Source of the DNA: Streptomyces sp. NBC_00433 | Lineage (GTDB): Bacteria; Actinomycetota; Actinomycetes; Streptomycetales; Streptomycetaceae | Assembly (NCBI GenBank): GCA_036015235.1 | Contig: CP107926.1 | Location: 3,786,001-3,850,000, forward strand | Direction: 5' to 3' | Length of the DNA: 64,000 bases | In this document: positions 1-64,000 of the stretch, one piece after another | How positions within the stretch are numbered: the stretch's first letter is position 1 | How the letters are laid out: the number at the start of each line of letters is the position of its first letter | Program-made: the position numbers and the translations under genes | Notes under the pieces: generated by a model | The model's database searches: none | Seen by the model: the letters and a program-made list of their open reading frames with translations, nothing else | Told to the model about the DNA's origin: nothing

Positions 1-114
1 GATCACCAAATGTAAGATCACGAAGCGATTTCGGTCACGTTGCAATCCAAACTTCCCAATATCCGGAGAAGTTGAGTACGGTAACCCGCTAGGTGACGCG
101 TTCACCGCCGGTGA

Positions 115-275
115 AAGTGCCGGCACCGCGCCACCTCCGCTCAATCCGGCCCAGGCCGGAACCGGGGACCCACCAAGAAGAATTGGGGTGAATCGGGACA
201 GACGCCATCAGGTGTCCGACCCGTAGGGCTACCTTTCCAGCCCGAACCCGACAGCTAACCCGGTCGGCGGTTCAC
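115..275 (+). ncRNA. ydaO-type c-di-AMP riboswitch
   Basis: The leader of the first NlpC/P60 gene has the conserved blocks of the ydaO/yuaA riboswitch in order: an ACCGGGGACCCA block at 160-171, TTGGGGTGAATCGG at 183-196, and CCGAACCCGACAGCTAACC at 242-260, just before the ribosome binding site at 276-283. Established knowledge: ydaO-class RNAs sense cyclic di-AMP, and in actinomycetes they sit before genes for cell-wall hydrolases and resuscitation-promoting factors, usually lowering expression when ligand is high. Boundaries are estimated by eye, and the promoter is not obvious. Confidence 0.9.
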
Positions 276-291
276 GGAAGGAGTCGCCTTC

Positions 292-1326
292 GTGGCGTCG
301 CACCGCAAGCCGCGTCCGCGGATACTCGCCTCGACCGCCCCCCGTGCGGCGGTCGGCGTCACCGCCGTGGCCATCGCCTCGGTCACCCTGCTCAGCGAGA
401 GCGCGAGCGCGGCGCCCGCCAAGCCCTCGATCACCGAGGTCAAGGCGCAGATCGACACCCTGAACCAGCAGGCCGAGGTCGCGACGCAGAATTACGACCA
501 GGCCAAGGAGCAGACGGACACGCAGCGCGCGAAGACCGACCAGCTGCTCGCGCAGGTCGCCCGGAAGACCGAGCAGATGAACGAGTCGCGCCGGGTGCTC
601 GGCCAGTTCGCCAGCGAGCAGTACCGCGACGGCGGCATCGACCAGACCGTGCAGCTGCTGCTCTCCGCCGACCCCGAGCAGTTCCTCAACCAGTCGCACA
701 TGGTCAGCCAGCTCTCCGCGACGCAGACCGACGCGCTGAAGAACTTCCAGATCCAGCAGGAGCAGGCGTCGATCCAGCGGGCGCAGGCCACCGCGAGCCT
801 GACCCAGCTCACCAACGCGCAGAAGACGCTGGCCACCCAGAAGAAGACGGTGCAGACCAAGCTGGCGGCCGCGCAGAAGCTGCTCAACAGCCTCACGGCT
901 GAGCAGCGCGCGAAGGTCGCGAGCATGAACAAGGGCTCGTCGTCGAAGTCCGACTACACCTACGACGGCCCCGCGACCGGCCGCGCCGCCGAGGCCATCG
1001 CCTTCGCCCTGGCCCAGCGCGGCAAGCCGTACGTCTACGGCGCCACCGGCCCCGGCTCCTTCGACTGCTCGGGCCTGACCCAGGCGGCCTACAAGGCGGC
1101 GGGCATCACCCTCGGGCGTACCACCTACGACCAGGTCAAGGACGGCGTCCCCGTCTCGAAGGCCGATCTGCGGCCCGGCGACCTGGTCTTCTTCTACTCG
1201 GGGATGTCCCACGTGGGCATCTACCTGGGCAACGGCAAGATCGTGCACGCCCCGCACACCGGTGCGGTCGTCGAGATCGCCCCGATGAGCTGGATGCCCT
1301 TCGCCACCGCCCGCCGCGTGGCCTGA
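292..1326 (+). CDS. Secreted NlpC/P60 peptidoglycan endopeptidase
   Basis: Predicted secreted peptidoglycan hydrolase (C40 family) of 344 residues that would cut stem peptides in the wall. It has a basic N-terminus and hydrophobic signal segment (about residues 18-42), a long Ala/Gln/Lys-rich coiled coil (about 45-205), and a C-terminal NlpC/P60 domain. Catalytic cysteine is in YDCSGLTQ-like FDCSGLTQ, and the histidines are in SHVGIYLGNG and IVHAPH. The GTG start is fixed by GGAAGGAG eight bases upstream, directly after the riboswitch. The coiled coil plus NlpC/P60 layout is that of RipA/PcsB-like hydrolases. It is paralogous to the next gene. Confidence 0.93.
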   Translation: MASHRKPRPRILASTAPRAAVGVTAVAIASVTLLSESASAAPAKPSITEVKAQIDTLNQQAEVATQNYDQAKEQTDTQRAKTDQLLAQVARKTEQMNESRRVLGQFASEQYRDGGIDQTVQLLLSADPEQFLNQSHMVSQLSATQTDALKNFQIQQEQASIQRAQATASLTQLTNAQKTLATQKKTVQTKLAAAQKLLNSLTAEQRAKVASMNKGSSSKSDYTYDGPATGRAAEAIAFALAQRGKPYVYGATGPGSFDCSGLTQAAYKAAGITLGRTTYDQVKDGVPVSKADLRPGDLVFFYSGMSHVGIYLGNGKIVHAPHTGAVVEIAPMSWMPFATARRVA

Positions 1327-1675
1327 CGGCCGCCGGCGGCCGCCCGGGGCCCCTCGCGGCGGCGCCCGCGCACTCGGCACAACCGAGGGGGCGCGCGCCG
1401 CGGAAACGGGCCTTCGGTCAGGCTGGGTCCGTTTCCGTCCCGCTCACCCGTCGAACGGCGGTCGCTTCCTTGCAGGGGACGACCGATTGAGGGCAGTCCC
1501 GGTCACCGTGTCCCGGTGCGCCCCCGGGCAGGTTTAGCGTCGCTCCTCAGGTGGCCGACACCCCACTGCCGTCCGACTCGGGCGGCACCGGCCGCCCCCG
1601 CCGAAGGCCCGGCGGTGACCTGCTCCCCCGTGCAGGCACCGCCGGGCCGTCCCTCGGAAGGAGTGACGGCCCGCG
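1327..1675. other. Intergenic region between the two NlpC/P60 genes
   Basis: No gene is seen. The region holds a hairpin pair described separately and ends with GGAAGGAG at 1656-1663, 12 bases before the ATG of the second hydrolase. Unlike the first gene, no ydaO-type blocks are visible, so the two paralogues appear to be regulated differently. Confidence 0.6.
1373..1437 (+). terminator. Possible terminator or stem-loop after the first NlpC/P60 gene
   Basis: Two inverted repeats lie 50-110 bases after the stop codon: CTCGG/CCGAG at 1373-1387 with a 5-base loop, and CGGAAACGG/CCGTTTCCG at 1401-1409 and 1429-1437, perfect over 9 bp with a 19-base loop. There is no T tract, as is common in streptomycetes. 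The second could instead be an operator for the downstream gene. Confidence 0.35.
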
Positions 1676-2806
1676 ATGGCCTCACACAGTCCCACCCGCA
1701 CGCACCGCGGGAAGCGCCCCGCCTTAACCGGCAGCGGCACCCCTGGCGCCCTCGACCCCACCGGCGGCGGCACCCGCCGCACCACCGCCCGGATCGGCGT
1801 CACCCTCGCGCTCGCGTCCGCCGCCTCTGTCTCGCTGCTCGGCGAGACCGGGCACGCGGCGCCGCAGCCCACCCCGGACCAGGTCAGGACGCAGGTGGCC
1901 GCGCTCTACCAGCAGGCGGAGCGGGCCACGGAGGACTACGACGGCGCCAAGGAGCAGGCCGACGCGGCGACTTCCGCGGTCTCCGCCCTCCAGGACCAAC
2001 TGGCCCGCAAGACCGCGAAGCTGAACAGCACCAGGGACGCGCTCGGCAATATCGCCGCCGCGCAGTACCGCTCGGGCGGTATCGACCCCCTGCTGCAGCT
2101 CGCGCTCAGCTCCACCCCCGACACGTATCTGGCACGGGCGTCCTATCTCGACCAGGCAGGCACCCAGCAGAGCACCGCGCTGGCGCAACTGGCCGTCCAG
2201 CAGCGGGACATCGCCGCCACCCGCGCACGGGCGCAGGACAAGCTCGCCGCGCTGCGGGACGCGCGGGCCAGGGTCGCGGACCACGAGCGCACCGTGAAGG
2301 CGAAACTCGCCGCCGCCCAGGCGCTGCTGGCGCAGCTGACCGCGGCCCAGCGGGCGGCCGTCGCGGCCGGCGAAGGCCCGGCCCCGGCGTCCGGCGAGCC
2401 CGCGACCGCGAACCGGGACACCGTGCGCGTCCCGTTCGCCTCGGTCTCCGCGCCCTCCCCGCGCGCCGCCCGTGCGGTGGCTTTCGCCTACGGCGCGCTG
2501 GGCCTGCCCTACGTGTGGGGCGCCACAGGACCGCACGCGTACGACTGCTCGGGCCTGACCCAGGCGGCCTGGCGTGCCGCGGGGGTGTCGCTCCCCCGCA
2601 CCACCGACACGCAGATCAACGCGGGCAGCCGCGTCCCCCGCTCCCGACTCCAGCCGGGGGACCTGGTGTTCTTCTACTCGGGTGCGAGCCATGTCGGCAT
2701 CTACATCGGCGGCGGCAACATGATCCACGCACCGCACCCCGGCGCGTCGGTCCGTGTCGCACCGATCAGCGAGATGCCTTTCGCCGGAGCGGTACGACCC
2801 GACTGA
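1676..2806 (+). CDS. Secreted NlpC/P60 peptidoglycan endopeptidase, second paralogue
   Basis: Second RipA-like hydrolase of 376 residues with the same architecture: signal segment near residues 38-62, coiled coil near 65-225, and C-terminal NlpC/P60 domain. The catalytic cysteine is in YDCSGLTQAA and the histidines in SHVGIYIGGG and MIHAPH. Codon 17 (1724-1726) is TTA, the rare leucine codon read only by the bldA tRNA in Streptomyces, so translation may be limited to late growth. GGAAGGAG is 12 bases before the ATG, rather far, which leaves slight doubt about the start. It could reflect duplication followed by a different control scheme. Confidence 0.92.
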   Translation: MASHSPTRTHRGKRPALTGSGTPGALDPTGGGTRRTTARIGVTLALASAASVSLLGETGHAAPQPTPDQVRTQVAALYQQAERATEDYDGAKEQADAATSAVSALQDQLARKTAKLNSTRDALGNIAAAQYRSGGIDPLLQLALSSTPDTYLARASYLDQAGTQQSTALAQLAVQQRDIAATRARAQDKLAALRDARARVADHERTVKAKLAAAQALLAQLTAAQRAAVAAGEGPAPASGEPATANRDTVRVPFASVSAPSPRAARAVAFAYGALGLPYVWGATGPHAYDCSGLTQAAWRAAGVSLPRTTDTQINAGSRVPRSRLQPGDLVFFYSGASHVGIYIGGGNMIHAPHPGASVRVAPISEMPFAGAVRPD

Positions 2807-2989
2807 GCCGGGGCTCGGTGATCGGGTTCTTCGCCAGGTCCGGCCCGACGCGGCTCCTGTCCACCTCGCCCGCGCGGATCTTCTGCCAGGCGCTGCCCGC
2901 GGTGCACCGTGCCGAATTCCGGGGCGAAATGTCCCGGCGCACGGTCCACTCGCCGCAGGGAGGCCGCCCGGCGCCGGCGCGGCCGGGAG

Positions 2990-3682
2990 TCAGACCAGCC
3001 GGCGGGCCGTCGCCCAGCGGGTCAGTTCGTGGCGGTTGGAGAGCTGGAGCTTGCGCAGCACCGCGGAGACGTGGGACTCGACGGTCTTCACCGAGATGAA
3101 GAGCTGCTTCGCGATCTCCTTGTACGCGTAGCCGCGGGCGATCAGGCGCAGGACCTGGCGTTCGCGCTGGGTGAGGCGGTCGAGGTCCTCGTCGACCGGC
3201 GGGGCGTCGGTGGAGGCGAAGGCGTCGAGGACGAAGCCGGCCAGGCGGGGGGAGAAGACGGCGTCGCCGTCGCGGACGCGGAAGATCGAGTTGATCAGGT
3301 CGGGGCCGGTGATGGTCTTGGTCACATAGCCCCGGGCGCCGCCGCGGATGACGCCGATGACGTCCTCGGCCGCGTCGGAGACGGACAGCGCGAGGAAGCG
3401 CACCGGGTGGTCGGGGTCGGCGGCCAGGGCGGCGCAGCGGCGCAGCACCTCGACGCCGCCGCCGCCGGGGAGGTGGACGTCGAGCAGCACGACCTCGGGG
3501 CGGGTGGCGGTGACCACGGTCACCGCCTGGTCGACGTCGGCGGCCTCGCCGACGACCTCGACACCGGTCTCCGCGGTGGCGCCGATCTCGGCCTGCACTC
3601 CGGTGCGGAACATCCGGTGGTCGTCCACCAGGACCACCCTGACGTGCCGTTCCCCCTGCGGGGCCGATTCCGTGTCCGTCAT
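2990..3682 (-). CDS. LuxR/NarL-family response regulator
   Basis: Two-component response regulator of 230 residues. The receiver has the acidic pair Asp20-Asp21 and the phospho-acceptor Asp68 in VVLLDVHLPG. The C-terminal LuxR-type helix-turn-helix reads LTQRERQVLRLIARGYAYKEIA and SVKTVESHVSAVLRKL. Its ATG overlaps the stop codon of the kinase gene by four bases (ATGA), so the two are translationally coupled and form a cognate pair. Likely targets include the divergent PspC-domain gene, whose upstream region carries phased direct repeats. Confidence 0.93.
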   Translation of the reverse strand: MTDTESAPQGERHVRVVLVDDHRMFRTGVQAEIGATAETGVEVVGEAADVDQAVTVVTATRPEVVLLDVHLPGGGGVEVLRRCAALAADPDHPVRFLALSVSDAAEDVIGVIRGGARGYVTKTITGPDLINSIFRVRDGDAVFSPRLAGFVLDAFASTDAPPVDEDLDRLTQRERQVLRLIARGYAYKEIAKQLFISVKTVESHVSAVLRKLQLSNRHELTRWATARRLV

Positions 3683-5034
3683 GCCGTCACCCTCTCCATC
3701 TCAAGTTCGACTTCGGTGCCGCCGCCCGGCGCGGGGCGCAGCCGCGCCTCGCCCCCGTTGCGCCGCATCCGGCCGATGATCGATTCCCTGACGCCCATCC
3801 GGTCGTCCGGCACGGCGTCGAGGTCGAAGCCGGGCCCGTGGTCGCGTACCGACACGAAGACCTGGGTGTCCTCGACCTCGGCGTAGACCTGCACGGCCCC
3901 CCCGCCACCGTACTTGGCGCCGTTCACCATGGCTTCCCGCGCGGCCTGCATCGTCGCGACGAGGCGGTCGTCCAGCGGGCAGTCGCCGACGCAGACGACC
4001 TCGACCGGCACCCCGTGCGCGTCCTCCACCTCTGCGGCGGCGGCCCGCACCGCGTCGGCCAGCGTCGTCGGCTCGTCGTCGCGGCCGGTGCCCTCGGGGC
4101 GGTAGAGCCAGGCGCGCAGCTCGCGCTCCTGGGCGCGGGCCAGCCGGGAGACCTCGCGGGGGTCGTCGGCATTGCGCTGGATCAGGGTGAGGGTGTGCAG
4201 GACCGAGTCGTGCACGTGGGCGGCGACCTCGGCCCGCTCCTGGGCGCGGATACGCATGAGCCGCTCCGCCGACAGGTCCTGCGTCATCCGCACCAGGTAC
4301 GGGCCGGCGATCAGCGCGACACCGACCAGGACGGCGAGCGCGGCCTGCAGGATGCCGCCGAGGTGGGTGCCGGTGCCGCGCACCACGATGAAGCCGGTCA
4401 CGCCGGCGATGACCAGCGCGACACCGCCGGCCGCCCGCACCAGCGGCCAGAAGCGCTTGCCGTGGCTCATCTCGACCCAGCGGGCCTTGCGGGCGTTGTC
4501 GGCCTGCCGCCACACCAGGGCCACCCCGAGCCCGACGATCAGCAGCGGCCACACGGCGCGGTTGGCGGCGCCGAGGTTGAGGTTGTCGATGAGGATGCCG
4601 GTGCCGATCGCGAGCGCGATCAGCGCCATGACCTGGCCCTTGTCGGGGCGCTTGCCGGCCAGCCAGGAGCGGGCGTCGCGCGGCTCCTTCGCCTCGGCGA
4701 CACCGCCGATGCCGAGCGGCACGAAGAACCAGAAGACGGCGTAGAGCAGCACACCGATGCCGTTGAAGGCGGCGAGCACCAGGAAGAGCACCCGCACCCA
4801 CAGCACGGGCAGCCCGAGGTGCCCGGCGAGTCCGCGGGCGACGCCGCCGACCATCCGGCCCTCGGAGCTGCGGTAGAGCTTGCGCACCCCGGGATCGGCG
4901 GACTCCGGCGGGTTGAGGAAGGACGCCCCGGTGCGGCCGCCGCCGGGCGCGCCCGGCGGCGGACCGGCGGGCGTCCGCGCCCCGCCGCCCGGCGGTCCCG
5001 TGTGCGCCCCGGACGGGGCACTGCTCGCTGACAT
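3679..5034 (-). CDS. PspC-domain sensor histidine kinase
   Basis: Membrane histidine kinase of 451 residues. After a Pro/Gly-rich N-terminus it has a PspC domain with its own hydrophobic segment (about residues 52-110), further membrane segments near 135-152, 160-175, 203-218 and 230-247, a HisKA_3-type dimerisation segment with phospho-acceptor His275 in HVHDSVLHTL, and a C-terminal ATPase domain with DHGPGFDLD. PspC modules occur in envelope-stress sensing proteins; the stimulus here is inferred, not shown. Start is ATG 5034; an in-frame GTG at 5049 would add five residues. It is divergent from another PspC gene. Confidence 0.92.
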   Translation of the reverse strand: MSASSAPSGAHTGPPGGGARTPAGPPPGAPGGGRTGASFLNPPESADPGVRKLYRSSEGRMVGGVARGLAGHLGLPVLWVRVLFLVLAAFNGIGVLLYAVFWFFVPLGIGGVAEAKEPRDARSWLAGKRPDKGQVMALIALAIGTGILIDNLNLGAANRAVWPLLIVGLGVALVWRQADNARKARWVEMSHGKRFWPLVRAAGGVALVIAGVTGFIVVRGTGTHLGGILQAALAVLVGVALIAGPYLVRMTQDLSAERLMRIRAQERAEVAAHVHDSVLHTLTLIQRNADDPREVSRLARAQERELRAWLYRPEGTGRDDEPTTLADAVRAAAAEVEDAHGVPVEVVCVGDCPLDDRLVATMQAAREAMVNGAKYGGGGAVQVYAEVEDTQVFVSVRDHGPGFDLDAVPDDRMGVRESIIGRMRRNGGEARLRPAPGGGTEVELEMERVTA

Positions 5035-5070
5035 ACCCCCGATCGTCACACGTACGGCCCCGTCAAGGCA

Positions 5071-5138
5071 TCAGGGTCGATCCCCCAAGGGTTGCCCCGG
5101 GTGGCGGACCAGGGTCGGATCAGGGTCCTACCAGGGTC
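5071..5138. promoter_or_regulatory. Phased CAGGGTC direct repeats between divergent PspC genes
   Basis: The 150-base divergent region holds (T/C)CAGGGTC at 5109-5116, 5120-5127 and 5131-5138, exactly 11 bp apart, and a fourth copy at 5071-5078. Helical phasing of direct repeats is typical of response regulator binding. The natural candidate is the LuxR-type regulator encoded by the adjacent kinase-regulator operon. Promoter boxes are not clear. Confidence 0.5.
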
Positions 5139-5182
5139 GGGGCGGGTGCCGGGCGGCGCCGGGACCGGCCACCATGGTGGGT

Positions 5183-6484
5183 ATGACGCACGAGCCGCAC
5201 GACGAGGCAGCACCGGCCGGTGCCACCCGCGCCACCGCAGCGGAGGAGCCGGCGCCCGCGGAGGGCGGGCGCCGGCCGCGTATCACCCGGGGCCGGGAGC
5301 ACAAGGTGCTGGCCGGCGTCTGCGACGGAGCGGGCCGCTACTTCGGCGTCGACCCGGTGATCTTCCGCATCGTGCTGGCCCTGCTGTCGCTGACCGGCGG
5401 CATAGGTCTGATCATCTACGGCATGGGCTGGCTGGTCGTCACGCAGGAGGGCGAGGAGCAGAGCGAGGCGCACCGGCTGATGTCCGGCCGGATCGAGGGG
5501 GCGCCGCTGACCGCGGTGCTGATGACGCTGGTCGGCTGCGGCCTCTACGCCTCGATGCTCGGCAATGGCGCCAACCAGGCCTTCTCGCTGATCCTGCTGT
5601 TCGCCACCGCGGGCGCCGTCTACTGGTCGATGCAGCGCAGGCGGGCGCCGGGCGAGACGGCCTCGCCGGCGGCGGCCGCGGCCGTGGTGGACGCGCCGCC
5701 GGCCGTGCAGGCGCCGCCGGAGCCCGGCGGGTCGCCGTCCTGGTGGCGCGACCCGCTGTCGAAGGAGCCGCCGCACTATCTGTGGGGCCCGGACGACGGG
5801 CCGTACGGCGACACCGACCGGCAGGCGTGGCGGGACCGGAAGAAGGCGGTCAGGGCGGGGCAGGAGCGCAACTGGCCCTTCGCGCTGGCGGTCCTCCTGC
5901 TGACGGTGACGGCGCTCGCGGTCGGCACCGGGGTGTCCTGGCCCTACCAACCGGTGCGCGCCAGCCTGGAGATCGGCCTGGCGTCGGCGCTCGGCGTGCT
6001 GGGCACGGCCTTCCTGGTCGGGTCCTTCGCCGGGCGGGCCAGGGGCGGCACCGCCTTCTTCTCGGTGCTGACGCTGGCCGCGCTGGTCGGCACGACCGCG
6101 CTGCCCAGGACCGGCCACGGCGTGGGCACCACCACCTGGCGCCCGGTCACCGCGGCGGGCGTGCACCAGCTGTACGAGCGCGGCACCGGCCGCGGCCTGC
6201 TCGACCTGCGCGCGCTCCCGCTGGACGGCGGCACCGTGCGCACCCGCCTGAAGGTGGGCGCGGGCCGGGCGGAAGTGCTGCTGCCCCCGGGCGCCACCGT
6301 GGTGCTCGACTACGACCTCGGCATCGGCGAGACCGTGCTGCCGGGAAAGGTGAACGACGGCGTGGACGTCAAGACCGGACAGCACCGCACGGTGACGCTG
6401 AGCCCGCCCGCGGGCACCGTGTCGACCGGCACCCTCGACCTCCAGGTCGAGGTCGGCGTCGGCCAGGTCAAGGTGGTCCGGTGA
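5183..6484 (+). CDS. PspC-domain membrane protein
   Basis: Membrane protein of 433 residues with an N-terminal PspC domain (about residues 32-95, [16 protein letters not shown] followed by a hydrophobic stretch), then about five further membrane segments (two near 110-145, others near 235-305), and a C-terminal soluble domain rich in short hydrophobic strands ([21 protein letters not shown]) resembling the adhesin-like/LiaF-type C-terminal fold. Such proteins pair with PspC-type kinases in envelope-stress systems, which fits the divergent kinase-regulator operon. ATG 5183 was chosen; ATG 5174 would add three residues. Its stop overlaps the next GTG. Confidence 0.85.
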
Positions 6485-6699
6485 GACGGCACCGCTTCGA
6501 ACCCGCGGCCCTGGTCATGGGCCTGGTCCTGATCACCCTGACGGTCTTCTTCCTGCTGGACGCGGGCGGCGTGTGGGACCTGCGCCCCTCCCGCTCCGGC
6601 CCGCTGGCCGTCGGCGGCCTGGCACTGGCCGCCGCGGCCGGCGTCGTCACGCAGGCGGCGCGGTCCGTACGGGCCCGCCGTGCGCGGCGGCGCCCGTAG
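6481..6699 (+). CDS. Small two-span membrane protein
   Basis: A 72-residue protein starting at a GTG that overlaps the previous stop codon (GTGA), so it is translationally coupled to the PspC gene. It has two hydrophobic segments (LVMGLVLITLTVFFLL and GPLAVGGLALAAAAGVVTQAA) and an Arg-rich C-terminus. No family is recognised with confidence. Tight coupling suggests an accessory subunit of the PspC system. It overlaps the convergent DoxX gene by about 50 bases at the 3' ends. Confidence 0.75.
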   Translation: MRRHRFEPAALVMGLVLITLTVFFLLDAGGVWDLRPSRSGPLAVGGLALAAAAGVVTQAARSVRARRARRRP

Positions 6700-7204
6700 C
6701 CTCCGCGGTGCGCATCCCCGGCACGGCCCCGGCCTGCCGGCGGCGGCGCAGCCACCAGTCGAGGGACACGGTGGGCGCCCCGGCGAGCACCAGCGGCAGC
6801 CACGCCATCAGATAGGCCAGGTCGTTGCCGTAGTAGTACGGCGAGGTGGACCAGCTCACGGTCAGCCACAGGCTCAGCGAGATCGCCGCACCGCCGGCCG
6901 CCGCCACCCGCCCGAGCAGCCCGAACAGCGTCCCGAGGCCGACCGCCAGCTCACCGAGCGCTATGGCGTACCCGAAGGGGTGCGGCGCCTTCAGCGCGAG
7001 GTCGATCATCCCGGGGATCGCGGCCGAGTCGTGCGACCCGTGCAGGATCTGCACCAGCGACCCGTTGGCACCGTCGGAGAAGAAGGTGTCGCTGGTCAGC
7101 TTGTCCAGGCCGGCGTAGATGAAGGTCACCCCGAGGAAGACCCGCAACGGCAGCAGGGCATGGCGCCGGGCGGTCTCCCGCCAGCTGTCGATGGTGTCGC
7201 GCAT
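6647..7204 (-). CDS. DoxX-family membrane protein
   Basis: Four-span membrane protein of 185 residues, with LPLRVFLGVTFIYAGLDKL near the start and further hydrophobic segments near residues 66-88, 95-112 and 120-140. This is the DoxX/SURF4-like layout, a family implicated in membrane redox or quinone-linked detoxification in mycobacteria; the reaction here is unknown. The ATG is preceded by GGGAG. The 3' end runs convergently into the small membrane protein gene. Confidence 0.85.
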   Translation of the reverse strand: MRDTIDSWRETARRHALLPLRVFLGVTFIYAGLDKLTSDTFFSDGANGSLVQILHGSHDSAAIPGMIDLALKAPHPFGYAIALGELAVGLGTLFGLLGRVAAAGGAAISLSLWLTVSWSTSPYYYGNDLAYLMAWLPLVLAGAPTVSLDWWLRRRRQAGAVPGMRTAEATGAAAHGGPVRTAPPA

Positions 7205-7355
7205 CGTCTCCCGCCTTTCCCGCCGCGCGCGTCTCGTCGACCGGAAGGGGCCTTCCGTTGCGCGGGCGTCCGACAGTCATACGTACACCAGCACGCTGTG
7301 ACTCACCCGGACAGGGAGAAGACCGGGAAATTCACCCGGGGAGGCCGCCTGGCGG

Positions 7356-8960
7356 CTACTCCCACTCGATGGTGCCCGGCGGCTTGCTCGTGATGTCGAG
7401 CGTGACCCGGTTGACGTCCTTGACCTCGTTGGTGATGCGGGTGGAGATACGGGCCAGGGTGTCGTAGGGCAGCCGGGACCAGTCGGCGGTCATCGCGTCC
7501 TCGGAGGAGACCGGGCGCAGCACGATGGGGTGGCCGTAGGTGCGGCCGTCGCCCTGGACGCCGACCGAGCGGACGTCGGCGAGCAGCACGACGGGGCACT
7601 GCCAGATCTCCCGGTCGAGGCCGGCCGCGGTCAGCTCCTCGCGGGCGATCGCGTCGGCCTCGCGGAGCAGGTCGAGGCGGTCGCGGGTGACCTCGCCGAC
7701 GATGCGGATGCCCAGGCCGGGGCCGGGGAAGGGCTGCCGCTGGACGATCTCCTCGGGCAGGCCCAGCTCCTGGCCGACCATCCTGACCTCGTCCTTGAAG
7801 AGCTTGCGCAGCGGTTCGACCAGCTGGAATTCCAGGTCCTCGGGGAGGCCGCCGACATTGTGGTGGGACTTGATGTTGGCGGTGCCGGTGCCGCCGCCGG
7901 ACTCCACCACGTCGGGGTAGAGGGTGCCCTGGACCAGGAATTCCACCGGGTGGTCGCCGGGCGCCTCGGCCACGATCTCGGCCTGCGCCTGCTCGAAGAC
8001 CCGGATGAACTCCCGGCCGATGATCTTGCGCTTCTGCTCCGGGTCGGACACCCCGGCCAGCGCGGCCAGGAAGCGCTCGGAGGCGTCCACGACCTTGAGC
8101 TGCACCCCGGTCGCGGCCACGAAGTCCTTCTCGACCTGCTCGGTCTCGCCCTTGCGCATCAGCCCGTGGTCGACGTAGACGCAGGTCAGCTGGCTGCCGA
8201 TGGCCTTCTGGACCAGGGCGGCCGCGACAGCGGAGTCGACGCCGCCGGACAGGCCGCAGATCGCCCGGCTGCTGCCGACCTGGGCGCGGATCAGCGCGAC
8301 CTGCTCGTCCACCACGTTGGTGGTCGTCCAGGTCGGGGCCAGGCCCGCGCCGCGGTAGAGGAAGTGCTCGAGGATCTGCTGGCCGTGCGCGGTGTGCAGC
8401 ACCTCGGGGTGGTACTGCACGCCGTAGAGCCGCTTCTCGTCGTTCTCGAAGGCGGCGACCGGGACGACGTCGGTGGACGCGGTCACGGTGAAGCCCTCGG
8501 GCGCGGCCGAGCACGCGTCGCCGTGCGACATCCACACCGACTGCTCGTCGGGGGTGCCCTCGAAGAGCGTCGAGGCGGGCCTGGACACGGTCAGCTCCGT
8601 ACGCCCGTATTCGCGCGCCCCGGTGTTGTCGACGGTGCCGCCCAGCGTCGTCGCCATCAGCTGGAAGCCGTAGCACATGCCGAAGACCGGCACCCCGGCC
8701 TCGAACAGCGCCCGGTCCAGCGTCGGCGCGCCCGGCTCGTAGACCGACGAGGGGCCGCCGGACAGGATGACCGCCTTCGGGCCCTTGGCCAGCATCTCGG
8801 CGACCGGCATGGTCGAGGGCACGATCTCGCTGTAGACCCGCGCCTCACGCACCCGGCGGGCGATGAGCTGGGCATACTGCGCCCCGAAGTCGACGACGAG
8901 GACGGTGTCCGTCGCGGCCTCGGTGCTGGGGTCGGGGGCGGCGGGGGTCGCAGATGCCAC
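7356..8960 (-). CDS. guaA: GMP synthase (glutamine-hydrolysing)
   Basis: Makes GMP from XMP, glutamine and ATP, the last step of de novo guanine nucleotide synthesis; guaB and guaB3 lie about 16 kb away. The 534 residues comprise a class I glutamine amidotransferase domain (nucleophile Cys in [10 protein letters not shown], catalytic His and Glu in QYHPEV), an ATP pyrophosphatase domain with the P-loop [10 protein letters not shown], and a C-terminal dimerisation domain ending TIEWE. The GTG start was chosen because GGAAGG lies eight bases upstream and the length matches the family; the frame stays open for another 68 codons upstream but without homology. Confidence 0.97.
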
Positions 8961-9378
8961 GGGCTGCCTTCCGGCGGTTGCTGCAATGGGGTCGGGTGCC
9001 AATTCTACCGTCGCCCCGATCGGCCCCATGACCCCGCACACCCCGGGGACCCTTTCGAGGGGGATCACCCAAACGGCACGTGACCGGCCGACGGCCCCTT
9101 CGTTGGAGGTGGTGTCCGTGCCAGCCAGGGGCGGCAACCCGACACCACGCGTGGAAATGGACACCGCCCAGACGCAGCTGGGCGGGGTGTGACCGGTGCG
9201 ATGAGGCGGCCCGCAGCGATGCGCCCGCCGTGGGACCTCGCGCCGGCGCCAGTGACCGGACGGCAGGGGACAGCAGCCCGGTCACGATGGGTAAAGAGGC
9301 GGTCGGTACCGGGGACGCTCGGAACCGGCCGCTCTGCGAAGAGAAGACCGCGAAGCACACATTACAGCTTGTTCTGGG
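8961..9378. other. Intergenic region upstream of guaA
   Basis: This 418-base stretch between the 3' end of the oxidoreductase gene and guaA has no convincing gene; short open frames in it lack good ribosome binding sites and recognisable sequence. A possible guaA -10 box, TAGAAT on the minus strand, lies at 9002-9007, about 42 bases before the start codon; no good -35 box accompanies it. Confidence 0.45.
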
Positions 9379-11193
9379 CTATTCGCCGGAAACGGTCCGC
9401 GCCGGCGGCACCGCCGGAATCGGCAGCAGCGGCAGCCGCAGACCGCCGAAGGCGTCCTCCGGCACGACCGGGGCGACCGGCCTGACCGCGGCGATCCTGC
9501 GGTAGGCCTCGCCCTGGGCGGGCCGCGGGTCCGCCTCGCCCCTGTTCGGCCACAGCGACATCGCCCGCTCCGCCTGCGCGGTGATGGTCAGCGACGGGTT
9601 CACACCGAGATTCGCCGACACGGCCGCGCCGTCCACCACGTGGATGCCCGGGTGCCCGAAGAGCCGGTGGTAGGGGTCGATCACACCGTGCTCGGCGTCC
9701 TCGCCGATCGGGCAGCCGCCCAGGAAGTGCGCGGTCATCGGGCGCTGCGTGGCCTCGCCGACATTGCTGCCGGGGAAACCGTTGATCTGTTCGGCGATCA
9801 GCCGGGCCGCCTGCGCACCCTCGGGGATGTGCACCGGGTTGGGCTCGCCGTGGCCCTGCCGCGCCGTCAGCAGCCCCTTGCCCAGGCCCTTGGCCTTGCG
9901 GTAGGTCGCCAGCGAGTTGTCGCTTGTCTGCATGACCAGGCCGATGATCGTACGCTCCGACCAGCGGTAGTTGGACAGCGAGCGGAGGGCGAGCACCGGG
10001 TGCTTGGCGTTGTTGCCGAGGAATTCCAGCCAGCGCGGCACCCTGCCGCGGTAGGGCGCCGCCAGCAGCGACAGCGAGCCCATCGAGTTGGAGCCGCGGC
10101 CGTAGCGGACCGGCTCGATGTGGGTGTGGTCGTTGGGGTGCACCGACGAGGTGATCGCCACGCCCCGGGTGAAGTCCAGCGGCCGGTCCGGGTGCTTCCT
10201 GCGGTAGCGGCCCGGCGTGGTCTGGGCGCCGACCAGCGCCTCGGAATTCGTCCGGGTCAGCTCGCCGAGCCGGGCCGACATCCCGGGCAGCCGGCCCGCG
10301 TCCCGCATCGCGTGCAGCAGCGTCTGCGTGCCGTACGTGCCCGCCGCGACCACCACCTGCCCGGCCCGCAGCACCCGCCGCTCACCCTTCTTGCGGCGGT
10401 CGGTGGGCACGGCGGTCACCCGGTAGCCGCCCTCGGGATCCTCGGCCAGGTCGACGACGGTGGTCATCGGATGGACGACCGCGCCGGCCCGCTGCGCCAG
10501 GTGCAGGTAGTTCTCGTTGAGGGTGTTCTTGGCACCGTGCCGGCACCCGGTCATGCACTCCCCGCACTCGGTGCACGCCCGCCTGGACGGCCCCGCCCCG
10601 CCGAAGTACGGATCGGGGACCTCCTCGCCGGGCGCCGCCTTCTGCCGGCCGTCCGCGTCCTGCCCGTCGCCGAAGAAGACGCCGACCGGGGCCAGGTGGA
10701 AGGTGTCGCCGACGCCCATCTGCTCGGCGGCCGCCCGCAGATGCACGTCGGAGGGCGTCACCGTGGGATTGAGCCGCACGCCGAGCATGCGCCGCGCCTG
10801 GTCGTAATACGGCGCCAACTCCTGCTGCCAGTCGGTGATGTGGCCCCACTGGCGGTCCTGGAAGAAGGCCGCGGGCGGCACGTAGAGGGTGTTGGCGTAA
10901 TTCAGCGACCCGCCGCCCACCCCGGCGCCCGCCAGCACCAGCACATTGCCGAGGACATGGATGCGCTGGATGCCGTAGAGGCCGAGAGCGGGCGCCCACA
11001 GGTAGTTCCTGACGTCCCAGGAATTCCTGGGCAGTTCGTCGCGGGCGAAGCGGCGGCCCGCCTCCAGCACGCCGACCCGGTAGCCCTTCTCGGTCAGCCG
11101 CAGCGCCGAGACGGCGCCGCCGAAGCCGGAGCCGATGACGAGGACGTCGTAGTCCTCCCCGCGGCCGCTGTCCTTGCCGTCGTCCTGTGACAC
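9379..11193 (-). CDS. GMC-type FAD-dependent oxidoreductase
   Basis: Flavoprotein of 604 residues of the GMC/cholesterol oxidase-like group. It has an N-terminal FAD-binding motif (VLVIGSGFGGAVSALRL, about residues 17-33) ending in the ribose-binding LEAG. A cysteine cluster (CTECGECMTGCRHGAKNT) lies near the middle, and the C-terminal signature HFLGGCPIGEDAEHGVID and NLGVNPSLTITAQAERAM holds the usual active-site region. The substrate is unknown; sterol, alcohol or terpenoid oxidation are all possible. GTG start with GGGAGG upstream. It follows the aldehyde dehydrogenase gene by 15 bases, so an alcohol-aldehyde-acid sequence is an attractive inference. Confidence 0.9.
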   Translation of the reverse strand: MSQDDGKDSGRGEDYDVLVIGSGFGGAVSALRLTEKGYRVGVLEAGRRFARDELPRNSWDVRNYLWAPALGLYGIQRIHVLGNVLVLAGAGVGGGSLNYANTLYVPPAAFFQDRQWGHITDWQQELAPYYDQARRMLGVRLNPTVTPSDVHLRAAAEQMGVGDTFHLAPVGVFFGDGQDADGRQKAAPGEEVPDPYFGGAGPSRRACTECGECMTGCRHGAKNTLNENYLHLAQRAGAVVHPMTTVVDLAEDPEGGYRVTAVPTDRRKKGERRVLRAGQVVVAAGTYGTQTLLHAMRDAGRLPGMSARLGELTRTNSEALVGAQTTPGRYRRKHPDRPLDFTRGVAITSSVHPNDHTHIEPVRYGRGSNSMGSLSLLAAPYRGRVPRWLEFLGNNAKHPVLALRSLSNYRWSERTIIGLVMQTSDNSLATYRKAKGLGKGLLTARQGHGEPNPVHIPEGAQAARLIAEQINGFPGSNVGEATQRPMTAHFLGGCPIGEDAEHGVIDPYHRLFGHPGIHVVDGAAVSANLGVNPSLTITAQAERAMSLWPNRGEADPRPAQGEAYRRIAAVRPVAPVVPEDAFGGLRLPLLPIPAVPPARTVSGE

Positions 11194-11208
11194 CAGTGCC
11201 TCCCGCGC

Positions 11209-12828
11209 TCAGCGCATCCGGAGCTTCTTCATGAGCCGCAGCGAACGGGTCAGGAAGGCCGCGTATTTCTCGTCGTCCATGCCGAAGGCGGGCGCCATGG
11301 GAAGCAGCCGCTGCGTGGCGACGGTCTGGGCCTCGGTGAACTTCAGGATGCCCTCCGAGCCGTGCCTGCGGCCGAGCCCCGAGTCCTTCATGCCGCCCAT
11401 CGGGGCGCGCACACTGCCATAGGCGGCGGCGTAGGCCTCGTTGACATTCACCGTGCCCGAGCGCAGCCGGGCCGCGATACGGGCGCCGCGCCGGGTGTCC
11501 CTGGTCCAGACGCTGGAATTGAGGCCGTAGTCGGTGGAGTTGGCCCGCTCGACCGCCTCGTCCTCGTCACGGAAGCGGTAGACCGAGACGACCGGCCCGA
11601 AGGTCTCCTCCGCGCACACCGCCATCGGCGCCTCGACGCCGTCCAGGATCGTCGGCTCGTAGACGTAAGGCCCGATGTCCGGCCGCGCCCGGCCGCCCGC
11701 CAGCACCTTCGCGCCCTTCTCGCGCGCCTCGTCCACATGGCGCGTCACCACGTCCAACTGCCGCCGGCCCACCAGCGATCCCATGCCCGCGCCGTACGCC
11801 AGCGCCGTGCCCAGCTTCAACGCCTTGGTCTTGGCGGCGAAGCGGGCCAGGAAGGCGTCCGCCACGGACTCGTCGACGAACAACCGCTCGATGGAGATGC
11901 ACAGTTGGCCCGCCGAGGCGAAGCAGGCGCGGACCGCGCCGTCCGCGGCCTTGTCCAGGTCCGCGTCGCGCAGCACCAGCAGCGCGTTCTTGCCGCCCAG
12001 CTCCAGGCTCGCCCCGACCAGCCGGGCGGCCGCGCGCTGCGCCACCTCGCGACCCGTGCGGGTCGAGCCGGTGAAGGACACGTAGTCCGCGTGGTCGACC
12101 ACGGCGGGCCCCACGACCGGCCCGTCGCCGATCACGATCTGCCACACGCCCTCGGGCAGCCCCGCCTCGATCATCTGCTCGCGCGCCCACAGCGCGGTCA
12201 GCGCGGTCTCGGTGTCCGGCTTCATCACCACGGCATTGCCCGCGACCAGGGCGGGCAGGGCGTCCCCGACCGACAGCTCGAACGGGTAATTCCACGGGGC
12301 GATCTGCCCCACCACCCCGCGCGGCTGCCGCAGCTCCACCGTACGGGTGAGCGTCGGGATCGCGCCCTGGTGCCGCTTCGGCCCCAGATACGCCGGGGCC
12401 CTGCGCCCGTAGTGCCGCGCCGCCATCGCGACGACCTGCACCTCCTCGTGCGCGTGCAGGCGGGCTTTGCCCGTCTCGACCTGGATGAGGTCGAGCACCT
12501 CGGCCTGCCGCTCCAGGACCAGGTCGTGGAATCCGAGCAGCACCGCGGCCCTGCGGCGGACCGGCGTCCGGGCCCAGGCCGCCTGGGCGCGGCGGGCCCT
12601 CGCGAAGGCCTCCGCGACGTCCTCGGGCGACGCCTCCGGAAACTCGGCGAGCCGCTCGCCGGTGAGCGGCGTATGGCTCACCGTCCTGGTCTCCCCCGGC
12701 AGCCCGCGCGTCAGCCGTGCCAGCACCTCCGGTGTGACGACATCCCCCGCGACCCGCGACCCGAGTGGCGCGGCCGGGTTCCCGTCCTGCGGTGCGATCG
12801 CTTCTGCCAGCTCCGGGGAATCCGTCAT
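11209..12828 (-). CDS. Succinate-semialdehyde dehydrogenase-like aldehyde dehydrogenase
   Basis: NAD(P)-dependent aldehyde dehydrogenase of 539 residues, closest by eye to the GabD2 type of actinobacterial succinate-semialdehyde dehydrogenases. It shows the nucleotide-binding segment VSFTGSTRTGREVAQ, the general-base Glu in LELGGKNALLVL, and the catalytic Cys in SAGQLCISIERLFV. ATG 12828 was chosen because the frame upstream lacks similarity; no strong ribosome binding site is visible. It is co-oriented with the GMC oxidoreductase and probably co-transcribed with it. Confidence 0.9.
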   Translation of the reverse strand: MTDSPELAEAIAPQDGNPAAPLGSRVAGDVVTPEVLARLTRGLPGETRTVSHTPLTGERLAEFPEASPEDVAEAFARARRAQAAWARTPVRRRAAVLLGFHDLVLERQAEVLDLIQVETGKARLHAHEEVQVVAMAARHYGRRAPAYLGPKRHQGAIPTLTRTVELRQPRGVVGQIAPWNYPFELSVGDALPALVAGNAVVMKPDTETALTALWAREQMIEAGLPEGVWQIVIGDGPVVGPAVVDHADYVSFTGSTRTGREVAQRAAARLVGASLELGGKNALLVLRDADLDKAADGAVRACFASAGQLCISIERLFVDESVADAFLARFAAKTKALKLGTALAYGAGMGSLVGRRQLDVVTRHVDEAREKGAKVLAGGRARPDIGPYVYEPTILDGVEAPMAVCAEETFGPVVSVYRFRDEDEAVERANSTDYGLNSSVWTRDTRRGARIAARLRSGTVNVNEAYAAAYGSVRAPMGGMKDSGLGRRHGSEGILKFTEAQTVATQRLLPMAPAFGMDDEKYAAFLTRSLRLMKKLRMR

Positions 12829-13147
12829 GCGGGTGAGGTTACGACGCCACCTCACTGCGTGGCTACCCGTGAGTAAGCCGATTTCTTCCCCTGCTCAGGT
12901 TTCCGCCACCTCCCGCTGGCATGTTCCCCGCCGTGGCCGCCCGGCCTGGGGTAACCCTCGGTAGCGGGCGTCCCCACTTGCGCCGCGTGAGTGGCTTGTC
13001 ACGCAGTTCCCCGCGCCCCTGGGTGATTGCCCCTTGCGGTGGCGTTGCTTTCCTGCCCGCCTCGCCGGCGGGGCGCGCAGTTCCCCGCGCCCCTTGTGGC
13101 CTGCGTCCCCCTACGCCCCGCATCGGCCCCTGGAGGGTGAGCGTTTT
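12829..13147. repeat. Mosaic intergenic repeats, region 1
   Basis: Between the aldehyde dehydrogenase and kinase genes the core GCAGTTCCCCGCGCCCCT occurs at 13003-13020 and 13077-13094, and an inverted copy runs from 13150 into the kinase 3' end. The spacer between the first two (GCCCCTTGCGGTGGCGTTGC and flanks) recurs inverted near 50070-50120 and 59815-59870. The spacer holding GGAGGGTGAGCGTTTTTCAGG (13132-13151) recurs near 49905-49925 and 59690-59710. No gene is seen. Confidence 0.85.
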
Positions 13148-14707
13148 TCAGGGGCGCGGGGAACCGCGGAGGGGGGTGAAGGTGGCGCGGGCCGTGTCGA
13201 AGGTGGTGCGGGTCGCCTCGACCTGCGTGACGGGTCCCGAGACCCACACGTCGTACATGCGCCCACCTTGCGTCCAGCAGAGATCGAACGTACGGCGGGC
13301 ACCGCCCCCCTCGGGGAAGCCGTCGTAGGTGAATTCCCAGAGCGCGGCCTCGTGGCCGTTCTGCGTGGTCCGCGTGATGACGCCGTCACGGTAGCCCGCG
13401 TAGATGCCATGGGCGCCGCGCGCCGCCACGTGCTGGGCGTGCATGACGGCGTACGGGCCGCCGGGGTCGGGGTCCTGGACGCGTTCACCGAAGCGGAAGG
13501 CGTGGTCGGGCGACCAGTAGTAGACGCGGGGCTTGACCTCCTGCCGTACGTAGCCCGCCGGCAGGGCGACGGAGAAGCCGCGCTTGTCGGTGACCGTGAG
13601 GAAGCCGACCGGCAGGGAAGGAGCGGCGGGAGTCGCGGACGGCGCGGGCGCGGGCGCGGGTGTCGACGGCAGGGTCGTCGCCGGGGAGGACGGAGGCGGC
13701 GGCGCGGCCGCGTCGTCGCCCCGGGTGACCACGAGCGCCGCGGTGCCGCCCGCGACGACGGCGATCAGGACGGCCGCCGCCAGCCCGGCCAGCACCCGGC
13801 GCTTCCGGCCGCGCGGCCGGGACGGCGCGTCCTCGACGGGGAGTTCGGGCGTCGGCGCGTCCGGGGTGGGCGGCTCGACGCCGGTCTCCGCGTAGGCGAC
13901 CAGCACGGTCTGCACGTCCGCCGCGGCCATCCGGCGGGCCGGGTCCCTTTCGAGCAGCGCGCGTACCACCGGCAGCAGCGGGCCGACCGTCGCCGGCGGC
14001 ATGATGTCGGCGAAGGCGACGGCGTGCACGATCTCGCCGATCGACTCCCGCTGGAAGGGCGAGTGGCCGTCGACGGCCGCGCACAGCAGCGCGCCCAGCG
14101 ACCACAGGTCGGACTCGGGCCCCGCGGACCGGCCGCCCGACATCCGCTCGGGCGCGGTGTATTCGGGCGAACCGACGAAGGCCCCGGTCTCGCTGATCGT
14201 GGCGCTGCCCGGGATGTGGGCGATACCGAAGTCGGTGAGGACGACGCGGCCGCTCGCGCGGTCGACCAGGACGTTGGCGGGCTTGACGTCGCGGTGCTGG
14301 ATGCCGTGCGCGTGCGCGGCGAGCAGCGCGCCCGCGACGGCCGCGCAGATCCTGGCGGCCTCGCGGGGCGCCAACGGACCGTCCTCGCGCAGGATGTCGG
14401 CCAGGGAGCGGCCCTCGACCAGCTCCATCACGATCCACGGGCGGTCGTCCTGCTCCACGACGTCGTAGACGACGACCACGTGGGGGTGGCGGATACTCGC
14501 GACGCTGCGGGCCTCGCGCAGGGCGCGGTCGTGCTGGCGGCCCGACTCCGGGTGCAACTCCTTGACGGCCACCTGGCGGTGGAGCAGTTCGTCTGTCGCC
14601 GCCCATACGGTGCCCATGCCGCCGCGGCCCACGCGTGCGGTGAGGCGGTACCGCCCCGCGACGACATCCTGGGGTGCCGCGGCCCCCCGCCCCCCGTCAC
14701 TCGCCAT
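13148..14707 (-). CDS. Membrane Ser/Thr protein kinase (kinase A of cluster)
   Basis: Hanks-type kinase of about 519 residues with all key residues: glycine loop GRGGMGTVW, Lys49 in VAVKEL, HRD at 138-140, DFG at 159-161 and APE-like TAPERM. A Pro/Ser-rich linker leads to one membrane span (VLAGLAAAVLIAVVAGGTAALVV) and an extracellular domain of about 160 residues beginning VGFLTVTDKRGFSVALPAGY. The last five codons (GSPRP) and the stop lie in an intergenic repeat element. ATG 14707 was chosen; GTG 14725 is possible. S. coelicolor carries a comparable cluster, linked from memory to spore-wall control. Confidence 0.92.
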   Translation of the reverse strand: MASDGGRGAAAPQDVVAGRYRLTARVGRGGMGTVWAATDELLHRQVAVKELHPESGRQHDRALREARSVASIRHPHVVVVYDVVEQDDRPWIVMELVEGRSLADILREDGPLAPREAARICAAVAGALLAAHAHGIQHRDVKPANVLVDRASGRVVLTDFGIAHIPGSATISETGAFVGSPEYTAPERMSGGRSAGPESDLWSLGALLCAAVDGHSPFQRESIGEIVHAVAFADIMPPATVGPLLPVVRALLERDPARRMAAADVQTVLVAYAETGVEPPTPDAPTPELPVEDAPSRPRGRKRRVLAGLAAAVLIAVVAGGTAALVVTRGDDAAAPPPPSSPATTLPSTPAPAPAPSATPAAPSLPVGFLTVTDKRGFSVALPAGYVRQEVKPRVYYWSPDHAFRFGERVQDPDPGGPYAVMHAQHVAARGAHGIYAGYRDGVITRTTQNGHEAALWEFTYDGFPEGGGARRTFDLCWTQGGRMYDVWVSGPVTQVEATRTTFDTARATFTPLRGSPRP

Positions 14708-14813
14708 GCTCCCATCATGCCGCACCCCGGCACGGCGCTGCCGCGGACTTCACAGTTGCGGCCCGGTGGTGGGACGGGCGGGGCCGGGGAAGCCGGGGGG
14801 GACAGCGGGGAGG

Positions 14814-16808
14814 TCAGGACGTCGTGTAGGTCTCGACGACCTTGTCGAACGCTCGCTGCACAGCGGCCCGCTGGGAATCGGGGCCGTAGATGAGGATCAC
14901 GTGATAGCGGCCGTCGATCTGGACGGCGAGATTGCGGGCGTAGACGGACACCTGGTTCGCGTCCCGCCAGGTGTATTCGCCTTCGGCAGCGGGGTGACCG
15001 CCCACGGTCACAGCTTGAAGACCCGCCGCCGAGGACCAGGAAGACGCGCGGAAATCGGCGAGCTCGGGCTCGATCAACTGGTAGGCCAGGGGATCGTCCG
15101 CGTCGCCGGACGCCTTGTCGCGGCCCGGCACGACGGTCATCGTGAGGTCGCTCCCGGTGAACCGCACCTGCCCCTTGCCATTCTTGCCGGCGCGCTGCCA
15201 CCCGGTGTGGACGGCGACGGTGAAGCCCGCGGGGTCGGTGTGCAGGGCGAAGTCCGAGCCCAGGTCGGGGGGCGGCGGCGCCGCCGTGGTGGGGGCCGCG
15301 TGGGTGGGCTCCTTGGTCGGCGGCGGCTTGGCCGCGGTAGGCGACGCGGAGGCGGACGCCGACGCCGAGGGCGACTTGGCCTTGTCGCCGCCGGAGCCCG
15401 GCATCTGCGCCGGCACCGTACGGTCGCCGCCCGCACCGCCGTCGGTGTCGTCGCGGTGCGGCAGCAGCAGGACCACGAAGACGACGAGCGCGACGAGCAC
15501 CGCCAGGACCAGCACCAGAAGGCGGGCGCCGAGCCGGCGCGGGGCGGCGGCGGAGCCGGCGGAGGACGAGGAGGAGACCACCTGCTCCTCGTGGTAGTGC
15601 TCCTGGCGGACCTCGCTGCGCCGCACCTTCTCCCGCTTGTCCTTGGCGACCTTGGCCTGCTTGCCGCGGGCGTGCCTGCGGTGCTGGAGGCCGGCGGGGT
15701 CGGCGGCCTCGCGGCGGCGGCGCCGGACCAGCTCGCCCTTGCGGCGCTTGACGGGGAGCTTGGCCGGGTCGGTGGGGACCTGGACGGTGTTGGCGCCGAT
15801 CTCCGGCTCGGGTGCGGAGCGGATGAGGGAGCGGAGCCAGCCGCCCAACTCCTCGGCCTCGGGCCGCTCTTCGGGGTCGGGCCGCAGCAGGGACTCGACG
15901 ACGGGCCGCAGTGGTCCGCATTCCTCGGCGAAGGCCGGCGGTTCGGCGCACACGAGTTGCACCAGCTCGGCGGCATTCTCCTCGGGGTAGGGCGGGTGGC
16001 CCTGGACGCTGCGGAAGAGCAGGGAGCCGAGCGCCCACAGGTCGGCGGCCGGGCCGACGGGGGGCGACAGCCGCCAGTTCTCGTGCACCGGGTGCGCCTG
16101 CTCCGGCGCCCAGCGCTCGGTGACGGCGCCGACGACGGTGATGCGGTTCTGCCGGGCCCGCTCCTGTTCGAGCGCGGACCGCGGGCCGTGCCAGGCCGCC
16201 GGGTCGCGTACGACCGGCTCGGCCGCTTCCGCGGAGCCGCTCATCGCCGGCACTTGCTCGGGCAGCGGGTCGTAGCCGCAGAGGGCTTCCTGGGCGGCGC
16301 CGGCCGCCAGGCCGCCGAGCATGGCGCGGCCGTCGTCGCAGACCAGCACGGTGCCCGCGGTGACATTGCGGTGGGTCCAGCCGCCGGCGTGCAGCGCGCG
16401 CAGCGCGGTGAGGACGTCGGAGGCGACCTCGGCGGCGCGGTAGGCGTCGATGGGGCGTTCGGCGAGCAAGGCGGCGAGCGGGCGACCGGACACCAGTTCG
16501 CTAGCGATCCACAGGCTGCCGTCCTCGACGAAGATGTCGAAGACCTGCACCAGCCGCGGGTGGTCGGCGATCGCGGCGGCGGCGCGGGCGGCCTCCAGGG
16601 CGCGGCGGGAGCTGTCGTCCAGGCCGTCGGGGTCGCTGTCGCCGGTGTGTTCGGCGGCCACCACCTCGGGCAGCAGCACCTGGCGGACCAGGACTTCCTG
16701 GCCGCTGTAGGTGTCGAAGGCGCGCGTCTCCACGAGTTCGTACTCGTCCGCGGGCGGCCTGGGCAGCCGGTAGCGGTCGGCGAGCACCCGCCCTGCGTAT
16801 TCGTCCAC
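14814..16808 (-). CDS. Membrane protein with degenerate Ser/Thr kinase domain (pseudokinase)
   Basis: A 664-residue paralogue of the neighbouring kinases with catalytic residues lost. There is no glycine-rich loop (residues 15-36), the ATP lysine is Arg42, HRD has become HRN (146-148), and the DFG position reads LGG (164-166). The helical C-lobe is still recognisable (ADLWALGSLLFRSVQG). A basic linker, one strong membrane span (LLVLVLAVLVALVVFVVLLL) and the same extracellular domain as the other kinases follow (GSDFALHTDPAGFTVAVHTGW). It probably serves as a scaffold or regulator for the active kinases. GTG start with GGGAGGGGG upstream. Confidence 0.9.
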   Translation of the reverse strand: MDEYAGRVLADRYRLPRPPADEYELVETRAFDTYSGQEVLVRQVLLPEVVAAEHTGDSDPDGLDDSSRRALEAARAAAAIADHPRLVQVFDIFVEDGSLWIASELVSGRPLAALLAERPIDAYRAAEVASDVLTALRALHAGGWTHRNVTAGTVLVCDDGRAMLGGLAAGAAQEALCGYDPLPEQVPAMSGSAEAAEPVVRDPAAWHGPRSALEQERARQNRITVVGAVTERWAPEQAHPVHENWRLSPPVGPAADLWALGSLLFRSVQGHPPYPEENAAELVQLVCAEPPAFAEECGPLRPVVESLLRPDPEERPEAEELGGWLRSLIRSAPEPEIGANTVQVPTDPAKLPVKRRKGELVRRRRREAADPAGLQHRRHARGKQAKVAKDKREKVRRSEVRQEHYHEEQVVSSSSSAGSAAAPRRLGARLLVLVLAVLVALVVFVVLLLPHRDDTDGGAGGDRTVPAQMPGSGGDKAKSPSASASASASPTAAKPPPTKEPTHAAPTTAAPPPPDLGSDFALHTDPAGFTVAVHTGWQRAGKNGKGQVRFTGSDLTMTVVPGRDKASGDADDPLAYQLIEPELADFRASSWSSAAGLQAVTVGGHPAAEGEYTWRDANQVSVYARNLAVQIDGRYHVILIYGPDSQRAAVQRAFDKVVETYTTS

Positions 16809-16914
16809 GGCGCCCCCTCCCTGGCCCGGTCGGACTGCGGTACGAACCGGTCACGTCCGGGCGGTTCCGGATGCGTACAGTTCGCGCCCCTTCACGATAC
16901 GTGCTGCGGCGCGC

Positions 16915-18792
16915 TCACTTGGCCGGTTTGAACGTGTCGAGGACGACGTCGCGAATGTGCCGGTTCGCATCGCTGTTCCACGTGCCGGTGGGGAAGTCGA
17001 GCAGCAGGGCGTAGCCGTGGTGAGCGTCCGTCACCATGCCTCGGTTCTGGACACGCACTTGCGTACCCGCAAGCGTCCGCTTGTACTCCCAGTCCGCGGT
17101 GTCGTATCCACGGTAGTCGGCCTTCCTGACGCCGATCAGCTGGTAGCCGGACAGCGTCGGGCCGACGGTCTTGGAGTCGTGCTGCCATTTGGCGAGCGCG
17201 CTGGGGCCGGGGGTCGGTGTGAAGTCGACCAGCAGTTCGCCGCCCGCGGGACCGGCGAAGAGCGTGCCCGTGTGGTAACGGTTCTGGGCCGCCGGCACCC
17301 GCTTCCAGTCCGCGGGGATCGCCACGGAGGCCTTCCCTGCACCTTGCACGAGGGTGAAGCCGGCGGGCGGGGCGCCGGGGCCGCCGGCCGGGTCGGCGGT
17401 CGCGGACGGCTTGCCGCCCTTGCCCGCGGAGTCGTCGGCCGCGTCGTCACCCGAGCCGGAGCCGGAGTCCGAACCGGAGCCGGCGGCGGGCGTGCTCGCC
17501 GGGGCCGACGGCTTGCGGTCGGCGCCCGGCTTGGCCGGCGCGGACGTCGGGTCGCCGTTCTTGGTGTCGCCGCCGTCCTTCCCGCCACCGGAGTTGGCGA
17601 GCACCACGCCTATCACCGTGCCCAGCAGGGCGAGTACGAGGACGGTGACGCCGATCAGCAGGGTGCGGCGGGGGACGACGTCGGTGATCGAGGCGCGGGC
17701 GGGCGGCGGCGCGTCGGCCGGCATGCCGGGCTCCGGCGCGGGCTTGGCCGCGGCCTTCGCGGCGGGCTTGGCGGGCTTGGCGGGCTTGGGCGGCTTGGCC
17801 GCGGCCTTGCGTACCGTACGCAGCGCCTCGCGCACCCTGACCTGCTCGGCCGCCGTCCGCCGGGCGGCGGCGGGCGCGTCGGTCGGGGTCGGCTGCGGGT
17901 CGACGGGCAGTACGGCGGTGGGGGCGTCACCGGTGGGGGCGGGCGGTGCGACGGGCCGGTCGGGGGCCTTGGCGACGCCCTCCAGCATCCTGCGGGCGGC
18001 CTGCTCGTCGAGGCGCTGCTCGGGGTCCTTGGCCAGCAGCCCGGTGATGACGGCGGCGAGCGGTCCCGCATTCTGCATCGGCCCGACGGGCTCGGTCATC
18101 ACCGCGGTCAGGGTGGCGATCGCCGAGCCCTTGTCGTAGGGCGGGCGGCCCTCGACGGAGGCGAAGAGCAGCGCGCCCAGCGACCACAGGTCGGCGGGCG
18201 GGCCCGGCTTCTGGCCGCGGGCGCGCTCCGGCGAGATGTACGAGGGCGCTCCGACCAGCATGCCGGTCGAGGTGACCGAGGGGTCGCCGTCGATCTGGGC
18301 GATGCCGAAGTCGCCGAGCACGACCCGCGAGTCGTCGGCGATGAGCACGTTGGACGGTTTGACGTCGCGGTGCAGGATGCCCTCGCGGTGTGCGGCGGAC
18401 AGCACGTCGAGGATGACGAGCCCGACCTCCGCCGCCCGCTTGGGGGTCAGCGGGCCGTCCTCGCGGATGGCGTCGGACAGCGACCTGCCCTCGATCAGCT
18501 CCATCACGATCCACGGCCGGTCGTCCTCCTTGACGACGTCGTAGACGGTGATGGCGCCGGTGTTGCGGATCCGGGCGGTCGCCTTGGCCTCGCGCAGGGT
18601 GCGCGTGACCATGCGGCGCTTCTCCTCCTCGTCCACATTGCCGGGGAAGCGCAGTTCCTTGACGGCGACGGTGCGGCCCAGGGTCTCGTCGACCGCGCGC
18701 CAGACCGTGCCCATCCCGCCCTTGCCCAGTACGCCGTCGAGGCGGTACCGGTCGGCGAGCACGCGTCCGTCGGTACCTTCGGCCTCGCTCAT
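16915..18792 (-). CDS. Membrane Ser/Thr protein kinase (kinase C of cluster)
   Basis: Active-looking Hanks-type kinase of 625 residues: GKGGMGTVW, Lys45 in VAVKEL, HRD 141-143, DFG 161-163 and YISPERARG. An Ala/Lys/Pro-rich linker (KAAAKPPKPAKPAKPAAKAA) precedes the membrane span TLLIGVTVLVLALLGTVIGVVLA, a Ser/Asp/Gly-rich stalk, and the shared extracellular domain (PAGFTLVQGAGKASVAIPADW) ending DTFKPAK. The start is ATG 18792 with GAGGGA five bases upstream. It lies between the pseudokinase and kinase D in the same orientation. Confidence 0.93.
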   Translation of the reverse strand: MSEAEGTDGRVLADRYRLDGVLGKGGMGTVWRAVDETLGRTVAVKELRFPGNVDEEEKRRMVTRTLREAKATARIRNTGAITVYDVVKEDDRPWIVMELIEGRSLSDAIREDGPLTPKRAAEVGLVILDVLSAAHREGILHRDVKPSNVLIADDSRVVLGDFGIAQIDGDPSVTSTGMLVGAPSYISPERARGQKPGPPADLWSLGALLFASVEGRPPYDKGSAIATLTAVMTEPVGPMQNAGPLAAVITGLLAKDPEQRLDEQAARRMLEGVAKAPDRPVAPPAPTGDAPTAVLPVDPQPTPTDAPAAARRTAAEQVRVREALRTVRKAAAKPPKPAKPAKPAAKAAAKPAPEPGMPADAPPPARASITDVVPRRTLLIGVTVLVLALLGTVIGVVLANSGGGKDGGDTKNGDPTSAPAKPGADRKPSAPASTPAAGSGSDSGSGSGDDAADDSAGKGGKPSATADPAGGPGAPPAGFTLVQGAGKASVAIPADWKRVPAAQNRYHTGTLFAGPAGGELLVDFTPTPGPSALAKWQHDSKTVGPTLSGYQLIGVRKADYRGYDTADWEYKRTLAGTQVRVQNRGMVTDAHHGYALLLDFPTGTWNSDANRHIRDVVLDTFKPAK

Positions 18793-18877
18793 GGGTTCCC
18801 TCTGCAGTCCTGCGGTGTGAATCCCCATCATCCCCGATGGAGGTGCGGAGACGCGAATACGGAGATCGGGCCGCGCG

Positions 18878-20569
18878 TCAGTCCTGCTGCCGGAAGCCGG
18901 CCAAGGCGTTGTCGAACACCCGCCGGTAAGTGGACCATTGGGAATCGGGCGCGGACAGGTACACGGCGTACTCGCGGCCGCCCTCCTCGCCGAAGCCGAT
19001 GTCGAGCGCGTGGAAGAGGGTGCCGGTGGTGGCGCCCCTGAAGGTGAACTCCCACAGGGCGGCGTCCTGGCCGGACGGGGTCTTGGTGGGCGCCATCCGC
19101 TCGCGGTGGTAGTGCTTCACCTGGCTCTCGGTCTGCGGCTCCAGATCCTTCCAGTGCTGGTAGGGGTCCGGTCCCGCGAAGTCCAGGGCGCTGATCTTGA
19201 GGGCGACGGTTTCGGTGGGGTCGACGTAGCTGATCTGGTCGCCGTTGTCGGTGACCTTCTTCTTCCAGTGGTCGGGCACGGGCACGCTGTAGCCGTGGTC
19301 TGCCTGGTGCACCAGGTGGTAGCCGGCGGGGACGGGCGGCGGCTCCGGCGCGGTCGTGGGCGGGTCGCTGGTGGGCGGGGTGGTGGCCGGTTCCGTGGTG
19401 GCCGGGGTCGTCAGGGTGGCGGTCGGGGCGCCGGTGGTGCCCCCGTTGCCGCCGTCGTCCCCGCCTGCGGCGTCCGAGCGGTTGGCCCGGTCCACGGCGA
19501 TGGCGACGCCCCCGGCGATCACCGCGACGGCGACCGCGACGGCGACCCAGCGGCCGGGGCGGCGGCGGGCCGGGCCGTGCTGCGCGTGCTGCGGCTCGTG
19601 CGGGTGCTGGGCGTGCTGGGCGTGCTGGCCGGTCGGATGCGGTCCCGGTGGATGCGTGCCGTCGCTGTGGGGGCCGGTCCGCGGCTCGGACGGGGAGAGC
19701 CGCCGGGTGATGCCGACCTGCTCGACCAGCGCGGTGTCCTGCTCTCCGGCCGGTATCCGCAGCATCCGCTCGGCCTCTTCCGCCGACAGCCGCTCGCCGG
19801 GCTCCTTGGCCAGCAGGCCGGCGATCACCCGGGTCAGCGCCCCGGCGTTCGGCGCGGGCACGACGGGCTCCTCGGCGATGGCGTACGCCGTCTCGATCGC
19901 GGTCGGCCGGCGGAAGGGCGAGGCGCCCTCGACGGCCTGGTAGAGCGTGGCGCCCAGCGCCCACAGGTCGGCCTCGGGTCCGGGCATGGCGCCGCGGATG
20001 CGCTCGGGCGACAGGAAGTCGATGGAGCCGATCAGCTCGCCGGTGCGGGTGAGGGTGGAGGTGCCGGACGCCTGGGCGATGCCGAAGTCGGTCAGCACGA
20101 CCCGGCCGTCCTCGCCGAGCAGCACATTGCCGGGTTTGACGTCCCGGTGCAGCACCCCGGCCCGGTGGGCGGCCCGCAGCGCCGCGATCATGCCGCGGCC
20201 GATCCGGGCGGCCTCGGCGGGCGGCAGGGCGCCGCGCTGCTTGAGCAGCTCGCCGAGGGTGAGCGAGGGGACGTACTCCATGACGATGGACGGCAGGCCG
20301 TCGTCGTCCACCACGTCGTGGACGACGATGACGTTGGGGTGGCTGATCCTGGCGGCGGCGCGTGCCTCGCGGCGGGTGCGCTCGAAGAGCGTGGCCACTT
20401 CCTCGTCGGCCATGTGCGGCTGCGGCGGGTGCAGTTTCTTCACCGCGACCTGGCGGTCGAGGAGTTCGTCCTCGGCCCGCCACACGGTGCCCATCCCGCC
20501 GCGGCCGATCCGCTCCATGAGCCGGTAGCGGCCCGCGACCAACCGCCCCTCGTCCGCGGGTCCCACCAT
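18878..20569 (-). CDS. Membrane Ser/Thr protein kinase (kinase D of cluster)
   Basis: Hanks-type kinase of 563 residues with GRGGMGTVW, Lys44 in VAVKKL, HRD 141-143, DFG 161-163 and FLSPERIRG. A linker rich in His/Gln/Pro (repeated HAQHAQHPHEPQHAQH-like motifs) precedes the membrane span (WVAVAVAVAVIAGGVAIAV), a Thr/Pro-rich stalk and the shared extracellular domain (PAGYHLVHQADHGYSVPVPDHW). ATG start with GGAGGAG six bases upstream. First gene of the four-gene kinase set and probably its promoter-proximal member. Confidence 0.93.
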   Translation of the reverse strand: MVGPADEGRLVAGRYRLMERIGRGGMGTVWRAEDELLDRQVAVKKLHPPQPHMADEEVATLFERTRREARAAARISHPNVIVVHDVVDDDGLPSIVMEYVPSLTLGELLKQRGALPPAEAARIGRGMIAALRAAHRAGVLHRDVKPGNVLLGEDGRVVLTDFGIAQASGTSTLTRTGELIGSIDFLSPERIRGAMPGPEADLWALGATLYQAVEGASPFRRPTAIETAYAIAEEPVVPAPNAGALTRVIAGLLAKEPGERLSAEEAERMLRIPAGEQDTALVEQVGITRRLSPSEPRTGPHSDGTHPPGPHPTGQHAQHAQHPHEPQHAQHGPARRRPGRWVAVAVAVAVIAGGVAIAVDRANRSDAAGGDDGGNGGTTGAPTATLTTPATTEPATTPPTSDPPTTAPEPPPVPAGYHLVHQADHGYSVPVPDHWKKKVTDNGDQISYVDPTETVALKISALDFAGPDPYQHWKDLEPQTESQVKHYHRERMAPTKTPSGQDAALWEFTFRGATTGTLFHALDIGFGEEGGREYAVYLSAPDSQWSTYRRVFDNALAGFRQQD

Positions 20570-20652
20570 GTCGCGCTCCTCCGTCTGTCCCCCGACCGCG
20601 CGTTCCGGGAGGGCCTTTCCCGCACCCTCCGCCGCGCCCAGACGCCGTGCGC

Positions 20653-22359
20653 CTAGAGGGGAACGATATCCGGAGCGCCGAGCCTGGCCGCATCCGCGGT
20701 CAGATCATCGGGCTGGCGCTGCGATTCGCGTTCGGCTTCCACCCGCTTTTCGTAGTACTCGACCTCCTTGTCGACCTGGTTCGCGTCCCAGCCGAGCACC
20801 GGCGCCATCAACTCCGCCGCCTCGCGGGCGCTGCGGGTGCCGCGGTCGAAGGTCTCGATGGAGATGCGCGTCCTGCGGGCCAGCACGTCGTCCAGGTGCC
20901 GGGCGCTCTCATAAGCCGCCGCGTAGACGACCTCGGCCCGCAGGTAGTCGTCCGCGCCGGTCAGCGGCGCGGCCAGCGACGGGTCGTCGGCGATCAGGTC
21001 GAGCAGCTCGCCGGTCAGGCTGCCGTAGCGCTGGAGCAGGTGCTCGATGCGGGCCACGTGCACACCGGTGCGGGCCGCGGTCCTCGCGCGGGCGTTCCAC
21101 TGCGCCTGGTAGCCCTCGGCCCCGACCAGCGGCACATCCTCGGTGCAGCACTCGGCGACCCGGTAGTCCAGTCCGTGCACGGCCTCGTCCACCGCGTCCT
21201 TGGCCATCACCCGGTAGGTCGTGTACTTCCCGCCGGCGACCACCACGAGCCCGGGCACCGGGTGGGCCACCGTGTGCTCACGGGACAGCTTGCTCGTCGC
21301 GTCGGACTCGCCGGCCAGCAGCGGGCGCAGCCCGGCGTAGACGCCCTGGACGTCGTCCCTGGTCAGCGGGGTGTTGAGCACCGCGTTGACATGGTCGAGC
21401 ACATAGTCGATGTCGGCGCTGGAGGCCGCCGGGTGCGCCTTGTCCAGCTCCCAGTCGGTGTCGGTGGTGCCGACGATCCAGTGCCTGCCCCACGGGATGA
21501 CGAAGAGCACGCTCTTCTCGGTGCGCAGGATGATGCCGCTGCTGGAGTGGATGCGGTCCTTCGGGACCACCAGGTGGATGCCCTTGGACGCCCTGACGTG
21601 GAATTGCCCGCGCTCGGCGATCAGCGCCTGGGTGTCGTCGGTCCACACCCCGGTCGCGTTGACCACCTGCTTGGCCCGGATCTCGTACTCGCCGCCGGCC
21701 TCGCCGTCGTGCACCAGGGCGCCGACGACGCGCTCCCCCTCACGGAGGAATTCGACCACCCGCGCCTGGTTGGCGACGTGGGCGCCGTAGGAGGCCGCAG
21801 TACGCACCAGGGTCGCGACGAAGCGCGCGTCGTCCACGCCGGCGTCGTAATACTGCAGCGCGCCCACCAGCGCGTCCTTGCGCAACGCGGGGGCGATCCG
21901 CAGCGCGTGCCTGCGGCTCAGGTGGCGGTGCACCGGCAGGCCGCGGCCGTGCCCCGACGACAGCGACATCGCGTCGTAGAGGGCCACGCCGGAGCCCGCG
22001 TAGACCCGCTCCCAGCCCTTGTGCTGGAGCGGGTAGAGGAAGGGCACCGGGCGCACCAGGTGGGGCGCTATTCGCCCCAGCAGCAGCCCGCGCTCCTTGA
22101 GCGCCTCGCGGACCAGGGCGAAGTCCAGCATCTCCAGGTAGCGCAAGCCGCCGTGGATCAGCTTGCTCGACCTGCTCGACGTGCCCGCGGCCCAGTCGCG
22201 GGCCTCGACCAGTCCGGTCGACAGTCCGCGGGTCGCGGCGTCCAGCGCGGTCCCGGCGCCGACGATGCCGCCGCCCACCACCAGGATGTCCAGCTCCTTC
22301 TCCGCCATCCGGGTGAGGGCTGCTTCCCGCTGGGCCGGTCCGAGTGTCGTCGTACGCAT
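20653..22359 (-). CDS. glpD: Glycerol-3-phosphate dehydrogenase, aerobic
   Basis: FAD-dependent oxidation of glycerol 3-phosphate to dihydroxyacetone phosphate, feeding electrons to the quinone pool at the membrane. The 568 residues carry the FAD motif ILVVGGGIVGAGTALDA, the GlpD signature segment SSRSSKLIHGGLRYLE, and a C-terminal helical domain. Start ATG 22359 is backed by GGAGG six bases upstream and by family length. No glpF or glpK is adjacent. The tail EYYEKRVEAERESQRQ is charged and variable. Divergent from the nucleotide-sugar dehydrogenase homologue. Confidence 0.95.
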   Translation of the reverse strand: MRTTTLGPAQREAALTRMAEKELDILVVGGGIVGAGTALDAATRGLSTGLVEARDWAAGTSSRSSKLIHGGLRYLEMLDFALVREALKERGLLLGRIAPHLVRPVPFLYPLQHKGWERVYAGSGVALYDAMSLSSGHGRGLPVHRHLSRRHALRIAPALRKDALVGALQYYDAGVDDARFVATLVRTAASYGAHVANQARVVEFLREGERVVGALVHDGEAGGEYEIRAKQVVNATGVWTDDTQALIAERGQFHVRASKGIHLVVPKDRIHSSSGIILRTEKSVLFVIPWGRHWIVGTTDTDWELDKAHPAASSADIDYVLDHVNAVLNTPLTRDDVQGVYAGLRPLLAGESDATSKLSREHTVAHPVPGLVVVAGGKYTTYRVMAKDAVDEAVHGLDYRVAECCTEDVPLVGAEGYQAQWNARARTAARTGVHVARIEHLLQRYGSLTGELLDLIADDPSLAAPLTGADDYLRAEVVYAAAYESARHLDDVLARRTRISIETFDRGTRSAREAAELMAPVLGWDANQVDKEVEYYEKRVEAERESQRQPDDLTADAARLGAPDIVPL

Positions 22360-22631
22360 CCGTAACCTCCGTGCCTGCCGATGCTGATCGGGCTCTCGGT
22401 CGCTTCTGCTCGGGCTCCGCCGGGTACCTGCCCCGAGCCGGCGGGATTCCTCCTCCTTCGATAGTGACCGGCGCGGCGGCACGCTGCCAGGGCAGGCGGA
22501 TCGGGCGCCCGGTCCGCAGCCGTACGGGCCCCTACGGCGCGGCGAGTGGTCATATCAGTGATTTGTCTGGTTAGCCTGTTTTGAAGCCATGCGTGAGCCC
22601 ATTCGTGGTGGTCGCCAGGGAGGACAACCCC

Positions 22632-23903
22632 ATGCCCGCAGACCTCGCCGTACTCGGACTCGGCAGCACAGGACTCCCCCTCGCCCAGGCGGCGACCGCC
22701 GCGGGCGTCGGTGTCATCGGCTACGACCCCGACCCCGCCACGGTCGCCGACATCAACGCCGGACGCGTACCGCCCGGCTCCCTCGCCGCCGCCGACCTGC
22801 GCAGGATGCTGGCCTGCGGCTTCCGCGCCACCGCCGACCCCGCCGTGCTCGGCCGGGTGCGCACCGCGGTGATCTGCGCGCCCACCCCGCCCGGCGAGGA
22901 CCACGCCCTGGACCTGTCCGCGGTCGCCGCGGCCGCCCGCGCGCTGGCCGCGCACCTGCGGCCGCACACCACCGTCGTCCTGGAGTCGGCCGTCTACCCG
23001 GGCACCACCGAGGGATACCTGCGGCCGCTGCTGGAATCGCACGGCCTGCGGGCCGGGCGCGACTTCCACCTCGCCTACTCCCCCGGCCGCCTCGACCCCG
23101 GCAACCGCGACTTCCAGCTCGCCAACACCCCCAAGGTCGTCGGCGGCTGCACCCCCGCCTGCACCGAGGCGGCCGCCGCCTTCTACAGCCGCTTCACCGA
23201 ACGCATCGTGCGCGCCCGCGGCACCCGCGAGGCCGAGGCGGTCAAGCTGCTGGAGACCAACTACCGGCACGTCAACATCGCCTTCGCCAACGAGATGGCG
23301 GTCTTCTGCCACGACCTGGGCGTCGACCTGTGGGACGTCATCAGGTGCGCCGAGACCAAGCCCTTCGGCTTCCAGGCCTTCCGCCCAGGACCCGGCGTCG
23401 GCGGCCCCGCGGCGCCCCTGGACCCCAACGCGGCACCGCACTTCACCCCGCCCGCGCACCCGCGGCTGCCCGGCCACCCGCTGCGGATGGTCGAACTCGC
23501 CCAGGAGGTCAACTCGCGCATGCCGCGCTACGTCGTCCAGCGCGCCGCGGCCCTGCTCAACGAGCACGGCAAGTCGCTGCGCGGCGCCCGCATCCTGCTG
23601 CTCGGCGTGACCTACAAGGCCGACCTCGCCGACCAGCAGGGCGCCCCCGCACGGGAGATCGGCACCCGGCTGCTCGAACTCGGCGCCCAGCTCTGCTACC
23701 ACGACCCCTACGTACCCCAATGGCGGGTGACGGACCGCCCGGTGCCGCGCGCCGACTCGCTGTGGGAGGCCGCCGCCGAGGCCGACCTGACGCTGCTGCT
23801 CCAGCACCACCGCACCTACGACCTCCAGGGACTGGCGGTCAAGGCGCAACTCCTGCTCGACACCAGGGGCGCCACACCGGTCGGAGCCGCCGCCCGGCTG
23901 TGA
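22632..23903 (+). CDS. UDP-sugar dehydrogenase family protein lacking the catalytic cysteine
   Basis: Homologue of UDP-glucose / UDP-ManNAc dehydrogenases, 423 residues. It has the N-terminal NAD fold (LAVLGLGSTGLPLA), the central helix with the conserved lysine and asparagine (VKLLETNYRHVNIAFANE, Lys205) and the C-terminal domain (GVTYKADLADQQ). The catalytic loop, normally GGHCIPxDP, reads GGPAAPLDP at 257-265, so both the His and the Cys that forms the thiohemiacetal are gone. Oxidation to the uronic acid is therefore doubtful. ATG 22632 has GGGAGGA eight bases upstream. Substrate unknown. Confidence 0.88.
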   Translation: MPADLAVLGLGSTGLPLAQAATAAGVGVIGYDPDPATVADINAGRVPPGSLAAADLRRMLACGFRATADPAVLGRVRTAVICAPTPPGEDHALDLSAVAAAARALAAHLRPHTTVVLESAVYPGTTEGYLRPLLESHGLRAGRDFHLAYSPGRLDPGNRDFQLANTPKVVGGCTPACTEAAAAFYSRFTERIVRARGTREAEAVKLLETNYRHVNIAFANEMAVFCHDLGVDLWDVIRCAETKPFGFQAFRPGPGVGGPAAPLDPNAAPHFTPPAHPRLPGHPLRMVELAQEVNSRMPRYVVQRAAALLNEHGKSLRGARILLLGVTYKADLADQQGAPAREIGTRLLELGAQLCYHDPYVPQWRVTDRPVPRADSLWEAAAEADLTLLLQHHRTYDLQGLAVKAQLLLDTRGATPVGAAARL

Positions 23904-23970
23904 CCCGAGGGGCGCGATCGCGCCGGTGAGAACGGGGACGTGCGGGTCCTGTAACGACGGATCAATCTTC

Positions 23971-24001
23971 TTGTCCGATTGTCATCCCCCCCTGCTAGAT
24001 T
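23971..24001 (+). promoter_or_regulatory. Possible promoter before the Pro/Gln-rich membrane protein
   Basis: TTGTCC (23971-23976) and TAGATT (23996-24001) are separated by 19 bases, a wide spacing for a vegetative promoter. The T-rich setting stands out from the surrounding GC-rich DNA. Confidence 0.3.
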
Positions 24002-24093
24002 TCGGCGTCACCGTTCGCACCTGAGCATGCACGCATCAAGACGCGACGCCTGCCGCGCGAACCTCTCGTACATCCGTCCCCGGGGGATCCTTC

Positions 24094-24705
24094 ATGAGCT
24101 CCAACTACCCGCCGCCCCAGCAGCCGGCCGGACAGAACCCGTACGCCCAGCAGCCGCCGCAGGGCCCGCCGGCGCCTCAGCAGCCGTACGCGCCGTCCCC
24201 GTACGCCGCCCCGCCGCAGGGCGGCGGCTTCAACGCGCCCGCCCCCGGCGGTTTCAACGCCGCGGCCTACGCACCGCCCGCCCCGATCGGCGCCGCCCCG
24301 GCCGGCAACCCCGGGCTGGGCGTGCTGGCGGGTGTCGCGGCCATGCTGGTCGCCGCGCTGGTCTACGGCCTGCTCATCAAGGCCACGAAGCACGAGATCA
24401 GCTACGCGGCCGTCGCCGTCGGCGTGCTCGTCGGCTTCGCGCTCGCCAAGGCCGGCGGCCGCAACCCCGCGCTGCCCTTCATCGGCGTGCCGCTCGCGCT
24501 GCTCGGCGTGTACCTGGGCCAGCTGTTCGGCATCGCCCTGCTGATCAGCGACCTGTCAGGAGCGCCCGGCGTCGTGACGCTGTTCACCGACCACTTCAGC
24601 GTTCTCCAGGACTCCTGGAAAGAGGCGATGAACGGCAGGGACTACTTCTTCTTCGCCATCGCCGGCCTCGAAGGCTTCATCGTCACCAAGCGCGTGGCGG
24701 GCTGA
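24094..24705 (+). CDS. Membrane protein with Pro/Gln-rich cytoplasmic N-terminus
   Basis: A 203-residue protein. Residues 1-65 are dominated by Pro, Gln, Ala, Tyr and Gly (QPPQGPPAPQQPYAPS), followed by about three membrane segments (LGVLAGVAAMLVAALVYGLL, YAAVAVGVLVGFALAKA, LPFIGVPLALLGVYLGQLFG), then a polar stretch and a C-terminal segment (FFFAIAGLEGFIVTKRV). No enzymatic motif is visible. Such Pro-rich tails in actinomycetes often mediate interaction. Single gene, ending in a strong terminator shared with the convergent guaB3-like gene. Confidence 0.8.
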   Translation: MSSNYPPPQQPAGQNPYAQQPPQGPPAPQQPYAPSPYAAPPQGGGFNAPAPGGFNAAAYAPPAPIGAAPAGNPGLGVLAGVAAMLVAALVYGLLIKATKHEISYAAVAVGVLVGFALAKAGGRNPALPFIGVPLALLGVYLGQLFGIALLISDLSGAPGVVTLFTDHFSVLQDSWKEAMNGRDYFFFAIAGLEGFIVTKRVAG

Positions 24706-24728
24706 CGCCCGAGGGCACGTGACCACGG

Positions 24729-24768
24729 CAGGAGGGCCCCACCGCGGGAAGCGGTGGGGCCCCTCCTG
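24729..24768. terminator. Bidirectional terminator between convergent genes
   Basis: A strong hairpin: left arm 24729-24745 (CAGGAGGGCCCCACCGC), loop GGGAA, right arm 24751-24768. The arms match along their whole length apart from one bulged base. It sits between the 3' ends of the membrane protein gene and the guaB3-like gene. There is no T tract. Confidence 0.85.
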
Positions 24769-24782
24769 GCGTACTGCCGCGG

Positions 24783-25904
24783 TCAGCGGTGGTGCGTCGG
24801 CGAGACCGTGACCTCGACCCGCTGGAATTCCTTCAGGTCCGAATAGCCGGTCGTGGCCATCGAGCGGCGCAGCGCGCCGAAGAAGTTCATCGAGCCGTCC
24901 GGGGCGTGCGAGGGGCCGAGCAGGATCTCCTCGGTCGTGCCCGCCGTCCCCAGGTTCATCCGCTTGCCGCGCGGCAGCTCGGGGTTGACGGCCTCCATAC
25001 CCCAGTGGAAACCGCGGCCGGGCGCGTCGGTCGCGCGGGCCAGCGGCGAGCCCATCATGACCGCGTCGGCCCCGCAGGCGATCGCCTTCGGCAGGTCGCC
25101 GCTGGCGCCGAAGCCGCCGTCCGCGATGACGTGCGCGTAGCGGCCGCCGGACTCGTCCATGTAGTCCCTGCGGGCCGCCGCCACGTCGGCCACCGCGGTG
25201 GCCATCGGCACCTGGATGCCCAGCACGTTGCGCGTGGTGTGCGCGGCCCCGCCGCCGAAGCCGACCAGCACACCGGCCGCGCCGGTCCGCATCAGGTGCA
25301 GCGCCGCCGTGTACGTGGCGCAGCCGCCGACGATGACCGGCACGTCCAGCTCGTAGATGAACTGCTTCAGGTTCAGCGGCTCGTGCGACCCGCTCACGTG
25401 CTCCGCCGACACCGTGGTGCCCCGGATCACGAACAGGTCGACCCCGGCGTCCACCACGGCCTTGGAGAACTGCGCGGTCCGCTGCGGCGAGAGCGCGGCC
25501 GCCGTCACGACCCCGGCGTCCCGCACCTCCTTGATCCGCTGCCCGATCAGCTCCTCGCGGATCGGCGCCCTGTAGATCTCCTGGAGCCGCGCGGTCGCCC
25601 GCCCGTCGTCCAGCTCGGCGATCTCCGCGAGCAGCGACTCGGGGTCGTCGTACCTGGTCCACAGCCCTTCCAGGTTCAGCACCCCGAGCCCGCCGAGGTT
25701 GCCGATCCTGATCGCCGTCTCCGGCGACACGACGGAGTCCATCGGGGCCGCCAGGAAGGGCAGCTCGAAGCGGTAGGCGTCGATCTGCCAGGCGATCGAG
25801 ACTTCTTTCGGGTCCCGGGTGCGGCGGCTCGGCACCACGGCGATGTCGTCGAACGAATATGCCCTGCGGCCTCGCTTGCCCCGACCGATCTCGATCTCTG
25901 TCAC
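24783..25904 (-). CDS. GuaB3 family IMP dehydrogenase-related protein
   Basis: A 373-residue IMPDH-related (beta/alpha)8 barrel without CBS domains. It has the conserved start YSFDDIAVVPSRRTRDP and MDSVVSPETA, and the phosphate-binding DGGFGASGDLPKAIACGADAVMMGS. At the active-site loop, where IMPDH has GPGSxCTT, it reads GFGGGAAHTTRNVLG, so the catalytic Cys is missing. GuaB3 proteins are widespread in actinomycetes and are thought not to make XMP; a GMP reductase-like role has been proposed for some. Downstream of guaB in the same orientation but separated by 425 bases of repeats. Confidence 0.9.
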   Translation of the reverse strand: MTEIEIGRGKRGRRAYSFDDIAVVPSRRTRDPKEVSIAWQIDAYRFELPFLAAPMDSVVSPETAIRIGNLGGLGVLNLEGLWTRYDDPESLLAEIAELDDGRATARLQEIYRAPIREELIGQRIKEVRDAGVVTAAALSPQRTAQFSKAVVDAGVDLFVIRGTTVSAEHVSGSHEPLNLKQFIYELDVPVIVGGCATYTAALHLMRTGAAGVLVGFGGGAAHTTRNVLGIQVPMATAVADVAAARRDYMDESGGRYAHVIADGGFGASGDLPKAIACGADAVMMGSPLARATDAPGRGFHWGMEAVNPELPRGKRMNLGTAGTTEEILLGPSHAPDGSMNFFGALRRSMATTGYSDLKEFQRVEVTVSPTHHR

Positions 25905-26329
25905 GTCTCGTGCCTCTCTCTATGGCCTGCGGCCCCAGTATCCCGCAACCTGGCCTTCGGCCCGACTCCCACTACGGCGCCCTCCCGCAGGGGGCGCCCT
26001 TCCGCCGGCCGCAGTGGCTGAGAGAGTCCCCTCCGGCAGGGGGTGCGCTTCCCCCCGGGCACGGGGGGTGTGGGATGCCCCTTCGGCAAGGGGGTGCCTG
26101 ATAGGGGCGCGGGGAACTGCGCGACCAGCCCACCACCGGCCGGTGGTCCGGCACGGACCGAACAGCCCCTCACGGACGGTGGCGACGTACAGCCCGTCGA
26201 CGGCTGGTCGCGCAGTTCTCCCCCAGAGCTTCGCCTGGGGGTACCCCCACGCCCCTGGTGGGCACCCCCTTGCCGAAAGGGGACCGCAGCACCACCGCGG
26301 CCCGGGGGATGCTTACCGACCGCCGGAGG
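25905..26329. repeat. Mosaic intergenic repeats, region 2
   Basis: No gene is seen between guaB and the guaB3-like gene. The main element is bounded by AGGGGCGCGGGGAACTGCGC (from 26103, arm to 26130) and its inverted partner GGCTGGTCGCGCAGTTC from 26202. The right arm is interrupted by a hairpin module (CCCCCAGAGCTTCGCCTGGG at 26220-26239, then GGGGTACCCCC). Inside is the perfect palindrome ACCACCGGCCGGTGGT (26132-26147). The same composite recurs at 61529-61655. A further unit with CCCCTTCGGCAAGGGGGTGC lies at 26079-26098. Confidence 0.85.
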
Positions 26330-27928
<1,599 letters not shown>

Positions 27929-28696
27929 CTAGGCGCTCAGCCCGCCCGCGCTCGCCGAATGCGCGGCGGCCGACTCCTCGGCGATGGCCCGCAGCCTGCT
28001 GAGCGCGCGGTGCTGGGCCACCCGGACGGCTCCGGGCGACATGCCGAGCACCTGGCCGGTCTCCTCGGCGCTCAGCCCGACCGCGACCCGCAGCAGCACC
28101 AGCTCCCGCAGGTGCCCCGGCAGCCGGTCGAGCAGTTCCTTGGCCCAGGCGGCGTCGCTGTTGAGCAGCGCGCGCTCCTCGGGGCCGAGCGAGTCGTCGG
28201 GCTTCTCCGGCATCTCGTCGGAGGGGACCGCGGTGCTGCCCGGGTGGCGCATCGCGGCCCGTTGCAGGTCGGCGACCTTGTGGGCGGCGATGGACACCAC
28301 GAAGGCCTCGAAGGGCCGCCCCAGGTCGCGGTAGCGCGGCAGTGCGCACAGCACGGCGAGGCAGACCTCCTGGGCGAGGTCGTCCACGAAGTGCCGCGCG
28401 TCACCCGGCAGCCGGGACAGCTTGGTGCGGCAGTAGCGCTCGGCCAGCGGGTGCACATGGGCCAGCAGATCGTGGGTCGCCCGCTCGTCGCCGTCGACGG
28501 CGCGACGAACGAGGGCACCGATCGCCGGAGTGTCGTCGTCGCGCATCCACCCATGGTGCCTCGCCGCCGGACTTTCCGTCGCATCGCGGCCGTACTTCTG
28601 CACCGAAGCGTTATGAGCCGCCGTGGCCGAGGCCGCGGCGGAGTCCGCGGCTGGCTCGGTCATCTCCGCCTTCTGGTCCGCCTTATGGTCCGCCAT
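27929..28696 (-). CDS. shbA: RNA polymerase sigma factor ShbA-like (sigma-70 family)
   Basis: Small sigma factor of about 255 residues with region 2 ([39 protein letters not shown]) and region 4 ([41 protein letters not shown]), preceded by an unconserved Ala/Asp-rich N-terminus. The position next to bldM, whiD and guaB is that of ShbA, which in Streptomyces drives transcription of hrdB, the principal sigma gene. The symbol rests on this synteny plus family. ATG 28696 has GGGGG upstream; ATG 28546 is a possible shorter start. Confidence 0.85.
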
Positions 28697-28806
28697 GTGA
28701 AGCCCCCGCCGATCCCCGAGGAAGTCCATACGTCAAGCATGCGTCCTCCCCCGGGAAACCGAGGACTCGTGGGGGACTCCGCCGTACGGCGTACGGCGTA
28801 GCCGGG

Positions 28807-29418
28807 TCAGCGGACCAGGCCCCAGCGGAAGCCGAGAGCCACCGCGTGGGCCCGGTCGGAGGCGCCAAGCTTCTTGAACAGCCGCCGCGCGTGCGTCTTG
28901 ACGGTGTCCTCGGAGAGGAACAGCTCGCGGCCGATCTCGGCGTTGGACCGTCCGTGGCTCATCCCTTCGAGCACCTGGATCTCGCGGGCGGTCAGGGTGG
29001 GCGCGGCGCCCATCTCGGCGGACCGCAGCCGGCGCGGCGCGAGCCGCCAGGTCGGGTCGGCGAGCGCCTGGGTGACGGTGGCCCGCAGTTCGGCGCGCGA
29101 GGCGTCCTTGTGCAGGTAGCCGCGGGCGCCGGCGGCGACCGCCAGGGCCACGCCGTCCAGGTCCTCGGCGACGGTGAGCATGATGATGCGGGCGCCGGGG
29201 TCGGCGGACAGCAGCCGCCGTACGGTCTCGACACCGCCGAGGCCGGGCATCCTGACGTCCATCAGGATGAGGTCGGACCGGTCGGCCCCCCAGCGGCGGA
29301 GCACTTCCTCACCGTTGGCCGCGGTGGTTACGCGCTCGACGCCGGGCACGGTCGCCACCGCGCGGCGCAGGGCCTCTCGGGCGAGCGGGGAGTCGTCGCA
29401 GACGAGGACGGAAGTCAT
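28807..29418 (-). CDS. bldM: Developmental response regulator BldM
   Basis: Orphan NarL-type response regulator of 203 residues with receiver (acidic pair at 8-9, Asp54 in LILMDVRMPG) and LuxR helix-turn-helix (LTAREIQVLEGMSHGRSNAEIG, VKTHARRLFKKLGA). Length and sequence match BldM, needed for aerial hyphae; it acts as a homodimer or as a heterodimer with WhiI, and its receiver does not need phosphorylation. No kinase gene is adjacent, as expected. ATG has GGAGGG five bases upstream. Divergent from whiD, and its own promoter (SigBldN-dependent in S. coelicolor) should lie in the shared region. Confidence 0.96.
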   Translation of the reverse strand: MTSVLVCDDSPLAREALRRAVATVPGVERVTTAANGEEVLRRWGADRSDLILMDVRMPGLGGVETVRRLLSADPGARIIMLTVAEDLDGVALAVAAGARGYLHKDASRAELRATVTQALADPTWRLAPRRLRSAEMGAAPTLTAREIQVLEGMSHGRSNAEIGRELFLSEDTVKTHARRLFKKLGASDRAHAVALGFRWGLVR

Positions 29419-29892
29419 GACCGCCCTCCGCAGCTGAACCGCGTCACGTTGTGCCTCCAGGCTGTACGAAGTCTTCACCGTTGGGGCTGACGGCATCGGG
29501 CAGCTGCCCGAATCCTGTGGGACCGCTTGGGCCGCCAACCGCTTCCGCCACACTCAACGACCCTCACCCGAAAGAGTTACGAAGTTTGGTCGCCGCCATC
29601 GGCACTCTACGTGATCACTTGCGTGCGGATCAGTCACGCCGCAGGTCAGAACGGGTGAGCCGGCGGAATTCCGGACCCGGGGGCGGGGCACCGCCGCACG
29701 GCACGGCCCGGCCGATACTGCTGAACGGGTGTTATGCCGGACTTTGCACCCTTTGGCCGCTCTTTTCTGATGCGTGGGCTAATCGTCGCTAGATTGGCGA
29801 TGAGTCATATTTACATCTACTACGACAGTAGATGTACGGTCGGAGACACCGAGGTCGTCTTGGCCGTCACGCACCCGTCGAGGGGATGAGCA
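29419..29892. other. bldM-whiD divergent regulatory region
   Basis: The 474-base region contains no gene. Near whiD the DNA is much more AT-rich than its surroundings (29740-29840). It includes TAGATT at 29790-29795, a possible -10 box without a clear -35 partner, and the palindrome listed separately. Both flanking genes are known developmental regulators, so several controlled promoters are expected here; I could not place them exactly. Confidence 0.6.
29812..29836. promoter_or_regulatory. Perfect 10-bp inverted repeat upstream of whiD
   Basis: TACATCTACT (29812-29821) and AGTAGATGTA (29827-29836) are exact inverted repeats around ACGAC, 57 bases before the whiD start. If transcription starts near 29802 this would be a stem-loop at the 5' end of the mRNA; otherwise it is an operator-like dyad. 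Confidence 0.6.
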
Positions 29893-30195
29893 ATGGCAGA
29901 CTTCTCCCGCCTTCCCGGCCCGAACGCCGATCTCTGGGACTGGCAGCTGGTGGCTGCCTGCCGAGGCGTCGACAGCTCGCTGTTCTTCCACCCCGAGGGC
30001 GAACGCGGCGCGGCACGCAGCGCGCGCGAGGCCGCGGCCAAGGAGGTGTGCATGCGCTGCCCCGTGCGGGCCGAATGCGCCACCCACGCCCTGGCCGTAC
30101 GCGAGCCGTACGGCGTCTGGGGCGGGCTCACCGAGGACGAACGCGAGGAGATGATGGGGCGGTCGAGGCACCGGGAGCTCAGTCCGCAGAACTAG
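29893..30195 (+). CDS. whiD: WhiB-family iron-sulfur regulator WhiD
   Basis: A 100-residue WhiB-like protein that binds a [4Fe-4S] cluster and, as other family members do, acts through region 4 of the principal sigma factor; WhiD is needed for normal spore maturation. All four cluster ligands are present: Cys23, Cys53, Cys56 and Cys62 (VCMRCPVRAEC). The G(V/I)WGG turn (YGVWGGLTEDER) and a basic C-terminus follow. GAGGGG lies upstream of the ATG. Neighbour and length match S. coelicolor WhiD. Confidence 0.95.
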   Translation: MADFSRLPGPNADLWDWQLVAACRGVDSSLFFHPEGERGAARSAREAAAKEVCMRCPVRAECATHALAVREPYGVWGGLTEDEREEMMGRSRHRELSPQN

Positions 30196-30316
30196 CCGCG
30201 CCCGCGGTGGGGCCCACCCCTGCGCGCGGGGCGGCCCGCACATTATTCCGGTGGGTGACCGTCCGCAGAATCGATTCTGCGCAGCGTCATGAAGCCGCCC
30301 GCGAATCCGCACCGCC

Positions 30317-31231
30317 TCATGAACCCCGCCGCAGCGCCGCGCGCGCCAGGCGGGCCAGCATCATGTCCACCGCCGGGACGTGGGCGAGGTCGGGCAGGGT
30401 CAGGGCCACGACCTCGCGCTCGACCGCCGGACGCAAGGTGATCACCGCGACGCCGCGCGAGCGCAGCGACTCCAGCGCAAGGCGCGGCAGGACCGCCACG
30501 CCGAGCCCCGCTCCGACCAGGCCGATCACCGCCGGGTAGTCGTCGGTCGCGAAGTCGATCCGGGGCGTGAAGCCCTCCCGCTCGCACATCTCCACCAGGT
30601 GCCGCCGGCAGCGAGGGCAGCCGGCGATCCAGCGCTCCCCCGCCAGCTCGGCCAGGTCCACCGCCCCCGCGCCGCCCGCCAGCCGGTGCCCCTGCGGCAC
30701 CACGCAGACCAGCCGGTCGGCCAGCAGCGGGCGTACGACCAGGTCCGCCCAGGACTCCTCGGCCGGCGTCGGCAGGTCCGGATAGCGGAAGGCCAGCGTG
30801 ATGTCGCAGTCCCCGGCCCGCAGCATGTCCACGGACCCCGGCGGCTCGGCCTCCACCAGCGAGACCTCCGTGCCCGGGTGCCGCTCGCGCATCTCGGCGA
30901 CCGCGCCGGGCACCAGCGTCGGCGTCCCCGACGGGAAGGACGCCAGCCGTACGCGGCCGGCCCGCAGCCCGGCGATCGCGGCGACCTCCTCCTCGGCGGC
31001 CGTCAGCCCGGCCAGGATCCCGTCGGCATGCCGCACCAGCGCCTCGCCGGCCTGTGTCAGCCGCATCTCGCGCGGCCCGCGCACCAGCAGCGGGGTGCCC
31101 GCCGACGCCTCCAGCGCCTTCATCTGCTGGCTGACCGCCGGCTGCGTACAGCCCAGCGCGCGGGCCGCGGCGGAGAACGAGCCGCCCCGCGCCACCGCCC
31201 GCAGCACTCTCAGGTGCCGTGCCTCGATCAC
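30317..31231 (-). CDS. LysR-family transcriptional regulator
   Basis: LysR-type regulator of 304 residues. It has an N-terminal winged helix-turn-helix (FSAAARALGCTQPAVSQQMKALE, about residues 18-40) and a periplasmic-binding-like effector domain with ELAGERWIAGCPRC. It is divergent from the aminotransferase gene, the usual arrangement for a LysR regulator and its target. A T-N11-A palindrome lies 11 bases before its GTG start, so it probably controls both genes. Confidence 0.9.
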   Translation of the reverse strand: MIEARHLRVLRAVARGGSFSAAARALGCTQPAVSQQMKALEASAGTPLLVRGPREMRLTQAGEALVRHADGILAGLTAAEEEVAAIAGLRAGRVRLASFPSGTPTLVPGAVAEMRERHPGTEVSLVEAEPPGSVDMLRAGDCDITLAFRYPDLPTPAEESWADLVVRPLLADRLVCVVPQGHRLAGGAGAVDLAELAGERWIAGCPRCRRHLVEMCEREGFTPRIDFATDDYPAVIGLVGAGLGVAVLPRLALESLRSRGVAVITLRPAVEREVVALTLPDLAHVPAVDMMLARLARAALRRGS

Positions 31232-31241
31232 GGCTCCACCA

Positions 31242-31254
31242 TAAGCATTGCTTA
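31242..31254. promoter_or_regulatory. LysR-type operator (T-N11-A palindrome)
   Basis: TAAGCATTGCTTA is a perfect dyad of two 6-bp arms with one central base, and fits the T-N11-A core exactly. It lies in the 83-base gap between the divergent LysR and aminotransferase genes. Confidence 0.75.
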
Positions 31255-31314
31255 GGCATGACCCCCATAAATCGGCGATGGACTTTGCCCCTCCCCCGGT
31301 CCACGCTGAAATTC

Positions 31315-32400
31315 ATGAGCGCCCACGCACCAGCCGCCCTCGCCACCGCCTTCAGCGGTCTGGCGGCCGCCGAATACCCCGACGTCCCGCCCGGCCGGCT
31401 CAACGCGGCCACCCACGCGCCCGCCCCGGCCCGTACGATCGCCGCCCTGCGCCGCGCCCTGGACGCGTGGGCCGCCGGGCGGCCCGACACCGACGGCTAC
31501 GAGACCGCCGTCGCCGAGGCCCGCGCCTCCTTCGCCCGCCTCACCGGGGCACCGACCTCCCAGGTCGCCCTGGCGGGCACCGTCGCCGGCGCCGTCGGCC
31601 TCATCGCGGCCGCGCTCCCGGCGGGCGCCGAAGTCATCGCCTACCAGGAGGACTTCAGCTCCCTGGTCCACCCCTTCGCCGCCCGGCCCGACCTGCGGCT
31701 GCGGCTCGTCCCGCTCCAGGACATCGCCGACGCGGTGCGGCCGGGCACCGCGCTGGTCGCCGTCAGCGCCGCGCAGTCCGCCGACGGGCGGATCGCGGAC
31801 CTCCCGGCGATCCGCGCCGCGGCCGCCGCGCACGGCGCGCGCACCCTGGTGGACGCCACCCAGGCCATCGGCTGGCTGCCGCTGGACGCCACGGACCACG
31901 ACTACGTCGTCTGCCACGGCTACAAGTGGCTCGTCTCACCACACGGGGCGTGCTTCCTCACCGTCCGCGCCGGCGCGGAGTCCTCCCTGTCGCCCGCCTT
32001 CACCGGCTGGTACGGGGGCGACGACCCGTGGGGTTCCTGCTACGGCCCCATCGCCGATCTCGCGCCCGGCGCCAGGCGCTTCGACGCGCGCCCCGCCTAC
32101 CTGGCCTACGTGGGAGCCGCGGCGTCGCTGTCGCTCATCGAGGAGCTGGGCGTGGACGCGATCCACGCGCACGACACCGCCCTCGCGGACCGGCTCCGCT
32201 CGGGCTTCACCGCGCTCGGCTACTCCCCCGTCGCCGGCGACTCCGCGATCGTCGCGATCCCGGGTGTCCCCGCCGCCGTCGAGCACCGCCTGCGCGAGGC
32301 CGGCCTCGCCTTCGCCTCCCGCGCCGGAAACCTGCGCTTCGCCCCGCACTTCTACAACACACCGGCGGACGTGGACCTCGCCCTCTCGCTGGCGGCCTGA
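31315..32400 (+). CDS. PLP-dependent aminotransferase class V
   Basis: Class V aminotransferase / cysteine desulfurase-fold enzyme of 361 residues. The PLP-binding lysine lies in CHGYKWLVSPHG and the cofactor aspartate in LVDATQAIGWLPLD. There is no desulfurase cysteine loop, so an aminotransferase, lyase or kynureninase-like reaction is more likely; the substrate is unknown. The start ATG 31315 begins MSAHAPAALATAFS. The divergent LysR gene and intervening operator suggest induction by a small molecule, probably the substrate. Confidence 0.85.
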   Translation: MSAHAPAALATAFSGLAAAEYPDVPPGRLNAATHAPAPARTIAALRRALDAWAAGRPDTDGYETAVAEARASFARLTGAPTSQVALAGTVAGAVGLIAAALPAGAEVIAYQEDFSSLVHPFAARPDLRLRLVPLQDIADAVRPGTALVAVSAAQSADGRIADLPAIRAAAAAHGARTLVDATQAIGWLPLDATDHDYVVCHGYKWLVSPHGACFLTVRAGAESSLSPAFTGWYGGDDPWGSCYGPIADLAPGARRFDARPAYLAYVGAAASLSLIEELGVDAIHAHDTALADRLRSGFTALGYSPVAGDSAIVAIPGVPAAVEHRLREAGLAFASRAGNLRFAPHFYNTPADVDLALSLAA

Positions 32401-32410
32401 GGCCCGCCCC

Positions 32411-33397
32411 TCACGCGCCGACGCGCTCGCGCCAGGCCAGGAAGGGGACGACCGGGGACTGGCCGTTCAGGTACTGCCAGGGGGTCGTCGTGACGCGGTT
32501 GCCCACCGAGCGGAACATGACGCGGGCGGCGGCCTCCTCGCCGGCGAGGGCGAAGGCCATCGCGAAGGTGTTGACGCCGACCGCCCAGTCCCGTTCGCGG
32601 ACGTAGGCCGGGTGGTGCACCGACAGGGCCGCCGCCGCGTGCAGCTCGCGGACCACAGCGGGGTCGTGGAGGACGCGGGAGTCCGGGTCGCCGCTGGCGT
32701 CCGCCCACATCTCCAGGTGCGCCATGGCGACGAGTTGGCCGAGCCCCGAGCCGTCGGGCGCTGTGCGGGCGGCCTCGCGGGCGAAGGCGAACATCCGCTC
32801 GTGCGAGCCGCCCCACTTCTTGCTCACCTGCTGGAGGTGCTGGGAATGCGCGGCCACATGGCCGGGCGCCCGGCGGCAGGTCGCCGCGAAGCGGCTCTCG
32901 GCGGCGTCGAGGTCGACCTGCATGCCGCGCCCGCAGGCCTGGAGGAAATACCAGGGCGCCGCCCAGTCCGGCTCGCGCTCGGCCACGTCGAGCAGCCGCT
33001 CCTCCGCGATCACCAGCCGCTCCTGGAAGAGCTTCCACTGCGCCTCGGGGACGCTGCTCGCGCTGTAGCCCCCGCGGGCCTGCCAAGCCCAGCCCACGTG
33101 CCGGGCGCCGGAGACCAGCAGCGCGAGGGTGTCGTCCGGCCGGCCCGCGAGCACGTCGGCGGTCCACCGCTCGACCCCGGCGGTGTCCATGATCCCCGCG
33201 ACCAGGAAGGTCAGGTCCTCATGCCCTCGCGCCGCGGCCAGCGTGGCGCGCACGGGGGGCCACTGCTCCGCCCCGCCGTCCTTGGCCGCGGCCTGCATCC
33301 GCGCGAGCCGCGGGTCGCCGAACGACCGGTCGATGACCGGTACTCTGCGCCCCCTGAGCTTGCCGAGGAGGGTGCCTGCCTCGCCCCACGGCGTCAC
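32411..33397 (-). CDS. Conserved hypothetical helical-repeat protein
   Basis: A 328-residue cytoplasmic protein rich in Ala, Trp and Arg helices (SARHVGWAWQARG, EREPDWAAPWYFLQACGRGMQVD, NRVTTTPWQYLNG), with a pattern like tetratricopeptide-type repeats but no clear consensus. No catalytic motif is seen. The GTG start is set by GGGAGA six bases upstream. Convergent with the aminotransferase gene, with only 10 bases between the stops. Function unknown. Confidence 0.75.
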   Translation of the reverse strand: MTPWGEAGTLLGKLRGRRVPVIDRSFGDPRLARMQAAAKDGGAEQWPPVRATLAAARGHEDLTFLVAGIMDTAGVERWTADVLAGRPDDTLALLVSGARHVGWAWQARGGYSASSVPEAQWKLFQERLVIAEERLLDVAEREPDWAAPWYFLQACGRGMQVDLDAAESRFAATCRRAPGHVAAHSQHLQQVSKKWGGSHERMFAFAREAARTAPDGSGLGQLVAMAHLEMWADASGDPDSRVLHDPAVVRELHAAAALSVHHPAYVRERDWAVGVNTFAMAFALAGEEAAARVMFRSVGNRVTTTPWQYLNGQSPVVPFLAWRERVGA

Positions 33398-33527
33398 GGG
33401 CGTCTCCCGACGTGGTCGGTCCCGTTCGGCTTCCGCATGCCGCCCCCTCCTGAGTGCTGTGGGGGAATGGATATCACGGCGCGGAAAAGCGGTTGGGCAC
33501 GGCGGGGGCGGGTGGTGGAATGCCCGG

Positions 33528-34331
33528 ATGAACTCTGCTGAAACCCTCGCCCTGTTCGACGACCAGCTGCGGCGCAACGCGCCGCCGGAGTCGCCGACGA
33601 CCCGGATCGACAGCGACGCCGGTGTCGTACGGCAGGTGGGGGCCGGCGTCCACGAGTGGTGCGGGGTGCTGTGGTCCGATCTGGACGAGGGCACCGCCGA
33701 CGCGGCCGTCGCGGCCCAGCTGGAGTGGCTGCGCGGCCCGGAGGCGGCCGGGCGCGAGTTCGAGTGGAAGACGTACTCCCACGACCGGCCGGCGGACCTC
33801 GGGGAGCGGCTGCGGGCGGCGGGCTTCGAGCCGGAGGACCCCGAGACGCTGATGGTCGCCGAGATCGACGAGGTCGCCGCGCTGACGCGGGGCGCGGAGC
33901 TGCCGGCGGGGGTGCGGTTGGAGCCGGTGGTGGACGCCGCCGGGGTGCACCTGGCCGCGGACGTGCACGAGCAGGCGTTCGGTACGAGCGCGGAGCGGCT
34001 GCGGGTGCGGATGCTCGACCAGGTCAGGGACCGTGCGGACACCGTGAGCATCGTGCTGGCGATGGCCGGCGACGTACCGGTGTGCGCGGCGCGGATGGAG
34101 CTCGTGCCGGGGACGGCCTTCGCGGGCCTGTGGGGCGGCGGCACCGTCGAGGAGTGGCGCGGAAAGGGGATCTACCGCGCGCTGGTCGCGCACCGGGCGC
34201 GTATCGCCGCGGCACACGGGTATCGCTATCTCCAGGTCGACGCCTCGGACGACAGCCGCCCGATCCTGCAACGCCTCGGCTTCGCCGCGCTGAGCGTGAC
34301 GACGCCGTATCTGATCACGGCACCGGCCTAG
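33528..34331 (+). CDS. GNAT-family N-acetyltransferase
   Basis: Acetyl-CoA-dependent acyltransferase of 267 residues. The C-terminal GNAT core shows VCAARMELVPGTAFAGLWGGGTVEEWRGKGIYRALVAHRARIAAAHG, with the acetyl-CoA loop WRGKGIYRALV, then LQVDASDDSRPILQRLGF. The N-terminal half (residues 1-120) looks like a degenerate second GNAT half. Acceptor unknown. It stands first in a three-gene run (GNAT, MOSC, SDR) with short gaps, probably an operon. Confidence 0.87.
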   Translation: MNSAETLALFDDQLRRNAPPESPTTRIDSDAGVVRQVGAGVHEWCGVLWSDLDEGTADAAVAAQLEWLRGPEAAGREFEWKTYSHDRPADLGERLRAAGFEPEDPETLMVAEIDEVAALTRGAELPAGVRLEPVVDAAGVHLAADVHEQAFGTSAERLRVRMLDQVRDRADTVSIVLAMAGDVPVCAARMELVPGTAFAGLWGGGTVEEWRGKGIYRALVAHRARIAAAHGYRYLQVDASDDSRPILQRLGFAALSVTTPYLITAPA

Positions 34332-34343
34332 ACAGGAGCACCG

Positions 34344-35006
34344 ATGCGGCTGCTGAGCGTGAACGTCGGCCGTCCCATGCCCAACCCGTGGAAGGGGCTG
34401 GCGGCGACGGGCATCGACAAGTGGCCGGCCCAGGGCCCGGTCGCGGTGGCGGCGCCCGGCCCCAAGGGCACCGGGGCGGTGGGGCTGGCCGGCGACCGGG
34501 TCTACGACGTCAAGCACCACGGCGGCGACGACCAGGCCGTCTACGCCTACGCCCGGGAGGACCTGGACCGCTGGGAGAAGGAGCTGGGCCGCAGCCTGGC
34601 CAGCGGCTGCTTCGGCGAGAACCTGACGACCGCGGACTACGACGTCAATGCCGCGGTGATCGGCGAGCGGTGGCGGGTGGGTGCGGCCGGGCCGCTGCTG
34701 GAGGTCTCCTGCCCGCGCATACCGTGCGCCACCTTCGCCGGGTGGCTGGAGGAGCGCGGCTGGATCGAGCGCTTCACCGCCCGCGCCCTGCCCGGCCCGT
34801 ATCTGCGGGTCATCGAGCCCGGCGAGCTGGCCGCGGGCGACACGGTGGAGGTCGTCGACCGCCCGGCGCACGGCGTGACCGTCGAGCTGGCCTTCCGCGC
34901 GCTGACCACGGAGCCCGAACTGCTCCCCGAGCTGCTGGTCGCGGACGCGCTGCCCGCGGAGGACCTGCGGCGGGTCAGGGAGCGGCTCGCACGCACCCGG
35001 CCCTGA
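34344..35006 (+). CDS. MOSC-domain protein (YiiM-like)
   Basis: A 220-residue MOSC domain protein, a family that handles sulfur or molybdenum cofactor-linked reductions such as of N-hydroxylated compounds. Visible family features: VGLAGDRVYDVKHHGGDDQAVYAYAREDL, FGENLTT, and the conserved cysteine in SCPRIPCATFAGWL. It starts 12 bases after the GNAT stop, so co-transcription is likely. Partner proteins are not encoded nearby. Confidence 0.88.
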   Translation: MRLLSVNVGRPMPNPWKGLAATGIDKWPAQGPVAVAAPGPKGTGAVGLAGDRVYDVKHHGGDDQAVYAYAREDLDRWEKELGRSLASGCFGENLTTADYDVNAAVIGERWRVGAAGPLLEVSCPRIPCATFAGWLEERGWIERFTARALPGPYLRVIEPGELAAGDTVEVVDRPAHGVTVELAFRALTTEPELLPELLVADALPAEDLRRVRERLARTRP

Positions 35007-35032
35007 CCCGCGGGTACGCATACGCTGCCCGC

Positions 35033-35812
35033 ATGACGACTTCCCTCATCACGGGTGCGACGGCGGGTATCGGCGCGGCCTTCGCGCGGCGGCTGGCGGG
35101 CGACAAGCACGACCTGGTGCTCGTCGCCCGGGACGGCGTACGGCTCGGCGACAGCGCCGCCGAGCTGCGCGAGCGCTACGGCGTCGGGGTCGAGGTGCTG
35201 CAGGCCGACCTCGCGACCGACGGCGGCATCTCCGCGGTCGAGTCCCGGCTGCGGGACACCGGCCTGCCCGCGGTCGACGTCCTGGTCAACAACGCGGGCT
35301 TCGGCAACCGGGGCCGCTTCCTCGACGCGCCGATGTCCGACGAGCTGCGCATGCTCACCCTGCACTGCGAGGCGGTGCTGCGGCTCACCGCCGCCGCGGC
35401 CGAGGGCATGCGGGACCGCGGCCGCGGCTCGGTGATCAACGTCGCCTCGGTCGCGGCGTTCATGCCTCGCGGCACGTACGCGGCGAGCAAGGCGTGGGTC
35501 GTCCGCTTCACCGAGGGCGCCGCCCTCGACCTGCGCGGGTCCGGCATCCGCTTCCTCGCCCTGTGCCCCGGCTTCGTCCGCACCGAATTCCACGAGCGGG
35601 CGGGCATGAACGCGGAACGCCTTCCAGGCTGGGCTTGGCTCGACGCGGACAAGGTCGTGTCCGCGGCTCTCCGCGACCTTGCCAGGGGGCGGGTCGTCAG
35701 CGTGCCCGACGCCCGGTACAAGACGGCCGTCGGGTTTGCCCGGCACGTCCCGTCCCGGCTCTTCGGGGCCATTTCCGCCGGCGCGGGGCGCAAGTACGAC
35801 CCGAAGCCTTGA
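35033..35812 (+). CDS. Short-chain dehydrogenase/reductase
   Basis: Classical SDR of 259 residues: NAD(P)-binding TGATAGIGAAFARRL near residue 8, NNAGFG, catalytic Ser in VINVASVAAFM, and the YxxxK pair in YAASKAWV. The C-terminal FGAISAGAGRKYDPKP is typical of the DltE/oxidoreductase-like subgroup. Substrate unknown. It follows the MOSC gene by 26 bases and ends the probable operon. Confidence 0.9.
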   Translation: MTTSLITGATAGIGAAFARRLAGDKHDLVLVARDGVRLGDSAAELRERYGVGVEVLQADLATDGGISAVESRLRDTGLPAVDVLVNNAGFGNRGRFLDAPMSDELRMLTLHCEAVLRLTAAAAEGMRDRGRGSVINVASVAAFMPRGTYAASKAWVVRFTEGAALDLRGSGIRFLALCPGFVRTEFHERAGMNAERLPGWAWLDADKVVSAALRDLARGRVVSVPDARYKTAVGFARHVPSRLFGAISAGAGRKYDPKP

Positions 35813-35958
35813 CCTTGCCGGTGGCTCATAGGGGGGTGCCACTTGCGGTGGCTTCGCGCCTGCGGCCCGGTGGGGGCTTGGCGCTCCGTTCTCCCCCGGA
35901 GCTTCGCCTGGGGGTACCCCCACGCGCCCCTTTGGGCTTGCCCTCTGGGGAAAAGGGG
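35813..35958. repeat. Mosaic intergenic repeats, region 3
   Basis: Between convergent genes lie the block GCGCCTGCGGCCCGGTGGG (35857-35875) and the hairpin module CCCCCGGAGCTTCGCCTGGG followed by GGGGTACCCCCACGCGCCCC (35893-35932). Both blocks recur in regions 6 and 7. Confidence 0.8.
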
Positions 35959-36771
35959 TCAGGGTTTGCGGGCTACGCCTGCCCAGTAGTAGGCGGAGCG
36001 TTCGTCTTCGGTGAGGGGGGATTCGGGGTGCCAGGCCATGACGGGGACGAGGCCCGGGGGGATCAGGTCCCAGTCGCCGAAGAAGCGCAGGACGTCGGAG
36101 CGGTCGCGGGGGACGAGGGTCATGTGGCCCTCTTCCGCGGCGCGGGCGACGGACGCCATGGCCTCGGGGTCGAAGTCCTGGGTGGGGTGGCTGATGGCCA
36201 CATGGCTGCCGGAGGGCAGCGCGTCGAGGAAGGCGGCGACCGCGCCCCAGGGGTCCTGCTCGTCGCGGACGAGCATCAGGATCGCGACGAGCAGCAGCCC
36301 GACCGGCCGGCCGAGGTCGAGGGTCTCCCGCAGCAGGGGTGAGGCCAGGATCTCGCCCGGCTTGCGCAGATCCGCTTCGAGGTAGACCGTGCGGCCGGCG
36401 CCGGGCTTGTCGTTGAGGACGTCGTGGGCGTGCGCCTGCACGATGGGGTCGTTGTCGACGCACACCACCCGGCTCTCGGGGGCGACGATGCCGGCCACCG
36501 ACGCGGTGTCGCCGTCCGCGGGGATACCCGTGCCGATGTCGAGGAACTGCCGGATGCCGGCCTCCCCCGCCATGTACCGCACCGCGCGGCCGAGGAATCT
36601 GCGGTTCTCCATGGCCATCGCCTTGATGCCGGGTATGGCCTGCTCGATGGCCAGCCCCATCGCGCGGTCGGCGGCGAAGTTGTTGCTGCCGCCGAGCCAG
36701 TAGTCGTACATCCGCGCCGAGTGCGGAAGGCTCGTGTCGATGAGGGGCCCGCCGGTCTGATCGTTCGTCAT
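35959..36771 (-). CDS. SAM-dependent methyltransferase of the PF04672 type
   Basis: A 270-residue protein of an actinomycete-specific SAM methyltransferase family. It has the family start IDTSLPHSARMYDYWLGGSNNFAADR, the SAM-binding LDIGTGIPADGDTAS and VVCVDNDPIV, and LLVAILMLVRDEQDPW. Members are numerous in Streptomyces and their substrates are mostly unknown. ATG 36771 was chosen; ATG 36780 would add three residues. Confidence 0.87.
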   Translation of the reverse strand: MTNDQTGGPLIDTSLPHSARMYDYWLGGSNNFAADRAMGLAIEQAIPGIKAMAMENRRFLGRAVRYMAGEAGIRQFLDIGTGIPADGDTASVAGIVAPESRVVCVDNDPIVQAHAHDVLNDKPGAGRTVYLEADLRKPGEILASPLLRETLDLGRPVGLLLVAILMLVRDEQDPWGAVAAFLDALPSGSHVAISHPTQDFDPEAMASVARAAEEGHMTLVPRDRSDVLRFFGDWDLIPPGLVPVMAWHPESPLTEDERSAYYWAGVARKP

Positions 36772-36811
36772 GCGGCCCAATCTGCCGCATGGCGGGCCGC
36801 ACGGAAAGGGC

Positions 36812-36846
36812 GGCGCCCGCCGCCCCTGAGAGGGGTGGCGGGCGCC
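36812..36846. terminator. Terminator hairpin after groEL
   Basis: Arms 36812-36827 and 36831-36846 pair over 16 bp with one G-T wobble and a 3-base loop, 18 bases past the groEL stop codon. GC-rich without a T tract. Confidence 0.8.
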
Positions 36847-36863
36847 GGCCGGAAAAGGCGGGG

Positions 36864-38495
<1,632 letters not shown>

Positions 38496-38546
38496 CTACC
38501 TCGTCTACTCGTCTAATCACGTCGTCACGGACGGTAAGGACGGCGA

Positions 38547-38594
38547 AAAAACCGCCCCGGGACCCGGCCTCAAGGACAGGGACTCCCGGGGCGG
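38547..38594 (-). terminator. Intrinsic terminator between groES and groEL
   Basis: On the minus strand an 11-bp stem (TCCCGGGGCGG pairing with CCGCCCCGGGA, arms at 38584-38594 and 38552-38562) is followed at once by six T residues (38546-38551 read in reverse). This is a complete Rho-independent terminator form, rare in such GC-rich DNA, and lies 25 bases after the groES stop. It should let part of the transcripts stop after groES. Confidence 0.8.
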
Positions 38595-38618
38595 GATCAC
38601 GGCTGTGCAGCCGGGGAA

Positions 38619-38927
38619 TTACTTCTCGATGATCGCGAGAACGTCGCGGGCCGAGAGGACGAGGTACTCCTCGCCGTTGTACTTCACCTCGGTGCCGCCG
38701 TACTTGCTGTACAGCACGACGTCGCCCACGGCGACGTCGAGCGGCAGGCGGTTGCCGTCCTCGAAGCGGCCCGGACCCACGGCCAGGACGACGCCCTCCT
38801 GGGGCTTCTCCTTCGCCGTGTCCGGAATGACCAGGCCCGAGGCCGTGGTCTGCTCGGCGTCGAGCGGCTGGACCACGATGCGGTCCTCAAGCGGCTTGAT
38901 GGCAACCTTGGTGCTGGCGGTCGTCAC
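38619..38927 (-). CDS. groES: Co-chaperonin GroES
   Basis: The 10-kDa GroEL lid subunit, 102 residues. It has the N-terminal [23 protein letters not shown] with the mobile loop, and the C-terminal [34 protein letters not shown]. The GTG start is fixed by GGGAGG seven bases upstream. First gene of the groES-groEL operon, behind a consensus promoter flanked by two CIRCE operators. Confidence 0.97.
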
Positions 38928-39030
38928 GATCCGACCTCCCCCTTCAAAGGGCTCACGGGAGTGTCTGTCTGGGTCGGCGACCTGGTAGGCCCGTCGTCGC
39001 GGGTGCCGGACCTGCCCGTCGCTGTTGTTC

Positions 39031-39055
39031 TGGCACTCAGCGGGGCCGAGTGCCA
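39031..39055. promoter_or_regulatory. CIRCE element 1 (HrcA operator) upstream of groES
   Basis: TGGCACTC-N9-GAGTGCCA, exactly 9 bases between the arms, downstream of the groES -10 box. Established knowledge: HrcA binds CIRCE and represses groE until heat shock. Confidence 0.93.
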
Positions 39056-39061
39056 AAAGCG

Positions 39062-39090
39062 AGACTAGGACGCCTTTAGCACTCGGTCAA
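39062..39090 (-). promoter_or_regulatory. groES-groEL promoter
   Basis: On the minus strand TTGACC (39085-39090) and TAGTCT (39062-39067) are 17 bases apart, a near-consensus vegetative promoter. The -35 box lies within the spacer of the distal CIRCE, and the proximal CIRCE covers the expected start of transcription. Confidence 0.85.
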
Positions 39091-39102
39091 GCGGAGTGCC
39101 AG
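39076..39102. promoter_or_regulatory. CIRCE element 2 (HrcA operator) upstream of groES
   Basis: TTAGCACTC-N9-GAGTGCCAG with the canonical 9-base spacer. It embraces the -35 box of the groES promoter. Confidence 0.93.
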
Positions 39103-39480
39103 CCACACCACTCCATCCGGGGTACCCCGACCCCCCATCCGCCCCCACTCGGCGACGGCCGCCACCCCCCACCCACCGTCGTATGCCGACGGACCGCAAC
39201 GCCCCCAGGGGCGCGAGGAACGGCGCGCGTAACCCACCACACGCCGTCCTGTGCGGACGAACGGCCACCACCCCAGGGGCGCGTGGGGGTACCCCCACGC
39301 GCCCCTGGGTGGCACCCCCTTGCCGAAAGGCACCGCACAGCCACCGCGCCAGCGGAAGGGCACCCCCTTGCCGAAGGGGAACCCCCCGGGCCCGGGGAAT
39401 GGCACGCCCTGGTGGAAGGGCCACCGCCCAGGCGCCGCGGCAGCGGGAGGGCGCCGCCGGGCGGAGGGGAGAATGGGGGC
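39103..39480. repeat. Mosaic intergenic repeats, region 4, with a 38-bp perfect palindrome
   Basis: Between the groES operators and the divergent methyltransferase gene no gene is seen. A perfect 38-bp palindrome spans 39272-39309, centred on GGGGGTACCCCC and flanked by GGGGCGCG/CGCGCCCC. Further on, CACCCCCTTGCCGAAAGG and CACCCCCTTGCCGAAGGGG (39312-39329, 39361-39379) repeat a unit also found at 26080 and 40690-40800. The methyltransferase promoter is not visible. Confidence 0.85.
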
Positions 39481-40662
39481 GTGACGCCCGAGGATCTTGA
39501 GGGATTGCTGACCGCCGAAGGGCAAGTGCTGCTGGCCGGGCTGCGGGAGCACGACCCCGTGAACGACCTGGCGGCAGCCACGCGTCTGCGGCGTACCCAC
39601 GCCGCGGACCTGGTGGCGGCGGCCCTGGCCCAAACGCGCCTGCGCCAACGCGCCGTCGCCAAGTTCGGCCCGGTCGACGCCCACCGGATGTACTTCACGC
39701 CGCACGGTCTGGAGCAGTCCACCCGCGCGTCGGTGGCGACCCACCGGGCCGCCAGATTCGCGGACTTCGGGCCCGCGGCCGTCGCGGACCTGTGCTGCGG
39801 CGTCGGCGGCGACGTCATCGCCATGCTGCGGGCCGGCCTGTCGGTCACCGCCGTCGACCGCGACCCGCTGACCTGCGCGGTGGTCAGCGCGAACGCCGCC
39901 GCGCTCGGCCTGGCCGACCGCCTTGAGGTCAGGTGCGCGGACGTGCTGGACGCCGGTACGGGCGGCCTGGACGGCGTCTTCGTGGACCCGGCCCGCCGCA
40001 CGGCGAGGGGCAGGGTCTTCGACCCGGAGGCGTATTCGCCGCCGCTGTCGTGGGCGCTCGGCGCGGCGGCGTCCGGTGCGCCCGGGGCGGTGAAGGTCGC
40101 CCCCGGCATCCCGCACGAGGCGGTGCCGCCCGCCGCGGAGGCCGAGTGGATCTCGGACGGCGGCGACGTGAAGGAGGCGGTGCTGTGGTTCGACGGCCGC
40201 GGCGACCGCGTACGGCCCGGCGGCCGCCGCGCGACCCTGCTCCCGTCGGGCGCCACCCTGGTCGGGCGCGGCCTGCCCGACCCCCCGGTGCGGCCGGTCG
40301 GGCGCTACCTCTACGAGCCGGACGGCGCCGTCATCCGCGCGCATCTCGTGGCCGAGGTCGCGGAGGAAGTACGCGGCGGGCTGATCGACGCCACGATCGC
40401 GTACGTCACCGCCGACGAGTTGCGGCCCACGCCGTTCGCCACCGCGTACGAGGTCACCGACGTCCTGCCCTTCGGGCTGAAGCGGCTCAAGGCGCTGGTG
40501 CGCGAACGCGAGGTCGGTGTCCTCACCGTCAAGAAGCGCGGCTCCGCCGTGGACCCGGAGGACCTCCGCCGCCGCGTAAGGCCTCGCGGCCCGCACTCCA
40601 CGACGGTCTTCCTCACGAGGGCCTCCGGCGCTCCCACGATGCTCCTGGCCCACCCGGCGTAA
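39481..40662 (+). CDS. Class I SAM-dependent methyltransferase with THUMP-like C-terminus
   Basis: A 393-residue protein whose SAM site is FGPAAVADLCCGVGGDVIAMLRAGLSVTAVDRDPLTCAVV, followed by VDPARRTARGRVFDPEAYSPP, resembling tRNA/RNA methyltransferase motif IV. The C-terminal portion (GRYLYEPDGAVIRAHLVAEVAEEV and ALVREREVGVLTVKKRGSAVDPEDL) matches the THUMP-like domain found after such methyltransferases. An RNA substrate is probable but not shown. The GTG start is at 39481; its ribosome binding site is weak or close. It is convergent with the deacetylase. Confidence 0.82.
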   Translation: MTPEDLEGLLTAEGQVLLAGLREHDPVNDLAAATRLRRTHAADLVAAALAQTRLRQRAVAKFGPVDAHRMYFTPHGLEQSTRASVATHRAARFADFGPAAVADLCCGVGGDVIAMLRAGLSVTAVDRDPLTCAVVSANAAALGLADRLEVRCADVLDAGTGGLDGVFVDPARRTARGRVFDPEAYSPPLSWALGAAASGAPGAVKVAPGIPHEAVPPAAEAEWISDGGDVKEAVLWFDGRGDRVRPGGRRATLLPSGATLVGRGLPDPPVRPVGRYLYEPDGAVIRAHLVAEVAEEVRGGLIDATIAYVTADELRPTPFATAYEVTDVLPFGLKRLKALVREREVGVLTVKKRGSAVDPEDLRRRVRPRGPHSTTVFLTRASGAPTMLLAHPA

Positions 40663-40900
40663 CTGTCCGGACGCGCCCTTCCCCGCGCACGGGGGGGTGC
40701 CCTTTCGGCAAGGGCGCCTTCCCCCGGGCACGGGGGGGTGCCCTTTCGGCAGGGGGGCGCCTTCCCCGGGCGCGGGGGTGTGGGGTGCCTCTTCGGCAGG
40801 GGGTGCCCCCACGCGCCCCTGGGGTGGTGGCGGTCCGTCGCCACACGACGGCGAGTGGTGGGTTGCGCGCGCCGTTCCCCGCGCCCCTGGGGGCGCCGCC
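40663..40900. repeat. Mosaic repeats, region 5a: GGCA-hairpin units
   Basis: A run of three imperfect units of about 42-47 bases (from about 40674, 40716 and 40757), each with a C-rich lead, GGGCxCGGGGGGGTGCC, and CxCTTTCGGCA(A/G)GGG. They are followed by ACGCGCCCCTGGGG and the core CGTTCCCCGCGCCCCTGGGG near 40873-40892. One related unit lies at 26045-26098. No gene is seen. Confidence 0.8.
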
Positions 40901-41110
40901 CTACGCAGCGGCGCCCACGCGGCGCCAGCCGCGGATCGGGGGCGGGCCCGCGGCCCTGGGGGGCACCCCCTTACGCAGCGGCGCCCACGCGGCGCCAGCC
41001 GCACATCAGGTGCAGGCCCGCGCCCCTGGGGGGCACCCCCTTACGCAGCAGCGCCCACGCGGCGCCAGCCGCGGATCGGGGGCGGGCCCGCGGCCCTGGG
41101 GGGCGTCGCC
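40901..41110. repeat. Three tandem 70-bp repeats
   Basis: Copies at 40901-40970, 40971-41040 and 41041-41110 are exactly 70 bases each. All begin with TACGCAGC(G/A)GCGCCCACGC at the second base and contain GGCGCCAGCCGC. Copies 1 and 3 are nearly identical apart from their last few bases; copy 2 differs around its middle. The array ends ten bases before the stop codon of the deacetylase gene. Confidence 0.93.
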
Positions 41111-41119
41111 GTGCGTCGG

Positions 41120-41950
41120 CTAGACGTAGTCGTCGAGCCGGGCCAGGGTGAAACCCTGCGAGGCAACTTGCCGCAGCAGGTTGGCGGTCATCACCGTCAT
41201 GGTTTCCCCCTTGAGCTGCGCGGGCCCGCGAAAGTGGGCCAGAATGATGTCACCCGGGTGAAATTTCTTGTCCGGGCGCTGGAACTGCACCTTCTTGATC
41301 TGCATCGACTCGCGCCAGAGAATCATCGCCCGCAGACCCCCGCAGGATGCGACCGCGGCCCGCGTGTCGGCGTTGTAGTTGCCGTACGGCGGCCGGAAGA
41401 GCCCGGGAGCCGTCCCGTATTCGTGCGTGAGCTTCTCCTGCTGAAAGCAGATTTCGTGCTTCTGCTGCGCCAACGACCGTGTGTGCAGGTCGGGGTGACT
41501 GAGCGTGTGGTTCTGTATGGAATTGCCGAGGGCCTGGAGCGGGCGGAAGAAGCCGTAGTCGTTCTTGATGACGTCGTCGGTCAGGAACATCGTGAAGGGG
41601 ATTCTCAGGTCCCGCATCATCTGAACGAATTTGGGGTCCTTCTCCGCGCCGTCGTCGAAGGTCAGGAAGACTATTTTCTGGTCGGTCGGTATGTCGCTGA
41701 CGACGGGTATCGTCCCGTCACCCGTGTGTATCGGTTTGACCGCGGGCGGGGCGGGCGGCGGGGGGAGGAGCGGGAGGCCCCATTTGCGGAAGCCGGCCGC
41801 GCGGTCGTCGGTCGGGGAGGGCTTCGGGGTGGGGGTGGGCGCCGTGGTGCGGGGCGGGGGCGCCGGGGAGTGTGTGGCGTCGGTCGCCGTGCAGGCCGTG
41901 GTGAGGAGCAGGGCCAGGAGCAGGAGGACAGTTCCGCGTGGTGCGCGCAT
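41120..41950 (-). CDS. Secreted polysaccharide deacetylase (NodB fold)
   Basis: Carbohydrate esterase family 4 enzyme of 276 residues, predicted to remove N-acetyl groups from peptidoglycan or another surface glycan. It has a signal peptide (VLLLLALLLTTACTA), possibly of lipoprotein type with the Cys at residue 20, then a Thr/Pro-rich linker. Catalytic motifs are intact: TFDDG with the metal and base Asp, HTLSHP supplying the zinc histidines, RPPYGNYN, and the C-terminal ILAHF. It is followed on its 3' side by the 70-bp tandem repeats. Confidence 0.9.
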   Translation of the reverse strand: MRAPRGTVLLLLALLLTTACTATDATHSPAPPPRTTAPTPTPKPSPTDDRAAGFRKWGLPLLPPPPAPPAVKPIHTGDGTIPVVSDIPTDQKIVFLTFDDGAEKDPKFVQMMRDLRIPFTMFLTDDVIKNDYGFFRPLQALGNSIQNHTLSHPDLHTRSLAQQKHEICFQQEKLTHEYGTAPGLFRPPYGNYNADTRAAVASCGGLRAMILWRESMQIKKVQFQRPDKKFHPGDIILAHFRGPAQLKGETMTVMTANLLRQVASQGFTLARLDDYV

Positions 41951-42030
41951 GGGGGAGGGACCCTACGTCGGGTGCTGCTACGTCGTGGTACGAGCACTCG
42001 GCGGCGCGCTCACCTTGGACGAGGCGTTTT

Positions 42031-42303
42031 TCAGCCCGCTGGTTCCACCGCGACGGAGCTGAACCGCCAGCGGTGGACGTCGCGGCGCACCAGGTCGGCG
42101 GGCGGCTGGGCCAGTTCGGGCACGGCGTCGTCGTATGCGGCGTCCCACCAGGTCAGGACGAGGACGCGGTCACCGGGCGCGGTGAGGAATTCGCGGCGCA
42201 GGAAGCCGCCGGGCAGTGCGGCGGCGGCTTCCCGGGCCCAGGCGAGGAGTTCGGGGCCGCGGCCCTTGGCGGCGGCGGCCTCCCACATGAGGGTGACGCT
42301 CAT
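42031..42303 (-). CDS. Small conserved hypothetical protein
   Basis: A 90-residue soluble protein ([27 protein letters not shown] at the start is characteristic) with an alternation of helix and strand that recalls small ferredoxin-fold, ABM-type monooxygenase proteins; this is a weak resemblance only. The ATG overlaps the tsaD stop codon by four bases, so it is the last, coupled gene of the tsaB-rimI-tsaD operon. Function unknown. Confidence 0.7.
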
Positions 42304-43457
42304 CCGTAGAGGTTGCCTTCGCCGACCTCGTGCGAGTGCGCGTGCGCGTGGCCGTGCCCGTGCCGGTGCGCCTCAATGCCAGCCCCGACGCCGGCGCCGG
42401 CGTCCACGTGCGTGTGCCCCGGCACGGACACCTCGGTGACCGGCAGCGAGGAGTCGGCCGGGAGGTCGAAGGTGGACGAGGGGCGCCCTCGGGCGACCAT
42501 TTCCGCGCCCAGCGCGGCCACCATGGCGCCGTTGTCGGTGCACAGGCCGGGGCGCGGCACCCGGAGGCGGATTCCGGCGCCCTCGCAGCGTTCCAGGGCC
42601 AGGGAGCGCAGCCGGGAGTTGGCGGCGACTCCCCCGCCGATCATCAGGTGGTCGACGCCGTTGTCCTTGCAGGCCCTCAGGGCTTTACGGGTCAGCACGT
42701 CGACCACGGCCTCCTGGAAGGACGCGGCCACGTCGGCGACGGGGACGTCCTGGCCGTCCCTGCGGCGGGCCTCGACCCAGCGGGCGACGGCGGTCTTGAG
42801 GCCGGAGAAGGAGAAGTCGTAGAGCGGGTCGCGGCCGCCGGTCAGGCCCCGGGGGAAGGCGATGGCGGCGGGGTCGCCCTCGCGGGCGTAGCGGTCGATC
42901 GCGGGGCCGCCGGGGAAGCCGAGGCCGAGGACCCGGGCGACCTTGTCGAAGGCCTCGCCGGCCGCGTCGTCGATGGTGGCGCCCAGCGGGCGTACGTCGC
43001 CGGTGATGTCGGGGGCCAGCAGCAGCGAGGAGTGGCCGCCGGAGACCAGCAGCGCCATCGTCGGCTCGGGCAGGGGGCCGTGTTCGAGCTGGTCGACGCA
43101 GATGTGCGAGGCGAGGTGGTTGACGCCGTAGAGCGGCTTGCCGAGCGCGTAGGCGTACGCCTTGGCCGCCGACACCCCGACCAGCAGCGCGCCCGCGAGG
43201 CCGGGGCCGGCGGTCACGGCGATGGCGTCGAGGTCGCCCGCGGTCACGCCGGCCTGCTTGAGCGCCCGCTGGATGGTGGGGACCATCGCCTCCAGGTGGG
43301 CGCGGCTGGCGACCTCCGGGACGACGCCGCCGTAGCGGGCGTGCTCGTCGACGCTGGAGGCGACGGCGTCGGCGAGCAGGGTGTGCCCGCGGACGATGCC
43401 GACGCCGGTCTCGTCGCACGAGGTCTCGATGCCGAGCACTAGGGGTTCGTCAGCCAT
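42300..43457 (-). CDS. tsaD: tRNA t6A biosynthesis protein TsaD with His-rich tail
   Basis: Transfers the threonylcarbamoyl group to A37 of ANN-decoding tRNAs, working with TsaB and TsaE encoded close by. The 385 residues begin [16 protein letters not shown]; metal-binding histidines are in NHLASH, and [12 protein letters not shown] and [11 protein letters not shown] are standard. After the normal end there is a 40-residue tail with at least ten histidines (residues about 345-385, [13 protein letters not shown]), not part of the core enzyme. Its start overlaps the rimI stop by eight bases. Confidence 0.95.
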
Positions 43458-43956
43458 GGAATTCCTCAGCCAGGTTCTGTGCCGGGTCGGCGCGGCGCAT
43501 GACGAGCGCGTTGACGTTGCCCGGCTGGTAGTAGCCCTTGCGGATGCCGATCGGCTCGAAGCCGAAGCGCTGGTAGAGCCGCTGGGCGCGGGCGTTGTCG
43601 ACCCGTACTTCGAGCAGCACCTCGTGGCATTCCGCGGCGGTCGCGGCCCGCAGCAGGGCGGTGAGCAGCCGGGAGCCGAGCCCGGTGCTCCAGTGGTCGC
43701 GGGCGACCGCGATGGTCTGGACGTCGCCGGTGCCCGCGATCGCGGCGAGCCCCGCATAGCCGGCGATACGGCCGTCGGGGGTCTCCGCGACGAGGTAGGT
43801 CCGCGTGGCGGCCGGGTGCCTGGTGTCGGCGATCTCCGACCAGAACATGCCGCGGGACCAGGCGTCGTCGGGGAAGAGGGCGACTTCGAGTGCGACGACC
43901 CGGTCCAGGTCCCACCAGCGCATGTCGCGCAGGACCACGTCGTTCAGGTCGTTCAC
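43450..43956 (-). CDS. rimI: Ribosomal protein S18 alanine N-acetyltransferase RimI
   Basis: GNAT enzyme of 168 residues that acetylates the N-terminal alanine of ribosomal protein S18 and possibly other proteins. Motifs: [16 protein letters not shown], the acetyl-CoA segment [19 protein letters not shown], and the C-terminal [35 protein letters not shown]. Its GTG start overlaps the tsaB stop by four bases, and it overlaps tsaD. The tsaB-rimI-tsaD order is standard in actinomycetes. Confidence 0.94.
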
Positions 43957-44618
43957 TTCGGCAGGACCGCCTTGTAGCCGGCGGGCACCTGGGCGTCGGG
44001 GCGGCGCAGGTAGAGCGGCAGCGCGGGGGCGAAGGCCTCGCCCGCGGCCAGCCGGTGGGCGGCGAGCGCGGCGAGCGAGCCGGCCGACTGGTGGGCGGGG
44101 TCGGGGCGGCGGTCGGTGAAGGCCTCGGGGTAGAGCGCGGCGCCGGCGCCGACGGCGGGCAGCGCGAGGACGTCCTGCGGCAGGTCGGCGGCGCGGTTCA
44201 CCGCGGGCTCGGTGACGCGGACGGCGGGGCCGTCGTAGCGGGCCCAGTAGACCTCTTTGCGGCGGGCGTCGGTGGCGACCGTGAAGGGTCCGGCCAGGCC
44301 CGCCTCGCCCGCGGCCCAGGCGAGGCCGTCGAGGGTGCACACGCCGTGCACGGGGATGTCCAGGGCGTCGCCGAAGGACGCGGCGGTGACCAGGCCGACC
44401 CGCAGCCCGGTGTAGGGGCCGGGTCCGACGCCGACGACGACGCCGGTGACGTCGGCGAGCGCACGGCCCGCGGTGGCCAGGACCCGGTCGATGGCGGGCA
44501 CCAGCAGTTCGCCGTGCCGGCGCGCGTCGACGACCGTGGACTCGGCGAGCACCCGCTCCCCGTCGTGCAGGGCGGCGGTGACGGCGGGCGTGGCGGTGTC
44601 GAAGGCAAGCAGCAGCAC
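43953..44618 (-). CDS. tsaB: tRNA t6A biosynthesis protein TsaB
   Basis: Partner of TsaD in the t6A complex, 221 residues with an ASKHA-fold N-lobe (LLLAFDTATPAVTAAL) and the family signature VVVGVGPGPYTGLRVGLVTAASFGDAL. It lacks the metal-binding histidines of TsaD, as expected. GTG start preceded by a G-run. First gene of the coupled tsaB-rimI-tsaD set; it is divergent from a pseudo-L,D-transpeptidase gene. Confidence 0.94.
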   Translation of the reverse strand: MLLLAFDTATPAVTAALHDGERVLAESTVVDARRHGELLVPAIDRVLATAGRALADVTGVVVGVGPGPYTGLRVGLVTAASFGDALDIPVHGVCTLDGLAWAAGEAGLAGPFTVATDARRKEVYWARYDGPAVRVTEPAVNRAADLPQDVLALPAVGAGAALYPEAFTDRRPDPAHQSAGSLAALAAHRLAAGEAFAPALPLYLRRPDAQVPAGYKAVLPK

Positions 44619-44751
44619 GCCCCCAGGGTACGGGCAGGGCCCGTACGGCCGCGGCGGTGGTGTGCGGGCTCTGGCCCAGGGCGGCGGAGGCGGCCGCGGC
44701 GGCTGCTACCGTCAGCGGGGAGTAGGCGCGCAACCCGACCGGAGGACTTCC

Positions 44752-45300
44752 GTGGCAATCAAAGCCGGCACCCTCGTCACGGGACTGACCGCGGCGGCCA
44801 TGGTGGTGATCGCGGTGATGGCCGCGCAGGCGTCGGGTTCGGCGCCGAAGGGCCCGGCGGCGGCGCATTCCGCGGCCCCGCCGCAGAAGTCCGCCTCGGT
44901 CAAGCCGAAGCCGAGGACGTATCCGCTGCCCCTGCACTCGGGTGTCGGCAAGCGCGTCGTCTACGGCGTCTCCGCGCAGCGGGTGTGGCTGGTGGACGAC
45001 GGCAACAAGGTGGTGCGCACCTATCCGGTGGTCGCCGGCAATGTGAAGCCGTCCAAGGGGCTGCACCATGTCTTCTTCCGGCGCGAGGTGGGCGTCGGCG
45101 GTGACGGCAAGCAGGTCGAGCACACGGTGCTCTTCGCGATGACCGGCGGGGTGAACATCGGTTTCAGCGCGGCCGTCGACGGCTCGCTGACCAAGCCGGA
45201 CCCGGCGAAGCAGAATGCGGCGATCCGGGCGACGCGCGCCGACACCGCGGCGATGTGGCAGTTCGCGACGGTGGGCAGCGCCATCGACGTGATGCCCTGA
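44752..45300 (+). CDS. Membrane-anchored L,D-transpeptidase-like protein lacking the catalytic Cys
   Basis: A 182-residue protein with an N-terminal membrane segment (GLTAAAMVVIAVMAA), a Pro/Ala/Lys linker, and a domain aligning by eye with the YkuD fold (QRVWLVDDGNKVVRTYPVVAGN; then ATRADTAAMWQFATVGSAIDVM at the C-terminus). Where active enzymes have SHGCIR, this has NAAIR at 155-159, and no upstream HGT motif is visible. It is therefore probably not a transpeptidase and may bind peptidoglycan or act as a regulator. GTG start with GGAGGA five bases upstream. Confidence 0.72.
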   Translation: MAIKAGTLVTGLTAAAMVVIAVMAAQASGSAPKGPAAAHSAAPPQKSASVKPKPRTYPLPLHSGVGKRVVYGVSAQRVWLVDDGNKVVRTYPVVAGNVKPSKGLHHVFFRREVGVGGDGKQVEHTVLFAMTGGVNIGFSAAVDGSLTKPDPAKQNAAIRATRADTAAMWQFATVGSAIDVMP

Positions 45301-45373
45301 CGGCTCGGCGCACTGCTGCGGGCAGCGCGGGCGTGGCATATTGCCGCGCCCGCTGTTTTTTCACCCGTACGGG

Positions 45374-45526
45374 CTATGCCGCGTCCTCGTCGGGGACGCC
45401 GGCGGGGGCCTCGGGCCGCGGTGCGGCGGGCGGCGGGGTGGAGATCCGGCGGGCCGCCTCTGCGGCGGCGAGCAGGTCGCGGAAGGTGGGGGCGGGCTGG
45501 TGGTCCTGGGGGTCGTGGGCCGACAT
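45374..45526 (-). CDS. Small 50-residue hypothetical protein
   Basis: A short reading frame with a good ribosome binding site (GGGGAGG four to five bases before the ATG) encoding 50 residues: an acidic/His-rich start (MSAHDPQDHQ), a helix FRDLLAAAEAARRI, and a Pro/Ala-rich acidic end. Codon use fits a coding sequence. No family is recognised. It lies between tsaE and tsaB in the same orientation, 24 bases downstream of an iron-box-like dyad. Confidence 0.65.
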   Translation of the reverse strand: MSAHDPQDHQPAPTFRDLLAAAEAARRISTPPPAAPRPEAPAGVPDEDAA

Positions 45527-45549
45527 GGTGCCTCCCCGAGCGGTGGAAG

Positions 45550-45563
45550 TTAGGCAGCCCTAA
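45550..45563. promoter_or_regulatory. Possible iron box (DmdR/IdeR-type dyad)
   Basis: TTAGGCAGCCCTAA has 5-bp inverted arms (TTAGG/CCTAA) and matches 11 of 14 central positions of the actinomycete iron-box core TTAGGCTAACCTAA. It lies 24 bases upstream of the 50-residue protein. One short match in isolation, so tentative. Confidence 0.4.
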
Positions 45564-45754
45564 GCGGGCCCCTGGGAACCAGGACACCACGGGTGCCGGT
45601 CCCCACGCAACATCTTCCCGACAGCCTGTCGGTTCATGCCGCGCCCGCTCGGGGCCCTCCCGCCGTTCAAGGCCTGCACGACGGCCGTCAGTTCCGCTCG
45701 GGCCTGTCCCGCCCCTCGGACCTCAGGGGCCGCTCGGGCGCTCCGGTCCCTCCC

Positions 45755-46297
45755 TCAGACCTCCAGCGCCGCCAGGTCCGTACCGGCCCAACGCGGGCCG
45801 ATGCCGCTGACGGTGACCACCCTGGCGTCGTCGTCGGCTTCGGGGGTGGAGCCCACCGTGCGCTCGATGACGACCTGCAGGCGGGCCTCGGACAGCTCCT
45901 CGACCTTGCCCTCGCCCCACTCGACGACCACCACCGACTCCGGCAGCGACACGTCGAGGTCCAGGTCCTCCATCTCGTCCAGGCCGCCGCCCAGCCGGTA
46001 GGCGTCCACGTGGACCAGGGCGGGGCCGCCGGTCAGCGAGGGGTGGACGCGGGCGATGACGAAGGTCGGCGAAGTGACGGCGCCGCGTACGCCCAGGCCC
46101 TCGCCCAGGCCCCGGGTCAGGGTGGTCTTCCCCGCGCCCAGCTCGCCGTTGAGCAGGACCAGGTCGCCGGGGTCGAGCAGCGCGGCGAGGCGTCGCCCCA
46201 GGTCACGCATGCGCTCGGCGGTACGTACGGTGATCCGGACGGCAGGGGGGAGCCGGTCCTGAGTGCCCGCCGGGAACGGGTCGTGCGGTGTGCCCAT
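45755..46297 (-). CDS. tsaE: tRNA t6A biosynthesis ATPase TsaE
   Basis: P-loop ATPase of 180 residues that supports turnover of the TsaB-TsaD complex. Walker A is LNGELGAGKTTLTRGLGEGLG, followed by VTSPTFVI and VHVDAYRLGG, and the acidic VVEWGE near the end. The N-terminus is about 25 residues longer than in many homologues. It lies downstream of the alpha/beta hydrolase gene in the alr operon. Confidence 0.95.
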   Translation of the reverse strand: MGTPHDPFPAGTQDRLPPAVRITVRTAERMRDLGRRLAALLDPGDLVLLNGELGAGKTTLTRGLGEGLGVRGAVTSPTFVIARVHPSLTGGPALVHVDAYRLGGGLDEMEDLDLDVSLPESVVVVEWGEGKVEELSEARLQVVIERTVGSTPEADDDARVVTVSGIGPRWAGTDLAALEV

Positions 46298-46357
46298 GAC
46301 CGCGAAGCCTACGCGCCGACCCGCACACCCCGCCCGTCCGCGACCCGTCCGGCCGCC

Positions 46358-47542
46358 TTACGCCTCGCCCGCCGCCGCCAGCTCGCGCAGCCCGTCGGCG
46401 ACCGGTGCCCGCACCGAGTCCGCGGCATGGGCGATCAGCAGCGCGAGGGCCGAATTCACCAGCTCGGGCCGTTCGAAGATCACCAGGTGCCCGGCGCCCG
46501 GCACGACCACCAGCTCGGCCTCGGGGAGCTTCTCGGCGATCTCGGTGCTGTGCGCGCTGGGCGTCAGCAGGTCCTTGTCCCCGGCCATCACCAGGGCCGG
46601 CAGCCCGTCCAGCACGGCGAGCGCGTCGCCCTTCTCGTGCTCGGTGAAGGCCGGGTAGAACTCGGCGACCACGTCGATCGGCGTCGACTCGATCAGCCGC
46701 TCGGCGAACCGCCCGACCGCCGGGTCCACGTCCGAGCCGAACGAATAGCGCTTGATGATCCCGGCGAAGAGCTCGGCGGTGGCCCGCCGCGCCCGCTCCA
46801 CCAGGTCGGCCTGGCTGCCCATGACCTTCAGCAGGCCCGGCGCGACCGCGCGGAAGGCCCGCGCGCCGACCGCGGGCAGCCCCAGGGTGACCGCGGCCAG
46901 CTTGCCCGAGGACGTCGAGATGAAGCCGACCCCGGCGACCCGCTCGCGGACGTAGTCCGGGTACTGGTCGGCGAAGGCCATCACCGTCATGCCGCCCATC
47001 GAGTGGCCGACCAGCACGACCGGCCCCTCCGGCGCGCACGCGTCGAGCACGGCCTTCAGGTCGCGGCCCAGCTGGTCGATGGTCGCGGGGGCGCCCGCGG
47101 CCTGGTCGCGGCCGCGCTCGCTGCGGCCGTGGCTGCGCTGGTCCCAGTAGACCGCCCGCACCGAGCCGCGCAGGGCCGCCCGCTGGAAGTGCCAGGAGTC
47201 CTGGTTGAGGCAGTAGCCGTGCGAGAAGACCACGGTGACCGGCAGCGGCGCGGCCCCGCCGCCCCTGCGCCCGCGCCGCCAGCCGCGGCGCGCGGGCGGC
47301 TCCGCCACCTCGACGGGCGTGATGTCCTCGGTCTCGAAATACAGCTCGGTGCCGTCCTCCGCGGTCGCGGTGCCCGGCACCCCGCGCAGATTCCCGTAGG
47401 GCCCGGTCGCGTCCAGCGCCAGCTGCGCCTTGCGCCGCACCCCGCGCCCGACGGTGACCCGCTCGATCGCCAGCCCGGCGGCGGCCCCCGCGGCCGCCAC
47501 CCCGATCGCGGCACCGACCAGCCCGGCCCGCTCCCACTTCAC
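46358..47542 (-). CDS. Alpha/beta hydrolase with N-terminal membrane segment
   Basis: A 394-residue serine hydrolase. A hydrophobic N-terminal segment ([20 protein letters not shown]) precedes a basic linker and the hydrolase domain: oxyanion region VVFSHGYCLNQDSW, nucleophile elbow GHSMGGMT, acid in LVMAGDKDLLTP and His in VPGAGHLVIFE. Substrate unknown. GTG 47542 was chosen with GGGAG upstream; GTG 47566 or 47554 are alternatives that would overlap or abut the alr stop. It lies between alr and tsaE, a conserved actinomycete arrangement. Confidence 0.88.
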   Translation of the reverse strand: MKWERAGLVGAAIGVAAAGAAAGLAIERVTVGRGVRRKAQLALDATGPYGNLRGVPGTATAEDGTELYFETEDITPVEVAEPPARRGWRRGRRGGGAAPLPVTVVFSHGYCLNQDSWHFQRAALRGSVRAVYWDQRSHGRSERGRDQAAGAPATIDQLGRDLKAVLDACAPEGPVVLVGHSMGGMTVMAFADQYPDYVRERVAGVGFISTSSGKLAAVTLGLPAVGARAFRAVAPGLLKVMGSQADLVERARRATAELFAGIIKRYSFGSDVDPAVGRFAERLIESTPIDVVAEFYPAFTEHEKGDALAVLDGLPALVMAGDKDLLTPSAHSTEIAEKLPEAELVVVPGAGHLVIFERPELVNSALALLIAHAADSVRAPVADGLRELAAAGEA

Positions 47543-47558
47543 GCCTGCTCCCACCTGC

Positions 47559-48701
47559 TCAGCCACGCCCCCCGTACACCCGCGGCACCCGGCCGCCGAT
47601 GCGGGTGACGATCTCGTACGCGATGGTGCCGCACGCCCGCGCCCAGTCCTCCGCGGTCGGCTCGCCCCGGTCGCCGGGCCCGAACAGCAGGACCTCGTCC
47701 CCCGCGGCCGCGGCGTCGCCGCCGAGGTCCACCACGAACTGGTCCATCGCCACCCGTCCCGCCACCGTCCGCCACTTCCCGGCCACCAGCACCGGGCCCG
47801 CACCGGACGCATGCCGCGGCACACCGTCTGCGTACCCCAGCGGGACCAGCGCAAGCGTCGTCGGACCCGGCGTCACATAGTGGTGGCCGTAACTGACCCC
47901 GTGGCCGCCGGGCACCTGCTTGACGCTGGCCAGCCGGGCGGCGAGCGTCATCACCGGGCGCAGCCCGAAGTCCGAGGGCCCGCCGACCTGCGGCACCGGG
48001 GAGATGCCGTACATGGCCACGCCGGGCCGCACCAGGTCGAAGTGCGACTCCGGCAGCGTCAAGGTGCCGGGCGAGTTGGCGATATGCCGCACCTCCGGGT
48101 CGAGCCCGGCGTCGGCGGCCTGCGCGAGCGCGGTACGGAAGACGCCCAACTCGCGCTCGATCGACGGGTGACCGGGCTCGTCGGCGCAGGAGAAGTGCGC
48201 CCACAGGCCGGTGACCCGGATCAGCCCCGCCTTCTCCGCCGCCCTCGCCGCGGCGGTCAGCGCCGGCCACTGCGCGGGCTGCGCGCCGTTGCGGCCGAGT
48301 CCCGCGTCGACCTTGAGCTGTACGCGCGCGGTGCGGCCCGCGGCACGCGCCGCGGCCACCGCCTCCTCCAGCGCCCAGTGCGCGCTGACCGTCACGTCGA
48401 CGTCGGCCTCCACGCAGTCCCGCCAGGGGCCGCCAGGGGTCCACAGCCAGCACAGCACCCGGCCGCCGACACCGGCCGCGCGCAGCGCCAGCGCCTCCTC
48501 GGGCGTGGCCACGCCCAGCCAGGTGGCGCCGCCCTCCAGCGCGGCCCTCGCGCACGGCACCATGCCGTGGCCGTACGCGTCGGCCTTCACGACCGCCATG
48601 AAGGCCGCACCGGGGGCCTTGGCCCGCAGCGCGGCGACGTTCGCCCGCAAGGCGTCCAGGTCGATCTGCGCCCAGCCGCGCCCGCTCGTCATGTCGTTCA
48701 T
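47559..48701 (-). CDS. alr: Alanine racemase
   Basis: PLP enzyme of 380 residues interconverting L- and D-alanine for peptidoglycan. The cofactor lysine is in AVVKADAYGHGM, the N-terminal barrel follows, and the C-terminal domain has the conserved tyrosine region (SYGHHYVTPGPTTLALVPLGYADGVPR) and VAMDQFVVDLGG. First gene of a row (alr, hydrolase, tsaE). It is divergent from the SRPBCC-MarR pair. Confidence 0.96.
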   Translation of the reverse strand: MNDMTSGRGWAQIDLDALRANVAALRAKAPGAAFMAVVKADAYGHGMVPCARAALEGGATWLGVATPEEALALRAAGVGGRVLCWLWTPGGPWRDCVEADVDVTVSAHWALEEAVAAARAAGRTARVQLKVDAGLGRNGAQPAQWPALTAAARAAEKAGLIRVTGLWAHFSCADEPGHPSIERELGVFRTALAQAADAGLDPEVRHIANSPGTLTLPESHFDLVRPGVAMYGISPVPQVGGPSDFGLRPVMTLAARLASVKQVPGGHGVSYGHHYVTPGPTTLALVPLGYADGVPRHASGAGPVLVAGKWRTVAGRVAMDQFVVDLGGDAAAAGDEVLLFGPGDRGEPTAEDWARACGTIAYEIVTRIGGRVPRVYGGRG

Positions 48702-48737
48702 CCAGGTCAGTGTCTCAGGCGTGGGTCATGGTTGCCC

Positions 48738-48766
48738 TTGACGGCTCGATAGTATGCGCGCATACT
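48738..48766 (+). promoter_or_regulatory. Promoter with embedded MarR-type palindrome
   Basis: TTGACG (48738-48743) and CATACT (48761-48766) are 17 bases apart. A perfect 16-bp palindrome, AGTATGCGCGCATACT (48751-48766), covers the spacer and -10 box. Transcription would start within a base or so of the ATG at 48773, implying a leaderless mRNA. The operator is most likely read by the MarR protein of the same operon. Confidence 0.8.
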
Positions 48767-48772
48767 AAAAGC

Positions 48773-49195
48773 ATGATGACTCTGGGAACGGCACGCATCA
48801 CCTCGTCCGCGACCCCCGGCGCCTTCTTCGACCGCTGGGCGGACATGGCGACCTGGCCCGAGTGGAATGCCGACACCGAATGGGTCCGGCTCGACGGCCC
48901 CTTCACGCCCGGCGCCACGGGTGTCCTCAAGCCCAAGGGGGCGCCGAAGGTGCCCTTCGTGGTGGCCGCGCTCGTCCCCGGCCGGGAGTTCACCGACGTC
49001 TCCAAGCTCGTCGGGGCCCGGCTGACCTTCCGCCACCTCGTCTCCGCCACGGCCGAGGGGTCCACCCGGGTGGACGTCACCGCGACCCTCCGCGGCCCCC
49101 TCGCCCGCGTCTGGAACCTCGCCCTCGGCAAGGGCATCGCCGCCACCCTCCAGGCCGACCTGGACCGCCTCGGCGTGGCGGCGGAAGCCGCATGA
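48773..49195 (+). CDS. SRPBCC-family protein
   Basis: A 140-residue START/SRPBCC helix-grip protein ([28 protein letters not shown] and the C-terminal helix [17 protein letters not shown]), a fold that binds hydrophobic ligands. No catalytic residues are evident. There is no ribosome binding site because the promoter ends just before the ATG. Its stop overlaps the ATG of the MarR gene (ATGA). Confidence 0.85.
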
Positions 49196-49632
49196 GCCTC
49201 GCGACGTCCTTCGGCTCCGCCGAGGAGAGCCCGGGGCTGCTGCTCTGGCAGGTCACCAACCGCTGGCAGGCCGCCCAGCGCGCGGCCCTGCGGCCCCACG
49301 GCCTCACCCACGTCCAGTTCGTCCTCCTCGCCTCCCTCACGTACCTCCAGGACTCCGACTCCCCCGTCACCCAGCGGCGGCTCGCCGATCACGCGGCGAC
49401 CGATCCGATGATGACGTCGCAAGTCCTCCGCACCCTGGAATCCCGCGGTCTCCTCACCCGCCACGCCCACCCCGGCGATGCGAGGGCGCGAGCGCTGGCT
49501 GTGACGACCGAGGGTCGCGACGTCGCGAACCGCGCGGTGAGCTCGGTGGAGGCCTGCGACGCCTCCTTCTTCTCCCCTCTGGGCCCCGAGACGGCCCCCT
49601 TCGCAGCGGCCCTCCGCACCCTCCGCCAGTAG
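49192..49632 (+). CDS. MarR-family transcriptional regulator
   Basis: A 146-residue winged-helix repressor: [51 protein letters not shown] is the DNA-binding helix pair and wing. It is translationally coupled to the SRPBCC gene, and a palindrome in their shared promoter suggests autorepression relieved by a ligand. The stop codon TAG (49630-49632) is the first three bases of a terminal inverted repeat. Confidence 0.9.
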
Positions 49633-50264
49633 CCTGCGGCCCGCACAGTTACGCCCCCGGATGCCACCCCCTGCGGGGTGCCGTTACGGACTCCCCGGTG
49701 CCGCTGCGTGGTGGTTGCGCGCGCAGTTCTCCCCCAGAGCTTCGCCTGGGGGTACCCCCACGCGCCCCTGGGGTGGCAGCCCCGTCCTGTTGCGTTCACA
49801 GTTGCGGTCCGCTCTGGCTGGTCGCGCAGTTCCCCGCGCCCCTTTGGGCCTGCGTCCTCCGCCGCCCAGCCTTCGCCCCTGCCAGGGGCTGGGCTCTGCG
49901 CGGGAGGATGACCGTTTTTCAGGGGCGCGTGGGGGTACCCCCAGACGAAGCTCTGGGGGGGTACCCCCACGGAGCGACAAGCCACGACGGACCGTCGTGT
50001 GGCAACGGACGGCCACCATCCCAGGGGCGCGTGGGGGTACCCCCAGGCGAAGCTCTGGGGGAGAACTGCGCGCCCCGCCGACAAGGCGGGAAAGAAAGCA
50101 ACGCCACCGCAAGGGGCACCCACCCAGGGGCTCGTGGGGGTACCCCCAGGCGAAGCGCTGGGGGAGAACTGCGAGACCGGCCACCCACGCAGCGGCACCG
50201 TGGAGTCCGTAACGGCACCCCGCAGGGAGTGGCACCCGGGGGCGTAACGGCGGGCCGCAGGCTA
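49630..50264. repeat. Mosaic repeats, region 6: 635-bp array with ~80-bp terminal inverted repeats
   Basis: The whole gap between the convergent marR-type and nnr genes is repeat. The left arm 49630-49711 and right arm 50185-50264 match as inverted repeats over about 80 bases with few differences; both begin TAGCCTGCGGCCCGC read outward to inward and supply the stop codons of both genes. Inside are several copies of the GTTCTCCCCCAGAGCTTCGC / GGGGTACCCCC hairpin module (49738, 49930, 50035, 50135) and the AAAGAAAGCAACGCCACCGC module (50091-50110). No gene is seen. Confidence 0.9.
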
Positions 50265-51701
50265 GGTCTTGGCGTTGCGCCACGCCGTGGGGAGGGAGTC
50301 TGCCACGTCGAGGGCGGTGAGGGGGGTGGGGGTGAGGCGGGCCGCCAGGCCGTGGAGGTAGGCGGCGAGGGAGGCAGCCGCGGGGGCCGGGAGAGACGTG
50401 GCCAGGAGGGCCCCGGCGAGGCCGGAGAGGACGTCACCGCTGCCGGCCGTGGCGAGCCACGGCGTCCCGGTGGGGTTGACCCGGACCGGGTCGGAGGAGG
50501 TGGCCGAGGCCACCAGCGTGGTGGACCCCTTGAGAAGAACCGTCGCACGGAAGGCGTCGGCAAGGTCGCGTACCGAGGAGAGGCGCGCGGCCTCGACGTC
50601 CTCGCGCGGCCGCCCGAGGAGCGCGGCGGCCTCACCCGCGTGCGGCGTGAGCACGGTCGGCGCGGTCCGGGCAAGGACCGCGTCCCGGGACATCAGCCGG
50701 AGCCCGTCCGCGTCGATGAGCACCGGCACATCCGTGGCGAGGACTTCCGCGACCGCGGCCCTGGCGGCGGCCGAGTCGCCGAGCCCGGGTCCGACGACCC
50801 ACGCCTGGACGCGGCCCGCGTCGTGCGGGGATCCGGTGGAGACCAGCGTCTCGGGGTGCCGGGCGAGGACGGCGGCCGCGCCACCGCCGACGTAGCGGAC
50901 GGCTCCCGCGCCGCCGCGGATGGCGCCGGAGACGGCGAGGACCGCGGCGCCGGGGTAGCGGTCGGACCCGGCGACGACCCCGACCACGCCTCGCCGGTAT
51001 TTGTCGCTCTCGCCGCCCGGCCGCGGCAGCAGCGCGGCGACGTCGGCGTGCTGGAGGGCCTCGACCGCGGGAGCGCCCAGGTGGGGGCCGAGGCCGATGT
51101 CGATGAGCCGCAGGGCGCCGGCGAGTTCGGCGGCGGGGTCGATGAGCAGGCCGGGCTTGTACGTGCCGAAGGTGACGGTGACGTCGGCGCGGACGGCTTC
51201 GCCGGTGACCTCTCCGGTGTCGGCGTCGACGCCGCTGGGCAGGTCGACGGCGACGACGGCGGCCCGGGTGTCGTACGCGGCCCGCATGAGGTCGGCGGCC
51301 TGCGGGCGGAGTCCGCCCTTGCCGCCGATGCCGACGATCCCGTCGTAGACGAGGTGCGCGCGGGTGACGGCCGCGAGGCCGTCGCGGTCGTCCACGACCC
51401 GGCCGCCGGCGGCCCGCAGCGCCGCGAGGCCGCCGGTGTGCGCCCGCTCGGGCGCCAGCAGGACGGCGGTGACCCCGGCGCCGCGGCGGGCGAGGCGCGC
51501 GCCCGCGTAGAGGGCGTCACCGCCGTTCGCGCCGCTTCCCGCGACCACGACGACCCGGGCGCCGTAGACGCGCCCCAGGACGTCGGCGCCGACGGCCGCG
51601 AGCCCGGTGGCGGCCCGCTGCATGAGCGTGCCTTCCGGCAGCCGCGCCATGAGCGCGGCCTCCGCGTCCCGTACGGCCTGGACCGTGTGCGCGTACCTCA
51701 T
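50262..51701 (-). CDS. nnr: Bifunctional NAD(P)HX epimerase / ADP-dependent dehydratase
   Basis: Repairs hydrated NADH and NADPH. The 479 residues combine an N-terminal YjeF_N epimerase domain ([24 protein letters not shown], then [15 protein letters not shown] and [13 protein letters not shown]) and a C-terminal ribokinase-like dehydratase ([39 protein letters not shown]). ATG 51701 has GGGAGGG six bases upstream. It follows acpS in the same orientation, the common actinomycete order. Its stop codon lies in a repeat arm. Confidence 0.94.
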
Positions 51702-51742
51702 CGCGTGCCCTCCCGTCGCCTTGCCCCCGACGATACGTACCG

Positions 51743-51855
51743 CCCGCCACCGCGGCACCCCGGCCCCTGGCGCGGCCCACCGCGGAGGCGGCACCCGCGT
51801 CGTGGTCGAGGAACTGGTGCCGGCCGCCTACGCCCAGCTCGGCGACCCTTGCAGA
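51743..51855 (-). pseudogene. Decayed duplicate of the acpS 3' end
   Basis: On the minus strand this gap encodes [26 protein letters not shown] in one open frame, closely matching the AcpS C-terminus [26 protein letters not shown]. The 25-bp block starting CCCGCCACCGCGGCACCCC occurs at both 51743-51767 and 51856-51880, marking the edges of the duplicated unit. The copy lacks about 35 bases near its 3' end, including the original stop region. It has no start codon of its own and is not expected to function. Confidence 0.8.
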
Positions 51856-51907
51856 CCCGCCACCGCGGCACCCCGGCCCCGGGTTTCGGCCACGGCCGGC
51901 GGACGGC

Positions 51908-52276
51908 TCAGCCCTCGGCGATGACCACGGCGGAGGCGACACCCGCGTCGTGGCTGAGGGACAGGTGCCAGCTGCGTACGCCGAGTTCGGCGGCGCGGGC
52001 GGCGACCGTGCCGGTGACGGTCAGCCGGGGGCGCCCGGACGGCTCCGTGCTGACCTCGGCGTCGAGCCAGCTGAGCCCGGCGGGGGCGCCCAGGGACTTG
52101 GCGAGCGCCTCCTTGGCGGCGAAGCGCGCGGCGAGTGAGGCGATACCGCGCGGGGCGCCGCTGGGGAGCCGCAGTTCGCCGGGGGTGAAGAGGCGTTCCG
52201 CCATTCCCGGGGTGCGCTCCATCGCGGCGGCGAACCGTTCGATCTCGGCGACGTCGATCCCGACCCCGACGATCAT
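51908..52276 (-). CDS. acpS: Holo-[acyl-carrier-protein] synthase
   Basis: Transfers 4'-phosphopantetheine from CoA to acyl carrier protein. 122 residues with the metal-binding [13 protein letters not shown] and the signature [13 protein letters not shown], ending [17 protein letters not shown]. Start ATG 52276. The neighbouring divergent coaA makes the CoA precursor, so both ends of CoA use lie together. A tandem remnant of its 3' end lies directly downstream. Confidence 0.95.
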
Positions 52277-52376
52277 CCGGCGTCCCCTCGGGGGCGCGTG
52301 GCGTTGCCGTACATGGGGCCAGCTTAAGGGGCCGGCGCCGCGCGGCCGCGGCGCGCGCCCTGCGAGGATGCTCACC

Positions 52377-53342
52377 GTGACGACCACCCCCACCGCGCCC
52401 GCCAGCCCCTTCGTCGACCTGACCAGGGGGCAGTGGAGCGCCCTGCGGGAGCGGACGCCCTTGCCGCTGACCGCGGCGGAGGTGGAGCGCCTGCGCGGGC
52501 TCGGGGACGTCATCGACCTCGACGAGGTGGTGGACGTCTACCTGCCTCTGTCCCGCCTGCTGAATCTGTACGTGGCCGCGCACAGCGGGCTGCGCGGGGC
52601 GCTGAACACCTTCCTGGCGGGCGCGGCGGGCGGCCCGCAGCCGGGGACGCCGTTCGTGATAGGCGTCGCCGGGAGCGTGGCGGTGGGGAAGTCGACGACC
52701 GCCCGGCTGCTGCAGGCGCTGCTGGCGCGGTGGCCGGAGCACCCGCGGGTGGAGCTGGTCACCACCGACGGCTTCCTGCTGCCCAACGCGGAATTGCAGC
52801 GGCGCGGCCTGATGTCGCGCAAGGGCTTCCCCGAGTCCTACGACCGGCGCGCGCTGACCCGTTTCGTCGCGGACGTGAAGTCCGGCAAGGCCGAGGTGAC
52901 CGCGCCGGTCTATTCGCACCTGATCTACGACATCGTGCCCGGTGAGCTGCTGACCGTCCGCCGTCCCGACATCCTCATCGTGGAGGGCCTGAACGTGCTG
53001 CAGCCCGCGCTGCCGGGGCAGGACGGCCGTACGAGGATCGGGCTGGCGGACTACTTCGACTTCAGCGTCTACGTCGACGCCCGCACCGAGGACATCGAGC
53101 AGTGGTATCTCGGGCGGTTCAGGAAGCTGCGGGAGACCGCCTTCCAGAATCCCGACTCGTACTTCACGAAATGCACCCGGGTGGCCGAGGACGAGGCGAT
53201 GGACTACGCCCGCATGATCTGGCGGACCGTCAACCGGCCGAACCTCCAGGAGAACGTCCTGCCGACCCGCAGCCGGGCCACGCTGGTCCTGCGCAAGAGC
53301 CAGGACCACAAGGTGCAGCGCCTTTCGCTGCGCAAACTGTGA
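52377..53342 (+). CDS. coaA: Pantothenate kinase, type I
   Basis: First enzyme of CoA synthesis, phosphorylating pantothenate. 321 residues with the P-loop [17 protein letters not shown], the pantothenate region [14 protein letters not shown] and GFPESYD, and the typical end [18 protein letters not shown]. The start GTG 52377 has GAGGA eight bases upstream; the in-frame ATG 52368 lies on that same GAGG and is less likely. Divergent from acpS with about 100 bases between them. Confidence 0.95.
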
Positions 53343-53431
53343 CGCCGCGTGCGCCGGCACCCTGACGCTGCCCGCCCGAGAACGGCCGCGGGCGCCGCGG
53401 GGTGCCGGCGGCGCAGGACGTGGCGGGCGCG

Positions 53432-54790
53432 TCAGCCCAGTGTCGACTTGACGACGTCCGCGAGGCGGCCCGCCACCGACCTGGCGTGGTCGATGTCGGC
53501 GGCCTCCACCATGACGCGGACCAGCGGCTCGGTGCCTGAGGGGCGCAGCAGCACCCGCCCGGTCGCGCCCAGCTCCGCCTCGGCCTCGGCGACGGCCATG
53601 ACCAGCTCGGGAGCGGTCCCGGCGCGGCTCTTGTCGACGTCCGGCACATTGACCAGCACCTGCGGCAGCCGCCGCATGACACCGGCCAGGTCGGCAAGGG
53701 TGCGGCCGGTCGCGGTGACGCGGGCGGCGAGCAGCAGCCCGGTCAGGGTGCCGTCGCCGGTGGTGGCGTGGTCGAGCACGATGACGTGGCCGGACTGCTC
53801 GCCGCCGAGCGCGTAGCCGTGCTCCTTCATCGACTCCAGGACGTAGCGGTCGCCGACCGCGGTCTGCACGAGGGTGATGCCCTCGCGCTCCATGGCCAGC
53901 TTGAAGCCCAGGTTGGACATCACGGTGCCGACGACGGTGTTGCCGCGCAGCTCGCCGCGCTCGCGCAGCGACAGCGCGAGGATCGCCAGGATCTGGTCGC
54001 CGTCGACCTCCTCGCCCGCCCCGTCCACGGCCAGGCAGCGGTCGGCGTCGCCGTCGTGCGCGATGCCGAAGTCGGCACCGTGCTCTATGACGGCGCTCTT
54101 GAGCAGCTCCAGGTGGGTGGAGCCGCAGCCGTCGTTGATGTTGAGGCCGTCGGGGCGGGCGCCGATGGTGATGACTTCCGCGCCGGCCCGCGAGAAGGCC
54201 TCGGGCGACACGCGGGACGCGGCGCCGTGCGCCTCGTCCAGGACGATCTTGAGGCCGTCGAGCCGGTTGGGCAGCACGCCGATGAGGTGGGCGACGTACT
54301 GGTCGAAGCCCTCGTCGTAGTCCTTGACCCGGCCGACGCCCGCGCCGGTGGGGCGGAGCCAGGGGGCGCCGGTGCGGTGCTCCTCGTAGATCTTCTCGAT
54401 CCGGTCCTCAAGGTCGTCGTCCAGCTTGTGGCCGCCGCGGGCGAGGAACTTGACGCCGTTGTCCGGCATCGCGTTGTGGCTCGCGGACAGCATCACGCCG
54501 AGGTCGGCGCCCAGCGCGCCGGTGAGATACGCCACCGCCGGGGTGGGCAGCACACCGACCCGCAGGACGTCCACGCCCGCGCTCGCCAGGCCCGCCACGA
54601 CAGCGGCCTCCAGGAATTCGCCCGAGGCGCGCGGATCGCGCCCGACCACCGCGACCGGGCGGTGCCCCGCGAAGGTGCCCGCCTCGGCGAGTACGTGTGC
54701 CGCCGCGACCGACAGGCCGAGCGCAAGCTCGGCGGTGAGGTCCGCGTTGGCGATGCCACGCACCCCGTCGGTACCGAAGAGTCGTCCCAC
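53432..54790 (-). CDS. glmM: Phosphoglucosamine mutase
   Basis: Converts glucosamine 6-phosphate to glucosamine 1-phosphate for UDP-GlcNAc and peptidoglycan. 452 residues with the N-terminal [14 protein letters not shown], the phosphoserine loop [13 protein letters not shown], the metal loop DGDADRCL and the phosphate-binding [15 protein letters not shown] 54790 has GGAGGA six bases upstream. It lies downstream of rpsI after a strong hairpin terminator, so it likely has its own promoter. Confidence 0.96.
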
Positions 54791-54996
54791 TGTGTGTCCT
54801 CCGATGCGATACGGCGGCTCTGCCGTGTCGGCCGTGCCCGGCCGTACTCCAGGTGCGCAGGTGCCGGCCGCCGGCGCCGGCGCCGAGTGCGCGAGCCGGG
54901 GGCGGGGCGCACCTGCTTGGTGCTTGACGTTTGGCGCCCTGTTATTGGTTGTACCAGTCGTATCACCACAGATATACGACCACGGCGCCACATGCG

Positions 54997-55032
54997 AACG
55001 CCCCGGAGGCAATGGTGTGCCTCCGGGGCGTT
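54997..55032 (-). terminator. Terminator of the rplM-rpsI operon
   Basis: A perfect 14-bp stem: AACGCCCCGGAGGC at 54997-55010 and its complement at 55019-55032, with an 8-base loop. It lies about 55 bases after the rpsI stop. On the minus strand the stem ends in TT only. Confidence 0.85.
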
Positions 55033-55085
55033 GTGCAGCGGCACCGGCAGCGGCGACGGCGTGCCGTCGCGTGTGCCGGTGGCGA

Positions 55086-55601
55086 CTAGCGCTTGCTGAA
55101 CTGCGGCGCCTTGCGGGCCTTCTTCAGACCGGCCTTCTTCCGCTCGACCGCGCGGTCGTCACGGGTCAGGAAGCCGGCCTTCTTGAGCGGGCCGCGGTTG
55201 TTGTCGACGTCGGCCTCGTTCAGCGCACGGGCGACACCGAGGCGCAGCGCACCGGCCTGGCCCGAGATGCCGCCGCCGCTGATGCGGGCGATGACGTCGT
55301 AGCGGTTGTCGAGTTCGAGCACCTTGAAGGGCTCGTTGACTTCCTGCTGGTGCACCTTGTTGGGGAAGTAGCCCTCAAGGGTGCGGCCGTTGATCTTCCA
55401 CTTGCCGCTGCCCGGGACGATACGGACACGCGCGATGGACTGCTTGCGGCGGCCGGTGCCGGCGGCCGGCTGCGGGTCGCCGAAGCGCGACGCGAGCGAC
55501 TCGGAGGTGTACTCCCCCTCGACGGCGTCGGACTCGAAGGTGGTGATCTCCTCGAAGGACTCGTCGCCCTCGATGACGGTCTCGGCAGTGGTCTCAGCCA
55601 C
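55086..55601 (-). CDS. rpsI: 30S ribosomal protein S9
   Basis: Small-subunit protein S9, 171 residues. The core ([24 protein letters not shown] and the basic tail [17 protein letters not shown], whose end reaches the P-site tRNA) is preceded by an acidic extension of about 45 residues ([18 protein letters not shown]), common in actinomycetes. It follows rplM by 42 bases in the same operon. Confidence 0.97.
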
Positions 55602-55643
55602 GATTCTCCTCAGGATTCTTTCTGTGGTAGCTGGTGGCCGGAA

Positions 55644-56087
55644 CTACTGCGCGACCTGGGTGATCTCGAACGGCACCGGCTGCTGTGCAGCGTGCGGGTG
55701 CTGGTCGCCCGAGTAGACCTTCAGCTTGGAGAGCATCTGACGGCCCAGGGTGTTCTTGGGGAGCATGCCCTTGACGGCCTTCTCGACGGCCTTCTCGGGG
55801 TTCTTGTCCATCAGCTCGTCGTAGCGCACGGAACGCAGACCGCCCGGGTAACCCGAGTGGCGGTAGGCCATCTTCTGGGTCCGCTTGTTACCCGAGAGGT
55901 GGATCTTGTCGGCGTTGATGATGACGACGAAGTCACCCGTGTCGACGTGGGGCGCGTAGATGGGCTTGTGCTTGCCCCGCAGAAGGGTGGCGGCCTGAGT
56001 GGCCAGACGGCCCAGGACAACGTCCTGCGCGTCGATGACGTGCCACTGGCGCTGGATATCGCCGGGCTTGGGGCTGAACGTACGCAC
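55644..56087 (-). CDS. rplM: 50S ribosomal protein L13
   Basis: Large-subunit protein L13 of 147 residues, with [28 protein letters not shown] and the [27 protein letters not shown] segment. GTG start. First gene of the rplM-rpsI operon, with a leader of about 200 bases after a strong promoter. Confidence 0.97.
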
Positions 56088-56302
56088 GGTCGTAGCCTTC
56101 GCTTCTTCTCAGTAGTGGTTTCCCCTGACCCGCCGCGAGGGCGGTGGGGAAGGGTCCTGACAAGGCCACCCGGACGATCACGACAGCCGTGGCCGCATAC
56201 GGGGACGCAACCCGTCTGCCTGCCGCTGGTCATCGGCCCGGTGAACCGGCGTAAGGGCCCCTCACGTGAGATAGAGCAAGCCAATACGCATAACGAACTC
56301 GT

Positions 56303-56332
56303 AGAATACCGGGGCGGGGCCGTACGGGTCAA
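56303..56332 (-). promoter_or_regulatory. rplM-rpsI promoter
   Basis: On the minus strand TTGACC (56327-56332) and TATTCT (56303-56308) are 18 bases apart, in an AT-rich pocket. The predicted transcription start near 56296 leaves a leader of about 209 bases before rplM, longer than needed for initiation. Confidence 0.75.
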
Positions 56333-56385
56333 AACGGGGGTCCCCCACGCCCCGCGGGAACGGTCCTGGGCCGTTACCCTGCCCG

Positions 56386-58008
56386 CTACCGCTTGCGCTC
56401 CACCCGGCGCTCGTCCCACACCGGCTCGGCCGTCTCGCGGACCAGGCCGTCTGAGCCGAAGACCAGGTAGCGGTCGAAGCTGCGGGCGAACCAGCGGTCG
56501 TGGGTCACCGCGAGCACCGTGCCGTCGTAGGCCTCAAGACCCTCCTGGAGGGCCTCGGCGCTCTCCAGGTCCAGGTTGTCCGTCGGCTCGTCGAGCAGCA
56601 GCGCGGTGGTGCCCTCCAGCTCCATCAGCAGGATCTGGAAGCGCGCCTGCTGCCCGCCGGACAGCTTGTCGAAGGGCTGGTCGCCCTGCTGCTCCAGCTC
56701 GTAGCGGCGCAGCACCGACATGGCCCGGCCGCGGTCCCGCGAGTGCTCGGTCCACAGGATGTCCACCAGCGGGCGGCCGCGCAGCTCGGGGTGCGCGTGG
56801 GTCTGCGCGAAGTGGCCCGCCACGACGCGGGCGCCCAGTTTGTACGTCCCCGTGTGCGCCACACCCTCGTCACCGGCCAGCAGCCGCAGGAAGTGCGACT
56901 TGCCCGAGCCGTTGGAGCCGAGCACCGCGACCCGCTCGCCGTAGAAGACCTCCAGGTCGAACGGCTTCATCAGGCCGGTCAGCTCCAGCTTCTCGCAGGT
57001 CACCGCCCGCACACCGGTCCTGCCGCCCTTGAGCCGCATCCTGATGTCCTGCTCGCGCGGCGGCTCCTGCGGGGCGCCCGCGTCCTCGAACCGCTTCAGC
57101 CGGGTCTGGGCCGCGTGGTAGCGCGACGCCATGTCGGGGCTGTTCGCCGCCTGCTGCCGCAGCCGCAGCACCATCGCCTTGAGCTTGGCGTGCTCCTCCT
57201 CCCAGCGGCGCCGCAGCTCCTCGAAGCGCGCGAAGCGCTCCTTGCGTGCCTCGTGGAAGGTGCTGAAGCCGCCGCCGTGCACCCAGGTCGTCGACCCGGC
57301 GGGGCCGGTCTCCACGCTGACGATCTTCTCCGCCGTACGCGACAGCAGCTCGCGGTCGTGGCTGACGAACAGCACGGTCTTCCTGGTGGCGGCGATCTGC
57401 TCCTCCAGCCACCGCTTGCCGGGGACGTCCAGATAGTTGTCCGGCTCGTCGAGCAGCAGCACCTCGTCCGGACCGCGCAGCAGCGCTTCGAGCACCAGCC
57501 GCTTCTGCTCGCCGCCGGACAGCGTCTTGACCTCGCGCCACTGCGCCCGCTCGTAGGGGACGCCGAGCGCGGCCATCGTGCACATGTCCCACAGCGTCTC
57601 GGCCTCGTAGCCGCGCGCCTCCGCCCAGTCGCCGAGCGCGTGCGCGTATGCCATCTGCGCGGGCTCGTCGTCCTGCGCCATGATCGCCAGCTCGGCCGCG
57701 TCCACGGCTTCCGCGGCCGCCCTGATACGCGGGTGCGCCACGGAGACCAGCAGGTCGCGTACGGTCCTGTCGTCCCGGACGCTGCCGATGAACTGCCGCA
57801 TCACGCCGAGGCCGCCGCTGACGGTGACACCGCCGCCGTGCGGGGCGATCTCGCCGGAGATCAGCCGCAGCAGCGTGGTCTTGCCTGCGCCGTTCGGCCC
57901 GACCAGTGCCACGGCCGCGCCGTCGCCGACGCGGAACGAGACGTCGCCGAGCAGCGCCCGCCCGTCCGGCAGGTAGTACTCCAGGTGCGCTGCTTCCACA
58001 TGTCCCAT
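56386..58008 (-). CDS. ABC-F family ATP-binding protein
   Basis: Soluble protein of 540 residues with two ABC ATPase domains and no membrane segments. Domain 1: GPNGAGKTTLLRL and LSGGEQKRLVLEALL with LLLDEPDNYLD. Domain 2: GSNGSGKSHFLRLL and LSGGQQARFQILLMELEGTTALLLDEPTDNLD. A charged linker of the ABC-F type lies between (about residues 240-310). Such proteins act at the ribosome; some protect it from antibiotics, others help translation, and which applies here is unknown. ATG 58008 has GGGAGAA upstream. Confidence 0.92.
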   Translation of the reverse strand: MGHVEAAHLEYYLPDGRALLGDVSFRVGDGAAVALVGPNGAGKTTLLRLISGEIAPHGGGVTVSGGLGVMRQFIGSVRDDRTVRDLLVSVAHPRIRAAAEAVDAAELAIMAQDDEPAQMAYAHALGDWAEARGYEAETLWDMCTMAALGVPYERAQWREVKTLSGGEQKRLVLEALLRGPDEVLLLDEPDNYLDVPGKRWLEEQIAATRKTVLFVSHDRELLSRTAEKIVSVETGPAGSTTWVHGGGFSTFHEARKERFARFEELRRRWEEEHAKLKAMVLRLRQQAANSPDMASRYHAAQTRLKRFEDAGAPQEPPREQDIRMRLKGGRTGVRAVTCEKLELTGLMKPFDLEVFYGERVAVLGSNGSGKSHFLRLLAGDEGVAHTGTYKLGARVVAGHFAQTHAHPELRGRPLVDILWTEHSRDRGRAMSVLRRYELEQQGDQPFDKLSGGQQARFQILLMELEGTTALLLDEPTDNLDLESAEALQEGLEAYDGTVLAVTHDRWFARSFDRYLVFGSDGLVRETAEPVWDERRVERKR

Positions 58009-58093
58009 GGCGTGAATTCTCCCGTGTGCTCCGAGTGCGCCCAACCGCTTTTCCCCGTACGGCCCCCGGTAGGCCGGTAGCCGGACCGGCAAT

Positions 58094-59488
58094 ATGATGC
58101 GCGACATGACCGATGGCCCCGGGCAGCAGCAGCCGCCGCAGGAACCGCGCTCCACCACCGATGGCGCCGGCGAGCGCGAAGTGCTGGAGGGACGCGTCAT
58201 CCCCTCCCGTCCGCAGTCCCACCAGGACGCCGACCCGCGCCGGCAGTTCCGCCGCCAGGCCCCACCGCCGCAGGCCCCCTCCGCCGGCCCCGCCTGGTCC
58301 CCCCAGGCCGACGCCGCCGCCCAGGCAGGGCCCCCGCCGCACGCCCAGGGCCGGCCCTGGGCACCCGAGGCCCAGCAGCCCGCGCTGGACCCGACGCCCC
58401 CGCAGGAGGCGGCGCCGCAGATCGCGCCGGCGCAGGAGTGGGCGCAGCCGCCGGTTCAGCAGCCGCCGGTTCAGCAACCGCAGCCGCCTGCCCAGCAGCA
58501 GTACGCGCCCCCGCAGCAGCAGGGCCCGGCCCGGCACGCGGCCCCAGCGCCGCAACAGGCCTACGGGCCCCCGCAGCAGGCCCCGCAGGGCCCGCGGCAG
58601 CCCGCCCACGGCGGTGGCGGGCACGTACCGTTCGCGGGCGGGCCCGTACCCCGGCCGACGCCGCCACGCGAGCGGACGCCCGAGCCGGAGGCCGCCACGC
58701 CCGACTGGGGCGCGCTCGCCGAGCGGCAGGAGGCCACCGGTGCGCGCCGGCGCCGCGCGCTGATGCTCACCGGCGGGATCGTCGCCGTCGCCGTCATAGC
58801 CGGCGGTGTCGCCACCGCCGTCGTCATGTCGGGCAAGAGCAGCGACGACAAGCCGGTCGCGGGACCGTCCTCGTCCACCGGCGCCACCGCGAGCCAGCCG
58901 ACGCTCCCTCCCCTGCCGTCCTTCTCCTCCGTCGCCCCGCCCCCGCCGGCGAACCCGCTCGACTACCTCAACACCGCCGCCAAGGACAAGGCCCCGCTCA
59001 CCCCGGACTCCCTCTTCCCGGGCAAGCAGTTCGTCTGGCAGGGCCGCACCTACGTCAAGACCAAGGCCGACGTCACGACGGCCTGCGCGAAGAACGCCCG
59101 CAAGGGCGTCGCGACGGCCCTCACCGCCAACGGCTGCCAGAAGCTGATCCGCGCCACCTACACGCAGGGCGCGCTCGCCGTGACGGTCGGCGTCGCCGTC
59201 TTCCCCGACAACACCCACGCCAAGAAGGTCGGCGGCGTCTCCCAATACCTGGCCCCGCTCAACGGCGGCGGCGTCCCCGACTTCTGCCACGCCGTGCGCT
59301 GCCAGATGACGGCCAATTCCGTCGGCCGCTACGCCTACTTCGCCATCGCCGGCTTCAAGAACGGCACGACGCTGGCGGCGACCGACACGGTGGGCCGGCA
59401 GGCGGCCGATGACGCGTCCGACTTCGCCTTCAACCGCATAGTCCAACGCGGCAAAGACGCTGCCGCTGCGGACCCCACACGACAGTAG
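58094..59488 (+). CDS. Single-span membrane protein with Pro/Gln-rich cytoplasmic region
   Basis: A 464-residue protein in three parts: a long disordered cytoplasmic N-terminus full of Pro, Gln and Ala (about residues 1-215, QQQYAPPQQQGPARHA-like runs), one membrane span (ALMLTGGIVAVAVIAGGVATAVVM), and an extracellular domain of about 200 residues with cysteines near TACAKNA, NGCQKL and FCHAVRCQ that could form disulfides. No catalytic motif. ATG 58094 or 58106 could be the start. Function unknown; the layout resembles membrane anchors of cell-envelope complexes. Confidence 0.78.
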   Translation: MMRDMTDGPGQQQPPQEPRSTTDGAGEREVLEGRVIPSRPQSHQDADPRRQFRRQAPPPQAPSAGPAWSPQADAAAQAGPPPHAQGRPWAPEAQQPALDPTPPQEAAPQIAPAQEWAQPPVQQPPVQQPQPPAQQQYAPPQQQGPARHAAPAPQQAYGPPQQAPQGPRQPAHGGGGHVPFAGGPVPRPTPPRERTPEPEAATPDWGALAERQEATGARRRRALMLTGGIVAVAVIAGGVATAVVMSGKSSDDKPVAGPSSSTGATASQPTLPPLPSFSSVAPPPPANPLDYLNTAAKDKAPLTPDSLFPGKQFVWQGRTYVKTKADVTTACAKNARKGVATALTANGCQKLIRATYTQGALAVTVGVAVFPDNTHAKKVGGVSQYLAPLNGGGVPDFCHAVRCQMTANSVGRYAYFAIAGFKNGTTLAATDTVGRQAADDASDFAFNRIVQRGKDAAAADPTRQ

Positions 59489-59972
59489 CCCCTCCGGCGG
59501 GGGCGCCCCGGCACACCGGTGATTGCCCCTTGCGGTGCGGCGCTAGCCTGCGGCCCGGTGGGGGCTGTGCGCGCAGTTCCCCGCCACTCCCTGCGGGGTG
59601 CTTTACGGACTCCACAGTGCCGCTGCGTGGGTGGCTTGTCGCGCCGTTCTCCCCCAGAGCTTCGCGTGGGGGTACCCCCACGCGCCCCTGAAAAACGCTC
59701 ACCCTCCGCCCAGAGGGCTTCGCCCCTGCCAGGGGCAAACACCTGGCGCAGGAGGACGCAGGCCCAAAGGGGCGCGTGGGGGTACCCCCAGGCGAAGCTC
59801 TGGGGGAGAACTGCGCGCCCCGCCGGAGAGGCGGGAAAGAAAGCAACGCCACCGCAAGTGGCAATCACCCAGGCGTGCGTGGGGGTACCCCCTGGCGAAG
59901 CGCTGGGGGGAGAACGGAGCGACCAGCCCCCAGCGGGCCGCAGGCGCGCGGGCCAGCGCGAGGGGCACCCCC
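59489..59972. repeat. Mosaic intergenic repeats, region 7
   Basis: Fills the gap between the convergent membrane protein and truA genes. Modules seen: CCTGCGGCCCGGTGGGGGCT (59550-59569), with an inverted relative near 59927-59950; CTGCGGGGTGCTTTACGGAC (59591-59610); the CCCCCAGAGCTTCGCGTGGG hairpin (59650-59669); inverted hairpin copies near 59780-59815 and 59878-59915; and AAAGAAAGCAACGCCACCGC (59837-59856). Order and orientation differ from region 6 although the pieces are the same. No gene is seen. Confidence 0.87.
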
Positions 59973-60842
59973 CTAGGCGCAACCCGGCACGGACAGTGTG
60001 CGGAGGTTGCGGGACTCCAGGTTGCGCGCCGCGAGCATGGCGTCGGCGGGGTAGCCGACCTCCTCCAGGGTGAGCCCGTGCGGACGCACGACGTTCACCG
60101 CGGAGTGCCTGACCCGTCCGGCCAGGACTTCCGCGGGGAAGCCCACCGCCCGGTGCCCGTCCCCGACCAGGATCATCGCCCCGACCAGCGCCCGCACCAT
60201 GTTGTGGCAGAAGGCGTCAGCCCGCACCGTGGCGACGGCCACGCCGTCATCGCGCCGCACCCACCGCACGTCCAGCAGCGTGCGGATCGTCGTCGCACCC
60301 TCGCGCTTCTTGCAGTACGCGGCGAAGTCGTGCTCGCCGAGCAGCAGCGAAGCGGCGGCGTTCATCGCGTCGACGTCGACCGGGCGGTCGTGCCACAGGA
60401 CGTGGCCGCGCAGCAGCGGGTCCACCCCGCCGGGGTGGTCGCCGACGCGGTAGGCGTACCGCCGCCAGATCGCGGAGAAGCGCGCGTTGAAGCCGGCGGG
60501 CGCCTCGCGGACGCCGAAGACGCGGACGTCCCAGGGCAGCCGTCCCGCCAGGCGCCTGCGCAGCTTGTCGTGCTCGGCGGCCCAGACGTCCGCGGGCAGG
60601 TCGACGTGCGCGACCTGGCCGCGCGCGTGGACGCCGGCGTCCGTGCGGCCGGCCACGGTCAGCTCGACCGGGTCGGGCAGCCGCAGCACCGTGGCGATCG
60701 CGGACTCCAGCTCGCCCTGCACGGTGCGCCGGGTGCGCTGCTTGGCCCAGCCGGAGAATTCGGCCCCGTCGTATGCCAGGTCCAGCCGGACCCTCACGAA
60801 GCCGGGTGCCGGGTCGTCACTCACGGGGTAGCTCCTCGCCAT
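59973..60842 (-). CDS. truA: tRNA pseudouridine synthase A
   Basis: Makes pseudouridine at positions 38-40 of tRNA anticodon stems. 289 residues with the catalytic Asp in [15 protein letters not shown], the N-terminal [16 protein letters not shown], and RRYAYRV further on. It lies downstream of rplQ in the same orientation, as in many actinomycetes, and is probably co-transcribed from the ribosomal operon. Its stop lies at the edge of a repeat array. Confidence 0.95.
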
Positions 60843-60906
60843 GGGGGAACGGAAGCGGACCCGTACCCCCAGGGGGTACGGGTCCGCCCGTGGAACACAA
60901 CCGGGC

Positions 60907-61416
60907 TCACGCCTCGGTGTCGTCCTCCGCGTCAGCGGGCTTGGCGTCCTCGACGGCCTCGTCCTTCTTGAGGTCCTTCAGGGCGTCGTCACCCGCGGTG
61001 TCCTTCGCGGAACGCTTCGTCGCGGCCTCGGCCTCACCGACAGCGGACTGCTGCACGGTCAGGGCCTCGACCAGCTCGATGACCGCCATCGGGGCGTTGT
61101 CGCCACGACGGGGGCCGATCTTGGTGATGCGGGTGTAGCCACCGGGGCGGTTCTCGTACCGCGGGCCGATCTCGGTGAAGAGCGTGTGCACGATGCTCTT
61201 GTCCGTGATCGTCTGCAGCACCTGGCGACGGTTGTGCATGTCGCCCTTCTTCGCCTTGGTGATGAGGCGCTCCGCGACCGGGCGCAGCCGGCGCGCCTTG
61301 GCCTCGGTGGTGGTGATGCGGCCGTGCTCGAAGAGCGACTTCGCGAGGTTCGCGAGGAGCAGCTTCTCGTGCGCGGCGCTGCCGCCCAGACGGGCACCCT
61401 TGGCAGGCTGAGGCAT
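60907..61416 (-). CDS. rplQ: 50S ribosomal protein L17
   Basis: Large-subunit protein L17, 169 residues. The core runs from [25 protein letters not shown] through RVEQ-type rRNA-binding segments to [13 protein letters not shown]; after residue about 120 there is an Asp/Glu/Lys/Ala-rich tail found in actinomycete versions. ATG 61416 has GGAGAAAG upstream. It is separated from rpoA by nearly 300 bases that include a repeat element. Confidence 0.96.
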
Positions 61417-61710
61417 GGTCTTTCTCCTTCTACGCTGCACCGGCCGTGTCAGGTACCGATGTCAGTGCGAACTGGCGGCTGCCAGCTCGTGGTGTGTCCA
61501 GGGGCTCGCGCCCCGGACGGCGCCCCCCAGGGGCGCGGGGAACCGCGCGCTCAGCCCACCACCGGCCGGTGGTCCGGAGCGGACCGGGCTGCCCCTTCGG
61601 GCCGGTGACGACCTGCGGCCCGTCGGCGGCTGGTCGCGCAGTTCCCCGCGCCCCTTCGGGGCACGGGTCCTACCCGGCGGCACCGGAATCCCGGGAACCG
61701 CCGGAGGCGA
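61417..61710. repeat. Mosaic repeat element in the rpoA-rplQ interval, region 8
   Basis: A 127-bp element bounded by inverted arms 61529-61556 and 61628-61655 (25 of 28 bases match, core GTTCCCCGCGCCCCT). It contains the palindrome ACCACCGGCCGGTGGT at 61558-61573 and is the closest relative of the element at 26103-26255. It lies between two co-oriented ribosomal-operon genes and would be transcribed into their mRNA as a large hairpin. Confidence 0.88.
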
Positions 61711-62733
61711 TCAGTACTGCTCGGTCTCCACGAAGCCGGCGTCGACGTCGTCGTCGGCGCCGAAGGCGTCGGCGGCGGCGGTCGGGTCGAATCCGGGCGG
61801 GCTGTCCTTGAGGGCCAGGCCCATGCCGGCCAGCTTCGCCTTGACCTCGTCGATCGACTTCGCACCGAAGTTGCGGATGTCGAGCAGGTCGGCCTCGGAG
61901 CGTGCGACGAGTTCGCCCACGGAGTGGATGCCCTCGCGCTTGAGGCAGTTGTAGGAGCGGACGGTGAGTTCCAGCTCCTCGATCGGCAGCGCCAGGTCCG
62001 CGGCCAGGGCGGCGTCCGTGGGGGACGGGCCCATGTCGATGCCCTCGGCGTCGACGTTCAGCTCGCGGGCCAGGCCGAACAGCTCGACCAGGGTCTTGCC
62101 GGCCGACGCCATGGCGTCACGCGGCCGCATGGCCTGCTTGGTCTCGACGTCGACGATCAGCTTGTCGAAGTCGGTGCGCTGCTCGACACGGGTCGCCTCG
62201 ACCTTGTAGGTGACCTTGAGCACCGGGCTGTAGATGGAGTCGACCGGGATGCGGCCGATCTCCTGGCCCTGCTGCTTGTTCTGCACCGCGGAGACGTAGC
62301 CGCGACCGCGCTCGACGGTCAGCTCCATCTCCAGCTTGCCCTTGGCGTTGAGCGTGGCCAGGACCAGGTCGGGGTTGTGGCACTCGACACCGGCCGGGGG
62401 CGCGATGTCGGCGGCGGTGACGACACCCGGGCCCTGCTTGCGCAGGTACATCACGACCGGCTCGTCGTGCTCCGAGGAGACGACCAGCTGCTTGATGTTG
62501 AGGATGATGTCGGTCAGGTCCTCCTTGACGCCCGGCACGGTGGTGAACTCGTGCAGGACGCCGTCGACCCGGATCGAGGTGACGGCGGCACCCGGGATCG
62601 AGGAGAGGAGTGTGCGGCGGAGGGAGTTGCCGAGGGTGTAGCCGAAGCCCGGCTCCAGCGGCTCGATCACGAACCGTGAGCGGAATTCGTCGACGACCTC
62701 TTCGGTCAACGAGGGACGCTGAGCGATCAGCAT
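61711..62733 (-). CDS. rpoA: RNA polymerase alpha subunit
   Basis: Alpha subunit of 340 residues that starts polymerase assembly and contacts activators and UP elements. N-terminal domain: [40 protein letters not shown]-terminal domain: [48 protein letters not shown]. The acidic end is typical of actinomycetes. It lies downstream of rpsD in the standard order. Confidence 0.98.
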
Positions 62734-62862
62734 GGTGTCTGATGTCCTTCTGTCGTGGGCGCCCGCTATTTGACGCCCCCTGTACTACGAGGGTACGGGC
62801 GGCACGGCGAAACCGTCGTACGAGAGCACGACGGCGGCCGTACCGCCCGTGACCGTGAGCCG

Positions 62863-63489
62863 CTACTTGGAGTAGAGCTCGACGATCAGCTGCTCCTGCA
62901 CCTGGGTGTCGATCACCTGGCGCTCGGGCAGGCTGTGCACGAGGATCCGCAGCCGGCCGGCGTTGGCCTCGAGCCACGCCGGGACGGTCTTGTCGCCGGC
63001 CTCGCCCTGCGCCACCGCGAACGGGGTCAGGTTGCGGGACGACTCACGGACCTCGACGATGTCGTTCACGGCCACGCGAGCCGACGGGATGTCGTTCTTG
63101 CGGCCGTTGACGGTGATGTGTCCGTGACGGACCAGCTGACGGGCGTGGTCGCGGGACTTGGCGAAGCCGGCCCGGTAGACCACGTTGTCGAGGCGGGTCT
63201 CAAGGATGCGAAGCAGGTTCTCACCGGTCTTGCCGGACTTCTGGTTCGCCTCCTTGTAGTAGTTCACGAACTGCTTTTCGAGGACACCGTAGATTCGCGC
63301 GCACTTCTGCTTCTCACGCAGCTGAAGCAGGTACTCGCTGTCCTTGGTGCGCCCGCGCCCGTGCTCACCCGGGGGGTAAGGACGGATCTCGATCGGGCAC
63401 TTCGCGCTCTCGCACTTAGCTCCCTTGAGGAAGAGCTTCTGCTTCTCCCGACGGCATCGCTTGCAGTCGGCCCCGGTATAACGCGCCAT
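62863..63489 (-). CDS. rpsD: 30S ribosomal protein S4 (zinc-binding form)
   Basis: Primary 16S rRNA-binding protein of 208 residues. It keeps the N-terminal zinc motif with four cysteines (CKRC and CESAKC, residues 9-31), i.e. the C+ paralogue rather than the zinc-free version that some actinomycetes make under zinc limitation. The S4 domain reads ILETRLDNVVYRAGFAKSRDHARQLVRHGHITVNG. Between rpsK and rpoA. Confidence 0.97.
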   Translation of the reverse strand: MARYTGADCKRCRREKQKLFLKGAKCESAKCPIEIRPYPPGEHGRGRTKDSEYLLQLREKQKCARIYGVLEKQFVNYYKEANQKSGKTGENLLRILETRLDNVVYRAGFAKSRDHARQLVRHGHITVNGRKNDIPSARVAVNDIVEVRESSRNLTPFAVAQGEAGDKTVPAWLEANAGRLRILVHSLPERQVIDTQVQEQLIVELYSK

Positions 63490-63515
63490 TGTCTCAGTTC
63501 TCCTGTATCAGCTGG

Positions 63516-63920
63516 TCAGACGCGGCGGCGCTTCGGCGGGCGGCAGCCGTTGTGCGGGGTCGGGGTGACGTCCTGGATCGAGCCGACCTCAAGGCCGGTG
63601 GCCTGGAGGGAGCGGATCGCGGTCTCGCGGCCGGAGCCGGGACCCTTCACGAAGACGTCCACCTTGCGCATGCCGTGCTCCTGCGCGCGGCGGGCGGCCG
63701 ACTCGGCGGCCATCTGCGCGGCGAAGGGGGTGGACTTGCGCGAGCCCTTGAAGCCGACGTGGCCGGCGGAGGCCCAGGAGATCACGTTGCCCGCGGGGTC
63801 GGTGATCGAGACGATCGTGTTGTTGAACGTGCTCTTGATGTGGGCGTGCCCGTGAGCGACGTTCTTCTTTTCCTTGCGGCGCACCTTCTTGGCTGCGCCC
63901 TGACGGCCCTTAGGAGGCAT
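63516..63920 (-). CDS. rpsK: 30S ribosomal protein S11
   Basis: Platform protein S11, 134 residues, with the basic start [40 protein letters not shown] and the C-terminal [17 protein letters not shown]. It is 26 bases upstream of rpsD in the same operon. Confidence 0.97.
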
Positions 63921-63989
63921 GTGTCAAGTTCTCCCGGTGGAGGTGGTCGGTCCTTTGGCGAAGACCGCTGGTAAGGGTCCTGCTGAGGA

Positions 63990-64000
63990 CTACTTCTTGC
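63990..64000 (-). CDS. rpsM: 3' end of rpsM (ribosomal protein S13), cut by the window edge
   Basis: Only the last codons are inside the window: Lys-Lys-stop (TAG at 63990-63992) on the minus strand. The assignment rests on the invariant rpsM-rpsK-rpsD-rpoA order and on S13 of actinomycetes ending in lysines. Confidence 0.6.

Follow-up and report, generated by a model that had tools for sequence, protein, structure and literature searches.

The 64,000-nucleotide window (i.e., the whole stretch of DNA that was analysed) carries eight repeat-bearing regions. According to our own gene calls all eight are intergenic, and they occupy four convergent, three co-directional and one divergent gap. The regions, to which no strand is assigned, and one hairpin within them are as follows.

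12682..13164: region 1, tandem units with cores at 13006-13020 (+) and 13080-13094 (+) and an opposed core at 13150-13164 (-), which ends a kinase gene (13148-14632, -)
25905..26329: region 2, a core at 26103-26117 (-) and a long (hairpin-filled) core at 26215-26256 (+), outward-facing; flanked by two IMPDH-domain genes
35813..35958: region 3, a lone long core at 35888-35931 (+) in a convergent gap
38928..39525: region 4, a one-mismatch core at 39207-39221 (-) and a perfect 32-bp palindrome, AGGGGCGCGTGGGGGTACCCCCACGCGCCCCT, at 39275-39306
40663..41119: region 5, a core at 40874-40888 (+) in a convergent gap
49633..50261: region 6, a long core at 49726-49769 (+), a core at 49829-49843 (+), a long core at 50023-50066 (-) and additional degenerate long cores, in a convergent gap
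59489..59972: region 7, long cores at 59646-59689 (+) and 59768-59811 (-) flanking a linker, in a convergent gap; a 161-bp block (91%) is common to regions 6 and 7
59701..59718, - strand: terminator-like hairpin GCCCTCTGGGCGGAGGGT followed by GAGCGTTTTT, within the linker module of region 7
61529..61655: region 8, a complete inverted-repeat element of 127 bp, with rpoA (61711-62733) on one side and the L17 leader/rplQ on the other

The original prediction described these regions as a modular, hairpin-rich repeat family, and our counts confirm it. The core GTTCCCCGCGCCCCT occurs in eight exact copies in the window and in 345 (162 + 183) in the 8.99 Mb genome, which is probably of the genus Actinacidiphila and where ~0.1 would be expected (0.05–0.14 using Markov models of order 1–5 fitted on 864 kb of the same genome). 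At ≤2 mismatches, the window contained nine matches (eight exact, one with a single mismatch), while 100 shuffles of the window gave a mean of 1.03 and a maximum of 4; a reversed-pattern control (17) was unclean because TCCCCGCGCCCCTTG is contained in the core plus TG. Core density along the chromosome is uneven, with no copies before 0.6 Mb. The named modules are real (each has at least two exact copies within the window), their order and orientation vary as had been stated, and they also co-occur elsewhere in the genome. A hairpin had been said to replace the CCCC of the core. This substitution is genuine (20 long versus 60 short cores in the 864 kb sample), and the stretch that the ~31 bp hairpin replaces is CC. 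The TGAAAAACG module also has a copy, at 42025, that belongs to none of the eight regions; weaker module matches elsewhere in the window look like chance.

The basic unit is an imperfect palindrome of ~40 bp with a consensus around GGCTGGTCGCGCA-GTTCCCCGCGCCCCT, in which the core forms the sharp outer end. Joining of modules at the core, as originally proposed, was upheld for the outer core edge (after CCCCT) and not for just any position in the core. Specifically, 738 of 3968 ends of within-genome matches (which are mutually non-independent) lay ≤3 bp from the outer edge (123 expected), compared with 81 at the inner edge (121 expected). Units occur in both orientations with few linkers between them, some bearing a terminator-like hairpin, and are joined in tandem (often 73–75 bp), head to head via linkers, or tail to tail, the last forming the 127–129 bp inverted-repeat element. 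Neighbouring pairs (<400 bp) in the 864 kb comprised 23 inverted (11 outward, 12 inward) and 17 tandem pairs (n = 40), and 69 inverted and 85 tandem when additional stretches, some of them picked for their arrays, were included. In non-overlapping stretches, 23/24 outward pairs were spaced 108–114 bp, 54/85 tandem pairs 73–75 or 67–68 bp, and 25/45 inward pairs 47–52 or 90–98 bp. A second, unrelated family, TCAAACGCCGGACGGGCT, was seen in one genome as inverted pairs 103–116 bp apart.

The inverted-repeat element has terminal inverted repeats of ~21 bp (with mismatches in some of the 35 aligned; 4 of 39 were left out as aberrant by eye, prior to pair counting) and a near-constant length, and it was found in 5–37 exact-ended copies in nine of the ten own-genus genomes tried. 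These features would suit MITEs, with the 127–129 bp element as a deletion derivative of an IS, moved by the transposase of that IS, and the other arrays as debris. Several observations make such an origin improbable. None of 26 exact elements had a flanking direct repeat of ≥2 bp, although this test is weakened by skewed flanks (chance expectation 1.2 for 2 bp or 0 for ≥3 bp), and of the four genes in the 864 kb that have cores on both sides, none resembles a transposase by eye. Furthermore, the exact-ended element is absent in another genus (g2) from four genomes with 111–218 cores, so there the unit is not debris of that element. The absence of a nearby transposase had also been noted originally, and indeed, in Pfam, a transposase was matched by 0/15 genes flanking the eight regions (one gene had no Pfam match whatever). 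Carriage by phages or plasmids was considered and rejected: the core-plus-arm 21-mer had no match in IMG/VR contigs, the 127-bp element had none in 50,697 phage records, and 5 of 72,556 plasmid records, all from Streptomyces, matched it over 33–42% of the query.

RAYT transposases are the usual explanation for REP-type repeats. REPINs driven by a RAYT, like those of Pseudomonas, would account for the fixed-spacing inverted pairs, the small imperfect palindrome and the high copy number, but the distribution of the RAYT-type Y1 transposase (PF01797) led us to reject RAYT mobilisation. In a survey that left out G408 (71% complete) and eight further own-genus genomes, PF01797 had no matches in our genome and 17 repeat-bearing relatives of its genus (0/18) and was present in 5/6 repeat-free genomes of that genus. 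No association was seen in g2 (6/20 genomes with ≥5 core copies and 8/19 with 0–1). Considering also that 17/40 neighbouring pairs are tandem, this explanation is hardly credible; that a RAYT was once present and has since been lost is conceivable. The IS91-type Y2 transposase (PF04986) matched 0/24 genomes, which is uninformative since the control genomes likewise gave none.

With regard to gene context, most copies had been placed at gene 3′ ends, and the 864 kb sample, in which genes are our own codon-usage calls and not annotation, bears this out. The arrays are at gene 3′ ends, with convergent gaps favoured: 37 clusters were distributed over 22 co-directional, 12 convergent and 3 divergent gaps, compared with 21.7, 5.2 and 10.1 expected by bp (p = 0.001). 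Of the exact cores, 55/56 are intergenic and the remaining one forms a gene's stop codon. In the 22 co-directional gaps, median distances were 130 bp from the 3′ end of the upstream gene and 310 bp from the gene that follows. The strand of the core in such gaps does not depend on which way the genes run (14 same, 21 opposite, p = 0.31). This is compatible with a palindrome and gives termination no positive support.

Multiple copies were restricted to Streptomycetaceae in a class-wide sample, at 0 to 510 exact cores per genome. This whole range occurs within one genus, and many relatives carry no copies. Some sites with arrays here have short, core-less alleles in relatives, and an orthologous gap may be all but empty. 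For example, the compared segment of region 4 is 401 bp in our genome, 79 bp in G399 and 101 bp in G402, and that of region 5 is 491 bp in our genome, 42–48 bp in G405, G407 and G414, 115 bp in G402, and 191 bp with a core in G399. In a species at 94% identity, 17 intervals carry repeats, and 13 of these do so in our genome as well (2.3 expected; reached in 0/5000 shuffles stratified by gap type, with own length handled only via cut-offs), or 12/15 under an alternative mapping (2.1 expected), but only 3/42 cores lie in alignable DNA. Thus, from species to species, repeats tend to remain in the same intervals, and array contents are rebuilt. The original prediction left open terminators, mobile palindromic elements or nucleoid-protein sites; dispersal and fast turnover are supported by these data. 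Conservation of copies at the same loci in distant genera, which the original prediction would have read as counting against it and as a sign of old regulatory features, was found in part, in that repeat-bearing intervals are shared among species far above chance and the rpoA-rplQ gap has a unit in 31/80 genomes.

The tendency of intervals to be conserved would also be consistent with old functional hairpins at 3′ ends, either terminators or elements for RNA stability, that selection keeps at each site and gene conversion homogenises, with little true transposition. The rpoA-rplQ gap, which has a unit in 31/80 genomes (best 80 of 548 loci), 29 of them in the same orientation, and the U-run hairpins in one linker point the same way. 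Yet the variable copy number within one genus and the near-empty orthologous gaps are difficult to reconcile with a terminator being required at every site, and no clear covariation was detected, so that we regard this alternative as rather unlikely.

The 127-bp element folds strongly as single-stranded DNA (z -6.1), and AGGGGCGCGGGGAACTGCGCGACCAGCC as DNA forms an interrupted 7-pair stem (-7.9 kcal/mol, z -2.06; opposite strand weak, z -0.5). A conserved RNA fold was not clearly supported. Inside the element, inner pairs were formed in 72–83% of cells versus 72–83% in shuffled data (35 elements, 5 trial structures), and over all pairs two of the structures were borderline on one measure each, with 23/500 shuffles reaching the percentage paired (L250) and 12/500 the double-change cells (L241). 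Eight terminator-like sites were found in 49000-62000 (shuffle mean 2.7), two of them in region 7 and none in regions 6 or 8. Judging from sequence, a terminator role for some modules is plausible. The only Rfam matches above gathering score in the window, the ydaO/yuaA leader and the L17 leader, lie outside the repeat elements, and no known Rfam family was assigned to the repeats.

It is the unit sequence, rather than pairing, that is conserved. This would fit candidate nucleoid-protein or gyrase sites kept for chromosome architecture, and BIMEs reportedly bind gyrase and IHF (in the part of PMC2817692 consulted). Nonetheless, the many relatives without copies and the uneven chromosomal density, with none before 0.6 Mb, render a role of this kind very improbable.

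We favour, with a probability of about 0.62, a RAYT-less, REP/BIME-like mosaic repeat family of Streptomycetaceae that probably provides structured 3′ ends and would be copied by a non-RAYT factor or recombination. Blocks bounded by core ends would be copied into other arrays and occasionally into new gene gaps, by some trans-acting factor or recombination and not by a RAYT; no mobilising enzyme was found, so that this copying step is an inference. The arrays may be kept, or at least tolerated, because their hairpins would give mRNAs structured or terminated 3′ ends whichever way transcription runs. More tentatively, a Streptomycetaceae-specific, RAYT-independent system might copy CCCCT-bounded units into existing arrays of like kind, in which case the gaps would be long-lived landing pads rewritten within a species' lifetime and the TCAAACGCCGGACGGGCT family could share the machinery.

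A REP-like family with up to 510 exact cores per genome in which RAYT is absent would mean that BIME-like mosaics can be assembled by some other enzyme or solely by recombination. Site persistence combined with content turnover also separates where repeats are allowed from their make-up, which are usually lumped. Term-seq data are available for several Streptomyces species, and with the repeats at gene ends and one of them supplying a new stop codon, these ideas are partly testable on existing data.

No description of this family was recognisable in the open literature searched (subscription papers were mostly outside this scope), where the sole match to core sequence strings was a mouse neurexin paper. 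REP/BIME sequences are described in the sections of PMC2817692 consulted as short imperfect palindromes with >100 copies, extragenic, clustered with linkers and differing among related genomes. Our repeats resemble those of E. coli, Pseudomonas and Stenotrophomonas in copy number (345), extragenic location, imperfect palindrome, linker clusters and strong copy differences among related genomes. They differ in having a sharp CCCCT boundary and a nested hairpin variant of the core, in lacking RAYT, in their actinobacterial host and in their ends, as the consensus of 86 own and 66 other-locus family copies has neither a GTAG nor a CGTC tag. That absence also separates them from the GTAG/CGTC superfamilies, which are likewise small, mostly intergenic stem-loop families; according to passages of PMC3733652, CGTC repeats seem to have no dedicated transposase; other phyla are named there, and the word 'Actinobacteria' does not occur in the main text of that paper.

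In REPINs, two inverted units stand a fixed distance apart and may fold together as a long hairpin, and inverted pairs make up 93% of doublets in the portion of PMC3116915 consulted. Paired inverted units with fixed spacing and long-hairpin capacity are also seen here, but inverted doublets do not predominate (23/40 neighbouring pairs), RAYT is absent and interior compensatory changes are not clear. The 127–129 bp element is similar to MITEs in being non-coding, with inverted ends and near-constant length; it differs from MITEs in that dispersal involves a unit shorter than the element itself, and neither target-site duplication (26 elements) nor parent IS (864 kb) was seen. Finally, the transcript 3′ ends reported in the Term-seq studies of S. 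clavuligerus and S. avermitilis resemble our repeats in their GC-rich stems, some of which are followed by U; the parts of these studies consulted make no mention of dispersed repeats at such ends.

The original prediction that a core string recurs across the window (genome positions 3,786,001–3,850,000) was borne out. The 15-bp core GTTCCCCGCGCCCCT was present there in eight exact copies, plus one with a single mismatch, and 345 exact copies were detected in the complete genome (a single contig of 8,986,572 bp), against 0.05–0.14 expected from Markov models of order 1–5. A reversed-pattern control returned 17 matches, although this overstates the background because the reversed string is contained in the core followed by TG. 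Class-wide sampling showed the core in 32 of 394 genomes; those with more than one copy were all Streptomycetaceae, and the eight matching genomes outside this family had exactly one copy each. Within the family sample, the core was present at least once in 77 of 121 genomes, representing 11 of 17 genera. Core counts in the source genome's own genus (which we infer to be Actinacidiphila) ranged from 0 (6 of 24 relatives) to 510, and in a second genus, probably Streptomyces, 20 of 39 genomes had at least five copies, three had one and 16 had none. Strings of this type are familiar to Streptomyces workers; our literature search found no paper describing the family.

To describe the repeat unit, we aligned the flanks of 86 core copies from the source genome with those of 66 from other family loci (mostly named Streptomyces); as only exact copies were selected, the core shows no variation. 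On the inner side, the next six bases carried 0.9–2.0 bits and conservation faded across ~40 bp; on the outer side, which follows CCCCT, it dropped immediately to ≤0.6 bits. Arms of the 86 own copies fell into six upstream and eight downstream classes with at least three members, and many combinations were seen, yet two upstream classes paired mostly with three downstream ones. Spacing between neighboring cores (≤2 mismatches, non-overlapping stretches) also had preferred values: 108–114 bp in 23 of 24 outward pairs, 73–75 or 67–68 bp in 54 of 85 tandem pairs, and 47–52 or 90–98 bp in 25 of 45 inward pairs. The outward pair forms an inverted-repeat element of 127–129 bp, with 24 exact-ended copies in the source genome. 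This element was found in 9 of 10 genomes tried from the same genus but in none of four from the second genus, although these carry 111–218 cores. In 864 kb of sampled source DNA, 20 cores were long, that is, filled by a hairpin and bordered by several different arms on either side, vs. 60 short ones; a second filling (CCACGCGGCGCCAGCCGCAGATCAGAC...) occurred six times, and similar forms were seen at rpoA-rplQ of some named Streptomyces. At 3600676–3601202 of the source genome, near-identical units, each with a core and a filled core, are repeated in tandem with a 210-bp period.

When the 44 intervals with repeats in the 864 kb were compared all against all, the points where modules join became apparent. 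Among 3968 ends of matches, which are not mutually independent, 738 lay ≤3 bp from the outer edge of the core (123 expected) and 81 at its inner edge (121 expected). Despite the non-independence, the direction is clear: modules join just outside CCCCT. Distant loci have multi-module blocks in common (e.g., 176 bp at 96% identity between 3,992,855 and 4,012,671), as do regions R6 and R7 of the window (161 bp, 91% identity). Such blocks would be copied from array to array.

The repeats were also non-randomly placed relative to genes (our own gene calls). The 56 exact cores in the 864 kb formed 37 clusters, of which 22 were in co-directional, 12 in convergent and 3 in divergent gaps (21.7, 5.2 and 10.1 expected from intergenic length; p = 0.001). 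In the co-directional gaps, cores lay a median of 130 bp from the 3′ end of the upstream gene vs. 310 bp from the next start, and core strand relative to gene direction was unbiased (14 against 21 cores, p = 0.31). Genes flanking the eight window regions (R1–R8) were of ordinary types, including an aldehyde dehydrogenase, a protein kinase, two IMPDH-domain proteins, a 10-kDa chaperonin, rpoA and rplQ. At R1 (window 13148–13164), a core's last bases, together with the module after it, supply the stop codon of the Ser/Thr protein kinase gene; its product has a seven-residue C-terminal extension (ending TFTPLRGSPRP) lacking in five relatives, which end in TFTP, TFAP, TFVP or TFTPPG. Two known RNA elements were annotated in the window, and the R8 element is placed between rpoA and the second of these:

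128–284: c-di-AMP riboswitch (RF00379)
61435–61489: L17 leader (RF03132)

The arrays would act as 3′-end structures. With regard to folding, the 127–129 bp element folds well as a single DNA strand (z −6.1). A selected RNA fold is not clearly supported, since in five trial structures base pairs inside the element were overall kept no better than in shuffles; two of the five were borderline on single covariation measures, and scanning the element revealed no 5-bp stem that combined high pairing with at least two double changes. Terminator-like sites with U-runs were present in R7 and in neither R6 nor R8.

Comparison of orthologous loci, as the original prediction had proposed, revealed alleles in which the repeats are short or missing. 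The R4 segment is 401 bp long in the source genome, 79 bp in the relative G399 and 101 bp in G402; the R5 segment is 491 bp, and 42–48 bp in G405, G407 and G414, the last of which also lacks the R8 element. Only 3 of 42 exact cores (in 464 kb of source DNA) fell within blocks aligned to G402 (403 kb, 93.8% identity). Occupied intervals were nonetheless shared: 13 of 17 intervals occupied in G402 were also occupied in the source genome vs. 2.3 expected, and none of 5000 shuffles, done within gap type, reached 13. With cut-offs of 100, 150, 200 and 250 bp on source interval length, the fractions were 13/15, 13/14, 13/14 and 13/13 (3.3–4.4 expected). Sharing of window intervals exceeded expectation with each of the five relatives compared (shuffle p from 0.0005 to 0.10). 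Among 80 named genomes (the best of 548 matches), a loose pattern placed a core in the rpoA-rplQ gap of 31, only in sense in 29, only in antisense in one and in both orientations in A. cocklensis. Separately, a 13.7-kb gap at 3666775 of the source genome corresponds to 70 bp in G402.

A second dispersed family, TCAAACGCCGGACGGGCT (e.g., loci L221–L226 in G039 and G392, L148 and L154), ranged from 0 to 59 exact copies in each of 63 genomes. Its copies form inverted pairs 103–116 bp apart in G039, near the spacing of the first family, and oppositely facing pairs a short distance apart in G392; the interiors look different among copies. A similar motif was seen in the rpoA-rplQ gap of 11 of the same best 80 genomes.

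RAYTs, which are Y1 transposases (PF01797), have been proposed to move REP repeats (PMC2817692, PMC3116915). PF01797 had no match in the source genome or in any other of the 18 repeat-bearing genomes examined in its genus, and it was present in five of six repeat-free ones (1–18 matches each in G394, G397, G403, G406 and G417; none in G410). This split is possibly a clade difference. In the second genus, PF01797 matched 6 of the 20 genomes that had at least five core copies vs. 8 of the 19 that had none or one. As originally noted, no transposase lies near the repeats of the window (none among the 15 genes flanking R1–R8). No target-site duplications, which a proposed junction analysis was to look for, were seen: 0 of 26 elements were flanked by direct repeats of ≥2 bp, although the skewed flanks make this a weak test. 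At the site matching 3820331 of the source genome, G402 carries an insertion of 171 bp next to CTAG; it has long inverted ends (GGCCTGTCCGGCGGATC...) and looks like an ordinary MITE.

Taken together, the anatomy, copy number, location and turnover of the core family are like those of REP repeats and their mosaics (BIMEs). It differs in being without the GTAG/CGTC tag and without a RAYT. Because these two tests failed, we do not class the family as true REP; the most fitting description is a REP-like mosaic family of Streptomycetaceae that is RAYT-less.
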